Source: Gilvimarinus algae
GTDB taxonomy: Bacteria; Pseudomonadota; Gammaproteobacteria; Pseudomonadales; Cellvibrionaceae
Length of the DNA: 64,000 nucleotides
Assembly (NCBI RefSeq): GCF_030518215.1
Contig: NZ_JAULRT010000052.1
Span: 1-64,000 of the forward strand
Direction of reading: 5' to 3'
The notes under the pieces were generated by a model. That model saw only the letters and a program-made list of their open reading frames with translations. It did no database searches and was not told the DNA's origin. The position numbers were made by a program, and so were the translations under genes. Shown piece by piece: positions 1 through 64,000 of the stretch; within the stretch, counting starts at the first letter, position 1; the number at the start of each line of letters is the position of its first letter.

Positions 1-29
1 TCGGCAATAAATGTAAGTTTCTGGTTCAT
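1..29 (-). CDS. Possible 5' end of a gene leaving the left edge
   Basis: An ATG at 29-27 on the minus strand opens a frame reading MNQKLTFIA up to the window edge. A purine-rich stretch (GGAAAGAG) lies about 9 bases upstream. Nine codons cannot identify a product. It is reported only because a start codon, a possible ribosome site and an upstream hairpin (53-79) sit in the right order. Confidence 0.3.
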
Positions 30-52
30 AGGCGTTGTCTCTTTCCAAGGCA

Positions 53-79
53 TAGGCACCTCCACATGGCAGTGCCTAT
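53..79. repeat. Inverted repeat upstream of the left-edge gene
   Basis: ATAGGCAC (53-60) and GTGCCTAT (72-79) form a perfect 8-base inverted repeat with an 11-base loop. It lies just upstream of the possible minus-strand start at 29, so it could be an operator or a leader hairpin. Just beyond it, TTACCTATGTATG and TAACCTATGAATG (about 95-130) are two similar short repeats that may be worn mobile-element ends. Confidence 0.4.
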
Positions 80-160
80 CAGTTTAAAAACTGTTACCTA
101 TGTATGTAGACAAAGGTGTAACCTATGAATGGGTACGTACAGCCCCGGAGCGCGGCCCTT

Positions 161-280
161 CGGGTTCCTTCGCTCCAACCAATTTTAGCGGGCCGTATCG
201 ACAGGCCGTCCCTGGCCTGACGATACTTGCGCAAACGTCCTGTTTGCTTACCCCCTAAAATTGGTTTCCGCTCAGCTCGC
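161..280. repeat. Structured multi-hairpin repeat, copy 1
   Basis: This is one of two related copies; the other is at 915-1035. An outer stem pairs CCAATTTTAG (179-188) with CTAAAATTGG (255-264). Inside it are GTATCG (195-200) with CGATAC (221-226), CAGGCC (202-207) with GGCCTG (214-219), and GCAAAC (231-236) with GTTTGC (242-247). Stem bases differ from copy 2 in a compensatory way while the loops (TCCCT, TCCT) are kept, which argues that the fold is selected. I do not recognise the family. It could be a structured RNA or a non-autonomous mobile hairpin element. Bases 281-422 beyond it show nothing further. Confidence 0.7.
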
Positions 281-422
281 ACTCAAGGGCGAAGTTTTGG
301 TGCCAGCGTTCAGCATATTCCTCACGAACAAGAGTAGAGAGTACTAAATGCTGGAATTTTCGTCAGAACGCCCAAACCCTGCTCAGGGTGGCTAACTGGC
401 TGAAATTTCTTAAGTAAAGGTC

Positions 423-451
423 TTGACAGTCCTCGGTCCCGAGCCTATCAT
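423..451 (+). promoter_or_regulatory. Sigma-70 promoter of tRNA-Ala
   Basis: A consensus -35 TTGACA (423-428) is followed after exactly 17 bases by TATCAT (446-451). A GC-rich discriminator (GCGCACC) follows, typical of stringently controlled stable-RNA promoters. The tRNA begins 14 bases after the -10 box. Confidence 0.8.
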
Positions 452-464
452 GCGCACCTCTTTT

Positions 465-540
465 GGGGCCTTAGCTCAGCTGGGAGAGCGCAACACTGGC
501 AGTGTTGAGGTCAGCGGTTCGATCCCGCTAGGCTCCACCA
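465..540 (+). tRNA. tRNA-Ala, anticodon GGC
   Basis: This is a 76-base cloverleaf with encoded CCA. The acceptor GGGGCCT pairs with AGGCTCC with one G-T pair. The D-arm is GCTC/GAGC, the anticodon stem is CAACA/TGTTG around loop CTGGCAG (anticodon GGC), and the T-arm is CAGCGGTTCGATCCCGCTA. It reads GCC and GCU alanine codons. It stands alone with its own promoter and terminator. Confidence 0.95.
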
Positions 541-592
541 AACATACAAAAAAGCCCCCTGCTCATACGAGCAGGGGGCTTTTTTGTATGTT
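541..592 (+). terminator. Rho-independent terminator of the tRNA
   Basis: A 24-base perfect inverted repeat (541-564 with 569-592, loop ATAC) begins directly after the tRNA CCA. Its GC-rich core AGCCCCCTGCTC is flanked by A and T tracts, so it could act in both directions. Confidence 0.9.
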
Positions 593-599
593 CCGCTGA

Positions 600-717
600 T
601 AGCTCAGCGGGAGCGAGGTTTAGCTCCGGTTCACTAATTTGCCGGGAGCAAATTAGCACGACGAAGTCGCCCGGAGGGTGGCGCACAGGGAGGTGCGCCA
701 TGCATCCCGCTAGGCTC
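600..717 (+). pseudogene. tRNA-like remnant interrupted by hairpins
   Basis: Bases 600-608 repeat the D-arm start TAGCTCAGC of the neighbouring tRNA-Ala. Bases 704-717 (ATCCCGCTAGGCTC) are identical to its T-arm and acceptor end at 522-535. The two pieces are about 50 bases further apart than in the real tRNA. Perfect hairpins lie between them: CTAATTTGC (634-642) with GCAAATTAG (648-656), and TGGCGCAC (679-686) with GTGCGCCA (693-700). No anticodon arm is visible, so this is not a working tRNA. It may be an integration scar or a chimeric repeat. Confidence 0.4.
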
Positions 718-855
718 GGTGGGCGTCGCCAGAGTGCCCATCGCCTATCGAAGTCCGATTATTCTTTTCTGTTTAGGTTAAGGTCCAGCCCCAAAATAGC
801 TTTCTAAGCCAGCTTTCTATCGTAATTCCCGCCCTCTATCGCCGGGCGATGGCGA

Positions 856-885
856 ATGACTTCTTGTGGCGCGACAAGAAGTCAT
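856..885. repeat. Perfect 12-base hairpin
   Basis: ATGACTTCTTGT (856-867) pairs with ACAAGAAGTCAT (874-885) around loop GGCGCG. It lies just before structured repeat copy 2 and has no coding context. Bases 718-855 show nothing recognisable. Confidence 0.6.
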
Positions 886-914
886 CAAGAAGCGCGCCCC
901 GGCATCCTAGCCCT

Positions 915-1035
915 GCGGGTTCCCTCTCTCCAACCGATTTTAGCGGGCCGTATCGACGCGCCTTCCCTGGCGCGGCGACACTTGCGCACGCATCCTTGCG
1001 TGCTTACCCCTAAAATAGGTCTACGCTCGGCTGGC
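915..1035. repeat. Structured multi-hairpin repeat, copy 2
   Basis: This is the partner of copy 1 (161-280). The outer stem is CCGATTTTAG (934-943) with CTAAAATAGG (1010-1019), with one mismatch. The inner stems are GTATCG (950-955) with CGACAC, CGCGCC (957-962) with GGCGCG (969-974), and GCACGCA (986-992) with TGCGTGC (997-1003). Against copy 1, CAGGCC/GGCCTG has become CGCGCC/GGCGCG and GCAAAC/GTTTGC has become GCACGC/GCGTGC, so both sides of each stem changed together. Confidence 0.7.
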
Positions 1036-1120
1036 TGCAGGGGAAATCGGGTGCCAGATTCATATCCAGTACCAGGCTCAGCTCAAGAACTTGTCGCAGG
1101 ATGACTCGCTAGTTTAGGTG

Positions 1121-1138
1121 TATGTCAGATATGGCATA
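1121..1138. promoter_or_regulatory. Palindrome upstream of the XRE gene
   Basis: TATGTCA (1121-1127), spacer GATA and TGGCATA (1132-1138) form an imperfect inverted repeat matching at 6 of 7 positions. It lies about 34 bases before the preferred start of the XRE regulator. This is the usual placement of an autoregulatory operator for antitoxin-like XRE proteins; the assignment is an inference. Confidence 0.45.
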
Positions 1139-1171
1139 CGGCTACCTATGTCTAAGCACGAAGGCACGATT

Positions 1172-1501
1172 ATGCGTGCCGATAAACGCAAAAAATTAGA
1201 GGCCGCTGGCTGGGTAGTTGATGATGCAAGTGATTTTCTCGGGTTAACACCCGAGGAGTCTGCTTATACTGAAATGAAAATAGGACTTGGTAATGCCTTA
1301 AGGGAGCGTCGAAAGAGTCAGCGAATAAGCCAGGTGGCGTTTTCAAAGCGAGTAAAGTCCAGTCAGTCCCGTGTTGCTAATATAGAGTCGGGTGATCCGA
1401 GCGTATCGATTGATGCATTGACTAAGTCGCTATTGGCTTTAGGGGTTTCCTCAGCGGAGTTGTCGCAGATCATTTGCAGTGCTGGTTCGAGAGCGGCTTG
1501 A
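1172..1501 (+). CDS. XRE-family helix-turn-helix regulator, orphan antitoxin-like
   Basis: A 109-residue cytoplasmic protein with a charged N-terminal half and a C-terminal HTH_3 domain (about residues 38-95), including QRISQVAFSKRVKSSQSRVA as the recognition region. It resembles HigA-type antitoxins and phage-repressor-like regulators. No toxin gene of the HigB/RelE type is adjacent, so it is either an orphan or a regulator of something else. The start at 1172 (MRADKRKK) has AAGG about 10 bases upstream; an ATG at 1148 is possible. The palindrome at 1121-1138 suggests autoregulation. It lies inside the repeat-rich region beside the tRNA. Confidence 0.75.
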   Translation: MRADKRKKLEAAGWVVDDASDFLGLTPEESAYTEMKIGLGNALRERRKSQRISQVAFSKRVKSSQSRVANIESGDPSVSIDALTKSLLALGVSSAELSQIICSAGSRAA

Positions 1502-1575
1502 AGTATGATAGTTAGAAAGTTGCTATTGGCTGGATGGTGTAAGCTGCTCATAATTGAGTAAACTGTCCCCAGAAT

Positions 1576-1683
1576 TCAAGCCACCGATCGGCAAGTCTCT
1601 GTTATCGAATAATCTTGATCCAGCACCAAAGCTGCTGCGTCACGCTTAAATTCTGCCGAAAAGGATCGACGTTGTTTTTTCAT
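1576..1683 (-). pseudogene. IS3-type transposase OrfA remnant
   Basis: Reading down from ATG at 1683 gives MKKQRRSFSAEFKRDAAALV and 15 more residues before TGA at 1578-1576. This is the start of the HTH_Tnp_1 domain typical of IS3-family OrfA; the rest of OrfA and all of OrfB are missing. The sequence before the ATG, read on the minus strand from about 1749, contains GGTCTAATAAAACCGGACAC, which resembles an IS3-group left end. Only about 200 bases of the element survive, so it cannot transpose. Confidence 0.75.
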
Positions 1684-1760
1684 TGAACACCTCGCTTAGG
1701 GTGGTATTTTACCACCTACATGGGTGTCCGGTTTTATTAGACCACTACAGAGGGCAATCT

Positions 1761-1791
1761 AAAAAAGGGGAGCGACTAACTGCCGCTCCCC
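1761..1791 (-). terminator. Rho-independent terminator, minus strand
   Basis: On the minus strand GGGGAGCG, a 9-base loop and CGCTCCCC are followed by six Ts. It lies just after the small basic gene (1802-1912) and would end a transcript coming from the DUF5343 gene. Confidence 0.85.
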
Positions 1792-1801
1792 GGTACTGCC
1801 T

Positions 1802-1912
1802 TTAACGTCGTGGCAGGCTGCGTAGGTGCTTCCTTACAGTCTCTTTGCCGCCCAGGCGGCGGCGAGTGTAGGTGCGAACCTTTACAGTCTTTCGACGATT
1901 TGTATGGTGCAT
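1802..1912 (-). CDS. Small highly basic protein, 36 residues
   Basis: ATG at 1912 has a good ribosome site (GAGGGG, 8 bases upstream), and the frame ends at TAA (1804-1802) just before a strong terminator. The product begins MHHTNRRKTVKVRTYTRRRL and continues with GGKETVRKHLRS. It is rich in Arg and Lys and has a repeated K-x-V-(R/K)-x-(Y/H) theme. Short proteins with KTVxVxxYTR-like repeats occur in mobile elements, from memory, but I assign no function. It follows the DUF5343 gene on the same strand and may share its transcript. Bases 1913-2122 between them hold only short hairpins, such as GGGCTC...GAGCCC. Confidence 0.6.
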   Translation of the reverse strand: MHHTNRRKTVKVRTYTRRRLGGKETVRKHLRSLPRR

Positions 1913-2122
1913 AGCCCATACCCCTCTTTGGTGAGGAGAGGCCGAATTTGCGGTCCGTGTATTCCTGAAGTATACTCAGGTTGCTGTGTTCACGGTGCCA
2001 AGGGTTAAGCCTCGGTAACCTTGACAAGTTGTCTGCGTCGCAGGCCAGTTCGGGGGCTCTGCCAGGAGCCCTTCGAAACTGCTTTTGGCTACTACGCTAG
2101 CCTTAGTCTCTTCTCACGTAGA

Positions 2123-2836
2123 TCACTCCTCGTCTTCCAGTTCGTAGTAACTGTTCAAAATAAATACGGCTGCTTTCACGGCTTTTCGCGCTTCGTTTTC
2201 TTCGAGTTCTGCCGGAAAGAATATGATGCCGTCTTCCATGCCTCGCAAAGGAACCGTAATTCGCTCCATGCCCTCAGGGATGTCTTCTTGGTGTCCTGCC
2301 GTGGGCTGCGGCTTGGTCGCATTCTCTGCCGCTTGCTTGGGCTTGTTGGCGGCCTTCCTTCTGCCGTTGCTGTTGCGGGTTGGCGTGGGCGCTTTGACGT
2401 ACTGCGAAACCTCAATGTTTGCGTCTGAGCATGCCGATAGGAAGAAGGCCATGCACTTGGTGACCGTGCTGCCGCTTGCTCCAGCGAGTTTGATTTTCTC
2501 TACCACCTTGTCCGTGGTCGTGTTTTTTATATCGAAGTCGGGGTCCGAGAGAAAGTCGTACGTGCCTATCAGCACCTCATTCAACACTTCGCTGTAGTTG
2601 GTGTTAGGGTCAGTCAGCTGCTTCATCAGCTCGGTAGGAAGGTCATCGCTCACCACAAGCCCCATCGCCCGGAGCGAAGCAGCCATCGTGGCTTTCCCTG
2701 AATTGGAGCCGGGCAGTGTGCTCCTTGTGATGTGGGTGGGCATCCCATTTTCACGCAACCCATTGATAAAATTAAAGAAACTTCTATAGGTAACGTAAGG
2801 TGGGGGCGACTTTTTGTCTGTTTTCTCGGTTTGCAT
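2123..2836 (-). CDS. DUF5343-like protein
   Basis: A 237-residue soluble protein. The N-terminal half (about 20-140) has the helical pattern of DUF5343: a YVTYRSFFNFINGL start, a conserved-length wHTH-like region, then a K-x-G-A-S-x-S-T-V-T-K segment. A Pro/Lys/Ala-rich linker (about 150-185) precedes a short C-terminal domain. DUF5343 proteins occur in defence and mobile regions, but their function is unclear to me. The start at 2836 has GGGAGG just upstream; an in-frame ATG further up (2884) lacks such a site. It probably forms a transcription unit with the small basic gene downstream. AT-rich sequence upstream is likely its promoter. Confidence 0.7.
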   Translation of the reverse strand: MQTEKTDKKSPPPYVTYRSFFNFINGLRENGMPTHITRSTLPGSNSGKATMAASLRAMGLVVSDDLPTELMKQLTDPNTNYSEVLNEVLIGTYDFLSDPDFDIKNTTTDKVVEKIKLAGASGSTVTKCMAFFLSACSDANIEVSQYVKAPTPTRNSNGRRKAANKPKQAAENATKPQPTAGHQEDIPEGMERITVPLRGMEDGIIFFPAELEENEARKAVKAAVFILNSYYELEDEE

Positions 2837-3485
2837 AGTCCCTCCCGCGGGGAGTGGTATTGGTAGTTTGGGGGATAGTACCACAATTATCTAACTTTAC
2901 AAGCCTCTTATGCTAAATAAGCACAGAAATATATATAGCTTTATGTGTTTGTTTAAAATGTGCAACCATATGATATATAAACAATTATCGACATAATGGA
3001 AAACATTTAAGGAAACAATTACGTAATTATTATTTGAGAGGGAGTGCTGAAGTTAAAAAGGGGGAGGTGTTTCGAAATGGTAACGCCCAGTCCGTAAACC
3101 AGGTGTTTATGGGATGGCCTACGGGTTTTTTAGTGGGGCAGTCCCGCCCCGGTCAATAGTCGCAAGTCAGCAGCGTTCCCCGGCTGGGCTGCTACATCGT
3201 CACCCTGGCAGGCGAGCTGTACTCCGGCGGCTCCTTCCGCCGCAGCGAAGTTTCCGAGGTCGATAGAAGTTTCTCCGCATTTCGGCAGCCTAGGGGCGGC
3301 AGCAGGCGCGCTGGCCGCGTCGGCGGCTTCCACTATCAGAGCGTTCGTAGAGCCAAGTGTCAGGCCTTACAATTCACACCTCATATGGGGTAAGCAGAAT
3401 GGCCGGTATCAGGTCTTGAATTGTGAATTCCGGGGTGAGTTCACCTAACTACCGGTCCTCGCCTAAAAAATGGGCAAACAACCCC
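2837..3485. other. Intergenic region, about 650 bases
   Basis: Bases 2885-3050 are AT-rich and probably carry the promoter of the DUF5343 gene. Bases 3130-3333 are GC-rich and contain a minus-strand reading frame with no recognisable protein. Bases 3358-3430 carry fragments around TCAGGTCTTGAATTGTGAAT that recur at 4868, on the other side of the next gene. No RNA gene was seen. Confidence 0.6.
3409..3428. repeat. Direct repeat flanking the YcaQ-like gene, copy 1
   Basis: TCAGGTCTTGAATTGTGAAT occurs here and, with one change, at 4868-4887, on either side of gene 3486-4703. A partial, partly inverted form lies at 3358-3378. From memory such sequences occur as tails of mobile elements in gammaproteobacteria. 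No transposase remains. Confidence 0.5.
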
Positions 3486-4703
3486 TCAACCAGCGTATAA
3501 AGCCAACCGCACTGGCGCTGTCAGGCGCTTTGGATAGACATTTTTCACCGTCACGGTATGACACTGCTGAAACACGCTGAACTCGCTCACGGCTTTGGCT
3601 AAAGCGCTGATCACGGCTTCATCATCAAAGTCATAGGGTTCCAAATATAGTGACTTGATTTCGAGTTCACCGGTTTTGCGGTGTGCTTTGCAGTCCATGC
3701 GGCCGACGAATTGATCCCGGTACAGTAGTGGTAGGCAGAAGTAGCCGTATTTGCGTTTGGGTTCGGGTACGTAACATTCAATCTGGTAATCAAAATCAAA
3801 TAGCGCCCGCAGGCGTTCGCGTTGGATAACGCTATTGTCAAACGGCGACAGGATACGCATGCGGTTGTTGACGCGCGGCAGGCGAGCGTCCAGTGCACCT
3901 GTTTTAAAAACATATTGCTCGCCATTGGGCAGAAAAACCTGTTCCAGCTCACCCGCAGCCAGACGTTGCTTCACCAGTGCTTTTACGGCATTGCGCAGCG
4001 GTGGGTTGCGCCTAAGGTAAGTGACACTTCGCAGCGATACCAGGCCGTGACTGCAGAGGTTCAGATCGAGCAGGTGTTCTGCGAATTCCTCTACGGTGGG
4101 GGCCGTGGTATTGATTCCGATGGGCAGCACCCGCTCGGTCAGGTCGTATGTCTTCTGGAAGTTCTGCCGGTCACAGACCATCAGGTCGCCCTGCATATAC
4201 AGCTGCTCCAGCGCTTTCTTGGCGGGCTTCCAGTCCCACCAGCCCTTGGCTGTCTTGCCGGAGGATTCCAGGTCACGCGCACGCAAAGGCCCATCAGAGC
4301 GCACGCGCTCCAGTAACCTGCGCATTAGTTTTTTATCGGGGTTTTTATACCAGTGGGTCTGGCCGCCTTTGATGGCCTGCTTGTAAGGCAGGGAAAACCG
4401 ATAGTTCTCTATCGGCAGAAACGCCGCCGCATGCGCCCAGTATTCAAAAACATCACCTTGCACCAACAACTGATGGGTCATATCCGGCTTAAAGCCGGGT
4501 ACCCGTGAATGCAGCACATGATGATGGGCCCGCTCCACTACCGAGATGGTGTCTACCTGCACATAACCGATATGGCTGATCGCTTGGCGGGTTCCCTGAA
4601 CGCCTTTGCCAAAGGGCGTGGATTGCAAAAGGCCCTGAGAGGACAGGGCCAGGCGGCGCAGAGCCGCGAGCTGCCTTTGGGTTTTAATGGTTGCATAAGG
4701 CAT
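3486..4703 (-). CDS. YcaQ-like DNA glycosylase (HTH_42 family)
   Basis: A 405-residue cytoplasmic protein of the winged-helix HTH_42 family that includes E. coli YcaQ and Streptomyces AlkZ, glycosylases that unhook DNA interstrand crosslinks or remove bulky alkylated bases. The family's catalytic Q-x-Q/D motif is visible as Q49-V50-D51 in YVQVDTISVVERAHHH; the QxD form is the YcaQ type. Tandem winged helices and a C-terminal beta-barrel follow by family homology. The start at 4703 (MPYATIKTQ) is preferred over 4781 because it matches the usual family N-terminus. The gene is flanked by near-identical 20-base direct repeats, suggesting acquisition as a unit. Confidence 0.85.
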   Translation of the reverse strand: MPYATIKTQRQLAALRRLALSSQGLLQSTPFGKGVQGTRQAISHIGYVQVDTISVVERAHHHVLHSRVPGFKPDMTHQLLVQGDVFEYWAHAAAFLPIENYRFSLPYKQAIKGGQTHWYKNPDKKLMRRLLERVRSDGPLRARDLESSGKTAKGWWDWKPAKKALEQLYMQGDLMVCDRQNFQKTYDLTERVLPIGINTTAPTVEEFAEHLLDLNLCSHGLVSLRSVTYLRRNPPLRNAVKALVKQRLAAGELEQVFLPNGEQYVFKTGALDARLPRVNNRMRILSPFDNSVIQRERLRALFDFDYQIECYVPEPKRKYGYFCLPLLYRDQFVGRMDCKAHRKTGELEIKSLYLEPYDFDDEAVISALAKAVSEFSVFQQCHTVTVKNVYPKRLTAPVRLALYAG

Positions 4704-4867
4704 AAGTGTGATTTCGCGGATCAAATGGCGCTGTTTATAGATTGAAAAAACGGTCACAATATTACCTGACCGGCGTTTCACCTTCTACTGTCACTGCATC
4801 TTCCATGGCTGTATCTTCAGTTGACAGGTATATCAACTCAAAGGCGATAAGCATCAGAGTTTGGGTG

Positions 4868-4887
4868 TCAGGTCTTGAATCGTGAAT
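4868..4887. repeat. Direct repeat flanking the YcaQ-like gene, copy 2
   Basis: TCAGGTCTTGAATCGTGAAT matches the copy at 3409-3428 at 19 of 20 positions in the same orientation. Confidence 0.5.
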
Positions 4888-4979
4888 TGGAGAAGTGAGG
4901 CAGATTTATTTTTACCCGCCAGTATGTGAAACTGTCGAAGAAGACGCTCCTCAACTAGAGTCCCCACAGGAACCCAGTC

Positions 4980-5843
4980 ATGTCCACGGAAGCGACACTA
5001 CCACCGCTTTATCCCCTGAAAGCCAGGTATTTCGTACTGATCTGGCTGTTACCCATCTTCTTTTTGCCCGGTCTTAACATTCTGTATGGGTGGATGGATC
5101 AGTATCCGCTGGAGTGGTACTGGTACGATATAGCCTTTTATCTCTACGTTTACGCTTTATTTGCAGTGTTGGGCGTTATCGGGTTTTTGTTGACGGGCTG
5201 TGGCGGTAGGGAGTTTGCTGCCAGGCCCCGAGCGGGTAGCTGGGCTGTTGGTTTGCAGCTAACGCTTCTCAGTTTCCTGTTCTCAACCATTGCCTATTTT
5301 GGAGTGTTTATTCCGTTGTCGTACTGGGCGCCTAGCCTGGTTGACTACTGGGTGTTGAGTGCCCCGCCGCTGGTTTACTATTCCGAGCTCGGTTATTACC
5401 CGGTTGTTGCGAATATATTGGGTTTGATCTGCCTGGCGATTTTACCGCCGTTGGTTGAGGAATGGGTTTTTCGGGGGGTGTTGCTCAGGCGCTGGAGCGA
5501 GAAGTACAGCCGCAAGAAGGCGATTTGGTGGTCATCCATACTGTTTGGGCTCATGCATACGGACCCCATTGGAGCGACGGCTTTTGGGGTGGTTATGTGT
5601 TGCCTGTATGTTTATTCGGGCAGCCTGTGGGTGCCAATTGTCTGCCATGCCCTGAATAACTTGGCGTGTTGGTTTCTGGAGTGGGGCTACATCGCTTACT
5701 ACGGCCCCGAGTATCAGTACACGCTACAAGGACTTCAAGCTGATTGGCCCTGGATACCGCTAAGCTTATTGTTTCTCGTTGTTTTGTACCTTTTGTTTGA
5801 TAAGCATAAACACCTCAGGGCGGTTTTACGTGTGGCGAAGTAG
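4980..5843 (+). CDS. CPBP-family intramembrane metalloprotease
   Basis: A 287-residue polytopic membrane protein with about seven hydrophobic segments. It carries the CPBP/CAAX-protease (ABI) motifs: E160-E161-W-V-F-R165, FGLMH with H193, and H223-A-L-N-N. These residues bind the catalytic metal in the family, whose members cleave prenylated or other membrane proteins; some give bacteriocin immunity. The substrate is unknown. An AGGAAC ribosome site lies about 8 bases before the ATG. It is transcribed away from the YcaQ-like gene with no obvious operon partner. Confidence 0.85.
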   Translation: MSTEATLPPLYPLKARYFVLIWLLPIFFLPGLNILYGWMDQYPLEWYWYDIAFYLYVYALFAVLGVIGFLLTGCGGREFAARPRAGSWAVGLQLTLLSFLFSTIAYFGVFIPLSYWAPSLVDYWVLSAPPLVYYSELGYYPVVANILGLICLAILPPLVEEWVFRGVLLRRWSEKYSRKKAIWWSSILFGLMHTDPIGATAFGVVMCCLYVYSGSLWVPIVCHALNNLACWFLEWGYIAYYGPEYQYTLQGLQADWPWIPLSLLFLVVLYLLFDKHKHLRAVLRVAK

Positions 5844-5968
5844 GGTGCTTTAGAAGTCGTGAGTTATGGGTGTTTATAGGGGGCTTGGGTCAGTTCTTGA
5901 GGCGTCAATTGAGCGCTGATTTTCTCGAAGAATGAATAAAACTTTCGCGGAAGATAAGGTGATAGGAA

Positions 5969-6208
5969 ATGCTTCTAGTTCTATTTATTTGCGTTTTTTT
6001 AGTGCTGATCATCCTCAATATTGGGTGCTACGCTTCCGCTTTGGGGAAGCTCAAAAATTATAAGGATGCGACGATCGTCTATAAAAATCCATTCTGGTTT
6101 TTCCGCTTTGAGTTGTTTGATCTAAAAGACAAAAATTTCTGCTACCGATGCGCAACGATTCAAGGTCTACTGATTTTGGCTTTAGTTGCTTTCGGTGTCT
6201 TCATATAA
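5969..6208 (+). CDS. Small two-helix membrane protein
   Basis: A 79-residue protein not recognised by family. The N-terminal 18 residues and the last 18 or so are hydrophobic and should cross the membrane. Between them is a polar segment with aromatic residues (NPFWFFRFELF) and two cysteines (FCYRCA). AAGGTG lies about 8 bases upstream of the ATG, so the start is well supported. It lies between the CPBP protease and the opposing DUF4304 gene. Confidence 0.6.
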   Translation: MLLVLFICVFLVLIILNIGCYASALGKLKNYKDATIVYKNPFWFFRFELFDLKDKNFCYRCATIQGLLILALVAFGVFI

Positions 6209-6231
6209 AAAAGGTGACAGATTCATACCAC

Positions 6232-6855
6232 TCAGAGGGTAGATTTAGCCCAGTCTTTTATGTCATTCCGGTCTTTACCTTTAATTAGGGGGTTGTCGAG
6301 GATGACTTGCACAGCAAACTCACAGTCTTCTGGTTGCCCCGCTTCCTTTGCTAGACCCAGCATATAAACGGCAGACATAAAATCCTGTTGTATGACCTTT
6401 TGTTTTAATGTTTTTATAGATTCGGCAATGTCGCAGTTCCGATCAAGCCAGGGAAGAAGCGTTTTGGTGATGGCATCTTCCAGCGTCTCTCCGACACTCC
6501 GGATATCGGAATGCTGGCCAATTCTCCACCATTGATCCCCGTTGTCGGCTAGCTCTCCGATTCTGGCGGATACCATAAAAGTGCTGTCGTTAGGAGGAAT
6601 TTTTGGCGGCCCGATAAAGGCAAACCTTGGGATTTTTGTAATAGCGTTTATAACACTCGGAAAGTAGGTTCCTGCCTCGATAGTGAAATCCACTTTATCG
6701 ACGCCGTTATTGTCGCCCACCACAATCTCAAGGGCCGAAATGCAGTTTCCATCTTGCCGCCAGAAAACCATGCCTTTTTTTCGAAAGTCAGATTTTTTTA
6801 GGCTCGGTTGTATATGATCTTTTATTAGTAGCTTCAGCTGGTTTTTCGCAGACAC
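6232..6855 (-). CDS. DUF4304 domain protein
   Basis: A 207-residue soluble protein with the DUF4304 pattern: an early HIQPSLKKSDFRKKG segment, then F-x-R-x-D/G-N with acidic and aromatic residues. DUF4304 proteins are often linked to polymorphic toxin or immunity regions, but their activity is unknown. The start is GTG at 6855 with an excellent AGGAGG five bases upstream. It converges on the small membrane protein gene. Confidence 0.75.
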   Translation of the reverse strand: MSAKNQLKLLIKDHIQPSLKKSDFRKKGMVFWRQDGNCISALEIVVGDNNGVDKVDFTIEAGTYFPSVINAITKIPRFAFIGPPKIPPNDSTFMVSARIGELADNGDQWWRIGQHSDIRSVGETLEDAITKTLLPWLDRNCDIAESIKTLKQKVIQQDFMSAVYMLGLAKEAGQPEDCEFAVQVILDNPLIKGKDRNDIKDWAKSTL

Positions 6856-7035
6856 GTCAACCTCCTGCAGAAGTGGGTCGTGCTTGGTATGTCATTAAAT
6901 GCCGGCCTTTTCTCATTGACTTGGGCGCATGATGCCTACACCAACAGATCCCGCAAAGCGAAAAGTAACTGCCCCCAGCTCTTCTTATAAAAGGTGGACC
7001 AGCTAACCAATACCTACAGCCCGCAGGTAGAAAGC

Positions 7036-7062
7036 CCTTTGCCGCCCCAGAGGCGGCAAAGG
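7036..7062 (-). terminator. Hairpin after the GH43 gene
   Basis: CCTTTGCCGCC (7036-7046) and GGCGGCAAAGG (7052-7062) form an 11-base perfect stem with a 5-base loop, 16 bases past the stop of the minus-strand GH43 gene. The tail lacks a long T run, so termination strength is uncertain. Confidence 0.6.
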
Positions 7063-7077
7063 CAAGGCCAAAGCCAA

Positions 7078-8805
7078 TCAATCCGTACAATAAGGCCCAA
7101 TCAAAGTCCCCACAAAACCACCCGCTATGTTAGTGCTGAGATTGGTGGCATCCACGCCTTCGGCGAGGGTGTGTTGCTCACCGTTGACGGTGTAGTGTGC
7201 GCGCATTTGCCCGGCGTTGAACGCGAGTGTCAAGGTAACTTCTTCGGCGTTCGGCAGTGGTTGGGCCTTGATGACTTCGTCCTGCTCGGAGCCGGCCCGG
7301 CGGTAGAGGGCCACTTGCGGCTCGCCATCGCGTTGGGTGAGGCCGAGAAAGGTCATGTACTGATCGTTCTGCACCGCGGCGATGCCGGCCATTTCGCCCT
7401 CGGTGGTGGGGTTGAATGACACGGTGGTGGAGGCGGTGGCGATGTGGTGCTGTTGGCGCCGCCCGACAAAGGAGGGCACGGCATTGAGGTCACCGATGCC
7501 GCCGCGGCAGGCGAGGCTGAGTGCGCCGTCGACCACCTGGTAGAAGCGGTCCTCGGGGTCGCGAATGCCCATCCAGCTGACGGACAGGGCGTCGCCGTCA
7601 AAGCTGTCGGTGTAGCCAAAGTCGCCGGCCGTGGGCAGCGCTGGTGCGGGCTGTTCGGGTAGGGCCGGTTTTTCCATGGCAAAGGGGATGCGCTCGCCCT
7701 GGGGCAAGATGTAGGGCCAATCGTTTTCCCAGGTGACCGGTATGAGGAAGGTCTCGCGACCGATGTTGAACATGTCGTTGTCGTAGGGGCGGATGGCGAG
7801 GAAGGTGGCCCACCAGTCGCCGTTGGGGATCTGCACAAACTTGGCGTGACCGGCGGCGATGATCGGGTTGTCGCGCTCAAAGTCCAGGTCGCGCTGGGTC
7901 AGTATCGGGTTGTGATCCGCCGGTGTGTAAGGTCCCCAGACGTCGTCGGCGCGGAAGATGGTCTGCGAGTGCTGGATGCTGGTGCCGCCTTCGGCCGCGG
8001 TGATGTAGTAGTAGCCGTTGCGCTGGATGATGTGTGGCCCCTCGATCCACACAGGTTCTGTGGTGATATCCACACCGCCGTTGATCAGTTGTTTGCGCTC
8101 ACCCACCATTTTCAGGTTTTTCCAGTCGAACTCCTGAATCCAGATGGCACGGTGGCCGTCGTAGCGGGGCTCTTCGTTGGGGGCGCCGTTGTTGAGAATA
8201 TAGGCCTTGCCGCTGTCGTCCCAATGAATGGACGGGTCAATGCCCTCAAAGCCGAGCCAGTGGGGGGAGGACCAGGGGCCGGTGGGTTTGTCGGCGGTCA
8301 TCACGAAGTTGCCCTTACAGTCCACGCAGGTAGACACCATGTAGTAGGTGCCCTCGTGGTAGGAGAGATCCGGCGCAAAGATGCCGCGCGAGACATTCAG
8401 GCCGGAGAAGTCGAACTGGTCGGGGCGATCAATGGCATTGGCGATTTGCGTCCAGTTGACCAAGTCTTTGGAGTGGTAAATGGGCAGGCCGGGAAAGTGG
8501 GTGAACGACGAGGTCACCACGTAGTAGTCGTCCCCCACGCGGGCGACGGTCGGGTCCGGGGCGTAGCCGGAGATAATCGGGTTGCGGAACTCGCCCTCGC
8601 CGACGGTCACCGTCTCCTGCGACTGCCCCTCATAGGTAAACTGGGTAAAGGCGGCGGTTTTTTCGGTGGTGGAGGACGTCTGGGCGGCGCTTTCGGCCGC
8701 CTTTTCGGTCGGAGCCGCAGTGGTTTGCGGTTGATCACCGGGTTGGTCGCAGCCGGCGAGGGTGGCAACCAGCGCCACGGCGGTGAGTGCGGTCATCTTT
8801 CTCAT
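7078..8805 (-). CDS. GH43 glycoside hydrolase lipoprotein (xylosidase/arabinofuranosidase type)
   Basis: A 575-residue lipoprotein with lipobox LAGC (Cys19), followed by a Thr/Ala/Glu-rich linker to about 68. The five-bladed GH43 propeller (about 70-380) shows D84 in YAPDP (general base), D190 in GIDPS (pKa modulator) and E255 in WIEGP (general acid). A C-terminal beta-sandwich of the X19/DUF1349 kind (about 400-575) is typical of the GH43_11-like beta-xylosidases and alpha-L-arabinofuranosidases. It should act on xylo- or arabino-oligosaccharides from the cell surface or periplasm. GAGGAT precedes the start. It is transcribed divergently from the second GH43 gene across a 204-base spacer. 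Confidence 0.9.
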   Translation of the reverse strand: MRKMTALTAVALVATLAGCDQPGDQPQTTAAPTEKAAESAAQTSSTTEKTAAFTQFTYEGQSQETVTVGEGEFRNPIISGYAPDPTVARVGDDYYVVTSSFTHFPGLPIYHSKDLVNWTQIANAIDRPDQFDFSGLNVSRGIFAPDLSYHEGTYYMVSTCVDCKGNFVMTADKPTGPWSSPHWLGFEGIDPSIHWDDSGKAYILNNGAPNEEPRYDGHRAIWIQEFDWKNLKMVGERKQLINGGVDITTEPVWIEGPHIIQRNGYYYITAAEGGTSIQHSQTIFRADDVWGPYTPADHNPILTQRDLDFERDNPIIAAGHAKFVQIPNGDWWATFLAIRPYDNDMFNIGRETFLIPVTWENDWPYILPQGERIPFAMEKPALPEQPAPALPTAGDFGYTDSFDGDALSVSWMGIRDPEDRFYQVVDGALSLACRGGIGDLNAVPSFVGRRQQHHIATASTTVSFNPTTEGEMAGIAAVQNDQYMTFLGLTQRDGEPQVALYRRAGSEQDEVIKAQPLPNAEEVTLTLAFNAGQMRAHYTVNGEQHTLAEGVDATNLSTNIAGGFVGTLIGPYCTD

Positions 8806-8837
8806 GTTATTGATCCTCAGTGTTCTGATTAGCGTTC

Positions 8838-8865
8838 TTCTCAGAGGTAGTTGTTCTCAGAGGTA
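8838..8865. promoter_or_regulatory. Tandem 12-base repeats in the divergent GH43 spacer
   Basis: TTCTCAGAGGTA occurs at 8838-8849 and again at 8854-8865, 16 bases apart, close to the start of the minus-strand GH43 gene. AT-rich sequence (8870-8920) beyond it may hold the promoters. Repeats here may bind a shared regulator of both GH43 genes, but duplication without function is possible. Confidence 0.4.
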
Positions 8866-9009
8866 TTTGGAATATATTATGATAATTAGATATTGTACTT
8901 TTAACTATAACTAGTTTGGGCGCTTCACTCAAATCGACGCCGATGTGGTGGCTGGGCGTTTGGGAGTAGGCGGCCTTTTCCGATAAAAACCGTCAAGTGA
9001 AGGTTAGCA

Positions 9010-10602
9010 ATGATTCAACGTATGGGTTTAGCCGCGGTGTTGTGGGCGCTGGCGGCATGTAGCAGCACAGTCGAGGGGCCAGCGCAAACCGGACCCTCAA
9101 CACTGGCTCGCAACCCGCTGATCTGGGCGGATGTGCCTGACCCGGCGGTGATTCGGGTGGATGACACTTTCTACATGAGCAGTACCACCATGCATATGAA
9201 TCCGGGTCTGCCGCTGATGGCTTCGCCCAACCTGGTGGATTGGACGCTTATCGGTTATGCCTATGACACCCTGGCCGACGGCAATGCCTCCACCTTGACC
9301 GGTGGCGAGCAGGCCTACGGTCGCGGGTCCTGGGCCAGCAGCCTGCGCTATCACCGGGGCCGCTTTTACGTGAGTACCTTTGCCAACCACACGGGTAAGA
9401 CCTATATCTTTTCCAGCGAAGATATCGGCAGTGGCGAGTGGCAGCGTGCGGAAATTGACGAGCTGTTTCACGACGCCTCGCTGGTGTTTGATCAGGGGCG
9501 GGCTTTTCTCCTCTACGGCAACGACGATATTCACCTGGTTGAGCTGACGGCGGATGCCACTGCGCTCAAGCCGGGCGGCCTGCGCACGACGGTGATTGAA
9601 AAAGCCTCTTCCATTGCCGGCGAGGACTTCTGGGTGCCGGCCGAGGGCGCGCAGGTGATCAAGCGCAACGGCTACTACTACATCAACTTAATCAGCTGGC
9701 CGGCCAATGGCATGCGCACCCAGCTGGTTTATCGTGCGAAACAACTGACCGGGCCCTACGAGGGTAGAGTTGTGCTGCAGGACCGTGGCATTGCTCAGGG
9801 CGGCTTGATCGATACGCCCGAGGGCGACTGGTATGCCTTTTTGTTTCGGGATTTCGGGGCCGTGGGGCGCACTCCCTATCTGGTGCCGGTTCACTGGGAA
9901 GACGACTGGCCCATCTACGGCGTCGACGGCCAAGTGCCGGAGGTGCTGGGCATTGCCTCGAGCCAGCCGGGGTTGGGGAATCTTGTGGCGCCAGACGAGT
10001 TTGACTACCCCGAGGCGGGCTCTATGCCCACGGCAATTAAACTCGCCTGGCAATGGAATCACAACCCCGATGCCAGTGGCTGGTCAGTAACCGACCGGCC
10101 AGGCTACCTGAGCCTCACGAATCAACGCCTCGATAAGGGTTTATTGGATACCCGCAATACCCTGACGCAGCGTATGTTTGGCCCCGAGGCTCGGGCCACG
10201 GTGGCGCTGGATACCTCGCACTTGCTTGCGGGTGATGTCGCCGGGCTTGCGGCCCTGCAGGCGCACTACGGTTTTGTCGGCGTAGAAAAAAGTGAAACCG
10301 GTGCCTCGCTGATCATGGTAGCGGGCCAAGCGGAAGACGCCGAGGTGAACGAAACGGTGGCGGCGCGAGTTGCTTTGCCCCAATCAAGGGTCTATTTGCA
10401 AATTCGGGCCGACTTTAAAGACCAGCGCGATACCGCCACATTCTGGTACAGCCTGGATGGCTCGCATTGGCAGAGCATTGGCACCGAGCTGCAAATGAAA
10501 TACACGCTGCCCCATTTTATGGGCTACCGATTTGCGCTGTTTAACTACGCCACCCAGACACCGGGCGGCCGCGCGGACTTTGATTTTTATCGGCTGGAGT
10601 AA
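9010..10602 (+). CDS. GH43 glycoside hydrolase lipoprotein (GH43_12-like)
   Basis: A 530-residue lipoprotein with lipobox LAAC (Cys17). The GH43 domain begins at DVPDP (D44 as the likely general base) followed by AVIRVDDTFYMSSTTMHMNP, a signature I associate with subfamily 12 arabinofuranosidases and xylosidases. E in WVPAEGAQVI is the likely acid. A C-terminal X19-like beta-sandwich occupies about 330-530. It probably trims arabinose or xylose side chains together with its divergent neighbour. AAGG lies about 8 bases before the ATG. The exact linkage specificity cannot be read from sequence. Confidence 0.88.
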   Translation: MIQRMGLAAVLWALAACSSTVEGPAQTGPSTLARNPLIWADVPDPAVIRVDDTFYMSSTTMHMNPGLPLMASPNLVDWTLIGYAYDTLADGNASTLTGGEQAYGRGSWASSLRYHRGRFYVSTFANHTGKTYIFSSEDIGSGEWQRAEIDELFHDASLVFDQGRAFLLYGNDDIHLVELTADATALKPGGLRTTVIEKASSIAGEDFWVPAEGAQVIKRNGYYYINLISWPANGMRTQLVYRAKQLTGPYEGRVVLQDRGIAQGGLIDTPEGDWYAFLFRDFGAVGRTPYLVPVHWEDDWPIYGVDGQVPEVLGIASSQPGLGNLVAPDEFDYPEAGSMPTAIKLAWQWNHNPDASGWSVTDRPGYLSLTNQRLDKGLLDTRNTLTQRMFGPEARATVALDTSHLLAGDVAGLAALQAHYGFVGVEKSETGASLIMVAGQAEDAEVNETVAARVALPQSRVYLQIRADFKDQRDTATFWYSLDGSHWQSIGTELQMKYTLPHFMGYRFALFNYATQTPGGRADFDFYRLE

Positions 10603-10757
10603 AAATCCCGCGAATCCTTGAGCGTTAAATAGCGATGCTCGCTTATGACTGGTGGGTCGGCGCTACCTGGTTGGTGTGTCTGGGGCCCTTGACACACCCT
10701 ATGTCATCGCTGACTCTGGCAGCCCCTTAGCGCCCGATTTCGCAACAGCCTGCTCTT

Positions 10758-11405
10758 ATGAACAATCCAGTGCCCGTGCTCTATTCTTTCCGCCGCTGTC
10801 CCTACGCGATGCGCGCTCGTTTGGGCTTGCTATTCGCAGGCCTTTCGGTAGAGCTGCGAGAGGTGGTTTTAAAGCATAAGCCGCGCGACATGCTGGCGAT
10901 CAGCCCCAAAGGTACAGTGCCAGTGTTGCAGCTGGCCGATGGGGCGGTGATTGACGAGAGCCGGGATATTCTGGTCTGGGCGTTAAAGCGCAGTGACCCC
11001 CAGGGGTTATTGGCGGGGGAGGTTTTGGATCAGGCGAATGCCTTGTTCGACCAGAATGACACCGAGTTTAAGCACTGGCTGGATCGCTACAAGTATAGTG
11101 ATCGCCACCCGGAAATGGATCAGGCCGAGTACCGCGAGCGTGGCGAGGTGTTCTTGCAGGTGCTGGAGCGCTTGCTGTGCAAGAACCGGTATTTGCTGGG
11201 TGAGTCGACCAGTGTCGCCGACATCGGTGTCATGCCGTTTGTGCGCCAGTTTGCCCATGTGGATCGCGATGTGTTTTATCAGCTGCCCTACCCACGCTTG
11301 CAGCGGTGGCTCAAGGCGTGGCTGGAGCATCCGCTGTTTGTGCAAGCCATGGTCAAGTATTCGCCCTGGCAGGCAGGCGATAAACCGGTGGTGTTTCCGC
11401 TATAA
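10758..11405 (+). CDS. Glutathione S-transferase family protein
   Basis: A 215-residue cytoplasmic protein. The N-terminal thioredoxin fold has the motif FRRCPYAMRAR with Cys14, and VPVL and DESRDILVWA mark the glutathione-binding part. A helical GST C-terminal domain follows. It uses glutathione in conjugation or reduction of electrophiles; the active Cys suggests an omega- or glutaredoxin-like thiol transferase. It stands alone between the GH43 gene and a convergent small gene. Confidence 0.85.
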   Translation: MNNPVPVLYSFRRCPYAMRARLGLLFAGLSVELREVVLKHKPRDMLAISPKGTVPVLQLADGAVIDESRDILVWALKRSDPQGLLAGEVLDQANALFDQNDTEFKHWLDRYKYSDRHPEMDQAEYRERGEVFLQVLERLLCKNRYLLGESTSVADIGVMPFVRQFAHVDRDVFYQLPYPRLQRWLKAWLEHPLFVQAMVKYSPWQAGDKPVVFPL

Positions 11406-11412
11406 ATAGCTT

Positions 11413-11592
11413 TTAGGATTTTTGCTCCGCCTGCAAGGCTTCAATCTCCGCCCGAATCTTTTCCGCCTCTTCGGTCAGTAAGGAGTAAGTTTTAATGTCG
11501 CCGCCGCGCTGGGCGAGCATGGCCTTTTCCAGCTTGGCTTCATAGGTTTTTTGCAGCTTTTTTGTTGGATCTTTGCGAAAGAGAGACAGCAT
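11413..11592 (-). CDS. DUF6435-like small coiled-coil protein
   Basis: A 59-residue protein beginning MLSLFRKDPTKKLQKTYEAK and continuing as an acidic and basic helix (heptad-like LEKAMLAQRGGD...EEAEKIRAEIEALQAEQK). This pattern matches the small Lacal_2735/DUF6435 family of unknown function. The start at 11592 has AAGG 8 bases upstream; longer in-frame starts have no such site. It converges on the GST gene. Confidence 0.75.
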   Translation of the reverse strand: MLSLFRKDPTKKLQKTYEAKLEKAMLAQRGGDIKTYSLLTEEAEKIRAEIEALQAEQKS

Positions 11593-11728
11593 GGTCGAGC
11601 CTTTTGGATGAGTTTCCGCTTTATACGCGTAGAGCCGCTGTTTGGTTTTATCGGGGCAGATGCCAAGGCATTGATAGCAAAAAGCAGGGTTTGCCAAAAT
11701 TATTCTTTCGGCAAACCCGTTTGCGAGG

Positions 11729-13282
11729 CTAGTCAAGGGCTAAATTACTGATGCCTGATTTCAGCCAGCACTGGGTTGTGTCGTGATCGCAGGTGTGGGT
11801 GATAAAACCGTCAAAGTCGTAGCGGTAGTAAAGCGTGTCGCCTGCGACGCGCAGCCCAGTAATGGCCGAGTTTCTCGCGGTGTCGAGCTTGATGATCGGT
11901 TGCACTTCGCCCTTATCGGTGACTTCATAGATCACACCGTAACCGTAGCTGGTTTGGCTGTTGGTGTCTGCCTGTCGGTAGCCGGATTCTCCGGCGATCA
12001 GCAGGCGACCGGTGTCGGTGAGCAGGGCGTCGCGCATGGCGTCTTCGTCGTGGACATGAAGCAATTGCGAGTGGAGGGTGGTGCCGGTAGTGGGATCGAT
12101 GCGGGCGATATAGCCATCCCATTCGGTGGTGCCTCCGGCGGCACCTTCTTTTGTGTAGCGAGTGGAACCGGTCAGCAGCAGCTCATCGGCGCGCCAGAAG
12201 AGCTTGCCGAGATTTTCGCGGTGACCCTGCAAGCCGGCGATAAAGGTGTTTTCGAGCGCTCCAGTGGGACTCAGTATGGCGATGCCGACATCATAACCCT
12301 GGTTGTTGTCTTGCAGTTTCTCGTCAAAGTGGCTGTTGTAAATGGCCACATCCTGATCGTGCAACTCAAAGCCGACCGCGACTGTGCCGTCTTCACGAAT
12401 GGCCATGTCGCTTTCGTTGGCCAGGCTTTCTGCCCAAAGCCAGGTGTAGGCCGGCATGACTTGTCGGCTCCAGGCGACGGTGAGGTCCTGATAGAGCCGG
12501 TAGACCTTAACGCCGTAGCTGTGGATTAACAAATAAGGGGTGCCTTGATGCACCCGCAGGCGGGCGAGGGAATTGGCGGTCAGTTGCGGCTTGCCGTTAT
12601 GACTCAGGCTCTCCTCAGTGCGGCGTGTGGGAGCCTCATCACCTGCGATGTGGGTGTAAAAGAAAAGCTCTTCGGGCCTGGGAATGTCTTCCAGCCAGCG
12701 TTGATGGACGGGCTGGCCCGTTGTGTTCAGCGTGCTCAGGCGCAGCTCAAACCAGCTGCCAATGGCATTGGGTTGGGTGGATTCGCGCAAGACGGCCTCA
12801 AGCATTATCACGTGGCTGCTGTCGAGCATGGCGGTGTCGACAATCACCGTGCCCTCGGCGGGTTGGTATTGGAAAGCCAGTTGTGCATCAATGTGGCATT
12901 GCAGGCGCTGATTCCAGCCCGGCTGCCAGTCCAGTGTGGTGTAAAGCCTGACGGTATGCTCGTCTACTTGGCGTTGAACGTGACACCAAAATCCGGCCTC
13001 GGTTAGCTCCAGGTCAGTCACTTGAGATTGGTAGGCGTCGGTAAGCTCAATGTTGACGCGCTCGTCCGCCGCCGGCGGCGCAGTGGCGATATTGGTGAGA
13101 TCATCGTTGTGCGGTGCCAGGGGCGTATCCCCCGATAACTCTGGCGGTGGATCGACGGGGTTGTCTGTGGCCGGCGGGGTGTGAGTGTCGGTGGTGTCAC
13201 TGCCAGAGCCACAGCCGGCAAGCAGCACTGAAAATAAAAAAATGGCAGACAATAGAGCGGGTATAAACTGAATCGCGTTCAA
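11729..13282 (-). CDS. Large hypothetical lipoprotein
   Basis: A 517-residue lipoprotein with lipobox LAGC (Cys24) and a low-complexity Thr/Pro/Asp linker to about residue 70. The body has repeated short beta-strand stretches, such as DGTVAVGFELHDQDVAIYN, DELLLTGSTRYT and GRLLIAGESGYR, spaced like blades of a beta-propeller. No enzyme family is recognised. It is probably anchored facing the periplasm or the outside. The neighbouring genes give no functional hint. Confidence 0.75.
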   Translation of the reverse strand: MNAIQFIPALLSAIFLFSVLLAGCGSGSDTTDTHTPPATDNPVDPPPELSGDTPLAPHNDDLTNIATAPPAADERVNIELTDAYQSQVTDLELTEAGFWCHVQRQVDEHTVRLYTTLDWQPGWNQRLQCHIDAQLAFQYQPAEGTVIVDTAMLDSSHVIMLEAVLRESTQPNAIGSWFELRLSTLNTTGQPVHQRWLEDIPRPEELFFYTHIAGDEAPTRRTEESLSHNGKPQLTANSLARLRVHQGTPYLLIHSYGVKVYRLYQDLTVAWSRQVMPAYTWLWAESLANESDMAIREDGTVAVGFELHDQDVAIYNSHFDEKLQDNNQGYDVGIAILSPTGALENTFIAGLQGHRENLGKLFWRADELLLTGSTRYTKEGAAGGTTEWDGYIARIDPTTGTTLHSQLLHVHDEDAMRDALLTDTGRLLIAGESGYRQADTNSQTSYGYGVIYEVTDKGEVQPIIKLDTARNSAITGLRVAGDTLYYRYDFDGFITHTCDHDTTQCWLKSGISNLALD

Positions 13283-13560
13283 GAGGGGTTCCTTGCAGAA
13301 AAAACAAGCAGATAAAGCCTATAAATAGAGCAGCGGACAACTTCGGTAGTGTAAACGTGGCGTTAGCGGCTAATCGTTAAAAAACGTTACAGCCTCTTAG
13401 GCGTCCGGGTGATTGTCCTTGGGCGGTGTATTTTTCTAGGCTGTTGCCGCGAGCGACAGTGCCAAATGTCACGATCTATGAGGTTTTTAGGGATGAATCG
13501 GGTTGGCTAGCGAGGTGCTGCTGTTATCTGCGCGAAATAGTGGAAAAACAGGCATGCCTT

Positions 13561-13920
13561 TTACATTTGCTGCTGCAAATACTCCCTCAGCAATTTTGTA
13601 TTGCGCGTATTCGCTTTGAAAAACGCGTCGAATACATCGCCCGCTATCGGGATGAGGCCGCCGAGAAAGTCGATGGCCATATTGATCATAATGCGAACTT
13701 TTACGCGGCGGCTGGCGCCGGCGCGGTGGGCTTCAAGTAGCACGTAGCCCGATAGCAGCAGGCCCGCCAAGTCACCGACGACAGGCAGCAGGCCGAGCAC
13801 GGCCTCTGTACCGATTCTAAAATTGGTAAACGGCACGGACAGGCTGCTGTCGGTGAAGCGGCTGAATTTATCAAGCCGCGCTAACCTGGCTTGCTGTTCG
13901 GCTCTGGAGGGTGTCGGCAT
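13561..13920 (-). CDS. DUF4112 membrane protein
   Basis: A 119-residue protein of the DUF4112 family, recognised by FRIGTEAVLGLLPVVGDLAG and the symmetric IDFLGGLIPIAGDVFDAFFK. Two Gly-rich hydrophobic segments likely enter the membrane. The function is unknown. It starts 19 bases after the stop of the DsbA-like gene on the same strand, so the two are probably cotranscribed. Confidence 0.85.
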   Translation of the reverse strand: MPTPSRAEQQARLARLDKFSRFTDSSLSVPFTNFRIGTEAVLGLLPVVGDLAGLLLSGYVLLEAHRAGASRRVKVRIMINMAIDFLGGLIPIAGDVFDAFFKANTRNTKLLREYLQQQM

Positions 13921-13939
13921 CTGCGCTTTTCGCTCGGCG

Positions 13940-14590
13940 TTATTCCGTTTCGGCGCTGATATCCCGAAATGCCTGCACCAGCGTATCGGCCTCCTGGGCG
14001 CCGGAGATCAGGTATTTGCGGTTGACAATAAACGCCGGCACAGCGCTGACGCCTGCCTGTTGATAGGTGGTTTCGTCGTCCCGCACGGATTGGACATAGC
14101 GGTCGGATTCCAGCACCTTTTGCGCCTCGACCTGATCCAGCCCGACTTGCCGGACGCAGTTCAAGAGAACGCCGTGATCGGACACGTCCAGCGCCTTGCC
14201 GAAATAGGCGTCAAACAGGGCTTGCTTCATGGCCGTTGCCTGGCCTTGTTCCTCGGACCATTTGACCAGCCGGTGGGCATCGAAGGTGTTGCAGGTAGTG
14301 CGCTCCTGCATCTTTTCAAAGTTGACGCCGAGCTCTCTGGCGGTGTGTATCATCTGCTCTTGAGTAGCGCGCATTTCCTCTTCGGTGCGGCCGTACTTGC
14401 GGGCTAAGGCCGGCAGAATCGGCTCGCCTTCACCGGTGTGATCCGGGTTTAGTTCAAAGGCGTGCCACTGCAGGGTAAACTGGTAATCGGGCGTCAGCGC
14501 CTTCATGGCCTGTTCCAGCCGGGCGTAGCCAATGGCGCACCAAGGGCAGGCGATGTCGGAAACAAGGTCGATTTGAATCTTCTGCGTCAT
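13940..14590 (-). CDS. DsbA-family (FrnE-like) oxidoreductase
   Basis: A 216-residue cytoplasmic protein; no signal peptide is seen. It has a thioredoxin fold with an inserted helical domain. The active site is C15-P-W-C18, and a cis-Pro loop (AGVSAVPAF) lies near residue 180. It belongs with the FrnE/2-hydroxychromene-2-carboxylate isomerase-like DsbA proteins that exchange disulfides under oxidative stress. It is upstream of the DUF4112 gene in a probable two-gene unit. Confidence 0.88.
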   Translation of the reverse strand: MTQKIQIDLVSDIACPWCAIGYARLEQAMKALTPDYQFTLQWHAFELNPDHTGEGEPILPALARKYGRTEEEMRATQEQMIHTARELGVNFEKMQERTTCNTFDAHRLVKWSEEQGQATAMKQALFDAYFGKALDVSDHGVLLNCVRQVGLDQVEAQKVLESDRYVQSVRDDETTYQQAGVSAVPAFIVNRKYLISGAQEADTLVQAFRDISAETE

Positions 14591-14760
14591 GGTTCAGTCG
14601 CTCAGTTTCAGGGTTGACTTGATCCACTTTACCACGTGATGCGTTTGACTTCTCAGACTAAAGTTTACAGCCGCAGACTGGATTGCGCGGTGGGGTTGTT
14701 GTTTTTAGCGATGCAAATTTTGTAACATTTGAAAGTTTGTCGATAAATGGAGGTTTACCC

Positions 14761-15210
14761 ATGCAGCCGCGTTTTATTCACACTGTCTCCACGATCCACC
14801 GCCCTTTGGTGGATGGCGAGGCAGAAGTGGGCACCCGCTATGCTATGTGCCCAAGGGCTGATATTGCGCTGCTGGTAAACGGTGGGTCTGAGTTCCGGGT
14901 CTGCTCTTTTGACGGCATCAACGGCCACGCGGTCTTTGAGGGCAGCTGGTCAGAATTTCGCTCGAGTTTCGGCGATGAGTTTATCGATATCAGTATAGTC
15001 TCTGAAAATGGCGGCGACCCGGTGGCATCGGCCGTGCGTGTCGACAGCATATGTAAAGTGGTCATGCTGGAGAATGATGAGCACGCGACCCTGCATTTGA
15101 TGGACGAGCTCGCCTGTTCGGGCATGTACGGCATATTGCCAGGCCGTCCGAGCCAGGTGCGTATTGATCCTCAGTCTTACCATCATATGGTAGAGGTGCT
15201 GGCGCAGTAG
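14761..15210 (+). CDS. Hypothetical protein, 149 residues
   Basis: The family is not recognised. It is a soluble acidic protein with alternating short strands (GTRYAMCPRADIALLVNGG, FDGINGHAVFEG) and no signal peptide. The start at 14761 has GGAGG 7 bases upstream and is preferred over 14683. Codon and composition pattern match its neighbours, so it is likely real. It lies between the DsbA-like gene (divergent) and the JmjC-type oxygenase. Confidence 0.6.
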   Translation: MQPRFIHTVSTIHRPLVDGEAEVGTRYAMCPRADIALLVNGGSEFRVCSFDGINGHAVFEGSWSEFRSSFGDEFIDISIVSENGGDPVASAVRVDSICKVVMLENDEHATLHLMDELACSGMYGILPGRPSQVRIDPQSYHHMVEVLAQ

Positions 15211-15357
15211 TGCGTCGCCCGCCCCCTCGGGGTTAGCCTTTAGCCTTCGTTGCCAGAGGGTTAAACAAAAACTTACACTCTCACCTAGGTATAGACTTGG
15301 AGCCCTGCGGCTCAGGGCATACACTTCGGCCTCAGTTTTCAGGATGTCGTTGTCTCT

Positions 15358-16386
15358 ATGCTGCCTTCTCCCACACCTGTTCGCGAGTGGCACAATGTCG
15401 GGCGCGAGTGTTTCGAGTCCGACATTGCCCCGCTGTTTCAGCCAGCGGTGCTGCGCGGTTTCGTCGAGCACTGGCCGGCGGTTCGCGAGGGGCTGCGCTC
15501 GAACGACGCACTCTTCAATTACCTAAAGGGCTATGCGACTCAGCAACCGGTTAGGTTGTTTTTGGGAGCGCCGGAAATTCACGGCCGGTATTTTTACACG
15601 GAGGACATGCGCGGCTTCAATTTTGAAGAGCTTGAAGGTCCTTTTGCCGCGGCACTCGGCCAGTTTCAAGGTCTGATTGGTGCGCCCGATGCGCCATCCA
15701 TTTATATGGGGGCCACCTCAATTCCCTCGGTGTTACCCGGCTTTGAAAAGGACAATCACCTGGAGGTTATCGGTGATGAGGTGCTGCCCAATATCTGGAT
15801 TGGCGGCGCGGCGACCATCACCACGCACTTTGATACCTCTGATAATATCGCCTGCGCTTTGGCGGGCAAAAGGCGCTTTACGCTCTTTCCGCCGGAGCAG
15901 ATTAGCAATCTCTATATCGGTCCGCTAGATCATACACCAGCCGGTCAGCCAGTGAGTATGGTATCGGTTAGCAACCCGGATTTAAGCCGTTACCCGCGCT
16001 TTGCGCAGGCGCTGGAGCAGGCCCAGGTGGCCGAGTTGGCGCCCGGCGATGCTTTGTATATTCCGCCCTTGTGGTGGCACAACGTCGACTCATTTGCGCC
16101 ACTCAACGTGCTGGTGAACTACTGGTGGGAGCCGCTCACCGCGACCACAGGCTCGCCCTTTGATAGCTTGATACACAGCATTCTCGCCGTCAGTCATTTG
16201 CCGTTGAAACAGCGTCAGGCCTGGAGAGCGTTTTTCGATCACTATGTGTTTGGTGAAGCGGCGCCGGCCGAGCATCTTGCGCCCGAGCACAGGGGCATAT
16301 TAGGCGAGCTTACTCCCGAAGTGGCCGAAGAGATAAAAACCTACCTCAAGCACGGGCTGCAAGCGGGCTTGCCACCCGAAAAATAG
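15358..16386 (+). CDS. JmjC/cupin_8 family oxygenase
   Basis: A 342-residue cytoplasmic protein of the cupin_8 (JmjC-like) type. The Fe(II) site is visible as H157-x-D159 in TITTHFDTS and H241 in WWHNVDS; K171 in GKRRFTLFPPEQ may bind 2-oxoglutarate. Family members hydroxylate proteins or small molecules. It is a clear paralogue of the JmjC gene at 37987 inside the receptor/halogenase locus: both have NxACxxxGKRRFTLFPPEQ and LWWH/MWWH-type motifs. No receptor or halogenase adjoins this copy. The ribosome site is weak. Confidence 0.85.
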   Translation: MLPSPTPVREWHNVGRECFESDIAPLFQPAVLRGFVEHWPAVREGLRSNDALFNYLKGYATQQPVRLFLGAPEIHGRYFYTEDMRGFNFEELEGPFAAALGQFQGLIGAPDAPSIYMGATSIPSVLPGFEKDNHLEVIGDEVLPNIWIGGAATITTHFDTSDNIACALAGKRRFTLFPPEQISNLYIGPLDHTPAGQPVSMVSVSNPDLSRYPRFAQALEQAQVAELAPGDALYIPPLWWHNVDSFAPLNVLVNYWWEPLTATTGSPFDSLIHSILAVSHLPLKQRQAWRAFFDHYVFGEAAPAEHLAPEHRGILGELTPEVAEEIKTYLKHGLQAGLPPEK

Positions 16387-16542
16387 ATACAATGGGACGC
16401 CTTTAGCTTCACACAAGAGTCACCACTCAAAGAACCCGCCCGCCCATAGTTGCGCGCGCAATACAAGCCACGTTGAGAGACGCTGTGGCCTTCGGTAGTA
16501 TGGCGCGCTAAGCCAAACCTTAATACCCACGCAAACGAATCC

Positions 16543-17571
16543 ATGCGCGCTAGAGTCCGGTTTTTATTCGCAGCCTGTGTATTGCTGCTGGCGGCGTCTT
16601 TTTTGGTTGTGTCGCTCCGGCAGGCTGACGACACTGCGAGCCTGCCGGAGGCGCCGGCTGAGACCACCTCTGCGCCTGTAAAACGTACACTGAAGCCTGT
16701 CCCCAGGGCGGGCGATACAACGCCGGAGGCGCCAGCTAACGCAAAAGAGCCGTTGATTGCCTATCTTGAACCCTCGGCAGATCCGGAAGATCAGTTGCTG
16801 CTCCTGGCCATACGGGGGCCGAGTGGCGCATCCGTAAGACAATTGCGTGAGCTTTTGGCTTACACTTCGCGGCGGGCTATGGTGCTCTATCTGATCGCCC
16901 AAGCCGAGCAGGACGGTCAGCCTCTGGCGACCGAGCAAGAGCTTGCAGCGTTAAAGGTCGCCGATCCCAATAACGCTTTGGTCGATGATCTACTGGCCGA
17001 GCGGGCCTATCGCAAAGGAAACGCCGAACAGGCGCTGCACCATCTGCAAAACGCTGCGGATGCCCCCGCGAACCGCTCTTATCTTGTGGAGACTTTGGAG
17101 ATGCTGGGCAGTGCTTTGCTGCGCCGCAACGGCTATCTCACGGCAGGGGATTTCGCCGAAATCATGGGGTATGCCAGTGCTTACCCAATATCGCATTTAC
17201 ACGAGATTTCCCAGTTGTGTCGCGACAACTCCGGTGCCCGTGATTGGAGACAAACCTGCGCCGCGCGGGGAAAGGCGTTGGTTTCGCACGGCGAGACCCT
17301 GCTCGATACCGCAGTGGGTGCGGAACTGGCGGCAACTTACGCCGAGGGATGGGGCTCCGGGGAGCAGGGCTCGGAGAGTCAAGTGGCGCCGTGGACGCAG
17401 TACAGTCAGCAAGCACAGAGCACATTGCTCAACTTGGGGCAGCAACTCGAGGAGAAAATGAGCCGCTCAGGTGTGGTGCTCAACTCGCAAGACTGGCAGG
17501 GCTATATCGAGGTCTACAAAGAGCAGGGCGAAGTAGCGGCTTTGGCTTACTTGGTGAGTCTTTTTCCCTAG
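16543..17571 (+). CDS. Membrane-anchored hypothetical protein
   Basis: A 342-residue protein with a single N-terminal hydrophobic segment (about 6-25), which is either an uncleaved anchor or a signal sequence. A Pro/Thr/Ala-rich linker (about 30-65) and an alpha-helical periplasmic domain follow. Helix pairs such as LVDDLLAERAYRKGNAEQAL look like degenerate TPR repeats. No family was recognised. Its neighbours are a JmjC oxygenase and a transglutaminase, both on the same strand. Confidence 0.65.
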   Translation: MRARVRFLFAACVLLLAASFLVVSLRQADDTASLPEAPAETTSAPVKRTLKPVPRAGDTTPEAPANAKEPLIAYLEPSADPEDQLLLLAIRGPSGASVRQLRELLAYTSRRAMVLYLIAQAEQDGQPLATEQELAALKVADPNNALVDDLLAERAYRKGNAEQALHHLQNAADAPANRSYLVETLEMLGSALLRRNGYLTAGDFAEIMGYASAYPISHLHEISQLCRDNSGARDWRQTCAARGKALVSHGETLLDTAVGAELAATYAEGWGSGEQGSESQVAPWTQYSQQAQSTLLNLGQQLEEKMSRSGVVLNSQDWQGYIEVYKEQGEVAALAYLVSLFP

Positions 17572-17748
17572 AGCGTATGCTTAGGGTGATCAGTCTTTTG
17601 AGGTTGAGCTGTACATAAAAGCGCTCGGGCGTTAATGGGTTCGGGGGCTAAGACTAGACGTTATTCGCCAACGTCTAACATCCATAGTCTTTCCCCTGTA
17701 TGCTGGTACGGACCATTCCTGGTTAAACGGTATCCGAGGTCTTGCTCC

Positions 17749-18546
17749 ATGTGGTTACGCGCTAGCTGTGCACTCAAATTTGATATCAGTGTGCCAACGC
17801 CGTTTATTTTGATGCTGCGTCCGCGCAGCGGTGCCCAGCAGTGGATTGCCCGGGAGGAATACAAGCTTGCTCCGAGCATTCACGTGCATGAATTTACCGA
17901 TTTGTACGGCAACTTGTGTCAGCGACTGGTGGCGCCGCCGGGGCCGTTTTCGGTGCGCACGGTGGTTGAGGTGATGACTGCCGACTTGGTTGATGAGGCA
18001 CCGGGTGCGCCGTTTATTGAGATTCAAAACCTTCCAGACTCGGTGCTGGGCTACTTGCTGCCGAGCCGCTACTGTGAGTCGGAGCAGTTTAGCCAGATGG
18101 CCTTGGAAATCACCGCCGGAATGCTTCTCGGCTATGACCAAGTCGCGGCCATTGAGACCTGGCTGCGAGAAACGATTCGCTACGAGCCGGGCAGTGGCGA
18201 TTTGCCGGTATCGGCCGTGGGGGTTAACGCCAGGCAGGTTGGTGTGTGCCGGGATTTGTCTCACTTGGGGATCGCTCTGTGCCGCGCCCTGTGTATTCCC
18301 GCGAGATTGGTGGTGGGTTATCTGCACGGCCTTGAGCCTATGGACTTGCACGCCTGGTTTGAAGCCTATGTAGGCGGGCGCTGGTACACCTTTGATGCGA
18401 CACAGCGCAGCGCCAAAGGTGGCTATGTGGCGATCGGCTACGGGCGCGACGCCACGGATGTGGCGGTTTACAACCAATTTGGCCCGCTGGCTTCTCTCCA
18501 CACCCAGGTGGTGAATGTGGAGCGGTTCGAGCCGGACGAGCCATGA
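17749..18546 (+). CDS. Transglutaminase-like protein
   Basis: A 265-residue protein with an N-terminal beta domain and a transglutaminase-like papain-fold core. The catalytic triad is visible as C167 in GVCRDLSH, H201 in DLHAWFEAY and D216 in TFDATQ. Such proteins act as amidases, peptidases or crosslinkers. GYGRDATDV near the end is typical of the bacterial family. The start at 17749 has GAGGT upstream. No signal peptide is seen. Confidence 0.85.
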   Translation: MWLRASCALKFDISVPTPFILMLRPRSGAQQWIAREEYKLAPSIHVHEFTDLYGNLCQRLVAPPGPFSVRTVVEVMTADLVDEAPGAPFIEIQNLPDSVLGYLLPSRYCESEQFSQMALEITAGMLLGYDQVAAIETWLRETIRYEPGSGDLPVSAVGVNARQVGVCRDLSHLGIALCRALCIPARLVVGYLHGLEPMDLHAWFEAYVGGRWYTFDATQRSAKGGYVAIGYGRDATDVAVYNQFGPLASLHTQVVNVERFEPDEP

Positions 18547-18554
18547 TGACTTAC

Positions 18555-18575
18555 CGGGCGGGGTAGCCCCGCCCG
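18555..18575. terminator. Hairpin between convergent genes
   Basis: CGGGCGGGG and CCCCGCCCG form a 9-base perfect stem with loop TAG. It lies between the convergent ends of the transglutaminase and metY genes. There is no T tract, so it may act as a weak bidirectional terminator. Confidence 0.55.
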
Positions 18576-18586
18576 AGTGATGGCCC

Positions 18587-19861
18587 TTAGCCCACTTTCT
18601 CCAGTGCCTGATCAATGTCTGCGAGGATATCGTCGATATGCTCAATACCGACAGACAAGCGCACCAAATCTTCCGATACCCCCGCCGATTTCAGCTCTTG
18701 CTCGTTCAGTTGGCGGTGAGTGGTGGTGGCAGGATGACAGGCCAGGGATTTGGCGTCGCCGATGTTCACCAGCCGCAAAATCATCTGCAGCGCGTCGATA
18801 AACTGGGCCCCTGCGGCTTTTCCGCCTTCAATACCAAAACTGAGAATCCCCGAGGCTTTCCCTTGCGTAATCTTCTGGCTCAGCTCGCGGTAAGGGCTGT
18901 CTTCCAGGCCCGCGTAATTGACCCAGGTGACCTTGGGGTGAGCTTTAAGGTGTTTGGCGACGGCCAGGGCGTTGTCGCAGTGGCGCTCCATGCGCAGCCC
19001 CAGAGTTTCCAGCCCCTGCATGATTAAAAACGCACTGTGCGGCGCCAGCGCCGAGCCTGTGTTGCGCAGCGGCACGACGCGGCAGCGGCCGATGTAGGCG
19101 GCCTCGCCGAGCGCCTCGGTATAGACCACGTTGTGGTAGGAGGGATCGGGTTCGTTGAGCATGGGATAGCGGGCTTTATTGGCAACCCAGTCAAAGCTGC
19201 CTGAGTCGACAATAATGCCACCCACCGTGGTGCCGTGGCCGCCGATGTATTTGGTGAGTGAGTGCACAACAATATCGGCGCCGTACTCAAAGGGCTTACA
19301 CAAAAAGGGCGTCGCCACGGTGTTGTCCACAATCAGCACGACGCCGTGCTTGTGAGCAATGTCTGCGAGTTTTTGCAGGTCGACAATATTGCCCGCCGGG
19401 TTGCCAATAGACTCGCAAAACACGGCCTTGGTGTTGTCGTCAATCAGGCTTTCCAGCTTGTCGTAATCGTCAAAAGACGCCATACGCACCTCAATGCCCT
19501 GGCGCGGAAAGCTGTGGGCAAACAGGTTGTAGGTGCCGCCGTAGAGCTGGCTGGTGCTGACGATGTTGTCACCCGCCTCGGCAATGCACTGAATGGCGTA
19601 GGTAATCGCTGCCATACCAGAGGCCAACGCGAGGGCGCCGATACCGCCTTCCATCGCGGCGATGCGCTCTTCGAGAACCGCATTGGTCGGGTTCATGATG
19701 CGGGTGTAGATGTTGCCCGCAACCTTCAGGTCAAACAGATCCGCCCCGTGCTGGGTGTCGTCAAAAGTGTAGGAGGTCGTTTGGTAAATAGGCGTGGTGG
19801 CTGCCTTGGTAGTGGGTTCTGACTCATAGCCGCAGTGCAGTGCCAGGGATTCCAGCTTCAT
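18587..19861 (-). CDS. metY: O-acetylhomoserine sulfhydrylase
   Basis: A 424-residue PLP enzyme of the Cys/Met metabolism family. It joins O-acetylhomoserine with sulfide (or methanethiol) to give homocysteine (or methionine). The PLP lysine is K204 in SLTKYIGGHGTT; YGGTYNLF and SIGNPAGNI are further family motifs. Its length and the long GGIIVDSG-region insertion match O-acetylhomoserine aminocarboxypropyltransferases rather than cystathionine synthases. It is a cytoplasmic enzyme with no operon partner. Confidence 0.93.
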   Translation of the reverse strand: MKLESLALHCGYESEPTTKAATTPIYQTTSYTFDDTQHGADLFDLKVAGNIYTRIMNPTNAVLEERIAAMEGGIGALALASGMAAITYAIQCIAEAGDNIVSTSQLYGGTYNLFAHSFPRQGIEVRMASFDDYDKLESLIDDNTKAVFCESIGNPAGNIVDLQKLADIAHKHGVVLIVDNTVATPFLCKPFEYGADIVVHSLTKYIGGHGTTVGGIIVDSGSFDWVANKARYPMLNEPDPSYHNVVYTEALGEAAYIGRCRVVPLRNTGSALAPHSAFLIMQGLETLGLRMERHCDNALAVAKHLKAHPKVTWVNYAGLEDSPYRELSQKITQGKASGILSFGIEGGKAAGAQFIDALQMILRLVNIGDAKSLACHPATTTHRQLNEQELKSAGVSEDLVRLSVGIEHIDDILADIDQALEKVG

Positions 19862-19960
19862 CGTTTTCTCCGTTTCCTGTTATTGAGTGTGGCGAGGTGA
19901 TCGAACGAATGTAGCACACATTTGGTGCGCGGCCTTGGGCTCAGACTAAGAGAATTTTTA

Positions 19961-20000
19961 TTGTACTTTTTAAGGTTACATAATATTATAGATTATGTAA
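19961..20000 (+). promoter_or_regulatory. Promoter and operator of the methyltransferase-Rrf2 unit
   Basis: TTGTAC (-35, 19961-19966) and TATTAT (-10, 19984-19989) are separated by 17 bases. A perfect inverted repeat, TTACATAAT (19976-19984) with ATTATGTAA (19992-20000), overlaps the -10 box. A further palindrome TTACGTAA lies at 20010-20017. Overlap with the -10 box implies repression, most simply by the Rrf2 protein encoded second in the unit. Confidence 0.7.
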
Positions 20001-20039
20001 TTATGAAAGTTACGTAATGGTAAGACCCGAGGGTACTGG

Positions 20040-20618
20040 ATGTCTCATCACCATTTCGCGCAGCCCGAAGTACTTATTGATCGTCTTGAGCCGCCGGATC
20101 GCGATGCCTGGCAAAAGCCCGATGCAGTGATCCGGGCTTTAGGTTTGCCAGCCGACGCGGTAGTAGCAGAGTTGGGCGCCGGAACCGGGTATTTTGCCCT
20201 GCACCTCGCACAAGCTTTACCCGAAGGGAGGGTGCTGGCACTGGACTCCCAGCCGGCCATGGTGCGCTACCTAGCTGAGCGCGCCCGTGTGCAGGGGGTG
20301 TCGAATCTAGAGGCTCTGGTCATTGCCCATAAAGGTTTCGAGGAAGACATAGGGGCGGTGAATTTACTGCTATTGGTGGATGCTTACCACCATATACCGA
20401 ACCGGGTCGAGTATTTTGGGCGCGTTGCCAGACGCCTGGCTTCTGGTACGCGACTGGCCGTGATTGACCGACGCCAGAGCGAAGACGATATTGCTGCCGG
20501 AAGACCGCGAGTGGTCGAGGCGGTGGTGATCGTGGAGCTGGCACAGGCGGGTTTTGGACTTTTACAGCGTTTTGACTTTTTGCCGCGTCAGTATTTTTTG
20601 GTGTTTGAACGTTTATAG
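20040..20618 (+). CDS. Class I SAM-dependent methyltransferase
   Basis: A 192-residue cytoplasmic protein with a Rossmann methyltransferase fold. Motif I is VAELGAGTGYFA (about 43-54), followed by LALDSQPAMV for the ribose-binding acidic loop. The substrate is unknown. It is the first gene behind a strong promoter with a palindromic operator; the Rrf2 regulator and a thioredoxin reductase-like flavoprotein follow closely on the same strand. Confidence 0.88.
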   Translation: MSHHHFAQPEVLIDRLEPPDRDAWQKPDAVIRALGLPADAVVAELGAGTGYFALHLAQALPEGRVLALDSQPAMVRYLAERARVQGVSNLEALVIAHKGFEEDIGAVNLLLLVDAYHHIPNRVEYFGRVARRLASGTRLAVIDRRQSEDDIAAGRPRVVEAVVIVELAQAGFGLLQRFDFLPRQYFLVFERL

Positions 20619-20631
20619 AAGGCAGGAAACT

Positions 20632-21093
20632 ATGAAAACCGACTCCCGATTGTCCGGCGTCTTGCATATTTTGCTGCATATGGCCGAGTTCGATGAGCCG
20701 CTGACCTCCGAGGCGTTGGCTCAGATGATGTGCACCAACCCCGTGGTGGTGCGGCGCCTTTTGGGGGCGCTGCGCAAAGAGGGGCTGGTGAGTTCTGAGA
20801 AAGGCCACGGCGGCGGTTGGCGGCTAGCAAAGGATTTGCGGAAGGTCAGCCTCTACGACGTCTACCGGGCTCTTGAGCACCCAAAGATTTTTGCCATCGG
20901 CAACCGTAATGAAACCTCCGGCTGCCTGGTGGAGCGGGCGGTGAACCACGTTATGGGCGAGAGCTTTGAAGCCGCAGAAGCCTTGCTGCTGCAGCGTTTT
21001 AAAGAAGTGAGCCTGGCGGATATGAGCGCCCACGTGCACGAGCATTGGGCGGAAAAGCCCGACTGTACAAAGGCGGGTCAATCTCATCAATAG
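20632..21093 (+). CDS. Rrf2-family transcriptional regulator
   Basis: A 153-residue protein with an Rrf2 winged helix. Helix-turn-helix LTSEALAQMMCTNPVVVRRL and wing GGGWRLAK are plain. Three or four cysteines occur (C34, SGCLVERA, KPDCTKAG), which in some family members bind Fe-S clusters or sense redox and NO. The start at 20632 has AGGA upstream and lies 13 bases after the methyltransferase stop. It probably controls its own unit through the TTACATAAT repeat. Confidence 0.88.
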   Translation: MKTDSRLSGVLHILLHMAEFDEPLTSEALAQMMCTNPVVVRRLLGALRKEGLVSSEKGHGGGWRLAKDLRKVSLYDVYRALEHPKIFAIGNRNETSGCLVERAVNHVMGESFEAAEALLLQRFKEVSLADMSAHVHEHWAEKPDCTKAGQSHQ

Positions 21094-21106
21094 CGGGAGA
21101 ACGTTT

Positions 21107-22006
21107 ATGTACGACGCGATAATCGTAGGTGGTAGTTACGCGGGCATGGCCGCAGCCATGCCTCTGGTGCGCGCCCGGCGCAAGGTGGCCATTATCGATG
21201 CGGGAGAGCGCCGCAATCGCTTTGCCAGCCACGCCCACGGCGTACTGGCGCTCGACGGCAAACCACCGGGGGAGATCGCCGGACAGGCAAAGGCCCAGTT
21301 GCTGGCCTACCCGACGCTGAGTTGGATTGAGGGTCGGGTGCAGATTGCGGCAAAGCAGGGGGAGCACTTTGTTGTCAGCACACAGGCGGGTGATCATTTA
21401 GAAGCACGACGGCTGGTGCTCGCCACAGGCGTACGTGATCAGCTGCCGCCGGTGCCGGGGCTTGCCGAGCGCTGGGGGAGCCTGGTCTTTCATTGTCCGT
21501 ATTGCCATGGCTACGAACTTGGTGGCGGCAGGGTCGGTGTGCTGGCCAGTAGCGAGATGTCTCTGCATCAGGCGCTGATGCTGCCCGACTGGGGGCCTAC
21601 CAGCTTGTTCCTCAATGGCGCTTTCGAGCCGGATGAGCAGCAGTTAATGCAATTAAACACGCGTGGCGTTGCGCTTGAGCGCCAGGCGGTTGTCCGCCTG
21701 GCCGGTCAACGTGAGGCGGTATTGACGCTGGCGGATGGTCGCGAAGAAACTCTGGCGGGATTGTTTGTTGCGCCGGTGATCGTTCAGAGCGGTGATATTG
21801 CCCGGCAGTTGGGCTGCGAGATTATTGAAGGCCCCATCGCCCCCGCTGTAGCGACCGATGAGATGAAGCAGACCAGCGTCACCAACGTTTTCGCCTGTGG
21901 TGATATGGCGAGGCCGGCAGGCAATGTCACCTTTGCGATGGCCGATGGTGCTACCGCAGGTTTGGGTGTCCACCGCTCATTAATGTTTGAAGGTTTGTCG
22001 GGGTAA
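21107..22006 (+). CDS. Thioredoxin reductase-like FAD oxidoreductase
   Basis: A 299-residue flavoprotein with FAD motif IIVGGSYAGMAAA near the N-terminus, redox pair C130-P-Y-C133 in FHCPYCHGYE, and C-terminal FAD motif VFACGDMARPAGNV. This matches thioredoxin reductase-like proteins of Rrf2-linked clusters. The expected GxGxxA/G dinucleotide motif of the NADPH domain reads GVLASSEMS instead, so nucleotide use may differ. It starts 13 bases after the Rrf2 gene. A role in redox stress response is an inference. Confidence 0.85.
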   Translation: MYDAIIVGGSYAGMAAAMPLVRARRKVAIIDAGERRNRFASHAHGVLALDGKPPGEIAGQAKAQLLAYPTLSWIEGRVQIAAKQGEHFVVSTQAGDHLEARRLVLATGVRDQLPPVPGLAERWGSLVFHCPYCHGYELGGGRVGVLASSEMSLHQALMLPDWGPTSLFLNGAFEPDEQQLMQLNTRGVALERQAVVRLAGQREAVLTLADGREETLAGLFVAPVIVQSGDIARQLGCEIIEGPIAPAVATDEMKQTSVTNVFACGDMARPAGNVTFAMADGATAGLGVHRSLMFEGLSG

Positions 22007-22130
22007 ACTTGGTCAAGTGCGTTTAATCAATTCACTTTTCATGTGATTAAAAAATCAAAAAACCTTTTGGGCTTTGCATTATTAAATAGTCAAAAAGACC
22101 AAAAGTTTTTGGGGTGGTTGATGCTTCGCT

Positions 22131-22151
22131 TAATGGTCATTTTGACCATTA
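22131..22151. promoter_or_regulatory. Perfect 9-base inverted repeat
   Basis: TAATGGTCA and TGACCATTA are separated by TTT. It is the second palindrome type upstream of receptor 1 and could be an operator. No T tract of terminator quality follows, though it is downstream of the flavoprotein gene. Confidence 0.5.
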
Positions 22152-22228
22152 TAATTTCCTTATTTTGATTCAAAAATCACCCTAAAAACGGGTAAAAAAG
22201 CGCCGTTTTTGACACCGCTGTCACATAG

Positions 22229-22240
22229 GTAACCGGTTAC
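22229..22240. promoter_or_regulatory. GTAA-N4-TTAC palindrome, site 1
   Basis: GTAACCGGTTAC is a perfect 12-base palindrome of the kind bound by LacI-family sugar regulators. Similar sites occur at 22667 and 39838, upstream of receptors 1 and 3. No regulator gene is in the locus. Confidence 0.55.
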
Positions 22241-22666
22241 ATACATTTGCTTTCTCACCGTTTTTTGACCATGTTGCAGATAAACTCCAGAGACCATGCG
22301 GTCTGTGGGGCTGTTTGACCTCAAAGCAAGGGTGAGCGGCTGAATATTCGATTTCTTGTTAGCGATAACAGAAAAAAAATTGGAAAAAAGTTATATGCGC
22401 CTCTTTTAACCGTACTTTACTTTTATTTGTTGCTTGGTAGCGCTATCATTGGTTGATGATTTAACACCTGAAAAATTTTTAGCGCCCGTCAGGATTGGTT
22501 TAAAGTCCTTTTAAATCAGTCAATTATGAATTTTTTGGCGGCTGGGAGGGTGGGGCCTGATTCGCTGTTAAATCCGCTGCTGATGGGCTTATAAGTAAGG
22601 GCTATGCTCAATGAGCAGGTTATCCACAGATGGCAGGAGCTTAGCGTTATGGTTAACATTCCCAGT

Positions 22667-22678
22667 GTAACCGTTTAC
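22667..22678. promoter_or_regulatory. GTAA-N4-TTAC palindrome, site 2
   Basis: GTAACCGTTTAC matches site 1 at all but one central base. It lies 276 bases upstream of the receptor 1 start. Confidence 0.5.
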
Positions 22679-22953
22679 TTTTTGACGGCCCTGGATTTGA
22701 CTATTGAATCGCATTTTGGCTTGCCGTACATTCCTGTGCTAATTCGCCGCAGGTCAGTAACCATTGCCCAAAAAACGTTGCGGTAAATCAGGGTTAAAAA
22801 TTAGAAAAATTCACACAGCAATGTGAATAAAAAGAAATTCGTTTGCTTGTTGAAAGCGAATAACTTTCAGAGATTTTATTGCCGCTAGAAGGTAAAAAAT
22901 TCTGAAAGGGTGTGACGGATTATTCTTCCTGACGATAATAAAAGGAGAGCTCC

Positions 22954-25900
22954 ATGTATAGTAAATCCACGTTTAAGAAAAAGCTGATCGTGTCGGCTAT
23001 TGCCTCGACCGCGCTCGCTGGTCTGAGTCAGACTTCTCTGGCTCAGGACGATGCGGCGTTGGAAGAGGTGGTCGTCACGGGTATCCGCGCGTCTCTCGAT
23101 CGCGCCATGGATATCAAGCGTGACTCAACCGGTGTTGTCGATGCTATTTCGGCCGAAGACATCGGTAAAATGCCCGATGCCAACTTGGCAGAATCGCTAC
23201 AGCGTATCGCCGGTGTGTCCATTACCCGTACCAACGGTGAAGGTGCCCGCGTAACTGTCCGCGGTATTGACCCATCTATGAATATGGTCACCCTAAATGG
23301 CCGTAATATGCCTTCTGTGACCAACGATGCCGGTGTTGGTGACCGCGCTAGCCGTGCCTTTGATTTCGCGGCTTTGGCGGCTGAAAGTGTAAGCGGGGCA
23401 GAAATCTATAAAACTGGCCGTGCCGACCTCTCAGGCGGTGGTTTGGGTGCTACTATCAACCTGAAGACATTGCGCCCTTTGGATGTGGGAGATATCAAGG
23501 CTACCGTTGGTGCTAAAGCGGTTCACGATACTACTATTGGCCGTGACGGCGATGGTCGCGAAGTTACCCCAGAGGTTTCTGGCGTTTTTAGCTGGGCAAA
23601 TGACGAAGAAACCTTCGGTGTTGCACTGAGTGCCTCCTATCAGGAGCGCGACAATGTTCGCTCTAACGCGTTTGTAAACAACTGGCAAATGCGCCAGGTA
23701 AACGCCGATGGCAGCCTGCCGGGTATTGCAGACAGCGCCGTGATTACCAACCCGCTGTCTGCAGGTGACTATTACGCAACACCTACCGACTTACGTTTCG
23801 CTTTGGAAGACAATCACCGTGAACGTACCAACGGTCAGTTAACCATGCAGTTCCGCCCGGTTGATTCTCTGACTGCTACCGTTGACTACACCTATGCCGA
23901 ATACGAGCTGGATCAAAGACGTTCACAGCAGTCAACCTGGTACAACGAAAGCGCCATTGACGCCTTGACTTTCGACAGCAACCAAGAAGTTCACACGCCT
24001 GTTATCTACTCAAACGCATACTCTGTCGGTGCCGGTAAGGACGTGTCTTTTGCTGCACAGGACTATAACGGTACCACTACCTCTGAATCTGTCGGTGTAA
24101 ACCTTGAATGGAACGTTACCGATAACTTTAGCTTGGCGGTGGATTATCACGATTCGTCATCTAAGAACTACACCACTCAGACTGAGCTGGGCTTGAACGC
24201 GAACGTTGTGACTTCTGAGTACGCAGATTGGCGCAACGATTTGCCTGTTATGGGCATCACGTTTGATGACTCTCGTGAAGATAAGGGTAACAACAACGGT
24301 ATTCTCGATGGCGGCGACATGAGCTCTGCTATGGGGTCTGCTCGTTGGGACAGCACAGATGCTAATATTGAGCAGCTGCGTTTGGATGGTGCTTTGGATC
24401 TGGGTGGTTTCGCGTTCTTCGAACAAGTTGATATCACCTTCGGTGTTGAAGATCGCAAAGATCGCAACCATACTTTGATGAACAACGGTGAGTCTCCTCG
24501 CATTACCATGGGCAACTGGGGGGGGGTTGATCCGGATACCTTTGGCCCAGATTGGTCGAGCTATTTCGTTCCTCGTGATTTTGGTGAAGGTTTCCCGAGC
24601 TTCAGCGAATCTACCGGTGATTCTCAATTCTTGGATTATGGTTTAGAAGTTCGTGACTTCGATACTGTGGTACAAAATATTGAGTGGGTTTACGCTCAAG
24701 GCCTGAGCGATCCAGATATTGCGGCAAACTTCAACAACTTCCCGAACGGTCGCATTATGCCTAATGGTGTCATTAATACTGACCGCACCATTACCGAAGA
24801 GGTTCAAGCGTACTACGTTCAGTTTGCCGGTGGTTTCGATATTGCGGGTATGGCCTCGAACATCGTAGTTGGCTTGCGTCAGGAAGAGACTGAGTTAACC
24901 TCAGAAGCTGTTACGCTGCTTCCGACCAACCAAAGCTGGGATGGCGATGATGACTGGTCATTGGTTTACACCGGCGGTGGTGAGGGTGTTGCCGTTGCTA
25001 CAAATGAATACGACAATTTCTTGCCAAACGTTGATTTTGACATCGCGTTGACCGAAGACATCAAGCTGCGCGCGTCTTACAGCATCACTATTGCTCGTCC
25101 GTCGTACAACAATCTTCGTTCCAACATTAGCCTTGACAGTCAACTAAACAAGCAGGCCAGTGCGGGTAACCCAATGCTGACTCCTCTGGAGTCTGAGAAT
25201 CTGGACTTGTCGGTTGAATGGTACTACGGCGATGCGAGCTATGTGTCTGCTGCGATATTCCAAAAAGAAGTGTCTGACTTCATTGGTACCACTGTAGATG
25301 ATCTGCCAGCGTATAACCTGCGTGATATTCGCGAAGGGCCACGTTTTGATCAGGCCATTGCAGACATCAACGCCGCTCGTGCCAACGACGAGACAAACCG
25401 TGATGGAACCCTGTGGGATCCAAACAACCTGGCTCACCAGCACGACATGATGTTGATCAATGAAGGCTTGGACCCCAATAACGAGTCAACCGCTGTTCGC
25501 CCGGATAGCTCTGACCCGATTCAGTTGTGGGCTACTACCAACCCGAGCAACTTCCGCGATGACACCATTACCGGTGCGGAGCTGTCGCTGCAGCACTTCT
25601 TTGGCGAGTCTGGTTTCGGCGTTCAGGCTAACTACACATTTGTGGAGTCTGACCTGAACGTAGACAACACCAGTCAGGAAGAGCAGTTTGCCATGCTGGG
25701 TGTGAGTGACACGGCTAACTTGGCGTTGATCTACGATCAGGACCGCTTGCAGGCTCGTGTGACCTACAACTGGCGTGATTCTTACCTGACTAGCTTGGCG
25801 CAAGGTGGTAATAACGCACCTGGCTATGTAGCAGAGTACTCACAAATCGACTTCTCCATCAGCTACGATGTAACCGACAATGTTACTCTCTCCGCTGAAG

Positions 25901-26013
25901 GTCTGAATGTCACCGGTGAGGACTCGCGTCTGTACGGTCGCTCTGAGCGCCAGATGTTCAGCCTGGAAGACCTGGGTGCCCGCTACTCACTGGGTGCTCG
26001 TTACACCTTCTAA
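22954..26013 (+). CDS. TonB-dependent receptor 1, carbohydrate type
   Basis: A 1019-residue outer-membrane receptor of the Xanthomonas/Caulobacter type (TIGR01782-like). It has a signal peptide to about residue 30 (cleavage near LAQ), TonB box EEVVVTG, then a plug with VVDAISAEDIGKMPDANLAE and VTVRGIDP. A 22-strand barrel ends in aromatic YTF. Such receptors import oligosaccharides with TonB energy. A strong AAAGGAG site and the sequence ATAATAAAAGGAGAGCTCC before the start are shared with receptors 2 and 3. Two halogenase-family genes follow a terminator. The ligand is unknown. Confidence 0.93.
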   Translation: MYSKSTFKKKLIVSAIASTALAGLSQTSLAQDDAALEEVVVTGIRASLDRAMDIKRDSTGVVDAISAEDIGKMPDANLAESLQRIAGVSITRTNGEGARVTVRGIDPSMNMVTLNGRNMPSVTNDAGVGDRASRAFDFAALAAESVSGAEIYKTGRADLSGGGLGATINLKTLRPLDVGDIKATVGAKAVHDTTIGRDGDGREVTPEVSGVFSWANDEETFGVALSASYQERDNVRSNAFVNNWQMRQVNADGSLPGIADSAVITNPLSAGDYYATPTDLRFALEDNHRERTNGQLTMQFRPVDSLTATVDYTYAEYELDQRRSQQSTWYNESAIDALTFDSNQEVHTPVIYSNAYSVGAGKDVSFAAQDYNGTTTSESVGVNLEWNVTDNFSLAVDYHDSSSKNYTTQTELGLNANVVTSEYADWRNDLPVMGITFDDSREDKGNNNGILDGGDMSSAMGSARWDSTDANIEQLRLDGALDLGGFAFFEQVDITFGVEDRKDRNHTLMNNGESPRITMGNWGGVDPDTFGPDWSSYFVPRDFGEGFPSFSESTGDSQFLDYGLEVRDFDTVVQNIEWVYAQGLSDPDIAANFNNFPNGRIMPNGVINTDRTITEEVQAYYVQFAGGFDIAGMASNIVVGLRQEETELTSEAVTLLPTNQSWDGDDDWSLVYTGGGEGVAVATNEYDNFLPNVDFDIALTEDIKLRASYSITIARPSYNNLRSNISLDSQLNKQASAGNPMLTPLESENLDLSVEWYYGDASYVSAAIFQKEVSDFIGTTVDDLPAYNLRDIREGPRFDQAIADINAARANDETNRDGTLWDPNNLAHQHDMMLINEGLDPNNESTAVRPDSSDPIQLWATTNPSNFRDDTITGAELSLQHFFGESGFGVQANYTFVESDLNVDNTSQEEQFAMLGVSDTANLALIYDQDRLQARVTYNWRDSYLTSLAQGGNNAPGYVAEYSQIDFSISYDVTDNVTLSAEGLNVTGEDSRLYGRSERQMFSLEDLGARYSLGARYTF

Positions 26014-26070
26014 CCTCGTGTTGGCAGGCTAGGGCCGGACAGGTGGGTTTTGTCTGGCTATGAGTTGAAA

Positions 26071-26096
26071 AGCCGCTGGAAACAGCGGCTTTTTTC
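26071..26096 (+). terminator. Terminator after receptor 1
   Basis: AGCCGCTG, loop GAAA and CAGCGGCT are followed by TTTTTTC. It lies between receptor 1 and halogenase A1, so the halogenases are either expressed at a lower level by read-through or have their own promoter. Confidence 0.85.
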
Positions 26097-26133
26097 ATGG
26101 AGAATCCATCAGATAGAGTAATTCGGCAGTCTG

Positions 26134-27684
26134 ATGATGATAAAAAATATTGTAGTTGTCGGCGGTGGCACCGCCGGCTGGTTGAGTGCGGGCCTGTTGG
26201 CCGCTGAGTACAGTGCGGGAGAGAGTCCGATTAAGGTGACTTTGATTGAGTCGCCCGATGTACGAACCATCGGTGTGGGTGAGGGCACCTGGCCGACCAT
26301 GCGTTCGACGTTAAAGCGTATCGGCATTTCTGAAACTGCCTTTCTTACCCGCTGTAGCGCGTCGTTCAAGCAGGGCTCCAAATTTGTAGGTTGGCGCACC
26401 GGCGAGGCCGCGGACGCTTACTACCACCCGTTTAGCCTGCCCACGGGCTTTGGTGAGACGGATATGCACGAGCTGTGGCGCCAGTGCTACCCCGATAAAG
26501 CCTATGACCGGATTGCCGGCATACAGGCGGCGGTGTGCGAGCGTCAGCTGGCTCCCAAGCAAATCACCATGCCGGAGTACGCCGGCGCCCTGAATTACGG
26601 TTATCACCTGGATGCCGGCAAGTTCAGTGAGCTCTTGCGCGAGCATTGCACTGAGCGCCTCGGGGTTAGCCACATTCGCGATCATGTGGAGCAGATCATC
26701 AGTGCGGACAATGGCGATATCGCCAGGGTAAAAACGCGCGAGCATGGCGATCTGGTTGGCGATTTATTTATTGATTGCACCGGCACTCACAGCCTTTTAT
26801 TGGGTGGGCACTATCAGGTGCCCTTTATCGACTGCAGCCGTTACTCGGCCAATGACCGGGCCTTGGCTGTGCAAGTGCCCTACGAGCAAGAGGACGCACC
26901 GATTGCCAGCGCCACCGTAGGCACGGCGCACTCGTCGGGTTGGAGTTGGGATATCGGCCTGTCATCCCGACGCGGGGTGGGCTATGTCTATTCCAGTGCG
27001 CATATCGATGACGACAGCGCCCACGCCGAGCTAGTGGCGCACCTGAGCCGCTCAGTGGATGCGTCTGTGATCAAAGACCTGAGCTTTCGCAGCCTCACCA
27101 TCGAGGCAGGCCACCGTGATCGTTTTTGGGTGAATAACTGCGTCGCGGTGGGCATGTCGGCGGGCTTTATCGAGCCGCTTGAAGCCTCGGCTCTGGCGCT
27201 TGTTGAGCTTTCGGTTGCCATGATCCGCGATGAGCTGCCGCAGAGCCAGGCGGCCATGGCGATTACCGCCCGGCGTTTTAACGACATCTTCCGCTATCGT
27301 TGGCAGCGAATCCTGGAATTTCTCAAGCTGCACTATGTGCTGTCTGAGCGGCGTGACACGGCTTACTGGCGCGATATGACCGCGCGCGACACTGTGCCTC
27401 CGGGGCTTTTGGAGTACCTGGAATTGTGGCGTTATCGTGCACCCTACACGCGGGATTTTTTGCATACCGAAGAACTTTTCCCTGCGGCCAGCTATTTATA
27501 TGTGCTCTACGGTATGGGTTTTACCGGAGAAGCCTGCGCACCGGTAAAGGCGTCTGTTGATTTAAGTAAGGCCCAGCAACTGTTCGAAGAAGACGAGCGC
27601 AAGCGACAAAAATACGAAAAAGCCATACCGACTAATCGTGAACTACTGAATGCGGTGGCGCGCTATGGCATGAAGAAAATTTAA
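26134..27684 (+). CDS. Flavin-dependent halogenase-family protein, subfamily A (A1)
   Basis: A 516-residue cytoplasmic protein of the tryptophan halogenase family. FAD motif GGGTAGW is at 11-16. K79 in SFKQGSKFVGW and E347 in GFIEPLEAS match the catalytic Lys and Glu of tryptophan halogenases in motif and position. The signature WxWxIP reads W270-S-W-D-I-G, with Gly for Pro. Members near TonB receptors have unknown natural substrates; some relatives brominate indoles in vitro. It closely resembles A2 (34786). Two ATGs (26134, 26137) compete and the ribosome site is weak. B1 follows after 63 bases. Confidence 0.85.
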   Translation: MMIKNIVVVGGGTAGWLSAGLLAAEYSAGESPIKVTLIESPDVRTIGVGEGTWPTMRSTLKRIGISETAFLTRCSASFKQGSKFVGWRTGEAADAYYHPFSLPTGFGETDMHELWRQCYPDKAYDRIAGIQAAVCERQLAPKQITMPEYAGALNYGYHLDAGKFSELLREHCTERLGVSHIRDHVEQIISADNGDIARVKTREHGDLVGDLFIDCTGTHSLLLGGHYQVPFIDCSRYSANDRALAVQVPYEQEDAPIASATVGTAHSSGWSWDIGLSSRRGVGYVYSSAHIDDDSAHAELVAHLSRSVDASVIKDLSFRSLTIEAGHRDRFWVNNCVAVGMSAGFIEPLEASALALVELSVAMIRDELPQSQAAMAITARRFNDIFRYRWQRILEFLKLHYVLSERRDTAYWRDMTARDTVPPGLLEYLELWRYRAPYTRDFLHTEELFPAASYLYVLYGMGFTGEACAPVKASVDLSKAQQLFEEDERKRQKYEKAIPTNRELLNAVARYGMKKI

Positions 27685-27747
27685 CTTATTGCGACTTTAT
27701 ATCAAGCTTACTTGGCGATAAGCGCAGACATTTAGGTGTAACGGAGA

Positions 27748-29232
27748 ATGGAACAAGCGGTTAAAAAGGTGGTGATCGCCGGAGGTGGCACAGCGGGCTG
27801 GATGGCCGCCTGTGCACTGGTCTCGCAGTTGGGGCATTGTCTTGACATCACGCTGGTTGAATCGGAAGAGATTCCCACCGTCGGTGTGGGTGAGGCCACG
27901 ATACCGACCATGCAAACCTTTCATTTGTTGTTGCAGTTGTCCGAACAGGAGTTTATGCGGGCGACGCATGCCACCTTTAAACTCGGGATTGAGTTTGAAA
28001 ACTGGGGCGCTCTGGGCGACAAATATTTTCACTCTTTTGGCGAAACCGGTCGCGAGTTTTGGGCGGGGCAGTTCCAGCATTTTTGGCTGCGCTCGCGCAA
28101 AGAGGGCAGTGAGTATCAGTATGCCGATTATTCGGCCGAAGCGCAGGCTGCGAAGGCAGGGAAATTTGCCATCACCAAAAACCCGCGTCTGGGTTTTGCC
28201 TACCATCTGGATGCGGGGCTCTATGCAAAATACTTGCGTCAGGTGAGCGAGAGCCGCGGCGTCACGCGTATTGCCGGTACCATTCAACAGGTCGTTTTGC
28301 ACGACAACGGCTTTATCAAGGCGTTGCGGCTGGCCGATGGGGCAGAGGTAGAAGGGGATTTGTTTATCGATTGCAGTGGTTTTCGTGGGCTCTTGATTGA
28401 GCAAGCGCTGCACACCGGTTACGAAGACTGGTCCCATTACTTTCTCTGTGATCGCGCAGTGGCGGTGCAAACGCGAAGCACCGGCGAGCCTTTGCCCTAT
28501 ACCCGGTCTATTGCGCATGAGGCAGGCTGGCAGTGGCGTATCCCCCTGCAACATCGTGTGGGTAACGGCTTGGTGTTTGCCAGCAAGTACATGAGCGACG
28601 ATCAGGCCCAGGACCTGCTCCTGCGTAATGTGTCCGGCAGCACTTTAAACGAGCCGAGAGTAATCGGTTTCAAGCCGGGGCGGCGAAGAAAGAGCTGGAA
28701 TAAAAACTGCGTCGCCCTGGGGCTGTCCAGTGGCTTTATTGAGCCACTGGAGTCCACCAGTATTCATCTCGTTTCGTCGGCCTTGGTGCGATTGATGCGT
28801 ATGATTCCTTTCACTGGTTTTCATCAGGTGGATATTGATGAGTTTAACCGCCAGTCATCGGCTGAACTTGATAATCTTCGGGATTTCATCATTTTGCATT
28901 ACAAGCAAACGGATCGTAATGACAGTGAGTTTTGGCGCTACTGCCGCTCAATGACCGTCCCTCAAACGTTGCAAACCCGCATGGATATCTACCGCGATTC
29001 CGGACGGATTTTCTGGTCTGCCGATGAGTTGTTCACCGTGAATTCCTGGAACCAGGTGATGCTTGGTCAGGGTTTGACCCCGCTACACTATCACCCGGCG
29101 ACAGACAATATTCCGGCGGCGGACTTTGAGCGAGTGATGCAAGGCTACCACCAGACGGTGAAGCAGTTTGTCGAAAAAATGCCCAGCCACCAGGCGTTTA
29201 TCGACAGCTATTGCAAGTCAGATTTGGTCTAG
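27748..29232 (+). CDS. Flavin-dependent halogenase-family protein, subfamily B (B1)
   Basis: A 494-residue cytoplasmic protein with FAD motif GGGTAGW (12-18). K78 in TFKLGIEFENW is the likely catalytic Lys, the motif W-Q-W-R-I-P is canonical, and the Glu lies in GFIEPLEST. It pairs with A1 in one transcript and is the paralogue of B2 (33305), of the same length. Subfamily B has Glu where A has a second Lys (KLGIEF against KQGSKF), suggesting a different substrate pocket. GGAG sits very close to the ATG, so the start is slightly uncertain. Halogenation itself is unproven. Confidence 0.85.
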   Translation: MEQAVKKVVIAGGGTAGWMAACALVSQLGHCLDITLVESEEIPTVGVGEATIPTMQTFHLLLQLSEQEFMRATHATFKLGIEFENWGALGDKYFHSFGETGREFWAGQFQHFWLRSRKEGSEYQYADYSAEAQAAKAGKFAITKNPRLGFAYHLDAGLYAKYLRQVSESRGVTRIAGTIQQVVLHDNGFIKALRLADGAEVEGDLFIDCSGFRGLLIEQALHTGYEDWSHYFLCDRAVAVQTRSTGEPLPYTRSIAHEAGWQWRIPLQHRVGNGLVFASKYMSDDQAQDLLLRNVSGSTLNEPRVIGFKPGRRRKSWNKNCVALGLSSGFIEPLESTSIHLVSSALVRLMRMIPFTGFHQVDIDEFNRQSSAELDNLRDFIILHYKQTDRNDSEFWRYCRSMTVPQTLQTRMDIYRDSGRIFWSADELFTVNSWNQVMLGQGLTPLHYHPATDNIPAADFERVMQGYHQTVKQFVEKMPSHQAFIDSYCKSDLV

Positions 29233-29911
29233 CCCGTTAAAAGTCCTTTCGTTCCCTTTTCTTACACGTAGGCAAGCGCCGAGCTCACAGGGTAGTGGTT
29301 GGTCGGTTTTTAGCCTGCCCGGTGCCGGCTCTTCCTTCTGTTATCGTTATCTGTTCAACAAACGCCTTCTTTGCGGATTATTTTTTTGTATTTCCTTTTT
29401 TCTTGTCTACTCTTATTTATAAGCTTTATCCGCTCATTGGCTCGTTTGGTTTACCTTTGACAGTGGCGCATGAATGTTGGCTTGCAGTGGCGCAAGAATG
29501 TAAAGCTGGATCAATAATAATGATAAGGAATGTGTATTTCCCCAAGGCGTGAGGACAGGATGCATCACTACTTTAAACTCCCGGTGCCCGACAAGCCTTT
29601 ATTCCCAGGCCCCGATATCAAGGGCGGTTGGTGAATGCATTTAGAGTTTCGTTGGCGGCGTGTAAATCATTGTAAAAAAATTGTTGAATCCGTTTGCGCA
29701 ATGACGTACATTGTTCCAGATAAAGTCAAATGGACTAAAAGATAAATGTGTGGCCATCGGACCACAGCGCTGAAGGTAATGCTCAATGCCTCAGGTAGTT
29801 TAAGAATCCAGCAAGGTTTGCCGAATCGGTTAAGAGCCGGTTGGGTCGCTGGCGCGTATCCGCTAAATGGGTGGCGAAACCATATTCCCAATGATAATAA
29901 AGGAGAGCCTC
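29233..29911. other. Intergenic region upstream of receptor 2
   Basis: A 679-base gap with no convincing gene. The first 200 bases are T-rich. No GTAA-N4-TTAC site was found here, unlike upstream of receptors 1 and 3. The last 30 bases carry the shared leader GATAATAAAGGAGAGCC before the receptor start. It probably contains a promoter that I cannot fix. Confidence 0.55.
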
Positions 29912-32900
29912 ATGTATAAGAAAAGTAACTTTAAACGCAAGCTGATCGCATCGGCGGTGGCTTCCTGTGCGATGTCCGGGCTAGGTACCGTGGCGGTCGC
30001 ACAGGAAGACGCCTCTATGCTGGAAGAGGTGGTGGTTACCGGTATCCGGGCCTCTCTGGATCGCGCGATGGACATCAAGCGCGACTCTGCCGGCGTGGTA
30101 GATGCGATCTCGGCAGAGGATATCGGTAAGTTCCCCGATTCCAACCTGGCCGAATCGCTTCAGCGTATTACCGGTGTGTCGATCGACCGTCGTAACGGTG
30201 AAGGTTATCAGGTAACGGTTCGCGGCTTTGGCCCGCAATTTAACCTGGTTACTGTTAATGGTCGCGCACTGCCCACCAGCCGTATCAATATCTCGAAAAG
30301 TGGTGGTGGTGGCGCAGCCGCCGACCGTGGCTTTGATATGAGTAATATTGCGGCCGAGGGTGTCTCTGGTGTTCAGGTGTATAAGACGGCACAGGCCTCC
30401 ATCCCTACCGGTGGTATCGGTGCTACGGTCAACCTGGAGACCCGTCGTCCTTTTGATACCGAAGGCTTCACCGCCACTGTCGGTGCCAAGGCTCTGCACG
30501 ACACCACTGTTCGTGTAGGCGATGACATCACCCCGGAATTCTCTACCTTCCTGAGCTGGTCTAACGACATGTTCGGTGCCTCGGTTGCCTTTACGCATCA
30601 AGAGCGTGACAGCGCCCAGACCGGTGTGTTCACCAACTCTTACTCTGCCTACTCTGGCGCCTGGACCGATGCCTCTTTCATTGAGAGCGTGCCTTACGTT
30701 TCCGGTGGTTCCGAGCCATCAATTGGCGCTGGTGATGTGGATGTGTTTAACCCGCCCACCGTTGGTCAACAAACCAACATCACTCAGGGTGTTCGCTACT
30801 ACCACGAAGATCGCGAGCGTACCCGTGACAACGCTCAGGTGACTCTGCAGTTCCGTCCTATGGAAAACCTGACGGGTACTTTGGATTACACCCGTGCTGA
30901 GCAGGAAGTCAAAATCAACGGCTCCGAGTTGTCGTTCTGGTTTGGCGGCGGTACCTTCCCGACCACAGATGTTGAGTTTGATGGTCACCCAGAAGCCGCT
31001 GCACCGGTTTACCTTTGGGCCGAAAACCCGACGGGTGTGGTACGCGACCTGGGTATTACCCAAAATGGTGGCGGCTTCAACAACACACTCGAGTCGACCG
31101 GTATTAACATCGAGTTCAACGCCACCGACACACTGACCTTCACTTTGGATGCTCACCACTCAGAGTCTGAAAGTCTCCCGGCTGACGGCATGGTCGGTGG
31201 TTACTTCAATATTGGTCTTGGTGCACAGGGTGTATACGGCCAAGGTTACGATATGTCTGGCGACCTGCCTTTGCTGGTTGGCGTGTTTGAAGACGATCAC
31301 CGCGACGGTTCCGGCGACTTCGGTTTGGTTGAAAATGAGCTGGATGTGGGCGATTTGGGTTCTACCGTTCGCCAGATCTGGAACCCGCGCACTACCAGTG
31401 AAATGGATCAGATCCGTCTGGACGGTGAGTGGGAATTCAGCGATCGGGGCTCTATCAACTTTGGTATCGAAAGCCGCAAAATGGAGTCTAGCCAGCTGAA
31501 CTCTTTCAACCAGCAGGTGCTTGAAGGTAACTGGGGTGTGGGTACGCCCGGTGATGTTCCGCCCGAAATGATGGACAGACTGGATTACGCCGATCTGTTC
31601 GACGGTTACAGCACTACTCTGGACTCTGACGCACAGGCGTTCTTCGATCAGGCGGGTGTTGACGGCAACAATACCGGTGCCATGGCACAAGTCTTTACCA
31701 CTGGCTGGATTGCTCACGACACGTCTGAGCTGGGTCGCTACCTCTCTTCTAATGTTGGCCTTGAGTGGGAACCCAACCCGGACAATAACGAAAACCGCAC
31801 CATTGAAGAAGAAATCAATGCTGCCTACATCCAGGCTTCTTACCAGTTCGATATCGGCGATATGCCCTTGGATATCTTGGCTGGTATCCGTTATGAAGAA
31901 ACTGATGTCACTTCGATTGGTCAGGTGGCAGGGTCTACCATTTTGTGGCAGGGCGACAACGACTTGACCACCCAAGCCGGTAGCGTAGCCTCAGCGCCGA
32001 TTGAAATCGGTACTGGTTCTTACGACAATGTTCTGCCGAGCATTGCCTTGTCGTTGGGCGTGACCGAAGACGTAATTGTCCGTGCGGCTTACTCTGAAAC
32101 CATTTCGCGCCCGTCTTACAACAACCTGCAGGCGGGTATCAACGGTGTTCAGGCGCCTAACGGCGGTCCGACCATTCTCGGTGCCATGGCAGGTACTGCG
32201 CAAAACGGTAACCCGGCTCTGGATCCACTGGAGTCCAACAACTACGACCTGTCTGTGGAGTGGTACTACGGCGATTCAAGTTACGCGTCTATCGGTTACT
32301 TCTATAAAGATGTACCGAACTTTGTGGGTACCTCGGTTACTCCAACGCCGCTTAACTCAGAAAATACGCTCAACCCGGTACTCGACCCCACCAACGGGCC
32401 GCGTGCACAGGCTGCGATTGACGAGTTGAACAGCCGCGGAATTCCAGTGAACCAACAAAGCTTGTTCCGCATGATTGCGTCCATGAACCTGGTGCCAGGT
32501 GCCTGTATCGAGGCCTACAACCAAGAGGGCGAAACAGCGGCCAACTCGGCTTCTTGTGGCGACCCCTATGACGCCTGGGAATATGAAGGCACTGCCGGTT
32601 GGGAAGACAACATCGACTTGGTGGCTGTCTCCGAAGGTGAGTACATGGATCCGACCTACACGGCAAACGTGAACTTCCCGGTCGGTAGCAAGTCTGCCAC
32701 TCTGGATGGTTGGGAGCTTGCGGTTCAGCACTTCTTTGGCGAAAGCGGCTTCGGTGTTCAAGCCAACTACACCATTGTTGATGGTGACATCTCCTATGAC
32801 ATCACCGGCAGCCCGACGGCCAGTCAGTTTGCTTTGACCGGTTTGAGTGACTCCGCCAACCTGGTGTTGATTTACGAGAAAAATGACTGGTCTGGACGTC

Positions 32901-33151
32901 TGGCTTACAACTGGCGTGATAACTTCCTCTATAGCACGACAGACGCTGCCAACGAACCCGGTCATACCGAAGACTACTCGCAAATCGACCTGAACGTCAG
33001 TTACGCCATCAACGATAACTTTACGGTATCGTTTGAAGGTCTTAACTTGACGGAAGAAGATTCACGTAACTATGCTCGTACTGAACAGCAAGTGTTGCGT
33101 ATGGATATTCTCGGGGCTCGTTATGCACTCTCGGCTCGCTACACCTTCTAA
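29912..33151 (+). CDS. TonB-dependent receptor 2, carbohydrate type
   Basis: A 1079-residue outer-membrane receptor. The start at 29912 (MYKKSNFKRK) follows AAAGGAGAGCC; an in-frame ATG at 29867 lacks a ribosome site. It has a signal peptide to about 33, TonB box EEVVVTG, plug motif VVDAISAEDIGKFPDSNLAE, and a barrel ending YTF. The N-terminal 120 residues are nearly identical in pattern to receptor 1, while the extracellular loops differ, including a Cys pair in the region GACIEAYNQEG...SASCGDPYD. The two receptors probably arose by duplication and take related but different ligands. Confidence 0.93.
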   Translation: MYKKSNFKRKLIASAVASCAMSGLGTVAVAQEDASMLEEVVVTGIRASLDRAMDIKRDSAGVVDAISAEDIGKFPDSNLAESLQRITGVSIDRRNGEGYQVTVRGFGPQFNLVTVNGRALPTSRINISKSGGGGAAADRGFDMSNIAAEGVSGVQVYKTAQASIPTGGIGATVNLETRRPFDTEGFTATVGAKALHDTTVRVGDDITPEFSTFLSWSNDMFGASVAFTHQERDSAQTGVFTNSYSAYSGAWTDASFIESVPYVSGGSEPSIGAGDVDVFNPPTVGQQTNITQGVRYYHEDRERTRDNAQVTLQFRPMENLTGTLDYTRAEQEVKINGSELSFWFGGGTFPTTDVEFDGHPEAAAPVYLWAENPTGVVRDLGITQNGGGFNNTLESTGINIEFNATDTLTFTLDAHHSESESLPADGMVGGYFNIGLGAQGVYGQGYDMSGDLPLLVGVFEDDHRDGSGDFGLVENELDVGDLGSTVRQIWNPRTTSEMDQIRLDGEWEFSDRGSINFGIESRKMESSQLNSFNQQVLEGNWGVGTPGDVPPEMMDRLDYADLFDGYSTTLDSDAQAFFDQAGVDGNNTGAMAQVFTTGWIAHDTSELGRYLSSNVGLEWEPNPDNNENRTIEEEINAAYIQASYQFDIGDMPLDILAGIRYEETDVTSIGQVAGSTILWQGDNDLTTQAGSVASAPIEIGTGSYDNVLPSIALSLGVTEDVIVRAAYSETISRPSYNNLQAGINGVQAPNGGPTILGAMAGTAQNGNPALDPLESNNYDLSVEWYYGDSSYASIGYFYKDVPNFVGTSVTPTPLNSENTLNPVLDPTNGPRAQAAIDELNSRGIPVNQQSLFRMIASMNLVPGACIEAYNQEGETAANSASCGDPYDAWEYEGTAGWEDNIDLVAVSEGEYMDPTYTANVNFPVGSKSATLDGWELAVQHFFGESGFGVQANYTIVDGDISYDITGSPTASQFALTGLSDSANLVLIYEKNDWSGRLAYNWRDNFLYSTTDAANEPGHTEDYSQIDLNVSYAINDNFTVSFEGLNLTEEDSRNYARTEQQVLRMDILGARYALSARYTF

Positions 33152-33183
33152 GCACACCGTTTAGAAAGAGTGTAGTATTATGA

Positions 33184-33211
33184 ATGCCGCCCCTCGGGGC
33201 GGCATTTTTTA
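33184..33211 (+). terminator. Terminator after receptor 2
   Basis: ATGCCGCCCC, a short loop and GGGGCGGCAT are followed by six Ts. As with receptor 1, it separates the receptor from the halogenase genes behind it. Confidence 0.88.
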
Positions 33212-33304
33212 TCTGCTTATTTACGCTATTGTGTCATTAAAATATAAAAACGACGCCTGACGAACGGCGTTGTCAATGGCTGGCGCTTCACGAGGTTTTA
33301 GGTT

Positions 33305-34789
33305 TTGATAGCTAAGAAAAAGCTGGTAATTGCCGGTGGCGGAACGTCGGGTTGGTTGGCGGCGGCAGCTCTCGGTAAACTCTTTGACCGCGTTTTTGAG
33401 GTTACTCTGATCGAGTCCGAGGAAATTGGTCGTATTGGGGTTGGCGAGGCAACGATACCGCCGCTGCGAACATTTCATCGACTGCTGGGTATCGATGAGC
33501 TGGATCTGATTACGTCGATTCAGGGCACCTACAAGTTGGGCATTGAGTTTATTAACTGGGCCCGTAAAGGCGACAACTACTTTCACTCCTTTGGAGTCAC
33601 GGGTAAAGACTGCTGGGCTTGCGATTTTCAGCATTTTTGGGTGGCGGCAAAGCAAAAGGGCTTGGCCGATCAATTCGGGGTTTACTCGCCGGAATTAATG
33701 GCGGCTAGGGCCGGAAAAATGTGGGCTTATAAAGAGCACGGTCTAAACTTCGCCTATCATTTGGATGCGGGCCTTTACGCCAACTATCTAAAACAGCATG
33801 CCCTGAAACACGGCGTGAAGCGAGTAGAGGGTATTTTTGACAACGTCAATATTGATCCTGCCTCGGGTAACATTCGTTCCGTGACCATGCGCTCGGGGGA
33901 AGAGGTTGAGGGGGATTTATTTCTCGATTGCACCGGATTCTCGGCTCGCCTGATTGAGGGTGCACTCAATACCTCCTACCTTCCTTACGGCCATTATCTT
34001 CCGTGCGACTCGGCGGTTGCGGTGCAAACGGAAAAGGCTGGTCCGCCCCGACCATACACCCAGGCGATTGCCCACGATTTTGGTTGGCAGTGGCGCATAC
34101 CCTTGCAACACCGGGTGGGGAATGGTCTTGTGTACTGCAGTCGCTATGTGTCCCACGAGCAGGCATTAGAAACGCTAATGGCAAATCTAGAAAGCAAGGC
34201 CATTACCGAACCGCGGGCGTTTTGTTACAAAACGGGCCGGCGCACAAAGGCCTGGAGTAAAAATTGTATTGCCGTAGGCTTGGCGGCGGGTTTTCTGGAG
34301 CCTGTGGAGTCGACCTCGATTCATCTAGCCATGTCCGCTATTTTGCGTTTGATGAAGCTGGTGCCCAATGGCACATTCGACGGTGCCGCCGTGGAGGAGT
34401 ATAACCGCCAGTACTGTGAAGAAATGGACCGTGTCAGGAACTTTATTGTTTTACATTATCATGCGACTGAGCGGGACGACTCCGCTTTCTGGCGCTATTG
34501 TCGGGATATGGAGATTCCCGAGTCATTGGCACATCGTATTCGACTGTTCCGGGAAACCGGCGCTATGCCCTTGCAGGAAAAAGAACTGTTTCAGGTGGAT
34601 TCCTGGACGCAGGTGTTGATCGGTCAGCGCATCGTTCCGCAGACTTACCATCCCATTGTCGATCAAATGCCTGATGAAGAGCTCAAGGCTTTTTTGCAGG
34701 CAATGGAAAACGAAGTGTCCCAGAAAGTGTCGAGGATGCCCTCGCATCAGGAGTTCATCGATCACTACTGCAAAGCGGAGATGATATGA
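33305..34789 (+). CDS. Flavin-dependent halogenase-family protein, subfamily B (B2)
   Basis: A 494-residue paralogue of B1. FAD motif GGGTSGW (11-17), K77 in TYKLGIEFINW, W-Q-W-R-I-P, and Glu in GFLEPVEST are all present. It starts with TTG at 33305; GAGG lies about 10 bases upstream and no better start precedes the FAD strand. Its stop overlaps the A2 start by four bases (ATGA), so B2 and A2 are translationally coupled. This is the first gene of a tight six-gene string ending at 39767. Confidence 0.85.
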   Translation: MIAKKKLVIAGGGTSGWLAAAALGKLFDRVFEVTLIESEEIGRIGVGEATIPPLRTFHRLLGIDELDLITSIQGTYKLGIEFINWARKGDNYFHSFGVTGKDCWACDFQHFWVAAKQKGLADQFGVYSPELMAARAGKMWAYKEHGLNFAYHLDAGLYANYLKQHALKHGVKRVEGIFDNVNIDPASGNIRSVTMRSGEEVEGDLFLDCTGFSARLIEGALNTSYLPYGHYLPCDSAVAVQTEKAGPPRPYTQAIAHDFGWQWRIPLQHRVGNGLVYCSRYVSHEQALETLMANLESKAITEPRAFCYKTGRRTKAWSKNCIAVGLAAGFLEPVESTSIHLAMSAILRLMKLVPNGTFDGAAVEEYNRQYCEEMDRVRNFIVLHYHATERDDSAFWRYCRDMEIPESLAHRIRLFRETGAMPLQEKELFQVDSWTQVLIGQRIVPQTYHPIVDQMPDEELKAFLQAMENEVSQKVSRMPSHQEFIDHYCKAEMI

Positions 34790-36360
34790 CAACTCAGGCA
34801 TCTGCAGCGGCAGTTAAGCATCTGGTGATTTTAGGAGGTGGTTCTGCGGGCTGGATCACGGCGGGGGTGCTCGCTTCGGACCACAACTCCCATCAAGCCG
34901 ATGGGTTAAAAGTGACGGTGATTGAGTCACCTAATGTTGCGCCTTTGGGTGTAGGAGAGGGGACCTGGCCCAGTATGCGCCTGACGCTCAAGCGCATGGG
35001 CGTATCTGAAACGGACTTTTTCCGCGAATGCGATGCCTCTTTCAAGCAGGGCATCAAATTTGTCGGCTGGGTGGACAACACTGAAGACGATTATTACTAC
35101 CATCCGCTTGAGCTGCCGCGCGGTTTTAATCAGCTGGATTTAGTGTCTCCCTGGCTAAAAATCAAAGATCAGGTGTCTTTTGTCGGCGCGACCTGCGTAC
35201 AAGGGCATTTGTGCGAACGCGGTCTTGCCCCCAAGCAATTGGAAACACCTGAATATGCTTCAGTTGCCAACTACGCCTATCATTTCAGCGCCGCAAAGCT
35301 GAGCCAGTTTCTAACACGACACTGCACGCAAAAGCTAGGAGTGACCCATGTGGTCGATGAAGTCACCCAGGTGGAGTCTGCCGAGAACGGTGATATTCAG
35401 GCGCTGATCACTTCCGGTGGTCAGCGTATTGAAGCTGACTTGTTTGTGGATTGTTCGGGTGCATCGGCCAAGCTGATTGGTCAGCACTTTGGCGTTGGCT
35501 ACTGTTCGCAAAAGCATGTGATTTTTAATGATCGGGCCTTGGCCGCCCAGATCCCCTACGCATCGGAAGACAGTCCAATAGCCTCCCATACGGTCGCCAC
35601 TGCCCGAAGCAATGGTTGGATATGGGACATTGGTTTGCCTTCTCGCCGTGGCGTGGGTTATGTCTTCGCCAGCGATTATATTGGTTCGGATAAGGTTTCT
35701 GTTGAATTGAAAGACTATATCGCCCTGTCGTTGGGGCGAGAGCGGGCAGAGCAAGTCGAGTTTCGTGAGCTGCGCTACGAGCCGGGCTTTAGAGAAAAGT
35801 TCTGGCATAAAAACTGTGTGGCCGTCGGCATGTCGGCCGGTTTTGTCGAGCCCCTAGAGGCGACTGCTCTAGTGATGATTGAGGCCTCTGCGCGGATGAT
35901 CAGCGCAGAGTTGCCGGCAAGCCGCGAGGTAATGGGTATTGTGGAAAAGCGGTTCAACGAGCGCTTTGCTTATTATTGGCGCACTACCATCGACTTTCTC
36001 AAACTGCAGTATGTATTGACCCAGAGAACCGACACTGCTTATTGGCGCGACTGCGCCGACGAGGCGAGTGTGCCGGATACTCTTAAAGAGTACTTGCAAC
36101 TTTGGAGCAGGCAGGTACCCAATCAGCATGATTTTCCGCTGGCAGAGGAAATGCTGCCAGCGGCAAGTTGGCAGTACATTCTCTACGGTATGCGCTTTGT
36201 TACCCAGGCGCGTGCAACCAGTCGCCGCTCAAGCAGCGATCAGGCATTTGCGCAAATCAGGACCGAGGTACAGCAGTTGGCAGAGCGCTACGCGCAGCAT
36301 TTGCCGAAAAATCGCGACCTTATTCGTAACATTTGCAAGACTGGTTTGCGGCGTGAGTGA
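34786..36360 (+). CDS. Flavin-dependent halogenase-family protein, subfamily A (A2)
   Basis: A 524-residue paralogue of A1. FAD motif GGGSAGW (18-24), K87 in SFKQGIKFVGW, and Glu in GFVEPLEAT are kept, while the signature reads W-I-W-D-I-G. The Gly in place of Pro is therefore shared by both A members. It overlaps B2 by four bases and the next gene by one, which is strong evidence for one operon. The A and B proteins may act in sequence or as a complex; this is inferred only from repeated pairing. Confidence 0.85.
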   Translation: MTTQASAAAVKHLVILGGGSAGWITAGVLASDHNSHQADGLKVTVIESPNVAPLGVGEGTWPSMRLTLKRMGVSETDFFRECDASFKQGIKFVGWVDNTEDDYYYHPLELPRGFNQLDLVSPWLKIKDQVSFVGATCVQGHLCERGLAPKQLETPEYASVANYAYHFSAAKLSQFLTRHCTQKLGVTHVVDEVTQVESAENGDIQALITSGGQRIEADLFVDCSGASAKLIGQHFGVGYCSQKHVIFNDRALAAQIPYASEDSPIASHTVATARSNGWIWDIGLPSRRGVGYVFASDYIGSDKVSVELKDYIALSLGRERAEQVEFRELRYEPGFREKFWHKNCVAVGMSAGFVEPLEATALVMIEASARMISAELPASREVMGIVEKRFNERFAYYWRTTIDFLKLQYVLTQRTDTAYWRDCADEASVPDTLKEYLQLWSRQVPNQHDFPLAEEMLPAASWQYILYGMRFVTQARATSRRSSSDQAFAQIRTEVQQLAERYAQHLPKNRDLIRNICKTGLRRE

Positions 36361-37079
36361 TGAATCTTGATGAAAGCATTTTGTCGATTGCCCCCAATGT
36401 GAGCATTCAGTGTGGGCAAGCCGGCCTTGAGGGCGAGCCCTATATCCAGGTGGATAATTTCATCGAGGGGGCAGAGCGGCTAAAAGCCTATGCAGTAGAG
36501 CATGGCGCATTCGCACCGGCCGATAGTTATTACCCAGGCATTCGCGCGGCGGTACCTCTTATTTACACCGTGGCGCTGGCGAAAAATCTCAGCGGTTATA
36601 TCTCGCGTTATTTCGGCTTTCACCCGAGGCACGTAAAAAAGGCGGTGTCGACTTTTTCTATTGTCACTCAGGCGCCGGAGTCGCTCAGCCTGTATCAGCG
36701 TCTGCCGCACTTTGATGCCCCCTCCAGGCTCAGCTTGGCCGCCATTCACTATCTGGGTGCAGACGAGGGCGGCGGCACAGCTCTTTACCGGCATCGCAAC
36801 ACGGGGTTTGAATATGTGGATGCCGAGCGCTACCAGCCCTACATGGCGGCGATACACCAACAGTTTGCCGACCCGCAGGGTTATCCACCCGGCTATATTC
36901 ACGGCGACACAGATGCTTTTACTCAGATCCACGCGTTTGCAGCGCGTTTTAATCGCCTAGTGCTCTACCGCGGTTCCAGCCTTCACTCGGGTGTCTTGCC
37001 CCAAGACTACAGCTTCGATCCTGACCCTGCCACTGGCCGCCTGACCGTCACTACCTTTATTGAGTTTTCCGGCACTTAG
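36360..37079 (+). CDS. DUF6445 protein with oxygenase-like motif, copy 1
   Basis: A 239-residue soluble protein of the DUF6445 kind often found beside TonB receptors and halogenases. It shows an Fe(II)/2-oxoglutarate oxygenase-like pattern: H117-x-D119 in LPHFDAP, H209 in SSLHSG, and R227 in GRLTVTTF, on strands spaced as in a double-stranded beta-helix. I infer a hydroxylase-like activity, with substrate unknown. The start ATG (36360) overlaps the A2 stop by one base. A second copy lies at 39069. Confidence 0.7.
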   Translation: MNLDESILSIAPNVSIQCGQAGLEGEPYIQVDNFIEGAERLKAYAVEHGAFAPADSYYPGIRAAVPLIYTVALAKNLSGYISRYFGFHPRHVKKAVSTFSIVTQAPESLSLYQRLPHFDAPSRLSLAAIHYLGADEGGGTALYRHRNTGFEYVDAERYQPYMAAIHQQFADPQGYPPGYIHGDTDAFTQIHAFAARFNRLVLYRGSSLHSGVLPQDYSFDPDPATGRLTVTTFIEFSGT

Positions 37080-37224
37080 CCATCTGGCTGACGCTATTTT
37101 AATTGTCCGATTTATCCGTTTGAGCGGTGTCTGCCGTTGCTTTTTTTGAGTGGGGGGGTGTGGTTAAATGGCACCACAATTCAATAATATCGACAAGCCG
37201 AGAGACAGTTGACGGAAATCAAGT

Positions 37225-37959
37225 ATGACTAAGCATGTATTGCTCAATAATATTGCCCACAAAGACCTGAAAGTCATTACCCGCCACAGCCCCGATTACG
37301 GGGATAATATCAGCGCCGTATTGACCTTCCCGACTGAGTTTGCAGACGTGCAGCGCGAATATCCCATCTTGCTAAGAAAGGATGATACCACCGGGGATTT
37401 TCAGGCCGTCGCGCTGCTGGGGCTCGCGAAGAACGATAATCTTTTTCTGGAAGACGGGGGCTGGCAGGCCAGCTACGTACCAGCGATTATGGCGCGCGGC
37501 CCTTTTTTAATTGGCTTTCAGGAGCAAGAAGTCGAGGGTGAGGTCCGCCGCGAAGCGGTCATTCATGTGGATATGGACGATCCCCGGGTCAATGACACCG
37601 AGGGCGAAGCCGTCTTTCTGGAGCACGGGGGCAACTCGCCTTATCTCGAGCGCATAGTCACAGTGCTCAATGGCATTCACAGTGGCATGAGCTACGCAGC
37701 GGCTATGTACCAGGCGCTGGCGGAGTTTGAGTTGATTGAGCCGGTCAATCTGAATATTCAGGTCAGTCAAGACGAGCAGTACAGTCTGAGCAACTTCTAC
37801 ACAGTCAGCGATGAGAGGCTTGCTGCACTCGACGGCGACACTTTGGTGAAATTGAATCGCGCCGGCTTTCTGGAAGGGGCTTACCTGATCAAGGCCTCAC
37901 TGACAAACATTAAAACGCTGATTGAGCTCAGACGTAAAAGGCTGGCGCAGCGGGCTTGA
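37225..37959 (+). CDS. SapC family protein
   Basis: A 244-residue protein of the SapC family, named after a Campylobacter S-layer-associated protein; the family is common in receptor/halogenase loci. Typical segments are LLRKDDTTGDFQAVALLGLA, GGWQASYVPAIMARGPFLIG and the C-terminal IKASLTNIKTLIELRRKR. There is no signal peptide. The biochemical role is unknown. A 145-base gap before it leaves room for an internal promoter, and GGAA lies 8 bases from the ATG. Confidence 0.88.
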   Translation: MTKHVLLNNIAHKDLKVITRHSPDYGDNISAVLTFPTEFADVQREYPILLRKDDTTGDFQAVALLGLAKNDNLFLEDGGWQASYVPAIMARGPFLIGFQEQEVEGEVRREAVIHVDMDDPRVNDTEGEAVFLEHGGNSPYLERIVTVLNGIHSGMSYAAAMYQALAEFELIEPVNLNIQVSQDEQYSLSNFYTVSDERLAALDGDTLVKLNRAGFLEGAYLIKASLTNIKTLIELRRKRLAQRA

Positions 37960-37986
37960 TCTTCCGATATTAAGAGTCTAGTCATC

Positions 37987-39018
37987 ATGACGTTAATACA
38001 AAAAAAGACCCGTGTGCTTGAGGGTGTGACGCCGCAGACCGTGCCCTACGAGGATCTTATGCGCGCCCAAGAGCCGGTCGTTTTAAAAGGGCTGGTGCAA
38101 GACTGGGGGCTGGTCAACGCGGCTCGAAAGTCACACCGCGAGGCTATGGCCTATCTCAAGTCTTTTTATAACGGCCGAACGGTGGGCTCCTACTGGGCCG
38201 GGCCGCAAGTTCAAGGTCGCTATGGATACAACGAGGCCTTTACCGGGTTTAATTTTGAGTCCCGGCGTGTGCCTTTGACCGAAATGCTCGACAGTATCGG
38301 CGAGCACATGGATGATGAGCGTCCGCCGTCGCGGTACGTGGGCTCGACGACTATAGACGCTTGCCTGCCGGGGTTTCGCGCCGAGAACGACTTACCGTTT
38401 ACCCATCCGATGTTTGCCGAGAATACGCCGCTGGCGAGCATCTGGCTCGGCAATCCCTCGTTGATTTCAGCGCATTATGATGCGCCCAATAACATGGCCT
38501 GCTGCGTGGTGGGCAAGCGACGTTTTACCCTGTTTCCTCCCGAACAAATTGACAACCTCTACCCAGGGCCACTGGAGCCCACACCTGGTGGTCAGGCGAT
38601 CAGCCTGGTGGATTTCTCCAATCCGGATTTTGAGCGCTTTCCCAAGTTCCGTCAGGCGATTGAAGTGGGGCAGGTGGCGGATATGGAGGCCGGCGATGCG
38701 CTTTTTTATCCCAGTATGTGGTGGCATCAGGTCGAGGGGCTGGATCGCTTTAACGTGATGATCAACTACTGGTGGAACACCTCACCGGCGTTTATGGGAA
38801 CCCCCATGAATGTGCTCAAGCACGCTTTGCTCAGTCTGCGCGACAGACCGGAACACGAGCGCCGCGCCTGGCGCAGCGTCTTTGATTACTATGTGTTCGG
38901 CGATGTGGAAGCTTCACGTGAGCATATTCCGGAGCACGCCCGCGGTGAGTTGGCGCCTCTGGACGATGCGAGGGCCAGGCAACTGAGAGCCTGGCTGATC
39001 AACCGCCTGAATCGCTGA
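37987..39018 (+). CDS. JmjC/cupin_8 family oxygenase of the receptor locus
   Basis: A 343-residue cytoplasmic protein. The Fe(II) ligands are H163-x-D165 in ISAHYDAP and H247 in WWHQVEG; K177 in GKRRFTLFPPEQ is the likely 2-oxoglutarate contact. JmjC proteins of this type hydroxylate protein side chains or small molecules. It starts 27 bases after sapC and is followed by the second DUF6445 gene. It is a paralogue of 15358-16386. With the two DUF6445 proteins it gives the locus three candidate Fe(II) oxygenases. Confidence 0.87.
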   Translation: MTLIQKKTRVLEGVTPQTVPYEDLMRAQEPVVLKGLVQDWGLVNAARKSHREAMAYLKSFYNGRTVGSYWAGPQVQGRYGYNEAFTGFNFESRRVPLTEMLDSIGEHMDDERPPSRYVGSTTIDACLPGFRAENDLPFTHPMFAENTPLASIWLGNPSLISAHYDAPNNMACCVVGKRRFTLFPPEQIDNLYPGPLEPTPGGQAISLVDFSNPDFERFPKFRQAIEVGQVADMEAGDALFYPSMWWHQVEGLDRFNVMINYWWNTSPAFMGTPMNVLKHALLSLRDRPEHERRAWRSVFDYYVFGDVEASREHIPEHARGELAPLDDARARQLRAWLINRLNR

Positions 39019-39068
39019 TCAATAGGTCTATCGCGCGGCGCTGATAGGTGCAGAACACGGACGGTGTT

Positions 39069-39767
39069 ATGACTTTCGAAAAACACGATCATTGCCAACT
39101 TCAGGTGGTCACGCTTGGGCGCGAGGGGGCCAAGCTGCTGGTGATTGATCAGTTTATTGATAAGCCCGACTCTCTGGTAGAGCAGGCCGCCGGTGCTCAC
39201 TATGCGCCTGCAGGTATGGCTTATCCGGGCCTGCGCGCGGTGGCTCCGCGCGCCTATCAGGACTTTATCATGAGTCAGTTGGCTGGGCTGCTGCGCGAGC
39301 ACTTTGATGCCTGTGTTCGCTCTTTTCGGCTGATGATGTGCCACTACTCGCTGGTAACCACACCGCCAGAGCAGCTGGTGCTGGCGCAGCGTATTCCTCA
39401 TGTCGATACCCTGGGCCCCGATGGCTTTGCCACGGTCCACTATTTGTTTCAGCAGCCCTATGGCGGCACGGCTTTCTACCGTCACAAGGCGACGGGTTTT
39501 GAAACCTTGGATGAATCGCGCAAGGCGACGTACTTTCAGGCCCTGGAGGCTGAGAGTCGAGGCTCTGCCGCCCCCCCGCCCAGCTATATCAATGGCGATT
39601 CGCCGCAGTTTGAGCAAATCGAACGGCGCGAGGGCCTGTACAACCGGATATTGATTTACCGCGGAAACTCTCTTCATTCGGGTTGTATCGATAAGCGCTT
39701 TCTTCCCGATGCGGACCCACGTAGCGGTCGGCTGACCCTCAACAGCTTCGTGGCCGCCCTGCGTTAG
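39069..39767 (+). CDS. DUF6445 protein with oxygenase-like motif, copy 2
   Basis: A 232-residue paralogue of 36360-37079. The same pattern is kept: H111-x-D113 in IPHVDTLG, H203 in NSLHSG, and R221 in GRLTLNSF, plus the conserved YRHKATGFE and YINGDSPQFEQI segments. Conservation of exactly these residues between divergent copies supports a metal-site role. ATG at 39069 is preferred; a GTG at 39048 is possible. It closes the second halogenase operon. Confidence 0.7.
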   Translation: MTFEKHDHCQLQVVTLGREGAKLLVIDQFIDKPDSLVEQAAGAHYAPAGMAYPGLRAVAPRAYQDFIMSQLAGLLREHFDACVRSFRLMMCHYSLVTTPPEQLVLAQRIPHVDTLGPDGFATVHYLFQQPYGGTAFYRHKATGFETLDESRKATYFQALEAESRGSAAPPPSYINGDSPQFEQIERREGLYNRILIYRGNSLHSGCIDKRFLPDADPRSGRLTLNSFVAALR

Positions 39768-40130
39768 CGCCCCTTTTTAACCTGCGTTGTCTCAAAAGTG
39801 CCACTAAATGGCGCATTAATCTTTTACAAGTGCAAATGTAATGGGTTACACTCGGCCGCCATTAAATAAGGTTTTATGATCCTTCCGGCCTTTAAATAAT
39901 GCTTTAGAGATTTGTATCCGATTACAGTTTGGGTGTATGTGACCTCTATAGATGCTTGTGTTGGTCGATTTGCCCCACTTTCTGGCAGGAGGATCAAAGG
40001 GTGTATTGGCCCATAAATTCGCTTGCTTTGCAGGTGAAGGCCCGGCTGTCGCGACCATGCCCTTGGGCGGTGGCACGGGTTCAGCGCACTGGAATAGGTT
40101 TATTCCAACTCATAATAAAAGGAGAGCTCC
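39768..40130. other. Intergenic region upstream of receptor 3
   Basis: A 363-base gap with no gene. It holds the GTAA-N4-TTAC site at 39838-39849 and, just before the start, the leader CATAATAAAAGGAGAGCTCC shared with receptor 1. No terminator was seen after the preceding operon. Confidence 0.6.
39838..39849. promoter_or_regulatory. GTAA-N4-TTAC palindrome, site 3
   Basis: GTAATGGGTTAC sits inside the slightly longer inverted repeat TGTAA-tggg-TTACA (39837-39850). It lies 281 bases upstream of receptor 3, almost the same distance as site 2 from receptor 1 (276). Confidence 0.5.
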
Positions 40131-43100
40131 ATGAATAACAAAACAGGCTTTAGAAGAAAACTCATCGCTTCGGCTGTGGCTTCTTGCGCTCTGACGGGTG
40201 GTTACGCCCAGGCGCAGGAGCAGGCCATGCTGGAAGAGGTGGTGGTTCGCGGCGTTCGCGCTGCTCAGGAAACAGCGGTCAATATCAAGCGCGATGCCGA
40301 TGCCGTGGTCGATGCGATATCGGCGGAGGATATCGGTAAGCTTCCGGATGCCACCATCTCTGACTCCCTGCAGCGCATTCCCGGTATTCAGATTCGCCGC
40401 TCCGCTGGTGAAGGGTCATCGGTGAACATTCGCGGCTTGCCCCAGGTCATTACCCAGCTCAACGGCGAACAATATCTGGGCGCCAACTCGGTAGTATCCA
40501 CTCAGCCGAACTTTGGTGACATTCCTTCACAGCTCTTTAAGGGCGCGGATGTTTACAAATCGGCCATTGCTCGCCTGGGCAACACTGGTATTACCGGGAC
40601 CATTGACCTGAAAACCTACCGCCCCTTTGACTTTGATGAGGGGCTGACCCTCGCGGGCGGCGTCGAAGCGCAGTATGGCACCGAAACCGAAAAAACCGAC
40701 CCTTTTATCAACGGTCTGATCAACTGGCAGAATGAAGACGTGGGTTTTATGCTGGCCGCCAGCTACGCCAATGTGAATCTGTCCAACTCGTACAATGGTA
40801 TTAACACTGGGTCTCCCGGCGACGCGGGTTGGACCAGTCGCTTTGCCGATACGGCGGTAGGGCAGGAGGATTTGGGGCGTCGCTATGTTGGCTCCCAGGG
40901 TTTCTCCGCCTGGAATCAGGTAACTGAGCGTGAGAGGTTGGGGGTTAATTCGTCCTTCCAGGCTGACCTCGGCGAGGGTTTTATTTTTACCGCCGACTGG
41001 TTTTACACCGATCAGGACGAGTACAACCGCAAAGTGGGAATGAGCGCGACCAACAAGTGGCAGGGTGATAACTGGTTTGTGCCCACCCAGGAGCGAGCGA
41101 CAGGCACCACTATCGACGGCGGCGAATTCTACTCTTGGCAATCGGCAGAGCTTTCGCCGAAAAGGCTTAAGTCTTTTACCCAAAACGATGTGTTTGAGTC
41201 CTCATCCAACAACCTGAATCTGCAGCTCGATTACGACAACGGCGGCGCCTTTACCGGTAGCTTCCGCGCCGTAATGGGCGAGGCAGAGCGCAAGAAGCGT
41301 CACGGCTACAACGAGGGGGATCTGACCAATGGCACGACCACTGGCATTAACCCTTACACCTGGTCCATTAACGATGATCCAACCTCCGAAGGTTATGTAG
41401 CGCTGGATGATCGACGCCCACCGGGCTTTTTCCCGGCCAGCTACTGTGAGGCGGGTGATCTGGTGCTGGGTGATCAGGGCGGTTGCTTTAAAACCATCAA
41501 TCCGCTGGGCTACAGTGAAAACCCGCAGATCACCTACGACACGACCACCGAGCACCCCACCTGGAGTGGCTTTGACCGGCCGCTGGCCGGTGGACTTGGC
41601 AGTGGCGCCACCATCGCCGACTACATGGCCAACCTCGATAGCTACAACGTCGGTGCCTTCTCCTCGGAGAACAATGAAAACTCCGAGGGCAGCCTGCAAG
41701 CCTTTAGCCTGAAAGGTAACTACCGTTTCGATGAGGGCTTTATCACCAGCGTGGACGTGGGCATTCGCTCCAGTCAGCGCACGGCGGAGTTCGAGCGCTA
41801 TAACTTATTCTCGCCCTTCTATGAAAATGGCTGCGAGGCTCAGTGGAAGGCCACCGATGTTCAGCTGCACGCCGGCCCCTGCCAAGAAGGTGAAATGGTT
41901 ACGGGCACACTCAACGGCTACGAGATTGAGGACAGCTTTGTCGGTTACACCGTTTTGCCGTACGTAGGGCTTAACGAGTACAACAACGCTATCTGGGTAA
42001 CGGATTTTGGCCCTGTGAACGGCATTCCCGGCATGTGGGCGGTGGATCCGGCCGATTACGACGACCCCGAGGCCTTCCACAATCGTGTGTTTGGCTCGAC
42101 CAGCAAGCACGTGATTCCCGGTAGCACCTTTGATGTGGATATGGACGAGCTGTCTTACTTTGCTCAGGCGAATTTCGAGGCCGGAGGCTTCCAAGGTAAC
42201 TTGGGTGTGCGCGTGGTGGAAACCGAGCTGGTGGTCAAGCAAAACATCGCCGGCCCACAGAAAGATTACGGTAATACCAACGTGGACACCGGTGATCTGG
42301 TGACCCGCCGTGACTATACCGATGTGCTGCCGACGCTCAACCTTGGCTACTGGTTCAATGACTCGCTGGTACTGCGTTTTGCCTACGGTGAGAACATGGT
42401 GCCGCTGGATCTGAATCAGTACGGTGACGGCTTGACCCTGAACACCACCATCGACACCGAGGCCGGCAGCCCGACCCAGGGGCAGTTTATCGTCAGCGGC
42501 GGGTCTCTGGCGGGTAACCCCGGGCTGGACCCCTGGCGCTCCACCAACTACGACCTCTCGGTAGAGTGGTACACGGGCGCCGCCAGTGTCTTGAGCGCCG
42601 CGATATTCAAGGTGGAGATAGACAGCTTCACTGAATCCACCACGGTGCAAATGCCGCAGCCCGACGCAGACGGAGTCATCCGCCGCGAGGTGCCGATCAC
42701 GACGTTGGTGCAGGGTGAGGGCGGTACTCTGGAAGGGGCAGAGCTGGCCGCGAAAATCGCTTTTGGCGACTTTATGGATGGCTTTATCGGTAACTTCGGT
42801 ATCGACACTAACTACACCTACTCGCCCAGCGAGGGGTCGGGTGACGATATCTTCGGTGAGAAGAACCTCTTCCCCGATAACTCCGAGCACCAGTTCAACC
42901 TGACCACCTGGTACCAGGGCGATAAGTTCCAGGCTCGGATTGCCTACAACTACCGCAGTGAGCGCCTGGCGGCGCTCGGTGGCGGGGCCTGGGGTGCTCT
43001 AAACCTCTATCAGGAGGCGGCTGCCTACGTAGACGTGTCTGCCAGTTACGACATTACCGAGGCCATCACGCTCTACGCCTCCGGCTCCAATGTTACCGGC

Positions 43101-43196
43101 GAGTACGAAAACTACTACCTGGGCTTTGAAGATCAGTACGCCTTCCAGAACTACTACGAACCGCGCTACACCATGGGGGTACGCGCCCGCTTCTGA
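40131..43196 (+). CDS. TonB-dependent receptor 3, carbohydrate type
   Basis: A 1021-residue outer-membrane receptor. It has a signal peptide to about 28 (AQA), TonB box EEVVVRG, plug motif VVDAISAEDIGKLPDATISD and SVNIRGLPQVITQLNG, and a barrel ending in RARF. Compared with receptors 1 and 2 it has a different plug interior and loops, so its ligand is probably different. It shares their leader and ribosome site. The GH3 glucosidase gene follows after a terminator, which suggests uptake of beta-glucan or related oligosaccharides. Confidence 0.93.
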   Translation: MNNKTGFRRKLIASAVASCALTGGYAQAQEQAMLEEVVVRGVRAAQETAVNIKRDADAVVDAISAEDIGKLPDATISDSLQRIPGIQIRRSAGEGSSVNIRGLPQVITQLNGEQYLGANSVVSTQPNFGDIPSQLFKGADVYKSAIARLGNTGITGTIDLKTYRPFDFDEGLTLAGGVEAQYGTETEKTDPFINGLINWQNEDVGFMLAASYANVNLSNSYNGINTGSPGDAGWTSRFADTAVGQEDLGRRYVGSQGFSAWNQVTERERLGVNSSFQADLGEGFIFTADWFYTDQDEYNRKVGMSATNKWQGDNWFVPTQERATGTTIDGGEFYSWQSAELSPKRLKSFTQNDVFESSSNNLNLQLDYDNGGAFTGSFRAVMGEAERKKRHGYNEGDLTNGTTTGINPYTWSINDDPTSEGYVALDDRRPPGFFPASYCEAGDLVLGDQGGCFKTINPLGYSENPQITYDTTTEHPTWSGFDRPLAGGLGSGATIADYMANLDSYNVGAFSSENNENSEGSLQAFSLKGNYRFDEGFITSVDVGIRSSQRTAEFERYNLFSPFYENGCEAQWKATDVQLHAGPCQEGEMVTGTLNGYEIEDSFVGYTVLPYVGLNEYNNAIWVTDFGPVNGIPGMWAVDPADYDDPEAFHNRVFGSTSKHVIPGSTFDVDMDELSYFAQANFEAGGFQGNLGVRVVETELVVKQNIAGPQKDYGNTNVDTGDLVTRRDYTDVLPTLNLGYWFNDSLVLRFAYGENMVPLDLNQYGDGLTLNTTIDTEAGSPTQGQFIVSGGSLAGNPGLDPWRSTNYDLSVEWYTGAASVLSAAIFKVEIDSFTESTTVQMPQPDADGVIRREVPITTLVQGEGGTLEGAELAAKIAFGDFMDGFIGNFGIDTNYTYSPSEGSGDDIFGEKNLFPDNSEHQFNLTTWYQGDKFQARIAYNYRSERLAALGGGAWGALNLYQEAAAYVDVSASYDITEAITLYASGSNVTGEYENYYLGFEDQYAFQNYYEPRYTMGVRARF

Positions 43197-43218
43197 TTCG
43201 CTTGTGTCGACTTTGACA

Positions 43219-43244
43219 ACGCCCTCTACGGAGGGCGTTTTTTT
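43219..43244 (+). terminator. Terminator after receptor 3
   Basis: ACGCCCTC, loop TACG and GAGGGCGT are followed by seven Ts. All three receptor genes end with such a structure. Confidence 0.9.
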
Positions 43245-43543
43245 GACTTCACCCCTTGGAATTTACCCGACTTACCCCTGAAAGGGCACCATGCTGCTAT
43301 AATTGACAGCGCTAGCAGTGCCCCGCTTGCGCCCAGTGTTTTGCCCGGATCAATGGCCGAGAGCGGCACGCCCAAACACTGTTTGGATAAAAATAACCCA
43401 GTTTGGGGCAGCGATGATCAATTGTAAGAGTCCACTTTGTGCTATTTCAGGATGTGGGTCGCCTCGATGATATCAGTGAGCGTAAGCTCCGCCCGTGCGC
43501 GTGACCTTCCACGTACCAATAACGAGAGCTATAAGGAGCCGAT
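43245..43543. other. Intergenic region upstream of the GH3 gene
   Basis: About 299 bases without a gene. It should contain the GH3 promoter; TATAAT at about 43298-43303 is a candidate -10 box. AAGGAG lies just before the GH3 start. No palindrome of the GTAA-N4-TTAC type was seen. Confidence 0.45.
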
Positions 43544-46153
43544 ATGGCGATAAAGTCACTCCAGCGCCTGACCATGACAGGCGCGATACTGGCGGCATTG
43601 ACCGCGTGCCAGTCTTCAGAAAAGGCAGAAGACGCCTCCCAGGCCGAAGCCGCCTCCACGCCCCAGCCGAGTCAGGCCAGCGCCGTCGAGTGGCCGCGCA
43701 TTGAGAGCGAGGTGGCAAAAGACCCCGCCGTAGAGGAGCGGGTAGAGCAGCTGCTGGCAAAAATGACCCTGGAAGAAAAAGTCGGCCAGATGATTCAGCC
43801 GGAAATTCGCCATCTGACGCCTGAAGACGTCACAAAATACCATATAGGCTCGGTCCTGAACGGCGGTGGCTCCTTCCCGAATGCTGATAAATACGCCAAG
43901 GTTGAAGACTGGCTTGCCCTGGCCGACGCTTATTACGAGGCCTCTGTGGATACCTCCGGTGGCCGCGCGGCCATTCCCATTATGTGGGGTACCGATGCCG
44001 TACACGGGGTGGGTAACGTGATTGGCGCCACCCTGTTTCCGCACAATATTGGTCTGGGCGCCACCCACAACCCCGAGCTTCTCAAGCAGATTGGCTGGGC
44101 CACGGCTCGTGAGCTTTCGGTGACCGGTATTGACTGGGACTTTTCGCCCACCGTGGCCGTCGCGCGCAATGAGCGCTGGGGCAGAACCTACGAGTCTTGG
44201 GCCGAGGGGCCGGAAATCGTCGGTGATTACGCCGGGGAAATGGTGCGCGGCCTGCAGGGCGAGCCCGGCAGTGACGAGTTTATGGGCGAGGGCCGTATTA
44301 TCGCCACCGCCAAGCACTTTATCGGTGACGGCGGTACCAAAGACGGTATTGACCGCGGTGACACCACCGGTGATGAAGTTCACCTTCGCGATGTTCACGG
44401 CGCCGGCTACTTCACCGCTATTGAGGCGGGGGTGCAGGCGGTCATGGCTTCCTTTACCCGCTGGGATGGCATTCGCATGCACGGGCACAAGTATCTGCTG
44501 ACCGATGTGTTGAAAGAGCAGATGGGCTTTGATGGCCTGGTCGTGGGAGACTGGAGTGGCCACAGCTTTGTGAAAGGCTGCACAGCTACCAATTGCCCCG
44601 CCTCGGTCAACGCTGGCCTGGATATTTTTATGGCGCCGGATCCCGACTGGAAAGAGCTCTTTGCCAATACGGTGCAAAACGTCAAAGATGGCGAGATCGC
44701 CATGAGCCGCATCGACGATGCCGTGCGCCGCATTTTGCGAGTTAAAGTGCGTGCGGGGCTGTTTGAAGCTGGCAAGCCATCGTCCCGTCCGCTCGCCGGT
44801 AAGGCGGAGCTTCTGGGCGCGCCAGAGCACCGAGAGATCGCCCGTCAGGCCGTGCGCGAGTCTCTGGTGATGCTGAAAAACACCGATGGTCTCTTGCCTT
44901 TATCGCGCGACATGAAGGTACTGGTTACCGGTGATGGCGCCGACAATATCGGTAAGCAAGCCGGCGGCTGGTCAATCTCCTGGCAGGGCACTGGCAACAA
45001 GAACTCGGATTTCCCGGGCGCCCAGTCTGTTTATGACGGCATCAAAGAAGCGGTTGAAGCCGGCGGTGGCAACACCGAGCTGAGCGAAGACGGCAGCTTT
45101 GCCAGCAAGCCGGATGTGGCCATTGTGGTCTTTGGTGAAGACCCCTACGCTGAAATGCAGGGCGATGTGCCGCACCTGGCCTACGGCCGCGGCGATACCA
45201 GCGACCTGGAAATGCTCAAATCCCTGCAGGAGCAGGACATTCCGGTCGTATCTTTGTTTATTACCGGCCGGCCGTTGTGGGTTAATCGTGAGCTGAACGC
45301 TTCCGACGCCTTTGTCGTGATCTGGCAGCCCGGCACCGAAGGTGGCGGTGTCGCCGATGTAATCTTCCGCAACAACGCCGGTGAAATCAACCACGACATG
45401 AGTGGCCAGCTTTCCTTCTCTTGGCCCAAGCGCCCGGATCAGGTGCCCCTGAATGTGGGTGATGAGGATTACGATCCGCTGTTTGCCTACGGCTTTGGTT
45501 TGACCTACGCCGATACCGACACCCTGGGTGACAACCTCTCTGAGGAAGGCTTGAAGAAAACCGAAACCAGCGATGTACTGACACTGTTTAACCGCCGACC
45601 TATCGATCCCTGGGGGATTGAAGTGGTGGGCGCCGAAAACGATCGCGTGGTCATGGACAGCAAGTCAGTCTCTACTTCTACCGTGACGGTGACCGCGGTG
45701 GATCGCAACGAGCAGGAAGACGCTCGCCAGGCGGTCTGGAATGGTAAGGGTCCGGGTCATGTGGCCTTGTTTGTCGATGAGCGTCAGGACTGGTCAGAAT
45801 ACCTCGCCGACCAGGCAGCCCTGATTTTTGACATCAAGGTGGACAAGGCGCCTACAGCAACAACGTATTTGCGTCTGGGCTGCGGCTCTTACTGCGCCTC
45901 CGATATTGAGATGACCGAGGGTATGCGTGAGCACCTCGATGGTACTGGCTGGCAGACGGTCTCCATCGACCTTAATTGCTTCCCCACTGCGGGCGCCAAC
46001 TTTGGTTTGTCGCAACCGCAGGAAGAGTTTATTACCCAGGTGATTCGCCCCTTCACGATTTACACAGAGGGTGAACTGGATATGAGCTTTGCCAATGTCC
46101 GGCTGGAAAAACACAAAGCCGCCAGTGCTTTGGTGAACTGCCAGAATCAGTAA
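43544..46153 (+). CDS. GH3 exo-beta-glucosidase lipoprotein
   Basis: An 869-residue lipoprotein with lipobox LTAC (Cys22). The GH3 N-domain (about 60-410) has nucleophile D336 in VVGDWSGH and substrate-binding KHFIGDGGT. The GH3 C-domain (about 430-640) follows, and a C-terminal galactose-binding-like sandwich of the ExoP type (about 680-865) ends the protein. Homologues are exo-1,3/1,4-beta-glucan glucohydrolases that release glucose. It probably degrades oligosaccharides imported by receptor 3 or held at the outer membrane. AAGGAG precedes the ATG. Confidence 0.92.
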   Translation: MAIKSLQRLTMTGAILAALTACQSSEKAEDASQAEAASTPQPSQASAVEWPRIESEVAKDPAVEERVEQLLAKMTLEEKVGQMIQPEIRHLTPEDVTKYHIGSVLNGGGSFPNADKYAKVEDWLALADAYYEASVDTSGGRAAIPIMWGTDAVHGVGNVIGATLFPHNIGLGATHNPELLKQIGWATARELSVTGIDWDFSPTVAVARNERWGRTYESWAEGPEIVGDYAGEMVRGLQGEPGSDEFMGEGRIIATAKHFIGDGGTKDGIDRGDTTGDEVHLRDVHGAGYFTAIEAGVQAVMASFTRWDGIRMHGHKYLLTDVLKEQMGFDGLVVGDWSGHSFVKGCTATNCPASVNAGLDIFMAPDPDWKELFANTVQNVKDGEIAMSRIDDAVRRILRVKVRAGLFEAGKPSSRPLAGKAELLGAPEHREIARQAVRESLVMLKNTDGLLPLSRDMKVLVTGDGADNIGKQAGGWSISWQGTGNKNSDFPGAQSVYDGIKEAVEAGGGNTELSEDGSFASKPDVAIVVFGEDPYAEMQGDVPHLAYGRGDTSDLEMLKSLQEQDIPVVSLFITGRPLWVNRELNASDAFVVIWQPGTEGGGVADVIFRNNAGEINHDMSGQLSFSWPKRPDQVPLNVGDEDYDPLFAYGFGLTYADTDTLGDNLSEEGLKKTETSDVLTLFNRRPIDPWGIEVVGAENDRVVMDSKSVSTSTVTVTAVDRNEQEDARQAVWNGKGPGHVALFVDERQDWSEYLADQAALIFDIKVDKAPTATTYLRLGCGSYCASDIEMTEGMREHLDGTGWQTVSIDLNCFPTAGANFGLSQPQEEFITQVIRPFTIYTEGELDMSFANVRLEKHKAASALVNCQNQ

Positions 46154-46179
46154 AGGTTATTGCGCTTTTTCTCCCTCAT

Positions 46180-46203
46180 GGCCGCCTTCGGGCGGCCTTT
46201 TTT
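46180..46203 (+). terminator. Terminator after the GH3 gene
   Basis: GGCCGCC, loop TTCG and GGCGGCC are followed by a run of Ts. It closes the receptor locus. Confidence 0.9.
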
Positions 46204-46376
46204 GTGCCTGGTGTTTGCAAGAGGTCAGTTTGTCGCGCCTTGCGGGCAGAGGCAGATTTGTTTGGCGTTATCGGCCGCTGCTACTCGTAGTTCCGAGCAG
46301 CGACAGACCCACTAGAAATTGTTAAAGGAAATGCGCGGCGCTCTTACCCAGCAGTGAACGAGGGTGCTCGACCTCC

Positions 46377-47201
46377 TCAGTCGGTCTCACCTCTGGAAAT
46401 CGCAAAGTTATTCAGCAGTAGGTGGGAATCGTGAGCGGGGGCCCATTCTTGGGTATTGCCACCGTGAAAAGTGGAGACAAGAATTCCGCCAATTTTGCCT
46501 GCGGGTGTGTCCGCGAGTCGGTAGGTGATGTCTGACAGTGTCAGCACTTTTTCGCCATCAAACCAGACGTGCAGTTCGCCGTTTTCACGGCCGATATCGT
46601 TGACCACCACCCGTTGTTTCAGGCAATGCCATTGGCCTGGGACAAAGGATTTGCCCAGTGGCAAATCCTGCCCCCAGGTCTTATTCCCATAGCGGCCGTT
46701 GGGGGAGGGGGGTAGGTAGGCATAGATCACGGCCTTGCCCTGCTCGCGCCACATATAGCGCAACGTCCAGCCATTGCTGCCGTCGGGCTGCTGCCCGCCC
46801 GAGCGGCTCCAGGAATCCTCGCCGCCCATCAAGCCCGGCAATTTCCCCCCTTTGACAAAGTCGAAGCCCTCTTTGAATTTCAGGCAGTACTCCAGCGTCA
46901 GACCGGTGTAGAGTGTTCCCGCGCCCTGAAGGCGGGAGAAAACGATAGGAAACTGCACACCGCCTTCACGGGGGCCAACGGCGCCAGCGGGGTAGTCGAT
47001 GTGCAGGGAGGTATCTGCGCCCGGGGCGTCAGCGGTGGTGACGGTTTTAACGGTTTCGCTCCTCGTTTCCCAAGGAGGATTGAACGTTTCGAGCCACTGG
47101 TGATCGCTAAAACCGAATTGTCTGATGACCTGACTGTCGTGAGCTTGGCTCCAGCAGGGGGCGCTGGCGGCAAACAGTAAAACCATAATGCATTTACGCA
47201 T
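46377..47201 (-). CDS. Polysaccharide lyase-like secreted protein
   Basis: A 274-residue protein with a signal peptide (about 1-20, cleavage near SQA). The jelly-roll body resembles the polysaccharide lyase 14-type fold: GGKLPGLMGGE, GWTLRYMWREQGKAVIYAYL, FDGEKVL and ILVSTFHGG are characteristic strands. PL14 members cleave alginate or polyglucuronate; the substrate here is not determined. No lipobox is seen; the Cys in SAPC is not well placed. It lies 23 bases downstream of a lytic transglycosylase gene and could share its transcript. Confidence 0.75.
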   Translation of the reverse strand: MRKCIMVLLFAASAPCWSQAHDSQVIRQFGFSDHQWLETFNPPWETRSETVKTVTTADAPGADTSLHIDYPAGAVGPREGGVQFPIVFSRLQGAGTLYTGLTLEYCLKFKEGFDFVKGGKLPGLMGGEDSWSRSGGQQPDGSNGWTLRYMWREQGKAVIYAYLPPSPNGRYGNKTWGQDLPLGKSFVPGQWHCLKQRVVVNDIGRENGELHVWFDGEKVLTLSDITYRLADTPAGKIGGILVSTFHGGNTQEWAPAHDSHLLLNNFAISRGETD

Positions 47202-47224
47202 ATTTGGCTCCAGAGTGGGGAAGA

Positions 47225-47815
47225 TTAGCGCCAGTTGTCCCAGGCTTCCATGACTTTGGCGGAATAGCGGTAGCTGCCGTAACTGCCGTTGTAGCGTGCG
47301 AGGGCCTCCGCCAGGTGACCATCGGCCACATCGATGTAGTGTTTGAGGATAATGCAGCCGTAGCGCAAGTTGGTATCGATGTCAGTGAGGTTGTCCTCCG
47401 AGCGGCCGATTTCGCTTTTCCAAAAAGGCATAACTTGCATAACGCCTTGGGCGCCGACAGAGGAAATGGCAAAGCGATCAAAGTGGCTTTCCACTTCAAT
47501 CACTGCCAATACCAGCTCAGGCTTGAGGCCGGCGGCCGTGGCTTCTCTGTGCACCGAGCGCAAGAATGACAAACGCTGATCCGGCGCTTTGATATAGCGC
47601 TTTAGCCGCCCGTCCATCAGCATAAGCCAGGCTTCGGCATCGAAGCGGTCGGTAAAGCTGTCGGCCTGCTCGACGTGGCTTTTCAGCAGGGTGCGAAGCT
47701 CGCTGTCCACCGGTTGCGGTAGCGGGCTAAGCATATTGGCGGACTCGGCGCCGGCGCCTGCACTGCACAGCAGCACCAGCGCCAAGATCGAGCTGGAGAG
47801 CCGATCAAAGGCCAA
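47225..47815 (-). CDS. Lytic transglycosylase (SLT domain)
   Basis: A 196-residue periplasmic protein with a hydrophobic signal segment ([14 protein letters not shown]). The SLT domain follows, with catalytic Glu in [12 protein letters not shown] and GVMQVMPFW, then [13 protein letters not shown] and LARYNGSYG. It cleaves peptidoglycan glycan strands to 1,6-anhydro products. The longest frame starts at 47920 inside proS. I prefer TTG at 47815, which places the signal peptide at the N-terminus and overlaps proS by only 11 bases. The start is uncertain. Confidence 0.82.
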
Positions 47816-49532
47816 GCTTTTCTTGCAGTAACCGGCGAATATCGGAAACGGAAATATCCTGTTTTTCACTGTCGCGTCTGCCTTTGTACTCAACCGTGCC
47901 GGCGGCGAGCCCGCGCTCACCGATAACGATCCTATGGGGAATGCCCATCAAGTCGGTGTTGGCCAGCAGAACCCCGAGGCGGGCATTTTTCTCATCCATA
48001 AACAACACATCAATACCGGCCTGTGAGAACTCCTGGTGGAGCTCCTCGCACAGCTGGGCAACCTCTTCCGACTTGTGCATATTGATGGGCACAATCGCCA
48101 GTTGGAAGGGGGCAATGCTGTCGGGCCAGACAATACCATTCTCATCATAGTTTTGTTCAATGGCGGCCGCCACGACCCGGGTGACGCCGATACCGTAGCA
48201 ACCCATGATCACAGTTTGCTCTTTGCCGTTCTCGTCCAGCACCTTGGCGCCCATCGCCTCGGAGTATTTGGTGCCGAGCTGGAAGATGTGACCCACTTCT
48301 ATGCCGCGCTTGATTTCAAGTGTGCCCTGGCCGCAGGGGCTAGGATCCCCGGCGACGATATTGCGTATGTCGGCTGCTTCAGGCAGGGGTTGATCGCGCT
48401 CCCAGTTGGCGCCAGTCAGATGGTAGCCGTCTTTATTGGCACCGCAAACAAAGTCAGCCAGCGCCAGGGCGCTGTGATCGGCTATAGTGCGAATTGACAA
48501 ACCAATGGGGCCGATCGAGCCGGGTCCGACGCCCAGCTCTTTGACAATTCGCTCTTCCGGCGCGAAGCTCAGCGGTGATGCCACGCCCGCCAGTTTTTCG
48601 GCCTTGATGTCGTTGAGCTCATGGTCACCGCGCAGCACCAGAGCAATCAAAGGCTGTGCGCCATTGTCGTTCGCCTCGCCGAGCACGATCAGTGTTTTTA
48701 CTGTCGCGCTCGCTTCCACCTTGAGAAACTCAGCCACGTCGGCAATTGAGTGCTTGCCGGGTGTGGCTACTTCGCTCAGCGCTTGCTGGGCAGCGGGGCG
48801 CGCGGCCGTGGGCGGCAAAGCTTCGGCTTTTTCAATATTGGCCGCGTAATCGGAGCTGTCGCTAAAGGCGATGGCATCCTCACCACTGGCGGCCAGAACG
48901 TGGAACTCGTGAGAGAAAGCGCCGCCGATAGAGCCCGTATCGGCCAGCACTGGCCGGTAAGCGAGGCCGATGCGATCAAAAATACGGCAATAGGTGCCGT
49001 GCATCACATCGTAGGTCTCCTGCAGGCACTGCTGCGAAGTGTGAAACGAGTAGGCGTCTTTCATGACAAACTCGCGCGAGCGCATCACGCCGAAGCGCGG
49101 GCGAATCTCGTCGCGGAATTTGGTTTGTATCTGATAGAAGTTGGCCGGCAGTTGCTTGTAACTGTTGAGCTCGTTGCGCACCAGATCGGTAATCACTTCC
49201 TCGTGGGTCGGCCCAAGGCAGAAGTCGCGTTGATGCCGGTCATTGATGCGCAGAAGCTCGGGGCCATACTGCTCCCAGCGGCCGGAGTCCTGCCACAATT
49301 CGGCGGGCTGGACCACTGGCATCAGTACCTCTTGGGCGCCGGATTTGTCCATTTCCTCGCGGACAATGCGCTCGACCTTGCGCAGCACCTTTAGTCCCAG
49401 TGGGAGCCAGGTGTAGAGCCCGGAGGCCAGTTTGCGGATCATACCGGCGCGCAGCATCAACTGATGGCTGATGACTTCGGCATCGGCGGGGGTCTCTTTC
49501 AGGGTGGCTATTAAAAATCGGCTGGAGCGCAT
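47805..49532 (-). CDS. proS: Prolyl-tRNA synthetase
   Basis: A 575-residue class II aminoacyl-tRNA synthetase of the bacterial type. Motif 2 region [21 protein letters not shown] and motif 3 [10 protein letters not shown] are clear. The editing (INS/YbaK-like) domain (about 230-380) is present, and the anticodon-binding domain is at the C-terminus. It charges tRNA-Pro and edits Ala-tRNA-Pro. It heads a unit with the lytic transglycosylase and is divergent from the HIT-like gene. Confidence 0.96.
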
Positions 49533-49692
49533 ATGCTGTTTCTTAGTTACTATAATGAATGAGGATGACTATACCAGTCTGGACTGGCTATTCTACGCAG
49601 CTTGAGGGCCCGGGTACAGATCTGGCATATCGTTCAATAACTCCGCACCAGTGTCGCCGTGCGGGGTCACGCAAGGCCTAAAGGAGGCAGTT

Positions 49693-50169
49693 ATGTTTTC
49701 ACTGGATCAACGGCTGCGCGAAGACAGTTACGTGATAGGACGCTTTCCCCTGTCACTGTTGCTGCTCTCGCGGGACGCCAATTACCCGTGGTGTATCTTG
49801 GTGCCTGAGCGGGAGAACACCTATGAACTCTATCATTTGTCGGAGGAGGACCAGCAGCAGTTGATAGGCGAATCCAGCCGTCTGGCCGAGGTCATGGACA
49901 GTGTGTTTGATGCGGACAAGATGAACATTGCGACTCTGGGTAATGTAGTGCCGCAACTGCACTTGCACCATATCGCGCGCTATAAGGATGACCCGGCCTG
50001 GCCTGCGCCGATTTGGGGGGCGGTGCCCGCACGTGCCTACGAACCAGAACCGCTAAAAAGCCGGGTCGAAAAGCTGATGAACGCCCTGGCAGGGGAGGAC
50101 TTTACCCCCTTGAACGATGCCAGCGAGCTTGTATCCTCAGCCGCTCCCAGGCCTAAAATTGACTGCTAG
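49693..50169 (+). CDS. HIT-like nucleotide-binding protein
   Basis: A 158-residue cytoplasmic protein with the HIT fold (about 10-110). The active-site stretch reads Q-L-H90-L-H92-H93-I-A-R, so the classical HxHxHxx triad has only the first two His in register. This QLHxH variant occurs in proteobacterial HIT-like proteins. It probably binds or hydrolyses nucleotides. The start at 49693 has a near-perfect AAGGAGG 6 bases upstream. A bidirectional terminator follows. Confidence 0.85.
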   Translation: MFSLDQRLREDSYVIGRFPLSLLLLSRDANYPWCILVPERENTYELYHLSEEDQQQLIGESSRLAEVMDSVFDADKMNIATLGNVVPQLHLHHIARYKDDPAWPAPIWGAVPARAYEPEPLKSRVEKLMNALAGEDFTPLNDASELVSSAAPRPKIDC

Positions 50170-50210
50170 GCCGAATTGGTCTTGCCGAGCAGCTGAGTCT
50201 GACCAGGCAT

Positions 50211-50239
50211 GAAAAAGCCCCGCGATGCGGGGCTTTTTC
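50211..50239. terminator. Bidirectional terminator
   Basis: GAAAAAGCCCCGC, loop GAT and GCGGGGCTTTTTC. It lies between the convergent ends of the HIT-like gene and the HU gene and has A/T tracts on both sides, so it can serve both. Confidence 0.92.
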
Positions 50240-50265
50240 GTTTGCAAACTCTGTCAGGGCGAGTG

Positions 50266-50673
50266 TTACTGCGCCATTTCTTTGAGTTTTTTCAGTGGGC
50301 GGATTTTTACATTGATACTGGCAGGCTTGGCCTTGAACACAGTCTCTTCACCGGTGAACGGGTTGATGCCTTTGCGGGCTTTGGTCGCGGGCTTTTTGAC
50401 TGTCTGAATTTTCATCAGGCCCGGCAACACGAACTCGCCACAGGCGCGTTTTTTGATGTGTGCTTCGATCACATCCGTCAGTTCGTCCAGTACGGCTTGT
50501 ACCTGCTTTTTGCTCAGCTCGGTGCTCTCGGCGATCTGGTTCAGAATTTGGGTTTTGTTGTAGCGCTCACGAACAGCGGTCACTTTTTTAGCCGGTGCTG
50601 CTTTGGCAGCGGGGGTTTTGGCTGCGGCTTTTTTGGCGGGTGCTTTTTTTGCTGCTGCTTTTTTGGCGGCCAT
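50266..50673 (-). CDS. HU-family DNA-binding protein with Lys/Ala-rich tail
   Basis: A 135-residue protein. Residues 1-32 are a tail of AKK/PAKK/AAAK repeats like eukaryotic histone H1 or the Pseudomonas AlgP tail. Residues 33-135 are an HU/IHF fold with NKTQILNQIAESTELSKKQV, VLPGLMKIQ and KARKGINPFTGEE. It should bind and compact DNA as a dimer, with the tail contacting the DNA backbone. Tail-bearing HU proteins are known in some proteobacteria. It is a monocistronic gene with a 200-base upstream region that ends in AGGAAAG before the ATG. Confidence 0.9.
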   Translation of the reverse strand: MAAKKAAAKKAPAKKAAAKTPAAKAAPAKKVTAVRERYNKTQILNQIAESTELSKKQVQAVLDELTDVIEAHIKKRACGEFVLPGLMKIQTVKKPATKARKGINPFTGEETVFKAKPASINVKIRPLKKLKEMAQ

Positions 50674-50874
50674 ATCGCTTTCCTTTAAGTGGGTGGTTGA
50701 AAAGGTGAGGATTGACAGGTGCTCTTGCCCGCTTGTCTATCACCTATCCGCACGAGTCCAGTTACATGGCTTGACCATGGGCCCTTGGCGAATGGCCCTA
50801 TATATAAAGGATAAAAATCAACGCAGCAAGGAAAAAGTGCGTCAAACTGCAGAAAAACCCTATTTTTTATCGGC

Positions 50875-51594
50875 TCAGAGAGAAATGTCCTGATTTAAGC
50901 GCATTACCTTGAGGTAGACAGCGGTCGAATGATTTTTAACCGGCAACCGATATGTCTTGCGAGACTCGCTGTCCTCAGAGCTGCCTGCCGACAGCTCCAC
51001 CCATTGATCCAGGGGTATGCTGAGGTGAGTTTGCAGGCTATGGGCCCCACTGCTGCCTTGCTGATCAATAAACAGCCGCACGTCAACTTGCTGCTCTGAG
51101 GCGCCCACCACTTGCGCTACCAACCGTTGTTGCCTGCTCGTGTGCTCGGTCTGTTGAAAGCTGCCCCAGGGGCCAAATTGCCATTGAGTGATGTGCTCGC
51201 GCTGGCCAATACGCACCGGCATACCGCTGGAGGCGGTAACCTTAAAAACCTCTGGCGCAGATGACCCGGCCTGATAGCGCTTTATCGTGCCGTCGAACGT
51301 ATTGGGCGGGTGTGTGTATTGAACCCATAGCTCGAACGATGGTACGGGCTGATCCAGAGTGTGAATTAGCGTTTGAATCTGCTGCAAGCTCTCTTTGGTG
51401 GTAAGTAGGATGATTCTGTTGTGATCCGTGCTGAGCGCCGCCGAGTCGGGTAACAGGGGCTTTATGACGCTGGCAATAGCCTCCGGCGAGCGATGCTCGA
51501 GGGTAATTATATGGCTTCGAAGAACGTCGCTGTCAGCGAATACCGCTGCTGTAAATAGAAGCAGCCCCAACCCCGTTAGGTTGCAATAGTGCAC
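50875..51594 (-). CDS. Secretin N-terminal-domain-like periplasmic protein
   Basis: A 239-residue protein. After a signal-like segment (LTGLGLLLFTAAVFA) comes a short domain resembling the N0/N1 module of secretins: HIITLEHRSPEAIASVIKPL, then RIILLTTKESLQQIQTLIHTLD. A second beta-rich domain follows. No secretin pore region is present, so this is not a full secretin. The longest frame begins at 51756 inside the DUF7931 gene; GTG at 51594 places the signal peptide first and avoids that overlap. It is likely cotranscribed with the DUF7931 and GNAT genes upstream. The function is unknown. Confidence 0.65.
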   Translation of the reverse strand: MHYCNLTGLGLLLFTAAVFADSDVLRSHIITLEHRSPEAIASVIKPLLPDSAALSTDHNRIILLTTKESLQQIQTLIHTLDQPVPSFELWVQYTHPPNTFDGTIKRYQAGSSAPEVFKVTASSGMPVRIGQREHITQWQFGPWGSFQQTEHTSRQQRLVAQVVGASEQQVDVRLFIDQQGSSGAHSLQTHLSIPLDQWVELSAGSSEDSESRKTYRLPVKNHSTAVYLKVMRLNQDISL

Positions 51595-51628
51595 TAGGCG
51601 CTTAGGGCATGCTCTATCGGCTGCGCGC

Positions 51629-52129
51629 CTATAGATGGAGCGTGCGCAGGCCCGGATCTTCCTGAGCAAATTCCCAGACACGGTTAAACTCTTCGGTAAG
51701 TGATCTAACTTCGCTGGCTGCTGCATAGTTGGCAAACCCCTGATATACCCGGTCATCGTTTTTATACACCACGTGGTCGGTGTCGGCGCAGAGAAATGCC
51801 ATGTGCGTATTGCTGGGTTCTACGGCGATTTTGCGCAGCTGTACCTTGCTCGACAGCCTCTGATGTAAGCGCGCGAGTAAATGCCCCTTTTCGATGAGCT
51901 CGTCTGTGTGGCGCACCAATATCCTTAGCTCGCTGCTTTTCGAGCGACGCGCAAACGCCGATAGCGCCTGAGTCAGTTCTTCGCGGTTGTAGAGGTAGGG
52001 GTCAAGACAATCGCTGAGCAGGGCAATCTTGCGTTTGGCCGATCTCACCACCGACAGCGTATGTGTGACAAAGTCATCTGGCGAGTCGAGTAAAATGAGT
52101 TGGTCGCTGGTTGCAGAAGGTCGGCTCAT
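51629..52129 (-). CDS. DUF7931 protein
   Basis: A 166-residue cytoplasmic protein of the DUF7931 type, recognised by LDPYLYNREELTQALSAFAR and SELRILVRHTDELIEKGHLL. The pattern resembles a degenerate phospholipase D-like fold. From memory the family is usually encoded next to, or fused with, a GNAT acetyltransferase; here the GNAT gene lies 10 bases upstream. The function is unknown. Confidence 0.8.
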   Translation of the reverse strand: MSRPSATSDQLILLDSPDDFVTHTLSVVRSAKRKIALLSDCLDPYLYNREELTQALSAFARRSKSSELRILVRHTDELIEKGHLLARLHQRLSSKVQLRKIAVEPSNTHMAFLCADTDHVVYKNDDRVYQGFANYAAASEVRSLTEEFNRVWEFAQEDPGLRTLHL

Positions 52130-52139
52130 ACTCTGTATC

Positions 52140-52628
52140 CTAATTCTGGACGTTTTCCCGCAATACCATGGTGCGATGCTCTATGCCTGCATCCATAAAC
52201 ACAGGGCCTGTGGCGGCAAAGCCCAGCTTTTCGTAAAAGGTAATAACTCCCAGCTGGGCGTGTAAAAAAACGAGTTTGTGAACATGCTCTTTCCGCGAGC
52301 ACCAGTCTAGCATCGTCGTCATCAGTGCGGTTCCCACACCGAGTTTACGCCAGGGCCGCAACACGGCCACTCTGCCAATATGCAGAGCCATCGAGCCCTG
52401 CCAGGGTTCCTCGAGGATGCGGGCGCAGCCTACTACCAGCGGCGTTGCTTTGTCGGCGGGCTCAATTAGAAAGTGTCTGGCCGAGGAGTCTAGTCCGTCC
52501 CATTCCTCACTGACCTGGACGCCTTGCTCGCGAATAAAGACCGTTTCACGTATAGCGCACAGATCCGCTTTTGCCGATTTCCAATCCTTTGTATAACAGC
52601 GAAACTGGCCGTCACTGGTGCGCGTCAT
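52140..52628 (-). CDS. GNAT-family N-acetyltransferase
   Basis: A 162-residue acetyl-CoA-dependent transferase. The GNAT core shows IGRVAVLRPWRKLGVGTALM (motif A, acetyl-CoA pyrophosphate binding) and VITFYEKLGFAATG (motif B). An early FIREQGVQVSEEWDGLD segment is typical of ElaA/YjcF-like members. The substrate is unknown. It is followed 10 bases later by the DUF7931 gene in the conserved pair. Confidence 0.88.
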   Translation of the reverse strand: MTRTSDGQFRCYTKDWKSAKADLCAIRETVFIREQGVQVSEEWDGLDSSARHFLIEPADKATPLVVGCARILEEPWQGSMALHIGRVAVLRPWRKLGVGTALMTTMLDWCSRKEHVHKLVFLHAQLGVITFYEKLGFAATGPVFMDAGIEHRTMVLRENVQN

Positions 52629-52689
52629 GATGCTACCCGGATAGTGTTAGAAAGGTATCACGGGAGCTTAGCGTTTTTGTCTGTCTCTG

Positions 52690-53931
52690 TCACAGCTTGA
52701 GCGCAATCAGCCGGCCATTGGCCGTGCCGAGATAAAGTTGGCCGCCGTGCGCCGCGAGGCTGAGAATACTGTCTAGTTCGCGCAGCAAGGTTTGTACCTG
52801 TTGGGTGGCCGCTTGGTGAGCGGGCACAGTGGTATCCAGGGCAGGATACTGTGGTTTGCCCGATGTCGTCGTGTAAGTGTGCAGGTTCCGGCGGCCGGCA
52901 TCGGTCTGATAGAGTTTAACGGTGCTGCCATCGGCGTTGCTATGGCGAAAGACGCTGCCGGCCAGAGTAGCGAAATACAGGTATTGTCCATCGCTGAGCG
53001 GTTGAGCAAAAATCGGATAGTCAGCTTTTATCAGGCGCTCAATATTCCCGCTGTCTGTGTCCTGGCCAATTAAGGCGAGGCCATCGGACAGCCCATAGTA
53101 GACGTGATTGCCTTCAACCAGTGCCGCCGACCCTATCCAACTGCTTGCGTGTTTTGTGCTCCAGATCGGCGCGCCTGTCTGGCTGTTTATTTTGAAAAAG
53201 TACGTGCCTCGCCCGCCCACATAAACAGCGTTGTCGCGAGCGACAGGGTCCAGGTTGAAACCCCGCCAGCCGGTCCAGTTGGCATATTCGCCCTGCATGG
53301 GCGGGTTGGTAAATCGCCAGTTAATCTCTCCGGTTGTCTGATTCAGCCCGTAGAGCGTGTTGTCCCAGCTGCCCACTATCAGTGTTTCACCGGAGACGGC
53401 GGCTTTGGTGTGAGTGGCGCCCGTCGTCTGGCGCCAGAGCTCGATTCCCGACTCCAGATTAACCCCATAGGTGCCGTTCAGTGTCGAGTAGAAAACCCGT
53501 TGGTCGGACACCGTCGGTGCGGAGCGGTAAAACGCCCATGGGTCGGGAAAGTCGCCCATGCCCCAGCCCCGAGAATCGCCCCAGACAAGATAGGGGCCAT
53601 CCTCGCTGGCATGGTGCCAAAGGATTTGTCCTTGCAGGTTTAGCGCCCTCAGGCCGTCATCACTGTGGACAAGAAGTTTGTCGCCAGCGCGCACGGCCTG
53701 GCTGTGGCCTGTTGCAGGCAGGCTGACACGCCATAGCTCTTGCCCCTTATGGGAAAGCGCAATCAGTTGCCGGTGGTTGACCAGATAAATACCTGTGTCG
53801 GTGATAAGTGGTGAGGCTGTCATCGGTGCTTCACCACTTATTTCCCAAAGCACTTTGGCTTGACACTCGGGGGTACTAAACAGCAAAGAAACCAGACAGG
53901 ACAGTAGAGAAATCAAACAGGACAGTCGCAT
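52690..53931 (-). CDS. PQQ-type beta-propeller exported protein
   Basis: A 413-residue protein with a signal peptide (about 1-25, cleavage near CQA). Repeats of the PQQ/BamB type fill the body: GQELWRVSLPA, GQILWHHAS, SGIELWRQTTG, TGEINWRFTNP and GAPIWSTKHA. Such propellers serve as scaffolds or as quinoprotein domains; no PQQ-dehydrogenase catalytic residues are seen, so a scaffold role is more likely. It is transcribed downstream of the CadC-like regulator on the same strand with a 111-base gap. Confidence 0.85.
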   Translation of the reverse strand: MRLSCLISLLSCLVSLLFSTPECQAKVLWEISGEAPMTASPLITDTGIYLVNHRQLIALSHKGQELWRVSLPATGHSQAVRAGDKLLVHSDDGLRALNLQGQILWHHASEDGPYLVWGDSRGWGMGDFPDPWAFYRSAPTVSDQRVFYSTLNGTYGVNLESGIELWRQTTGATHTKAAVSGETLIVGSWDNTLYGLNQTTGEINWRFTNPPMQGEYANWTGWRGFNLDPVARDNAVYVGGRGTYFFKINSQTGAPIWSTKHASSWIGSAALVEGNHVYYGLSDGLALIGQDTDSGNIERLIKADYPIFAQPLSDGQYLYFATLAGSVFRHSNADGSTVKLYQTDAGRRNLHTYTTTSGKPQYPALDTTVPAHQAATQQVQTLLRELDSILSLAAHGGQLYLGTANGRLIALKL

Positions 53932-54042
53932 AACACTGCTCCGCAGTAAGTGAAGGATTGGCGATCAATACTCCGTTGCGAGGTCGTTTATGTCCTGAAA
54001 CGTTGGATTAATAGTCCTTAAAAGTTATTAACCCTTGATGAT

Positions 54043-55482
54043 TCAGTCGGTTACACGGTTCAGCTTGAGAGACTTAAGCAGGGCCTGAAATTTCGGGTGC
54101 GCGTGGAGCGGTTGATAGAGAGGGTCTGCCGCCAGCCACATCAGTTCGGGTTGGCGGGCAACAAGGGCACGATCCAACCAGGCGATGGCGGTGTCATAGT
54201 CACCGGTTTTCAGCGCATAGCGGGCATAGGAAAGCGGTGGTGTGTAGTGGCCGACATTCGCTTCTATTTGATTGTTCAGCAGCCATCGGTAAAGTGCGTC
54301 CAGCCCGCCGAGGGCAAACTGAGCGCGAGCCAGCTGTCCATGTTCGTGTGTGAGCGCAGAGCTGTCGAGCAGGGCATTGATGTGCGCGAACGCGTCCTTG
54401 TCGCGACCGAGATGGTCATATACTTTTACTGCAGAGAGGTGAAAATCGGCGTCCGCTGTGGTGTTAACGGAGGCTATTTTCTCAAGCTCACGCAGGGCGC
54501 GGGGAGCCTGATCGGCCATATAGTAAATCCACGCAGTCACTGGCTGTGAGTAGCCTTGCGGAGCGAGTTCAATATAGCGCTCCACAGAGGCGAGGCTGGC
54601 GCTGTACTCACCCATAGCCAGCTGGAATTGTGAGAAGAGCAAATGGGTTTCTGGATCCGTTGCATTCAACTCAATGGCGTGCTCAAAAGAGGCTTGCGCG
54701 CTCTGGTATTCCCAGTATTCAATAAAGTACAGCCAGCCCAATTGCCGATGTACTGGCGCGAAATCGGCGCGCAACTGCCGGGCTTTTTCCAGCAGGGCCC
54801 TGGCGCTATCGGTAAGCGTTTCGTCATCTGGTGTCTGTCTGGCCTGGGCTAGTTGCACGCGCGCAAGGCCCCATAGTGCTTCGGCGTACTCCGGCTGGAG
54901 GTCGAGTGCCCGGCGAAAGCGCTCCTCCGCCCGAGCGAGGTCAGAGCTCTCGCCCCTCGCCAGTAAATAGTGGGCCTGGCGATAGTAGTCCACCGCTGCG
55001 GGTGATGGCGCCATAGCCTCGGGAGGCTTTGGTTTGAGTGCCAGTAACAGAGCCGCGCCCAGCAGGCAGGCTATTAGCATTGCCGCGAGCGCACCGGCTC
55101 GCCAGTGGCGTCTTGCGGGCTTTGCCGAGCGCGCGGGCGACTGGATCAGGCAGTAGCCTTTGCCGGGCAGAGTCTTGATGTAGCGTGGTGATCTAGCGTT
55201 ATCATCTAGCGCCTTGCGCAGGTGGCTGATGGCGACGGTGAGAACCTCCTCAGTGACAACTTTGTTGGCCCAGAGCTTGTCGAGCAGTTCGGCTTTGCTG
55301 ATGGACTGTCCCGGCCGCTGTGCGAGATACACCAGCAGCTGCATGGGTGTGTGTTGTAACTGACGGGTGGTGTTCGCATTTGTCAGGGTGTTTCGGGTTG
55401 GACAGACCAGCCACTGACCCAGCGTAAAGTCTTCGGCATTGGGCATTGACGGATCCGGCATTGGTGGTGGTTGCTGACGCAT
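54043..55482 (-). CDS. CadC-like winged-helix regulator with TPR domain
   Basis: A 479-residue inner-membrane regulator. An OmpR/CadC-type winged helix (about 20-114; recognition helix VTEEVLTVAISHLRKAL, wing YIKTLPGKGYCL) is followed by one transmembrane segment (about 129-149) and a periplasmic TPR array (160-479; for example AEERFRRALDLQPEYAEALW). It probably senses an envelope signal and acts directly on DNA, as CadC does. The ATG at 55482 is preferred over TTG at 55515, which overlaps roxA by 14 bases. Confidence 0.87.
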   Translation of the reverse strand: MRQQPPPMPDPSMPNAEDFTLGQWLVCPTRNTLTNANTTRQLQHTPMQLLVYLAQRPGQSISKAELLDKLWANKVVTEEVLTVAISHLRKALDDNARSPRYIKTLPGKGYCLIQSPARSAKPARRHWRAGALAAMLIACLLGAALLLALKPKPPEAMAPSPAAVDYYRQAHYLLARGESSDLARAEERFRRALDLQPEYAEALWGLARVQLAQARQTPDDETLTDSARALLEKARQLRADFAPVHRQLGWLYFIEYWEYQSAQASFEHAIELNATDPETHLLFSQFQLAMGEYSASLASVERYIELAPQGYSQPVTAWIYYMADQAPRALRELEKIASVNTTADADFHLSAVKVYDHLGRDKDAFAHINALLDSSALTHEHGQLARAQFALGGLDALYRWLLNNQIEANVGHYTPPLSYARYALKTGDYDTAIAWLDRALVARQPELMWLAADPLYQPLHAHPKFQALLKSLKLNRVTD

Positions 55483-55501
55483 CGTCCGAGTTGTCCGCCT
55501 G

Positions 55502-56677
55502 CTATTGATCGTCAAGCAGTAAGTCGTCTGCCTCTACCAGCGCCTGTTCACTCAACAGTTGGTACAGTAACTCAGTGTCTGCGGTATCGTTCGCGGTATC
55601 GAGCAGCGTCTGCCATGGCCATAGATTGTGCTGGCAGAGGCAAATGGCTAGCGCCTCGGAGCAGTCGTGGCCCTGGCCGTCGACATAGAGCCGGGTTCGT
55701 GTGGCGCCGCGGCGATAGCTAAAGCGCGAGGCCCTATTGGCCTCGATAAGGGGGTTCGTCTCTTGCAGTCTATGCTGCTGTAGTGCATCGAGCGTGTCGT
55801 TGGGTTGTTCCGTGCCAGAGTATTTGGGGCTTGTCATATAGCAGCCAAACCACTCGCCGATGGATTCGTCGTCCAGCTGGTGCAGAATAATGTTTTTCAA
55901 ATTGGCAATGGTGCTGTCGGGAATTTGCCCGGCCGGCAGGGAAGGGTCGAGCAGTGTGTCCCGGTAGCGATGGTCGTTGGTTAGCCTGGAGGCGAGGTCC
56001 TGGCTAAGGTCCGACAGAATATCGGCGTGGCTCGGCGCGCGAAAGCCGATGGAGTATGTGATGCACTCGTCGTCCATAGCGCTACCCCAGTGGGCGACGC
56101 CCGGCGGGATATAAAGTATGTCGCCAGGCTTTGCAAGGTAGCTTTGCTTTTCTTCAAACTGGCTCAGGATCTTCAGGGCTGTCCCGTCGAGGGTGGGGCT
56201 CGTACTGTCGCAGTGCTGGCCAATCTGCCAGCGGCGGCACCCCGCGCCCTGCACAAGGAATACGTCGTAATAATCAAAGTGCGGTCCCACGCTGCCACCG
56301 GCAGGTGCGTAGCTCGCCATTACATCATCCAGCCGCCAGCTGGGAATAAAGCGAAAGCGTTGCAGCAACTGATGAATTTCCGGTACCCAGTGATCGACGG
56401 CCTGCACCAGCAGCGTCCAGTCGCGCTCGGGCAGACGCGAAAACCGCTGTTCGGTAAAAGGGCCGTGTTCGAGCTGCCAGGGGGCACTGGGTGAGTGCAC
56501 TACCAGCCGCGATTCAATGTCTTCTTCCAGGGCGAGCCCGGCGAGGTCTTCAGGTGCGAGGGGCGAGACGAAACCCGGCAGCGCGGCCGGGAAAAAGCCC
56601 GACTTGCGCTGCCAGTAATCGCGCAGAAATGTCTCAACAGGCAGGTCGCCGAGGCGGGCTAGTATCGTCTCGCTCAT
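55502..56677 (-). CDS. roxA: Ribosomal oxygenase (50S L16 arginine hydroxylase type)
   Basis: A 391-residue JmjC protein of the YcfD/RoxA family. The Fe(II) site is H133-x-D135 in GPHFDYYDVF and H196 in GVAHWGSA. E. coli YcfD hydroxylates an arginine of ribosomal protein L16 using 2-oxoglutarate and O2. Dimerisation and C-terminal winged-helix regions (about 220-391) are present. It begins 5 bases after the purB stop, so the two are cotranscribed, as in related gammaproteobacteria. ATG at 56677 is chosen over the preceding TTG. Confidence 0.93.
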   Translation of the reverse strand: MSETILARLGDLPVETFLRDYWQRKSGFFPAALPGFVSPLAPEDLAGLALEEDIESRLVVHSPSAPWQLEHGPFTEQRFSRLPERDWTLLVQAVDHWVPEIHQLLQRFRFIPSWRLDDVMASYAPAGGSVGPHFDYYDVFLVQGAGCRRWQIGQHCDSTSPTLDGTALKILSQFEEKQSYLAKPGDILYIPPGVAHWGSAMDDECITYSIGFRAPSHADILSDLSQDLASRLTNDHRYRDTLLDPSLPAGQIPDSTIANLKNIILHQLDDESIGEWFGCYMTSPKYSGTEQPNDTLDALQQHRLQETNPLIEANRASRFSYRRGATRTRLYVDGQGHDCSEALAICLCQHNLWPWQTLLDTANDTADTELLYQLLSEQALVEADDLLLDDQ

Positions 56678-56682
56678 CAATA

Positions 56683-58065
<1,383 letters not shown>

Positions 58066-58181
58066 TTACAGGTTGTGAAATCGGGCCGCGGGGGCCGCTG
58101 GACAGGGGCGCTATGATACCCCAAAAATGCACCCTTTTCAGGCTTTTACCCGCTCTTGGCGCTATGTTCGCGCGCCGTGGT

Positions 58182-58814
58182 TCACAGGGGGATCTGGCGC
58201 AAAAGACGCTCGGTTTCAGCAAGCAGTTTTTTCCGGTGCAGCAAAATCTGCAGGCGGGAACCGCCCACCTGGCGCCAGAGTGTGGCTGAGCGTATCGCAC
58301 CCAGCAGCAGTGCCCGCACTTGGTTGGCCACACGCTGTTGTTGCAGGTAGGCGGGGTCGCCGGCCACCTGGATACGGAAGCGAAACTGGCTGAGGGTGGC
58401 GCTGTAGATATCGGCGAGGTTGGCAATGACGTTCTCGTGGGTGGCGCCGAAATGCTCCGCCTGGTGGCTCGCCTGTTTCAGCCGGCTGGCGATCACCCCG
58501 AGCATGTCGCGGCGTTTGGCGAGCCGCCCCTGCAGGTGCAGAATCCCCGCGGCGTAGCGAACGGTATTGTTCTGTAGCTGTCGACTGGACATCAGCAGGT
58601 CCCGCAGGGTTTCGAGACCGAGACGCAGCGAGGCTAGCTCGCCATAGACACTCAGAGTGTCCGGCGGGTCCATCGCAAACAGACTGTTGATGCTGCAGCG
58701 GTAGGCGTCGCTCGGGATAAATCCGGTGCGGGCCAGCTGGTCCACCAGGGCGGAGGCCTGAAGAATACCAGCCGCTGCGAGGGTGACGTCTTGCCAGTTT
58801 TTTGCTCGAGCCAA
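58182..58814 (-). CDS. hflD: High-frequency lysogenization protein HflD
   Basis: A 210-residue mostly helical, membrane-associated protein. HflD of E. coli binds the lambda CII protein and influences lysogeny; its role in uninfected cells is unclear. Typical segments are LAAAGILQASALVDQLARTG, YAAGILHLQGRLAKR and IRSATLWRQVGGSRLQILLH. It sits between mnmA and purB as usual, 20 bases after mnmA. Confidence 0.93.
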   Translation of the reverse strand: MARAKNWQDVTLAAAGILQASALVDQLARTGFIPSDAYRCSINSLFAMDPPDTLSVYGELASLRLGLETLRDLLMSSRQLQNNTVRYAAGILHLQGRLAKRRDMLGVIASRLKQASHQAEHFGATHENVIANLADIYSATLSQFRFRIQVAGDPAYLQQQRVANQVRALLLGAIRSATLWRQVGGSRLQILLHRKKLLAETERLLRQIPL

Positions 58815-58834
58815 AAGAGTGTGTCCAGTGTTGG

Positions 58835-59926
58835 TTAGCGGTTTTCGCTGGTTTCGATGACGCCGCCACCCAGGCAGGTCTCACCCTGGTAGAAAACGAC
58901 GGACTGTCCGGGCGTCACGGCTCTTTGAGGTTGATCGAACAACACATGAAGCCGGTCATCCACCTGTGTCACCAAGCAGGCTTGATCACTCTGTCGGTAG
59001 CGGGTCTTGGCGGTGCAGCGCAGTGGATTGTCCGGCATGGCACCGTTGATCCAGTGCGCTTGGCCCGCCTGCAAAAAGTTGGTGTACAGTAGAGGATTTT
59101 CTGTGCCCTGGGCAACGCGCAGGACGTTGCGCTCGAGATCCTTCCCCACGACAAACCAGGGCTCGTCGCCAGCGCCCTGAACACCGCCAATACCCAGCCC
59201 CTGCCGCTGGCCAATGGTGTGATACATCAGGCCGCTGTGGGTGCCTATGACCCGGCCCGATTCGTCCTCAATGGCGCCGGGTTGGGCCGGTAGATATTGC
59301 TGCAAAAAGTCTTTAAAACGGCGCTCGCCGATAAAGCAGATGCCGGTGCTGTCTTTCTTGCTGTGGGTGGCCAGTCCGTGCTGCTCGGCGATACGGCGAA
59401 CTTCGGGTTTTTCCATGTCGCCGATAGGAAAGAGCGTTTGGTGGAACTCGGACTCGGATACCGCGTGGAGGAAGTAACTTTGATCTTTGTTGTTGTCCTT
59501 GCCCCGCAGTAAATAAGTGTGGTCATCGCGATCGGCGCGGCGCACGTAGTGGCCTGTCGCGATCAGGTCGGCGCCGAGCACCTGAGCATACTCGAGAAAG
59601 ACCTTGAACTTGATCTCGCGGTTACAGAGTATATCCGGATTGGGGGTGCGGCCGGCTTTATACTCGGCGAGAAAATGCTCAAACACATTGTCCCAGTACT
59701 CGGCAGCGAAATTGGCGGTATGCAGGGTAATGCCGAGCTTGTCACAGACTTTCTGCGCATCGGCCAGGTCTTCTTTTGCCGTGCAGTATTCGGTGCCGTC
59801 GTCCTCTTCCCAGTTCTTCATAAACAGGCCGGCCACGCGATAACCCTGCTGTTGCAGCAGCAGTGCGGAGACAGATGAGTCGACGCCGCCAGACATGCCG
59901 ACGATTACGGTTTGTGGGTGTGCCAT
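58835..59926 (-). CDS. mnmA: tRNA 2-thiouridylase
   Basis: A 363-residue ATP-dependent enzyme that thiolates U34 of tRNA-Glu, -Gln and -Lys, using sulfur from the IscS/Tus relay. The PP-loop is S12-G-G-V-D-S. Catalytic cysteines are C101 in [10 protein letters not shown] and C197 in [14 protein letters not shown]-terminal beta-barrel completes the usual length. It is the third gene of the rluE-nudJ-mnmA-hflD series. Confidence 0.97.
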
Positions 59927-59970
59927 AGGGTTACAACGGTTGTGATTGCGGAGGTTGCAGGGGCGGCATT

Positions 59971-60417
59971 TTACCCCCGGCGCCCGGCGACCTCCAGAGG
60001 AAAGCGCCGGCCGGCAAGATAATCATCGACGATTTGCAGCACCATGGGGCTGCGAAGTAGCTCTCGGCGAGAGGCTATTTCGTCCCTATCAAGCCATATG
60101 GGGCCAATAATGCCCTGATCAAGGGGAAGCTCCGGTAGATGTGTCACAGCGTTGGCAATAAACGTGGTCCGTACATAGGTGATACCGTTTGCCGGCGCCG
60201 TGTAAAGATCAATGCCGACCACACCGGTCAGCTCAATCCGCCAGCCCGTTTCCTCAAGGGTTTCGCGTTTCGCCGCCTCTTCCAGGGTTTCATTCGCTTC
60301 CAGGTGGCCTGCGGGTTGGTTCAGCTGCTCGCAGCCGTCGATCATCTCGCGCACCAGCAAAAAGCGTCCGTCTTTTTCAACAAGACAGGCGACGGTGACG
60401 TGGGGGTTGAAGCTCAA
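59971..60417 (-). CDS. nudJ: Nudix phosphatase NudJ-like
   Basis: A 148-residue Nudix hydrolase. The Nudix box runs from G37 to W59 with REtleEE (R51, E55, E56). E. coli NudJ hydrolyses HMP-PP and other nucleoside diphosphates or triphosphates. The longest frame starts inside rluE; TTG at 60417 gives [10 protein letters not shown], matching the NudJ N-terminus, with CGGAGA 8 bases upstream. Its TTG overlaps the rluE TGA as TTGA, so translation is coupled. Confidence 0.9.
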
Positions 60418-61007
60418 AAGCGTGTTCTCCGCCGGGAGCGGCCGGCCGGTTTTGCCGGCGCCGGTAAATGGATCGTCTCTTCGCGCCACTGGCCCGGCGC
60501 GAGATCGCCCAGGTGCCAATCGCCGATGCTGACTCTTACCAGGCGTAACGTGGGGTGCCCGACAGCGGCGGTCATACGCCTGACCTGCCGGTTACGGCCT
60601 TCGGTCAAGGTGATAGCAAGCCAACGGGTTGGCAGGTGTTTGCGCTCGCGCACTGGGCTCGAACGGTTCCAAAGCTCGGGCTCGGCAAGAGCGTCTACCT
60701 TTGCTGGCCGAGTGGGGCCGTCGTTGAGCAAAACCCCCTCTCGCAGGCTTGCCAGCGCGCTGGTGGAGGGCTCGCCTTCGACTTGCACCCAATAGGTTTT
60801 GGGTAGTTTATTGCGCGGATGTGTAATACGCTGCTGTAAGGCGCCATCGTCAGTGAGTAGCAATAAGCCCTCGGAGTCCATGTCCAGGCGACCGGCAGCG
60901 TAAACGCCGTTTTGCGGCAGGTGATCGGCAAGGGTTGGCCGGCCCTCGGTGTCAGTAAACTGGCACAGCACACCGAAAGGCTTGTTGAAAAGTACCAGAT
61001 TGGCCAT
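60414..61007 (-). CDS. rluE: 23S rRNA pseudouridine synthase RluE
   Basis: A 197-residue RsuA/RluB-type pseudouridine synthase without an S4 domain, as in RluE. Catalytic Asp is D42 in [18 protein letters not shown], and [20 protein letters not shown] is the conserved C-terminal motif. E. coli RluE modifies U2457 of 23S rRNA. The start at 61007 ([10 protein letters not shown]) agrees with the family; an upstream ATG (61052) adds 15 unlikely residues. It overlaps nudJ by four bases. The C-terminal tail is Arg-rich. Confidence 0.93.
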
Positions 61008-61088
61008 ACATTGATTAAGAGCGTGCAAAACAGGGCAGCCAGTGTAGCGCACCGGCCGGTATTTGCGAACCTTTCAAGGCAGGGAGTG

Positions 61089-61313
61089 CTACTGAGTGGT
61101 TTTGAGAGGCTCCGGCAGGGCTATATTGACGGCATGGAAGCCCTTGTCGCCCTTGGAGACTTCAAAGGTGACTGTCTGGCCCGCTTTGAGGGTTTTGTAG
61201 CCGTCCATGTCAATGGCGGAGTAGTGGGCAAAAAGGTCTTCAGTGCCTTCGTCCGGGAGGATGAAACCATAGCCTTTGGCATTGTTGAACCATTTGACGG
61301 TACCTGTAGGCAT
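61089..61313 (-). CDS. cspD: Cold shock-like protein CspD
   Basis: A 74-residue single cold-shock domain with RNP1 NAKGYGFI and RNP2-like DLFAHYSAI. It binds single-stranded nucleic acid; E. coli CspD inhibits replication in stationary phase. Length and position next to clpS/clpA identify it as CspD rather than another Csp. The start at 61313 has AAGGAA 9 bases upstream. It is transcribed away from clpS. Confidence 0.92.
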
Positions 61314-61618
61314 ATTGTCATTCCTTCTTTTTATTACAGGCGCGGCAACGGTCAGGTTACGCGCAGTCGTTATTATTAGAGTCCGGTGCTGGCCTTCTGG
61401 AAGGCGCTGCCGGTAAGTCGAGCACCTCGAGGGTGCTGGCACGCTGGTCATGGCGAAATTTTGACCAGCAAGGATCTTTTTATCTGACCACCGGTGCCTT
61501 GTCAAGTTTCCGCCGCGGCCTCTGGCATGCGCGGGGGAGGGTGGTGTCCTGCCGGGTCGGGCTTATGAGGTACAATGGCCCGAGTAACGGCGACTATTTA
61601 AAGTGTCAGAATCTTGTT
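61314..61618. other. Divergent promoter region of cspD and clpS
   Basis: About 305 bases between the divergent genes. It must hold promoters for both. TACAAT (about 61571-61576) is a candidate -10 box for clpS. The cspD leader is A/T-rich with a purine run. A longer plus-strand frame upstream of clpS (from 61433) has no family support and is taken as untranslated. Confidence 0.5.
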
Positions 61619-62017
61619 ATGAGTATGGGAAAGTTTGAAAACTATCGACTAACATTACAGCAAGCCCGTTGTCATAAGTCAGACGATGAGGACGGCGGGT
61701 TTGATGAGGGTGTAGCGGTTCAGGAAGCGCCGCCACAGCTTAAGCGACCGTCCAGATATAAAGTGGTTATGTACAACGATGACTACACGCCCATGGAGTT
61801 TGTGGTGCATATACTGGAAGCGTTTTTTGGCATGAATCGTGAACAGGCAACTCATGTGATGCTGACTGTTCACACCCAGGGTAAGGCCGTCTGCGGCATT
61901 TACACCCGGGATGTCGCCGAAACCAAGGCGGCTCAGGTCAACCAGTTTGCGAAGGATAATGAGCATCCACTGTTGTGCGAAATCGAAGCGGTGGAAGGGG
62001 ACGAGGACAGCGATTGA
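61619..62017 (+). CDS. clpS: ClpS adaptor protein
   Basis: A 132-residue adaptor that binds the ClpA N-domain and delivers N-end-rule substrates to ClpAP. The ClpS core (about 50-125) shows [20 protein letters not shown] with the N-degron-binding acidic residues, then [25 protein letters not shown]. The N-terminal extension of about 45 residues is longer than in E. coli. The start at 61619 lacks a strong ribosome site; a second ATG two codons later is possible. clpA follows 59 bases later. Confidence 0.93.
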
Positions 62018-62076
62018 GTGGTAACACCGTCAGTGTATTGGCTGGTGAGTTTGGCTCCCTAGAGAGGTACCGTTGA

Positions 62077-64000
62077 TGTTAAGTAAAGATCTTGAAGTCA
62101 CCCTGAATATGGCATTCAAGGGCGCTCGCAGCAAACGGCATGAGTTCATGACCGTCGAGCACCTGCTATTGGCGCTGATTGACAATGAATCGGCGGCCAT
62201 GGTGCTGCGTGCTTGCGGTGCGGATCTGGTGGTTTTGCGGCGCGAGTTGATCGAGTTTGTCGACTCGACCACGCCGCTTCTGCCGGAAAACGATGAGGAG
62301 CGTGAAACCCAACCGACACTCGGTTTTCAGCGGGTGCTGCAGCGTGCTGTGTTTCATGTGCAGTCATCCGGCAAACAAGAAGTGACCGGCGCCAATGTCT
62401 TGGTGGCGATTTTTAGCGAGCAGGAAAGCCAGGCGGTTTACTACCTGAAGCAGCAGAGTATCGCGCGTATCGATGTGGTGAATTACATCACCCACGGTAT
62501 TCAGAAAGTGGCTGGTCATGAGCACGGCTCATCTGAAGACTCGGCGCAGGATCAGCACGATGAGGAGTCTCTGGGCGTCGAGCAAACCTCACAGAGTCCG
62601 CTGGAAAACTACGCGACAAACTTGAATGAGCTGGCCGCCGCAGGCCGTATCGACCCCTTGATCGGCCGGGATTTTGAGCTGGAGCGTGTTTCGCAAATTC
62701 TGTCGCGCCGGCGCAAGAACAACCCTCTACTCGTGGGTGAGTCCGGTGTGGGCAAAACCGCTATTGCCGAGGGGTTGGCGAAGCGTATTGTCGATGGTGA
62801 TGTGCCGGAGGCTCTCGCTTCCAGCGTGGTTTATTCGCTGGATATGGGCGCGCTCCTGGCGGGCACCAAATACCGCGGTGATTTTGAAAAACGGTTTAAA
62901 GGTCTGTTGCACGAGTTGAAAAAGCAGCAGCACTCGATTTTGTTTATCGATGAAATCCACACCATTATTGGTGCCGGGGCCGCCTCCGGCGGGGTCATGG
63001 ATGCCTCTAATCTGCTCAAACCGCTGTTGAGCTCCGGGCAGCTGCGCTGCATGGGGTCGACGACCTACCAGGAGTATCGCGGTATTTTTGAAAAAGATCG
63101 CGCGCTCTCGCGTCGCTTCCAGAAGGTGGACGTGGTGGAGCCGAGTGTCGATGAAACCTATCAGATCCTCAGGGGGCTGAAAAAGCACTTTGAAGATCAC
63201 CATGGCTTGCGCTATACCGACCCGGCCCTCAAGGCGGCGGCAGAATTGTCAGAGCGCTATATTAATGACCGCTTTTTGCCGGACAAAGCCATTGACGTTA
63301 TCGACGAGGCCGGTGCTTACCAGCAGCTGCAGCCGCCGAGCAAACGCAAGAAAACCGTGGGCGTCGGTGATGTTGAAGCTGTGGTTGCCAAGATTGCGAG
63401 AATTCCACCGAAAAGTGTGTCCTCCAACGATCTTGAACAGCTGCGCAAGCTCGATGACAACCTGAAAATGACCGTCTTCGGTCAGGATGAGGCGATCGAT
63501 ACCCTGTCAACCGCGATCAAACTGGCTCGGGCTGGCCTGCGTTCGGGCGATAAGCCGATTGGTTCATTCCTGTTTGCCGGGCCCACAGGCGTAGGTAAAA
63601 CTGAGGTCAGCCGCCAGCTGGCCAAGTGCCTGGGTGTTGAGTTGATTCGCTTTGACATGTCGGAGTACATGGAGCGGCATACGGTATCGCGTTTGATCGG
63701 CGCACCACCCGGTTACGTTGGCTTCGATCAGGGTGGGTTGCTTACCGATGCGGTGACCAAAAGCCCGCACAGTGTAGTGCTGCTCGACGAAATAGAGAAA
63801 GCGCATCCGGATGTCTTTAACCTGTTGTTGCAGGTCATGGACCACGGCACTTTGACTGACAATAATGGCCGCAAAGCCGATTTTCGTAATGTGATTTTGA
63901 TTATGACCACCAATGCCGGGGCGGAGGAGGTGAGCCGGGCTTCAATTGGTTTCACCAAACAAGACCACTCCACCGACGGCATGGAAGCGATCAAGAAAAT
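62077..64000 (+). CDS. clpA: ATP-dependent Clp protease ATP-binding subunit ClpA (partial)
   Basis: 641 residues are in the window and the gene continues past the right edge. It has a Clp N-domain (about 1-140), then AAA+ module 1 with Walker A G221-E-S-G-V-G-K-T and Walker B ILFIDE (288-293). AAA+ module 2 starts near 465 with Walker A G502-P-T-G-V-G-K-T and [20 protein letters not shown]. It unfolds substrates for ClpP and works with ClpS. ATG at 62077 has GAGAGG about 9 bases upstream. Confidence 0.97.

Follow-up and report, generated by a model that had tools for sequence, protein, structure and literature searches.

In the window, the whole stretch of 64,000 nucleotides of Gilvimarinus algae DNA analysed here, the genes at 22954-46153 may form a protein-tailoring module that works on carbohydrate-type TonB receptors, with the receptor precursor as the simplest substrate, a reading to which we give a probability of about 40%. 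In its most explicit form, which we put forward tentatively, each receptor lineage would have inherited its own enzyme set, and these enzymes would halogenate and hydroxylate the receptors post-translationally, while they are still in the cytoplasm and awaiting export. The single gene families are already known, and receptor halogenation would be a categorically new reading of them.

Profile searches returned the gene content that the sequence-only reading had listed for this region: three TonB receptors, four halogenase-family genes, two DUF6445 genes, SapC, Cupin_8 and GH3, all of them on the + strand. TonB-dependent receptor 1 (22954..26013) is followed by a type II (26134..27684) and a type I (27748..29232) flavin halogenase-family gene, and then by receptor 2 (29912..33151), which probably starts at 29912, downstream of an AAGGAG and inside an ORF of 29867-33151. 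Small ORFs are present at 29233-29866. Downstream of receptor 2 lie a type I gene (33305..34789), a type II gene (34786..36360), DUF6445 a (36357..37079), SapC (37225..37959), a FIH-like Cupin_8/JmjC gene (37987..39018), DUF6445 b (39048..39767), receptor 3 (40131..43196) and, last, a GH3 glycosidase (43544..46153) that carries an Exop_C domain. The 4-base overlap read earlier between 33305-34789 and 34786-36360 is correct. The one with DUF6445, read earlier as 1 base, depends on the start codon, being 1 base with the ATG at 36360 and 4 bases with the GTG at 36357.

All three receptors score above the cut-off of TIGR01782 (TonB-Xanth-Caul), receptors 1 and 2 belonging to receptor clade E and receptor 3 to clade C. 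The window resembles the CUT loci in having both TIGR01782 receptors and an adjoining glycoside hydrolase (GH3); an inner-membrane sugar transporter or regulator was not found among the window genes scanned, which represent part of the window ORFs. Relative to CUT loci the oxidative genes are an addition, and neither halogenase nor SapC occurs in the main text of Blanvillain et al. 2007.

The association of halogenases with receptors in the window is not due to local chance. By Pfam the host genome has 22 halogenase-family genes, alongside 27 receptors above the TIGR01782 cut-off, and the distance to a TIGR01782 match is at most 3,413 bases for all 21 full-length halogenases (measured at their low ends), against a background of 10.8% of the genome within 8 kb of such a match; the 22nd match (C26:35 kb; L005, 17 bits), a weak relative appearing in two rows, was excluded from this count. 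Seen from the receptors, 13 of the 27 have halogenases near and 14 have none. In six other genomes, for which all halogenase candidates and 231 of 247 receptor candidates were scored, 40 of 43 halogenases have a receptor match no more than 6 kb away; conversely, a halogenase is found within 6 kb for 32 of 73 receptor match rows and for none of the other 41. Across 249 genomes of the phylum, including this one (halogenase E <= 1e-40, receptor E <= 1e-90), halogenases occur in 24, receptors in 32 and both in 22, that is, receptors are present in 22 of the 24 halogenase genomes versus 10 of the 225 halogenase-free ones, with relatedness among the genomes ignored. A survey of 62 loci from other genomes, with at most six candidates scored per genome and 91 distinct halogenase ORFs, placed a receptor within six genes of 81 ORFs, 38 of which directly adjoin it; the remaining 10 have no receptor in the stretch.

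The same neighbourhood was recovered starting from DUF6445. The best 80 of 126 relatives in named genomes gave 79 loci, some of which share a genome or end at a contig edge, and these contain a halogenase in 60 cases, a receptor in 60, Cupin_8 in 47 and SapC in 45; receptor, SapC, Cupin_8 and halogenase are found together in 36 of the 79 and all four are absent from 15. Among these relatives the gene order TBDR-SapC-Cup8-Hal-DUF6445 repeats in Rheinheimera, Paraglaciecola, Microbulbifer, Gilvimarinus and others. The sequence-only reading had named a lack of co-occurrence beyond chance as the result that would speak against a common system, and with the counts above (36/79, 21/21, 40/43 and 81/91) the families are seen to co-occur strongly.

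To follow the receptors by descent we used a FastTree phylogeny of 134 receptors (102 linked to halogenases and 32 unlinked; 33 of 131 inner branches open), taken from a set of 136 left after removal of near-identical rows, with two ambiguous receptors put aside. The linked receptors comprise 24 of clade A, 3 of clade B, 4 of clade C, 18 of clade D and 53 of clade E, and the linked/unlinked state needs 8 changes on this tree, a figure given as the observed count alone. Receptor and halogenase distances correlate with r = 0.645 (39 pairs, drawn from nine genomes that each supplied three or more), compared with a mean r of 0.04 and a maximum of 0.38 when partners were shuffled within genomes, and none of 5000 shuffles reached the observed value; one three-pair genome runs the opposite way (r = −0.76). 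On the tree of type I halogenases (n = 89) there are 7 changes of receptor clade, versus at least 31 in 200 shuffles. The halogenase lineages thus track the receptor lineages, which shows a stable pairing, although operon inheritance alone can also yield such a pairing.

The enzyme kit varies between receptor clades. A type I halogenase lies near 24 of 24 clade A receptors (picked for any nearby halogenase, type being no criterion), 18 of 18 clade D and 47 of 53 clade E receptors. SapC is found near 46 of 53 receptors in clade E, 2 of 3 in B and 2 of 4 in C, and near none of the 24 in A or the 18 in D, and DUF6445 accompanies 37 of 53 in E, 6 of 24 in A and 2 of 18 in D.

Flavin halogenases generate hypohalous acid, which attacks electron-rich rings. 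The four window genes match PF04820 (Trp_halogenase) with 374.5-635.5 bits (cut-off 21), and all four retain equivalents of the catalytic Lys and Glu, which we take to be K79 and E346 of PrnA. The type I proteins (27748 and 33305) have Lys and Glu as in PrnA, a Ser after the Glu and a WxWxIP motif, whereas in the type II proteins (26134 and 34786) the Lys and Glu are retained but Ala follows the Glu and the motif is WxWxIG. Among PDB sequences, 27748 is best matched by 6y1w (named a putative tryptophan halogenase), 9luq and 6frl (BrvH), and 34786 by 2pyx. In a halogenase-family set of 192 sequences the Lys is retained in 179 and the Glu in 181; degenerate copies occur among the sequences compared. 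The profiles of QhpG, LodB and GoxB, flavoenzymes that alter residues of a partner protein, match the window flavoproteins weakly, all far under the cut-off. From this weak resemblance and the altered type II motif, it is conceivable that some of the flavoproteins hydroxylate rather than halogenate.

The DUF6445 proteins are, by prediction, 2OG-Fe(II) oxygenases. Across 51 sequences H118, D120 and R228 never vary and H210 is found in 90% or more, giving an HxD...H triad and a 2OG-binding Arg. The model of DUF6445 b (pLDDT 95.4) has a double-stranded beta-helix fold, for which Foldseek returned HygX as the best match (E 4.4e-5, probability 1.00), together with ABH2 and AndA, with E values from 4e-5 to 3e-4 and TM-scores mostly of 0.4-0.5. 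Over about 110 residues of its core, the Cupin_8 protein resembles the protein hydroxylases FIH and JMJD5. Like them it has the iron triad HxD...H (H163, D165 and H247, invariant in 4 sequences and aligned with FIH), but it differs at the position of the FIH 2OG-binding Lys, presumably K214, which is occupied by Arg (R178, invariant in the 4 sequences), the window protein having a Lys one residue before. SapC was modelled confidently (pLDDT 95.9), and its model has no fold relative with E <= 0.001 in the PDB or viral structure libraries, nor does its profile match any PDB sequence better than E 0.31. The earlier proposal of an oxidative tailoring system is supported by the active-site residues and folds of the halogenase, DUF6445 and Cupin_8 proteins, and as an activity it is a prediction.

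Hydropathy and visual inspection revealed export signals at the N-termini of the receptors and GH3, and none at those of the halogenase-like, DUF6445, Cupin_8 and SapC proteins, from which we infer that these enzymes are located, and act, in the cytoplasm. The receptor precursor is favoured as their substrate because the enzymes look cytoplasmic, the receptor is their most constant neighbour, and its precursor crosses the cytoplasm unfolded. In the mechanism that we propose, the flavoproteins, DUF6445, Cupin_8 and SapC would act in the cytoplasm on the unfolded receptor precursor, prior to Sec export; the flavoproteins would halogenate or hydroxylate aromatic side chains, the 2OG oxygenases, where present, would hydroxylate other side chains, and SapC, in the clades that have it, may hold or present the substrate. 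If true, this would add a new kind of maturation for outer-membrane proteins, a step that ordinary proteomic searches would probably overlook; the orphan TonB-linked halogenases, relatives of BrvH and the Xcc enzymes, would gain a substrate, and the module would be a source of protein-halogenating enzymes. The prediction of DUF6445 as a 2OG-Fe(II) oxygenase family, and the confident model of SapC, for which no solved relative was found, are useful by themselves.

The alternative that survives best, although we consider it rather unlikely, is that the enzymes build a halogenated and hydroxylated peptide or siderophore-like molecule, which is exported and then recaptured by the adjoining receptor. 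Halogenases and 2OG oxygenases are frequent in natural-product pathways, and most of the halogenases surveyed here have a receptor close by; Iyer et al. 2010 (NAR) reportedly noted jumonji/halogenase/receptor neighbourhoods and proposed halogenated siderophores. An NRPS siderophore is disfavoured by the host genome, in which a search directed at NRPS pathways gave 0 matches to the condensation domain PF00668, and the glycoside hydrolases, sugar transporters and LacI regulators among the neighbours also speak against a molecule of this kind. Furthermore, the median gaps of the enzyme/SapC gene pairs counted are −4 to 37 bases, with the exception of DUF6445-SapC (145 bases, 5 cases), compared with 96-363 bases beside receptors, so that there is mostly little room for a precursor gene between the enzyme genes, the stretches that this survey covered.

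A peptide substrate was also raised by the authors of the BrvH and Xcc4156 studies (available text of PMC5945002 and PMC7336383), in which BrvH and Xanthomonas campestris halogenases such as Xcc4156 are described as active on indole, with the native substrate stated to be unknown (PMC7336383). The word TonB is absent from the main text of both papers, and SapC from that of the BrvH paper. According to PMC5945002, MibH chlorinates Trp inside its substrate peptide; unlike in such systems, no precursor peptide gene was identified here. No description of the present gene set was found among the literature matches listed, from a search that mostly stopped short of subscription papers.

It is also unlikely that the enzymes work on some other protein or peptide encoded elsewhere, such as a secreted glycosidase or a small precursor from an unlinked gene, with the receptor merely co-regulated. 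This explanation draws on the receptors themselves, which gave no residue signature of modification. We compared alignment columns between 70 linked and 17 unlinked receptors, and then between 102 linked and 32 unlinked ones; receptor 3 (40131) counts as unlinked by a rule of plus or minus 4 genes and as linked by one of plus or minus 5. In the larger comparison no aligned aromatic column is common to the linked clades A, D and E yet rare in unlinked receptors, and the differences between linked and unlinked columns are clade-specific. The missing shared column is not strong evidence, since modified sites could be clade-specific and the loops align poorly. An excess loss of conserved aromatics in unlinked kin (23 of 83, versus 108 of 700 for other conserved residues, pooled over five comparisons that overlap; Fisher p 0.008) was discarded, as held-out linked receptors give a similar ratio: in this control, aromatics and other residues were lost at 8.4% versus 5.8% in clade A, 9.0% versus 5.3% in D and 6.8% versus 3.1% in E, and we take the excess as no signal.

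The three window receptors have a signal-peptide motif in common, which was scored with a leader matrix trained on 26 of the 53 clade E leaders. With receptor class assigned from names and kinship, a score of at least 27 was reached by 7 of 8 gammaproteobacterial receptors linked to the module (clades B, C and D) versus 1 of 27 unlinked ones. The linked ones include L110 and L006, two close relatives whose genomes belong to the same genus. Scores were 6.7-14.9 for four receptors of clade A that accompany type II halogenases, and all those from alphaproteobacteria stayed below 28. As a mark of the module the motif fails on 43 new receptors (one-sided Mann-Whitney p 0.48), where the 7 with a module gene within 6 kb score 0.6-19.6 and the 36 without have a median of 7.35. 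One of these 7 has Cupin_8 as its sole module gene.

The failed leader test, together with the 15 of 79 DUF6445 loci (best 80 of 126 relatives) that lack all four partners, would suit a substrate made elsewhere. Such a substrate agrees less well with the receptor being the most constant neighbour of the halogenases, and with a halogenase phylogeny that follows the receptor, and we prefer the receptor precursor as substrate.

The neighbours of the receptors bear on what they import. For each receptor at most four proteins (three for unlinked receptors) of 220-1100 residues, within 7 genes, were tallied by family, the 25 commonest families being listed; 88 of 89 proteins were scanned for clade A, 67 of 67 for clade D and 95 of 95 for the unlinked set. 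For clade E, every second receptor was taken (27 of 53), giving 86 proteins after five were dropped (three from the window, one from L001 and one from L120), and the window GH3 was added by hand to the tally, whose GH3 count of 8 includes it. Within these families, clade A neighbours include the alpha-amylase family (18 of 88), GH3, LacI regulators and GH97; those of clade D (n = 67) GH10, GH43, GH16 and sugar transporters; and those of clade E (n = 86) GH3 with Exop_C, GH94, GH67, GH5 and transporters, and one clade B locus carries GH20. Neighbours of unlinked receptors (n = 95) include FecR, GH28, GH88, GH3 and others, with one or two matches each to GH3, GH20 and GH97. Of the 10 linked clusters in the host genome, five (the window, L003, L004, L006 and L009) have glycan-active neighbours. 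At the other five, the neighbours scanned include esterases or a nucleoside transporter, or show nothing clearly related to sugars, so a carbohydrate role does not hold for every cluster.

Starch oligosaccharides, the ligands expected with alpha-amylase-type genes, normally have no aromatic ring. This makes it improbable that the cytoplasmic targets of the enzymes are aromatic substituents of an imported glycan, such as feruloyl or other phenolic groups, even though the enzymes lie in or close to glycan uptake loci, with xylanase neighbours in clade D and esterase genes at L002: clade A receptors adjoin alpha-amylase and LacI genes and yet have a type I halogenase in 24 of 24 cases. As type I halogenases accompany receptors near alpha-glucan, xylan or beta-glucan genes alike, modification of the ligand is disfavoured; of the three targets that the sequence-only reading had proposed, an aromatic group on an imported ligand has become the least probable. 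Modification of a protein in the cytoplasm is favoured over an imported sugar with moderate confidence.

That the genes have no common biochemical role, the halogenases having been carried along in receptor duplications, is very doubtful: the linkage is indeed inherited inside receptor clades and degenerate copies do occur, but of 192 halogenases 179 retain the Lys equivalent and 181 the Glu equivalent, and the order TBDR-SapC-Cup8-Hal-DUF6445 repeats across genera.

Some minor features of the locus were also recorded. Between receptor 2 and the enzyme genes downstream, a hairpin of 11 pairs followed by a T-run (33182..33207, + strand), recognised by consensus match alone, is a possible attenuator. 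Promoter-like sites are not in excess (10 seen versus 13.9 expected), and terminator-like sites number 32 versus 21.7 expected. In an alignment the GH3 of the window is 82% identical to a protein (L060) assigned, by list position, to Gilvimarinus xylanilyticus.

Eleven of the 192 halogenase-family sequences checked are missing both the catalytic Lys and the catalytic Glu, and genes of this kind stand beside active halogenases, as at the loci L004 (10980-12437) and L011 (10728-12260), and likewise at L107, L116, L118, L121, L125, L130, L139 and L165. Half of the clade D receptors, one of the groups of halogenase-linked receptors, have such a gene nearby (9 of 18). The proteins could possibly serve as non-catalytic partner subunits. 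An additional protein hydroxylase is possibly encoded at L009 in this genome, where an aspartyl/asparaginyl beta-hydroxylase-family gene (11601-12554, − strand) adjoins a receptor accompanied by SapC and a type II halogenase.

Genes of the enzyme module also occur apart from the receptors. In this genome, a SapC gene (L185, 9094-9858) and a DUF6445 gene (L012, 7751-8536) are both distant from every TIGR01782 receptor scoring over the cut-off. At ten halogenase loci (L112, L119, L123, L133, L146, L148, L161, L162, L164 and L166) the stretch contains no TIGR01782-type receptor, and a phmmer search with one ordinary TonB receptor as its only query, which is a weak test, gave no match there either.

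In the window, the signal peptides of the three receptors (22954-23090, 29912-30050 and 40131-40260) are near-identical and share the motif F[KR][KR]KLI.SA.AS, that of receptor 3 being nearly the same as those of receptors 1 and 2 although it belongs to a different clade. An association of this motif with the enzyme module was considered and rejected, as it failed on new receptors. A hairpin followed by a T-run (33182-33207) lies between receptor 2 and the halogenases, and from its sequence might perhaps lower expression of the enzymes relative to the receptor.

Upstream of the block, and separate from it, are a second Cupin_8/JmjC gene (15358-16386) and a transglutaminase-like gene (17635-18546); the open reading frame between them (16543-17571) has no match in Pfam. 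Just downstream, a polysaccharide lyase family 14 gene (46377-47201) is encoded on the opposite (−) strand.

At L186, in another genome (G321 C1:1686162-1691942), one open frame of 1959 residues contains two tandem receptor matches and adjoins halogenase and SapC genes.
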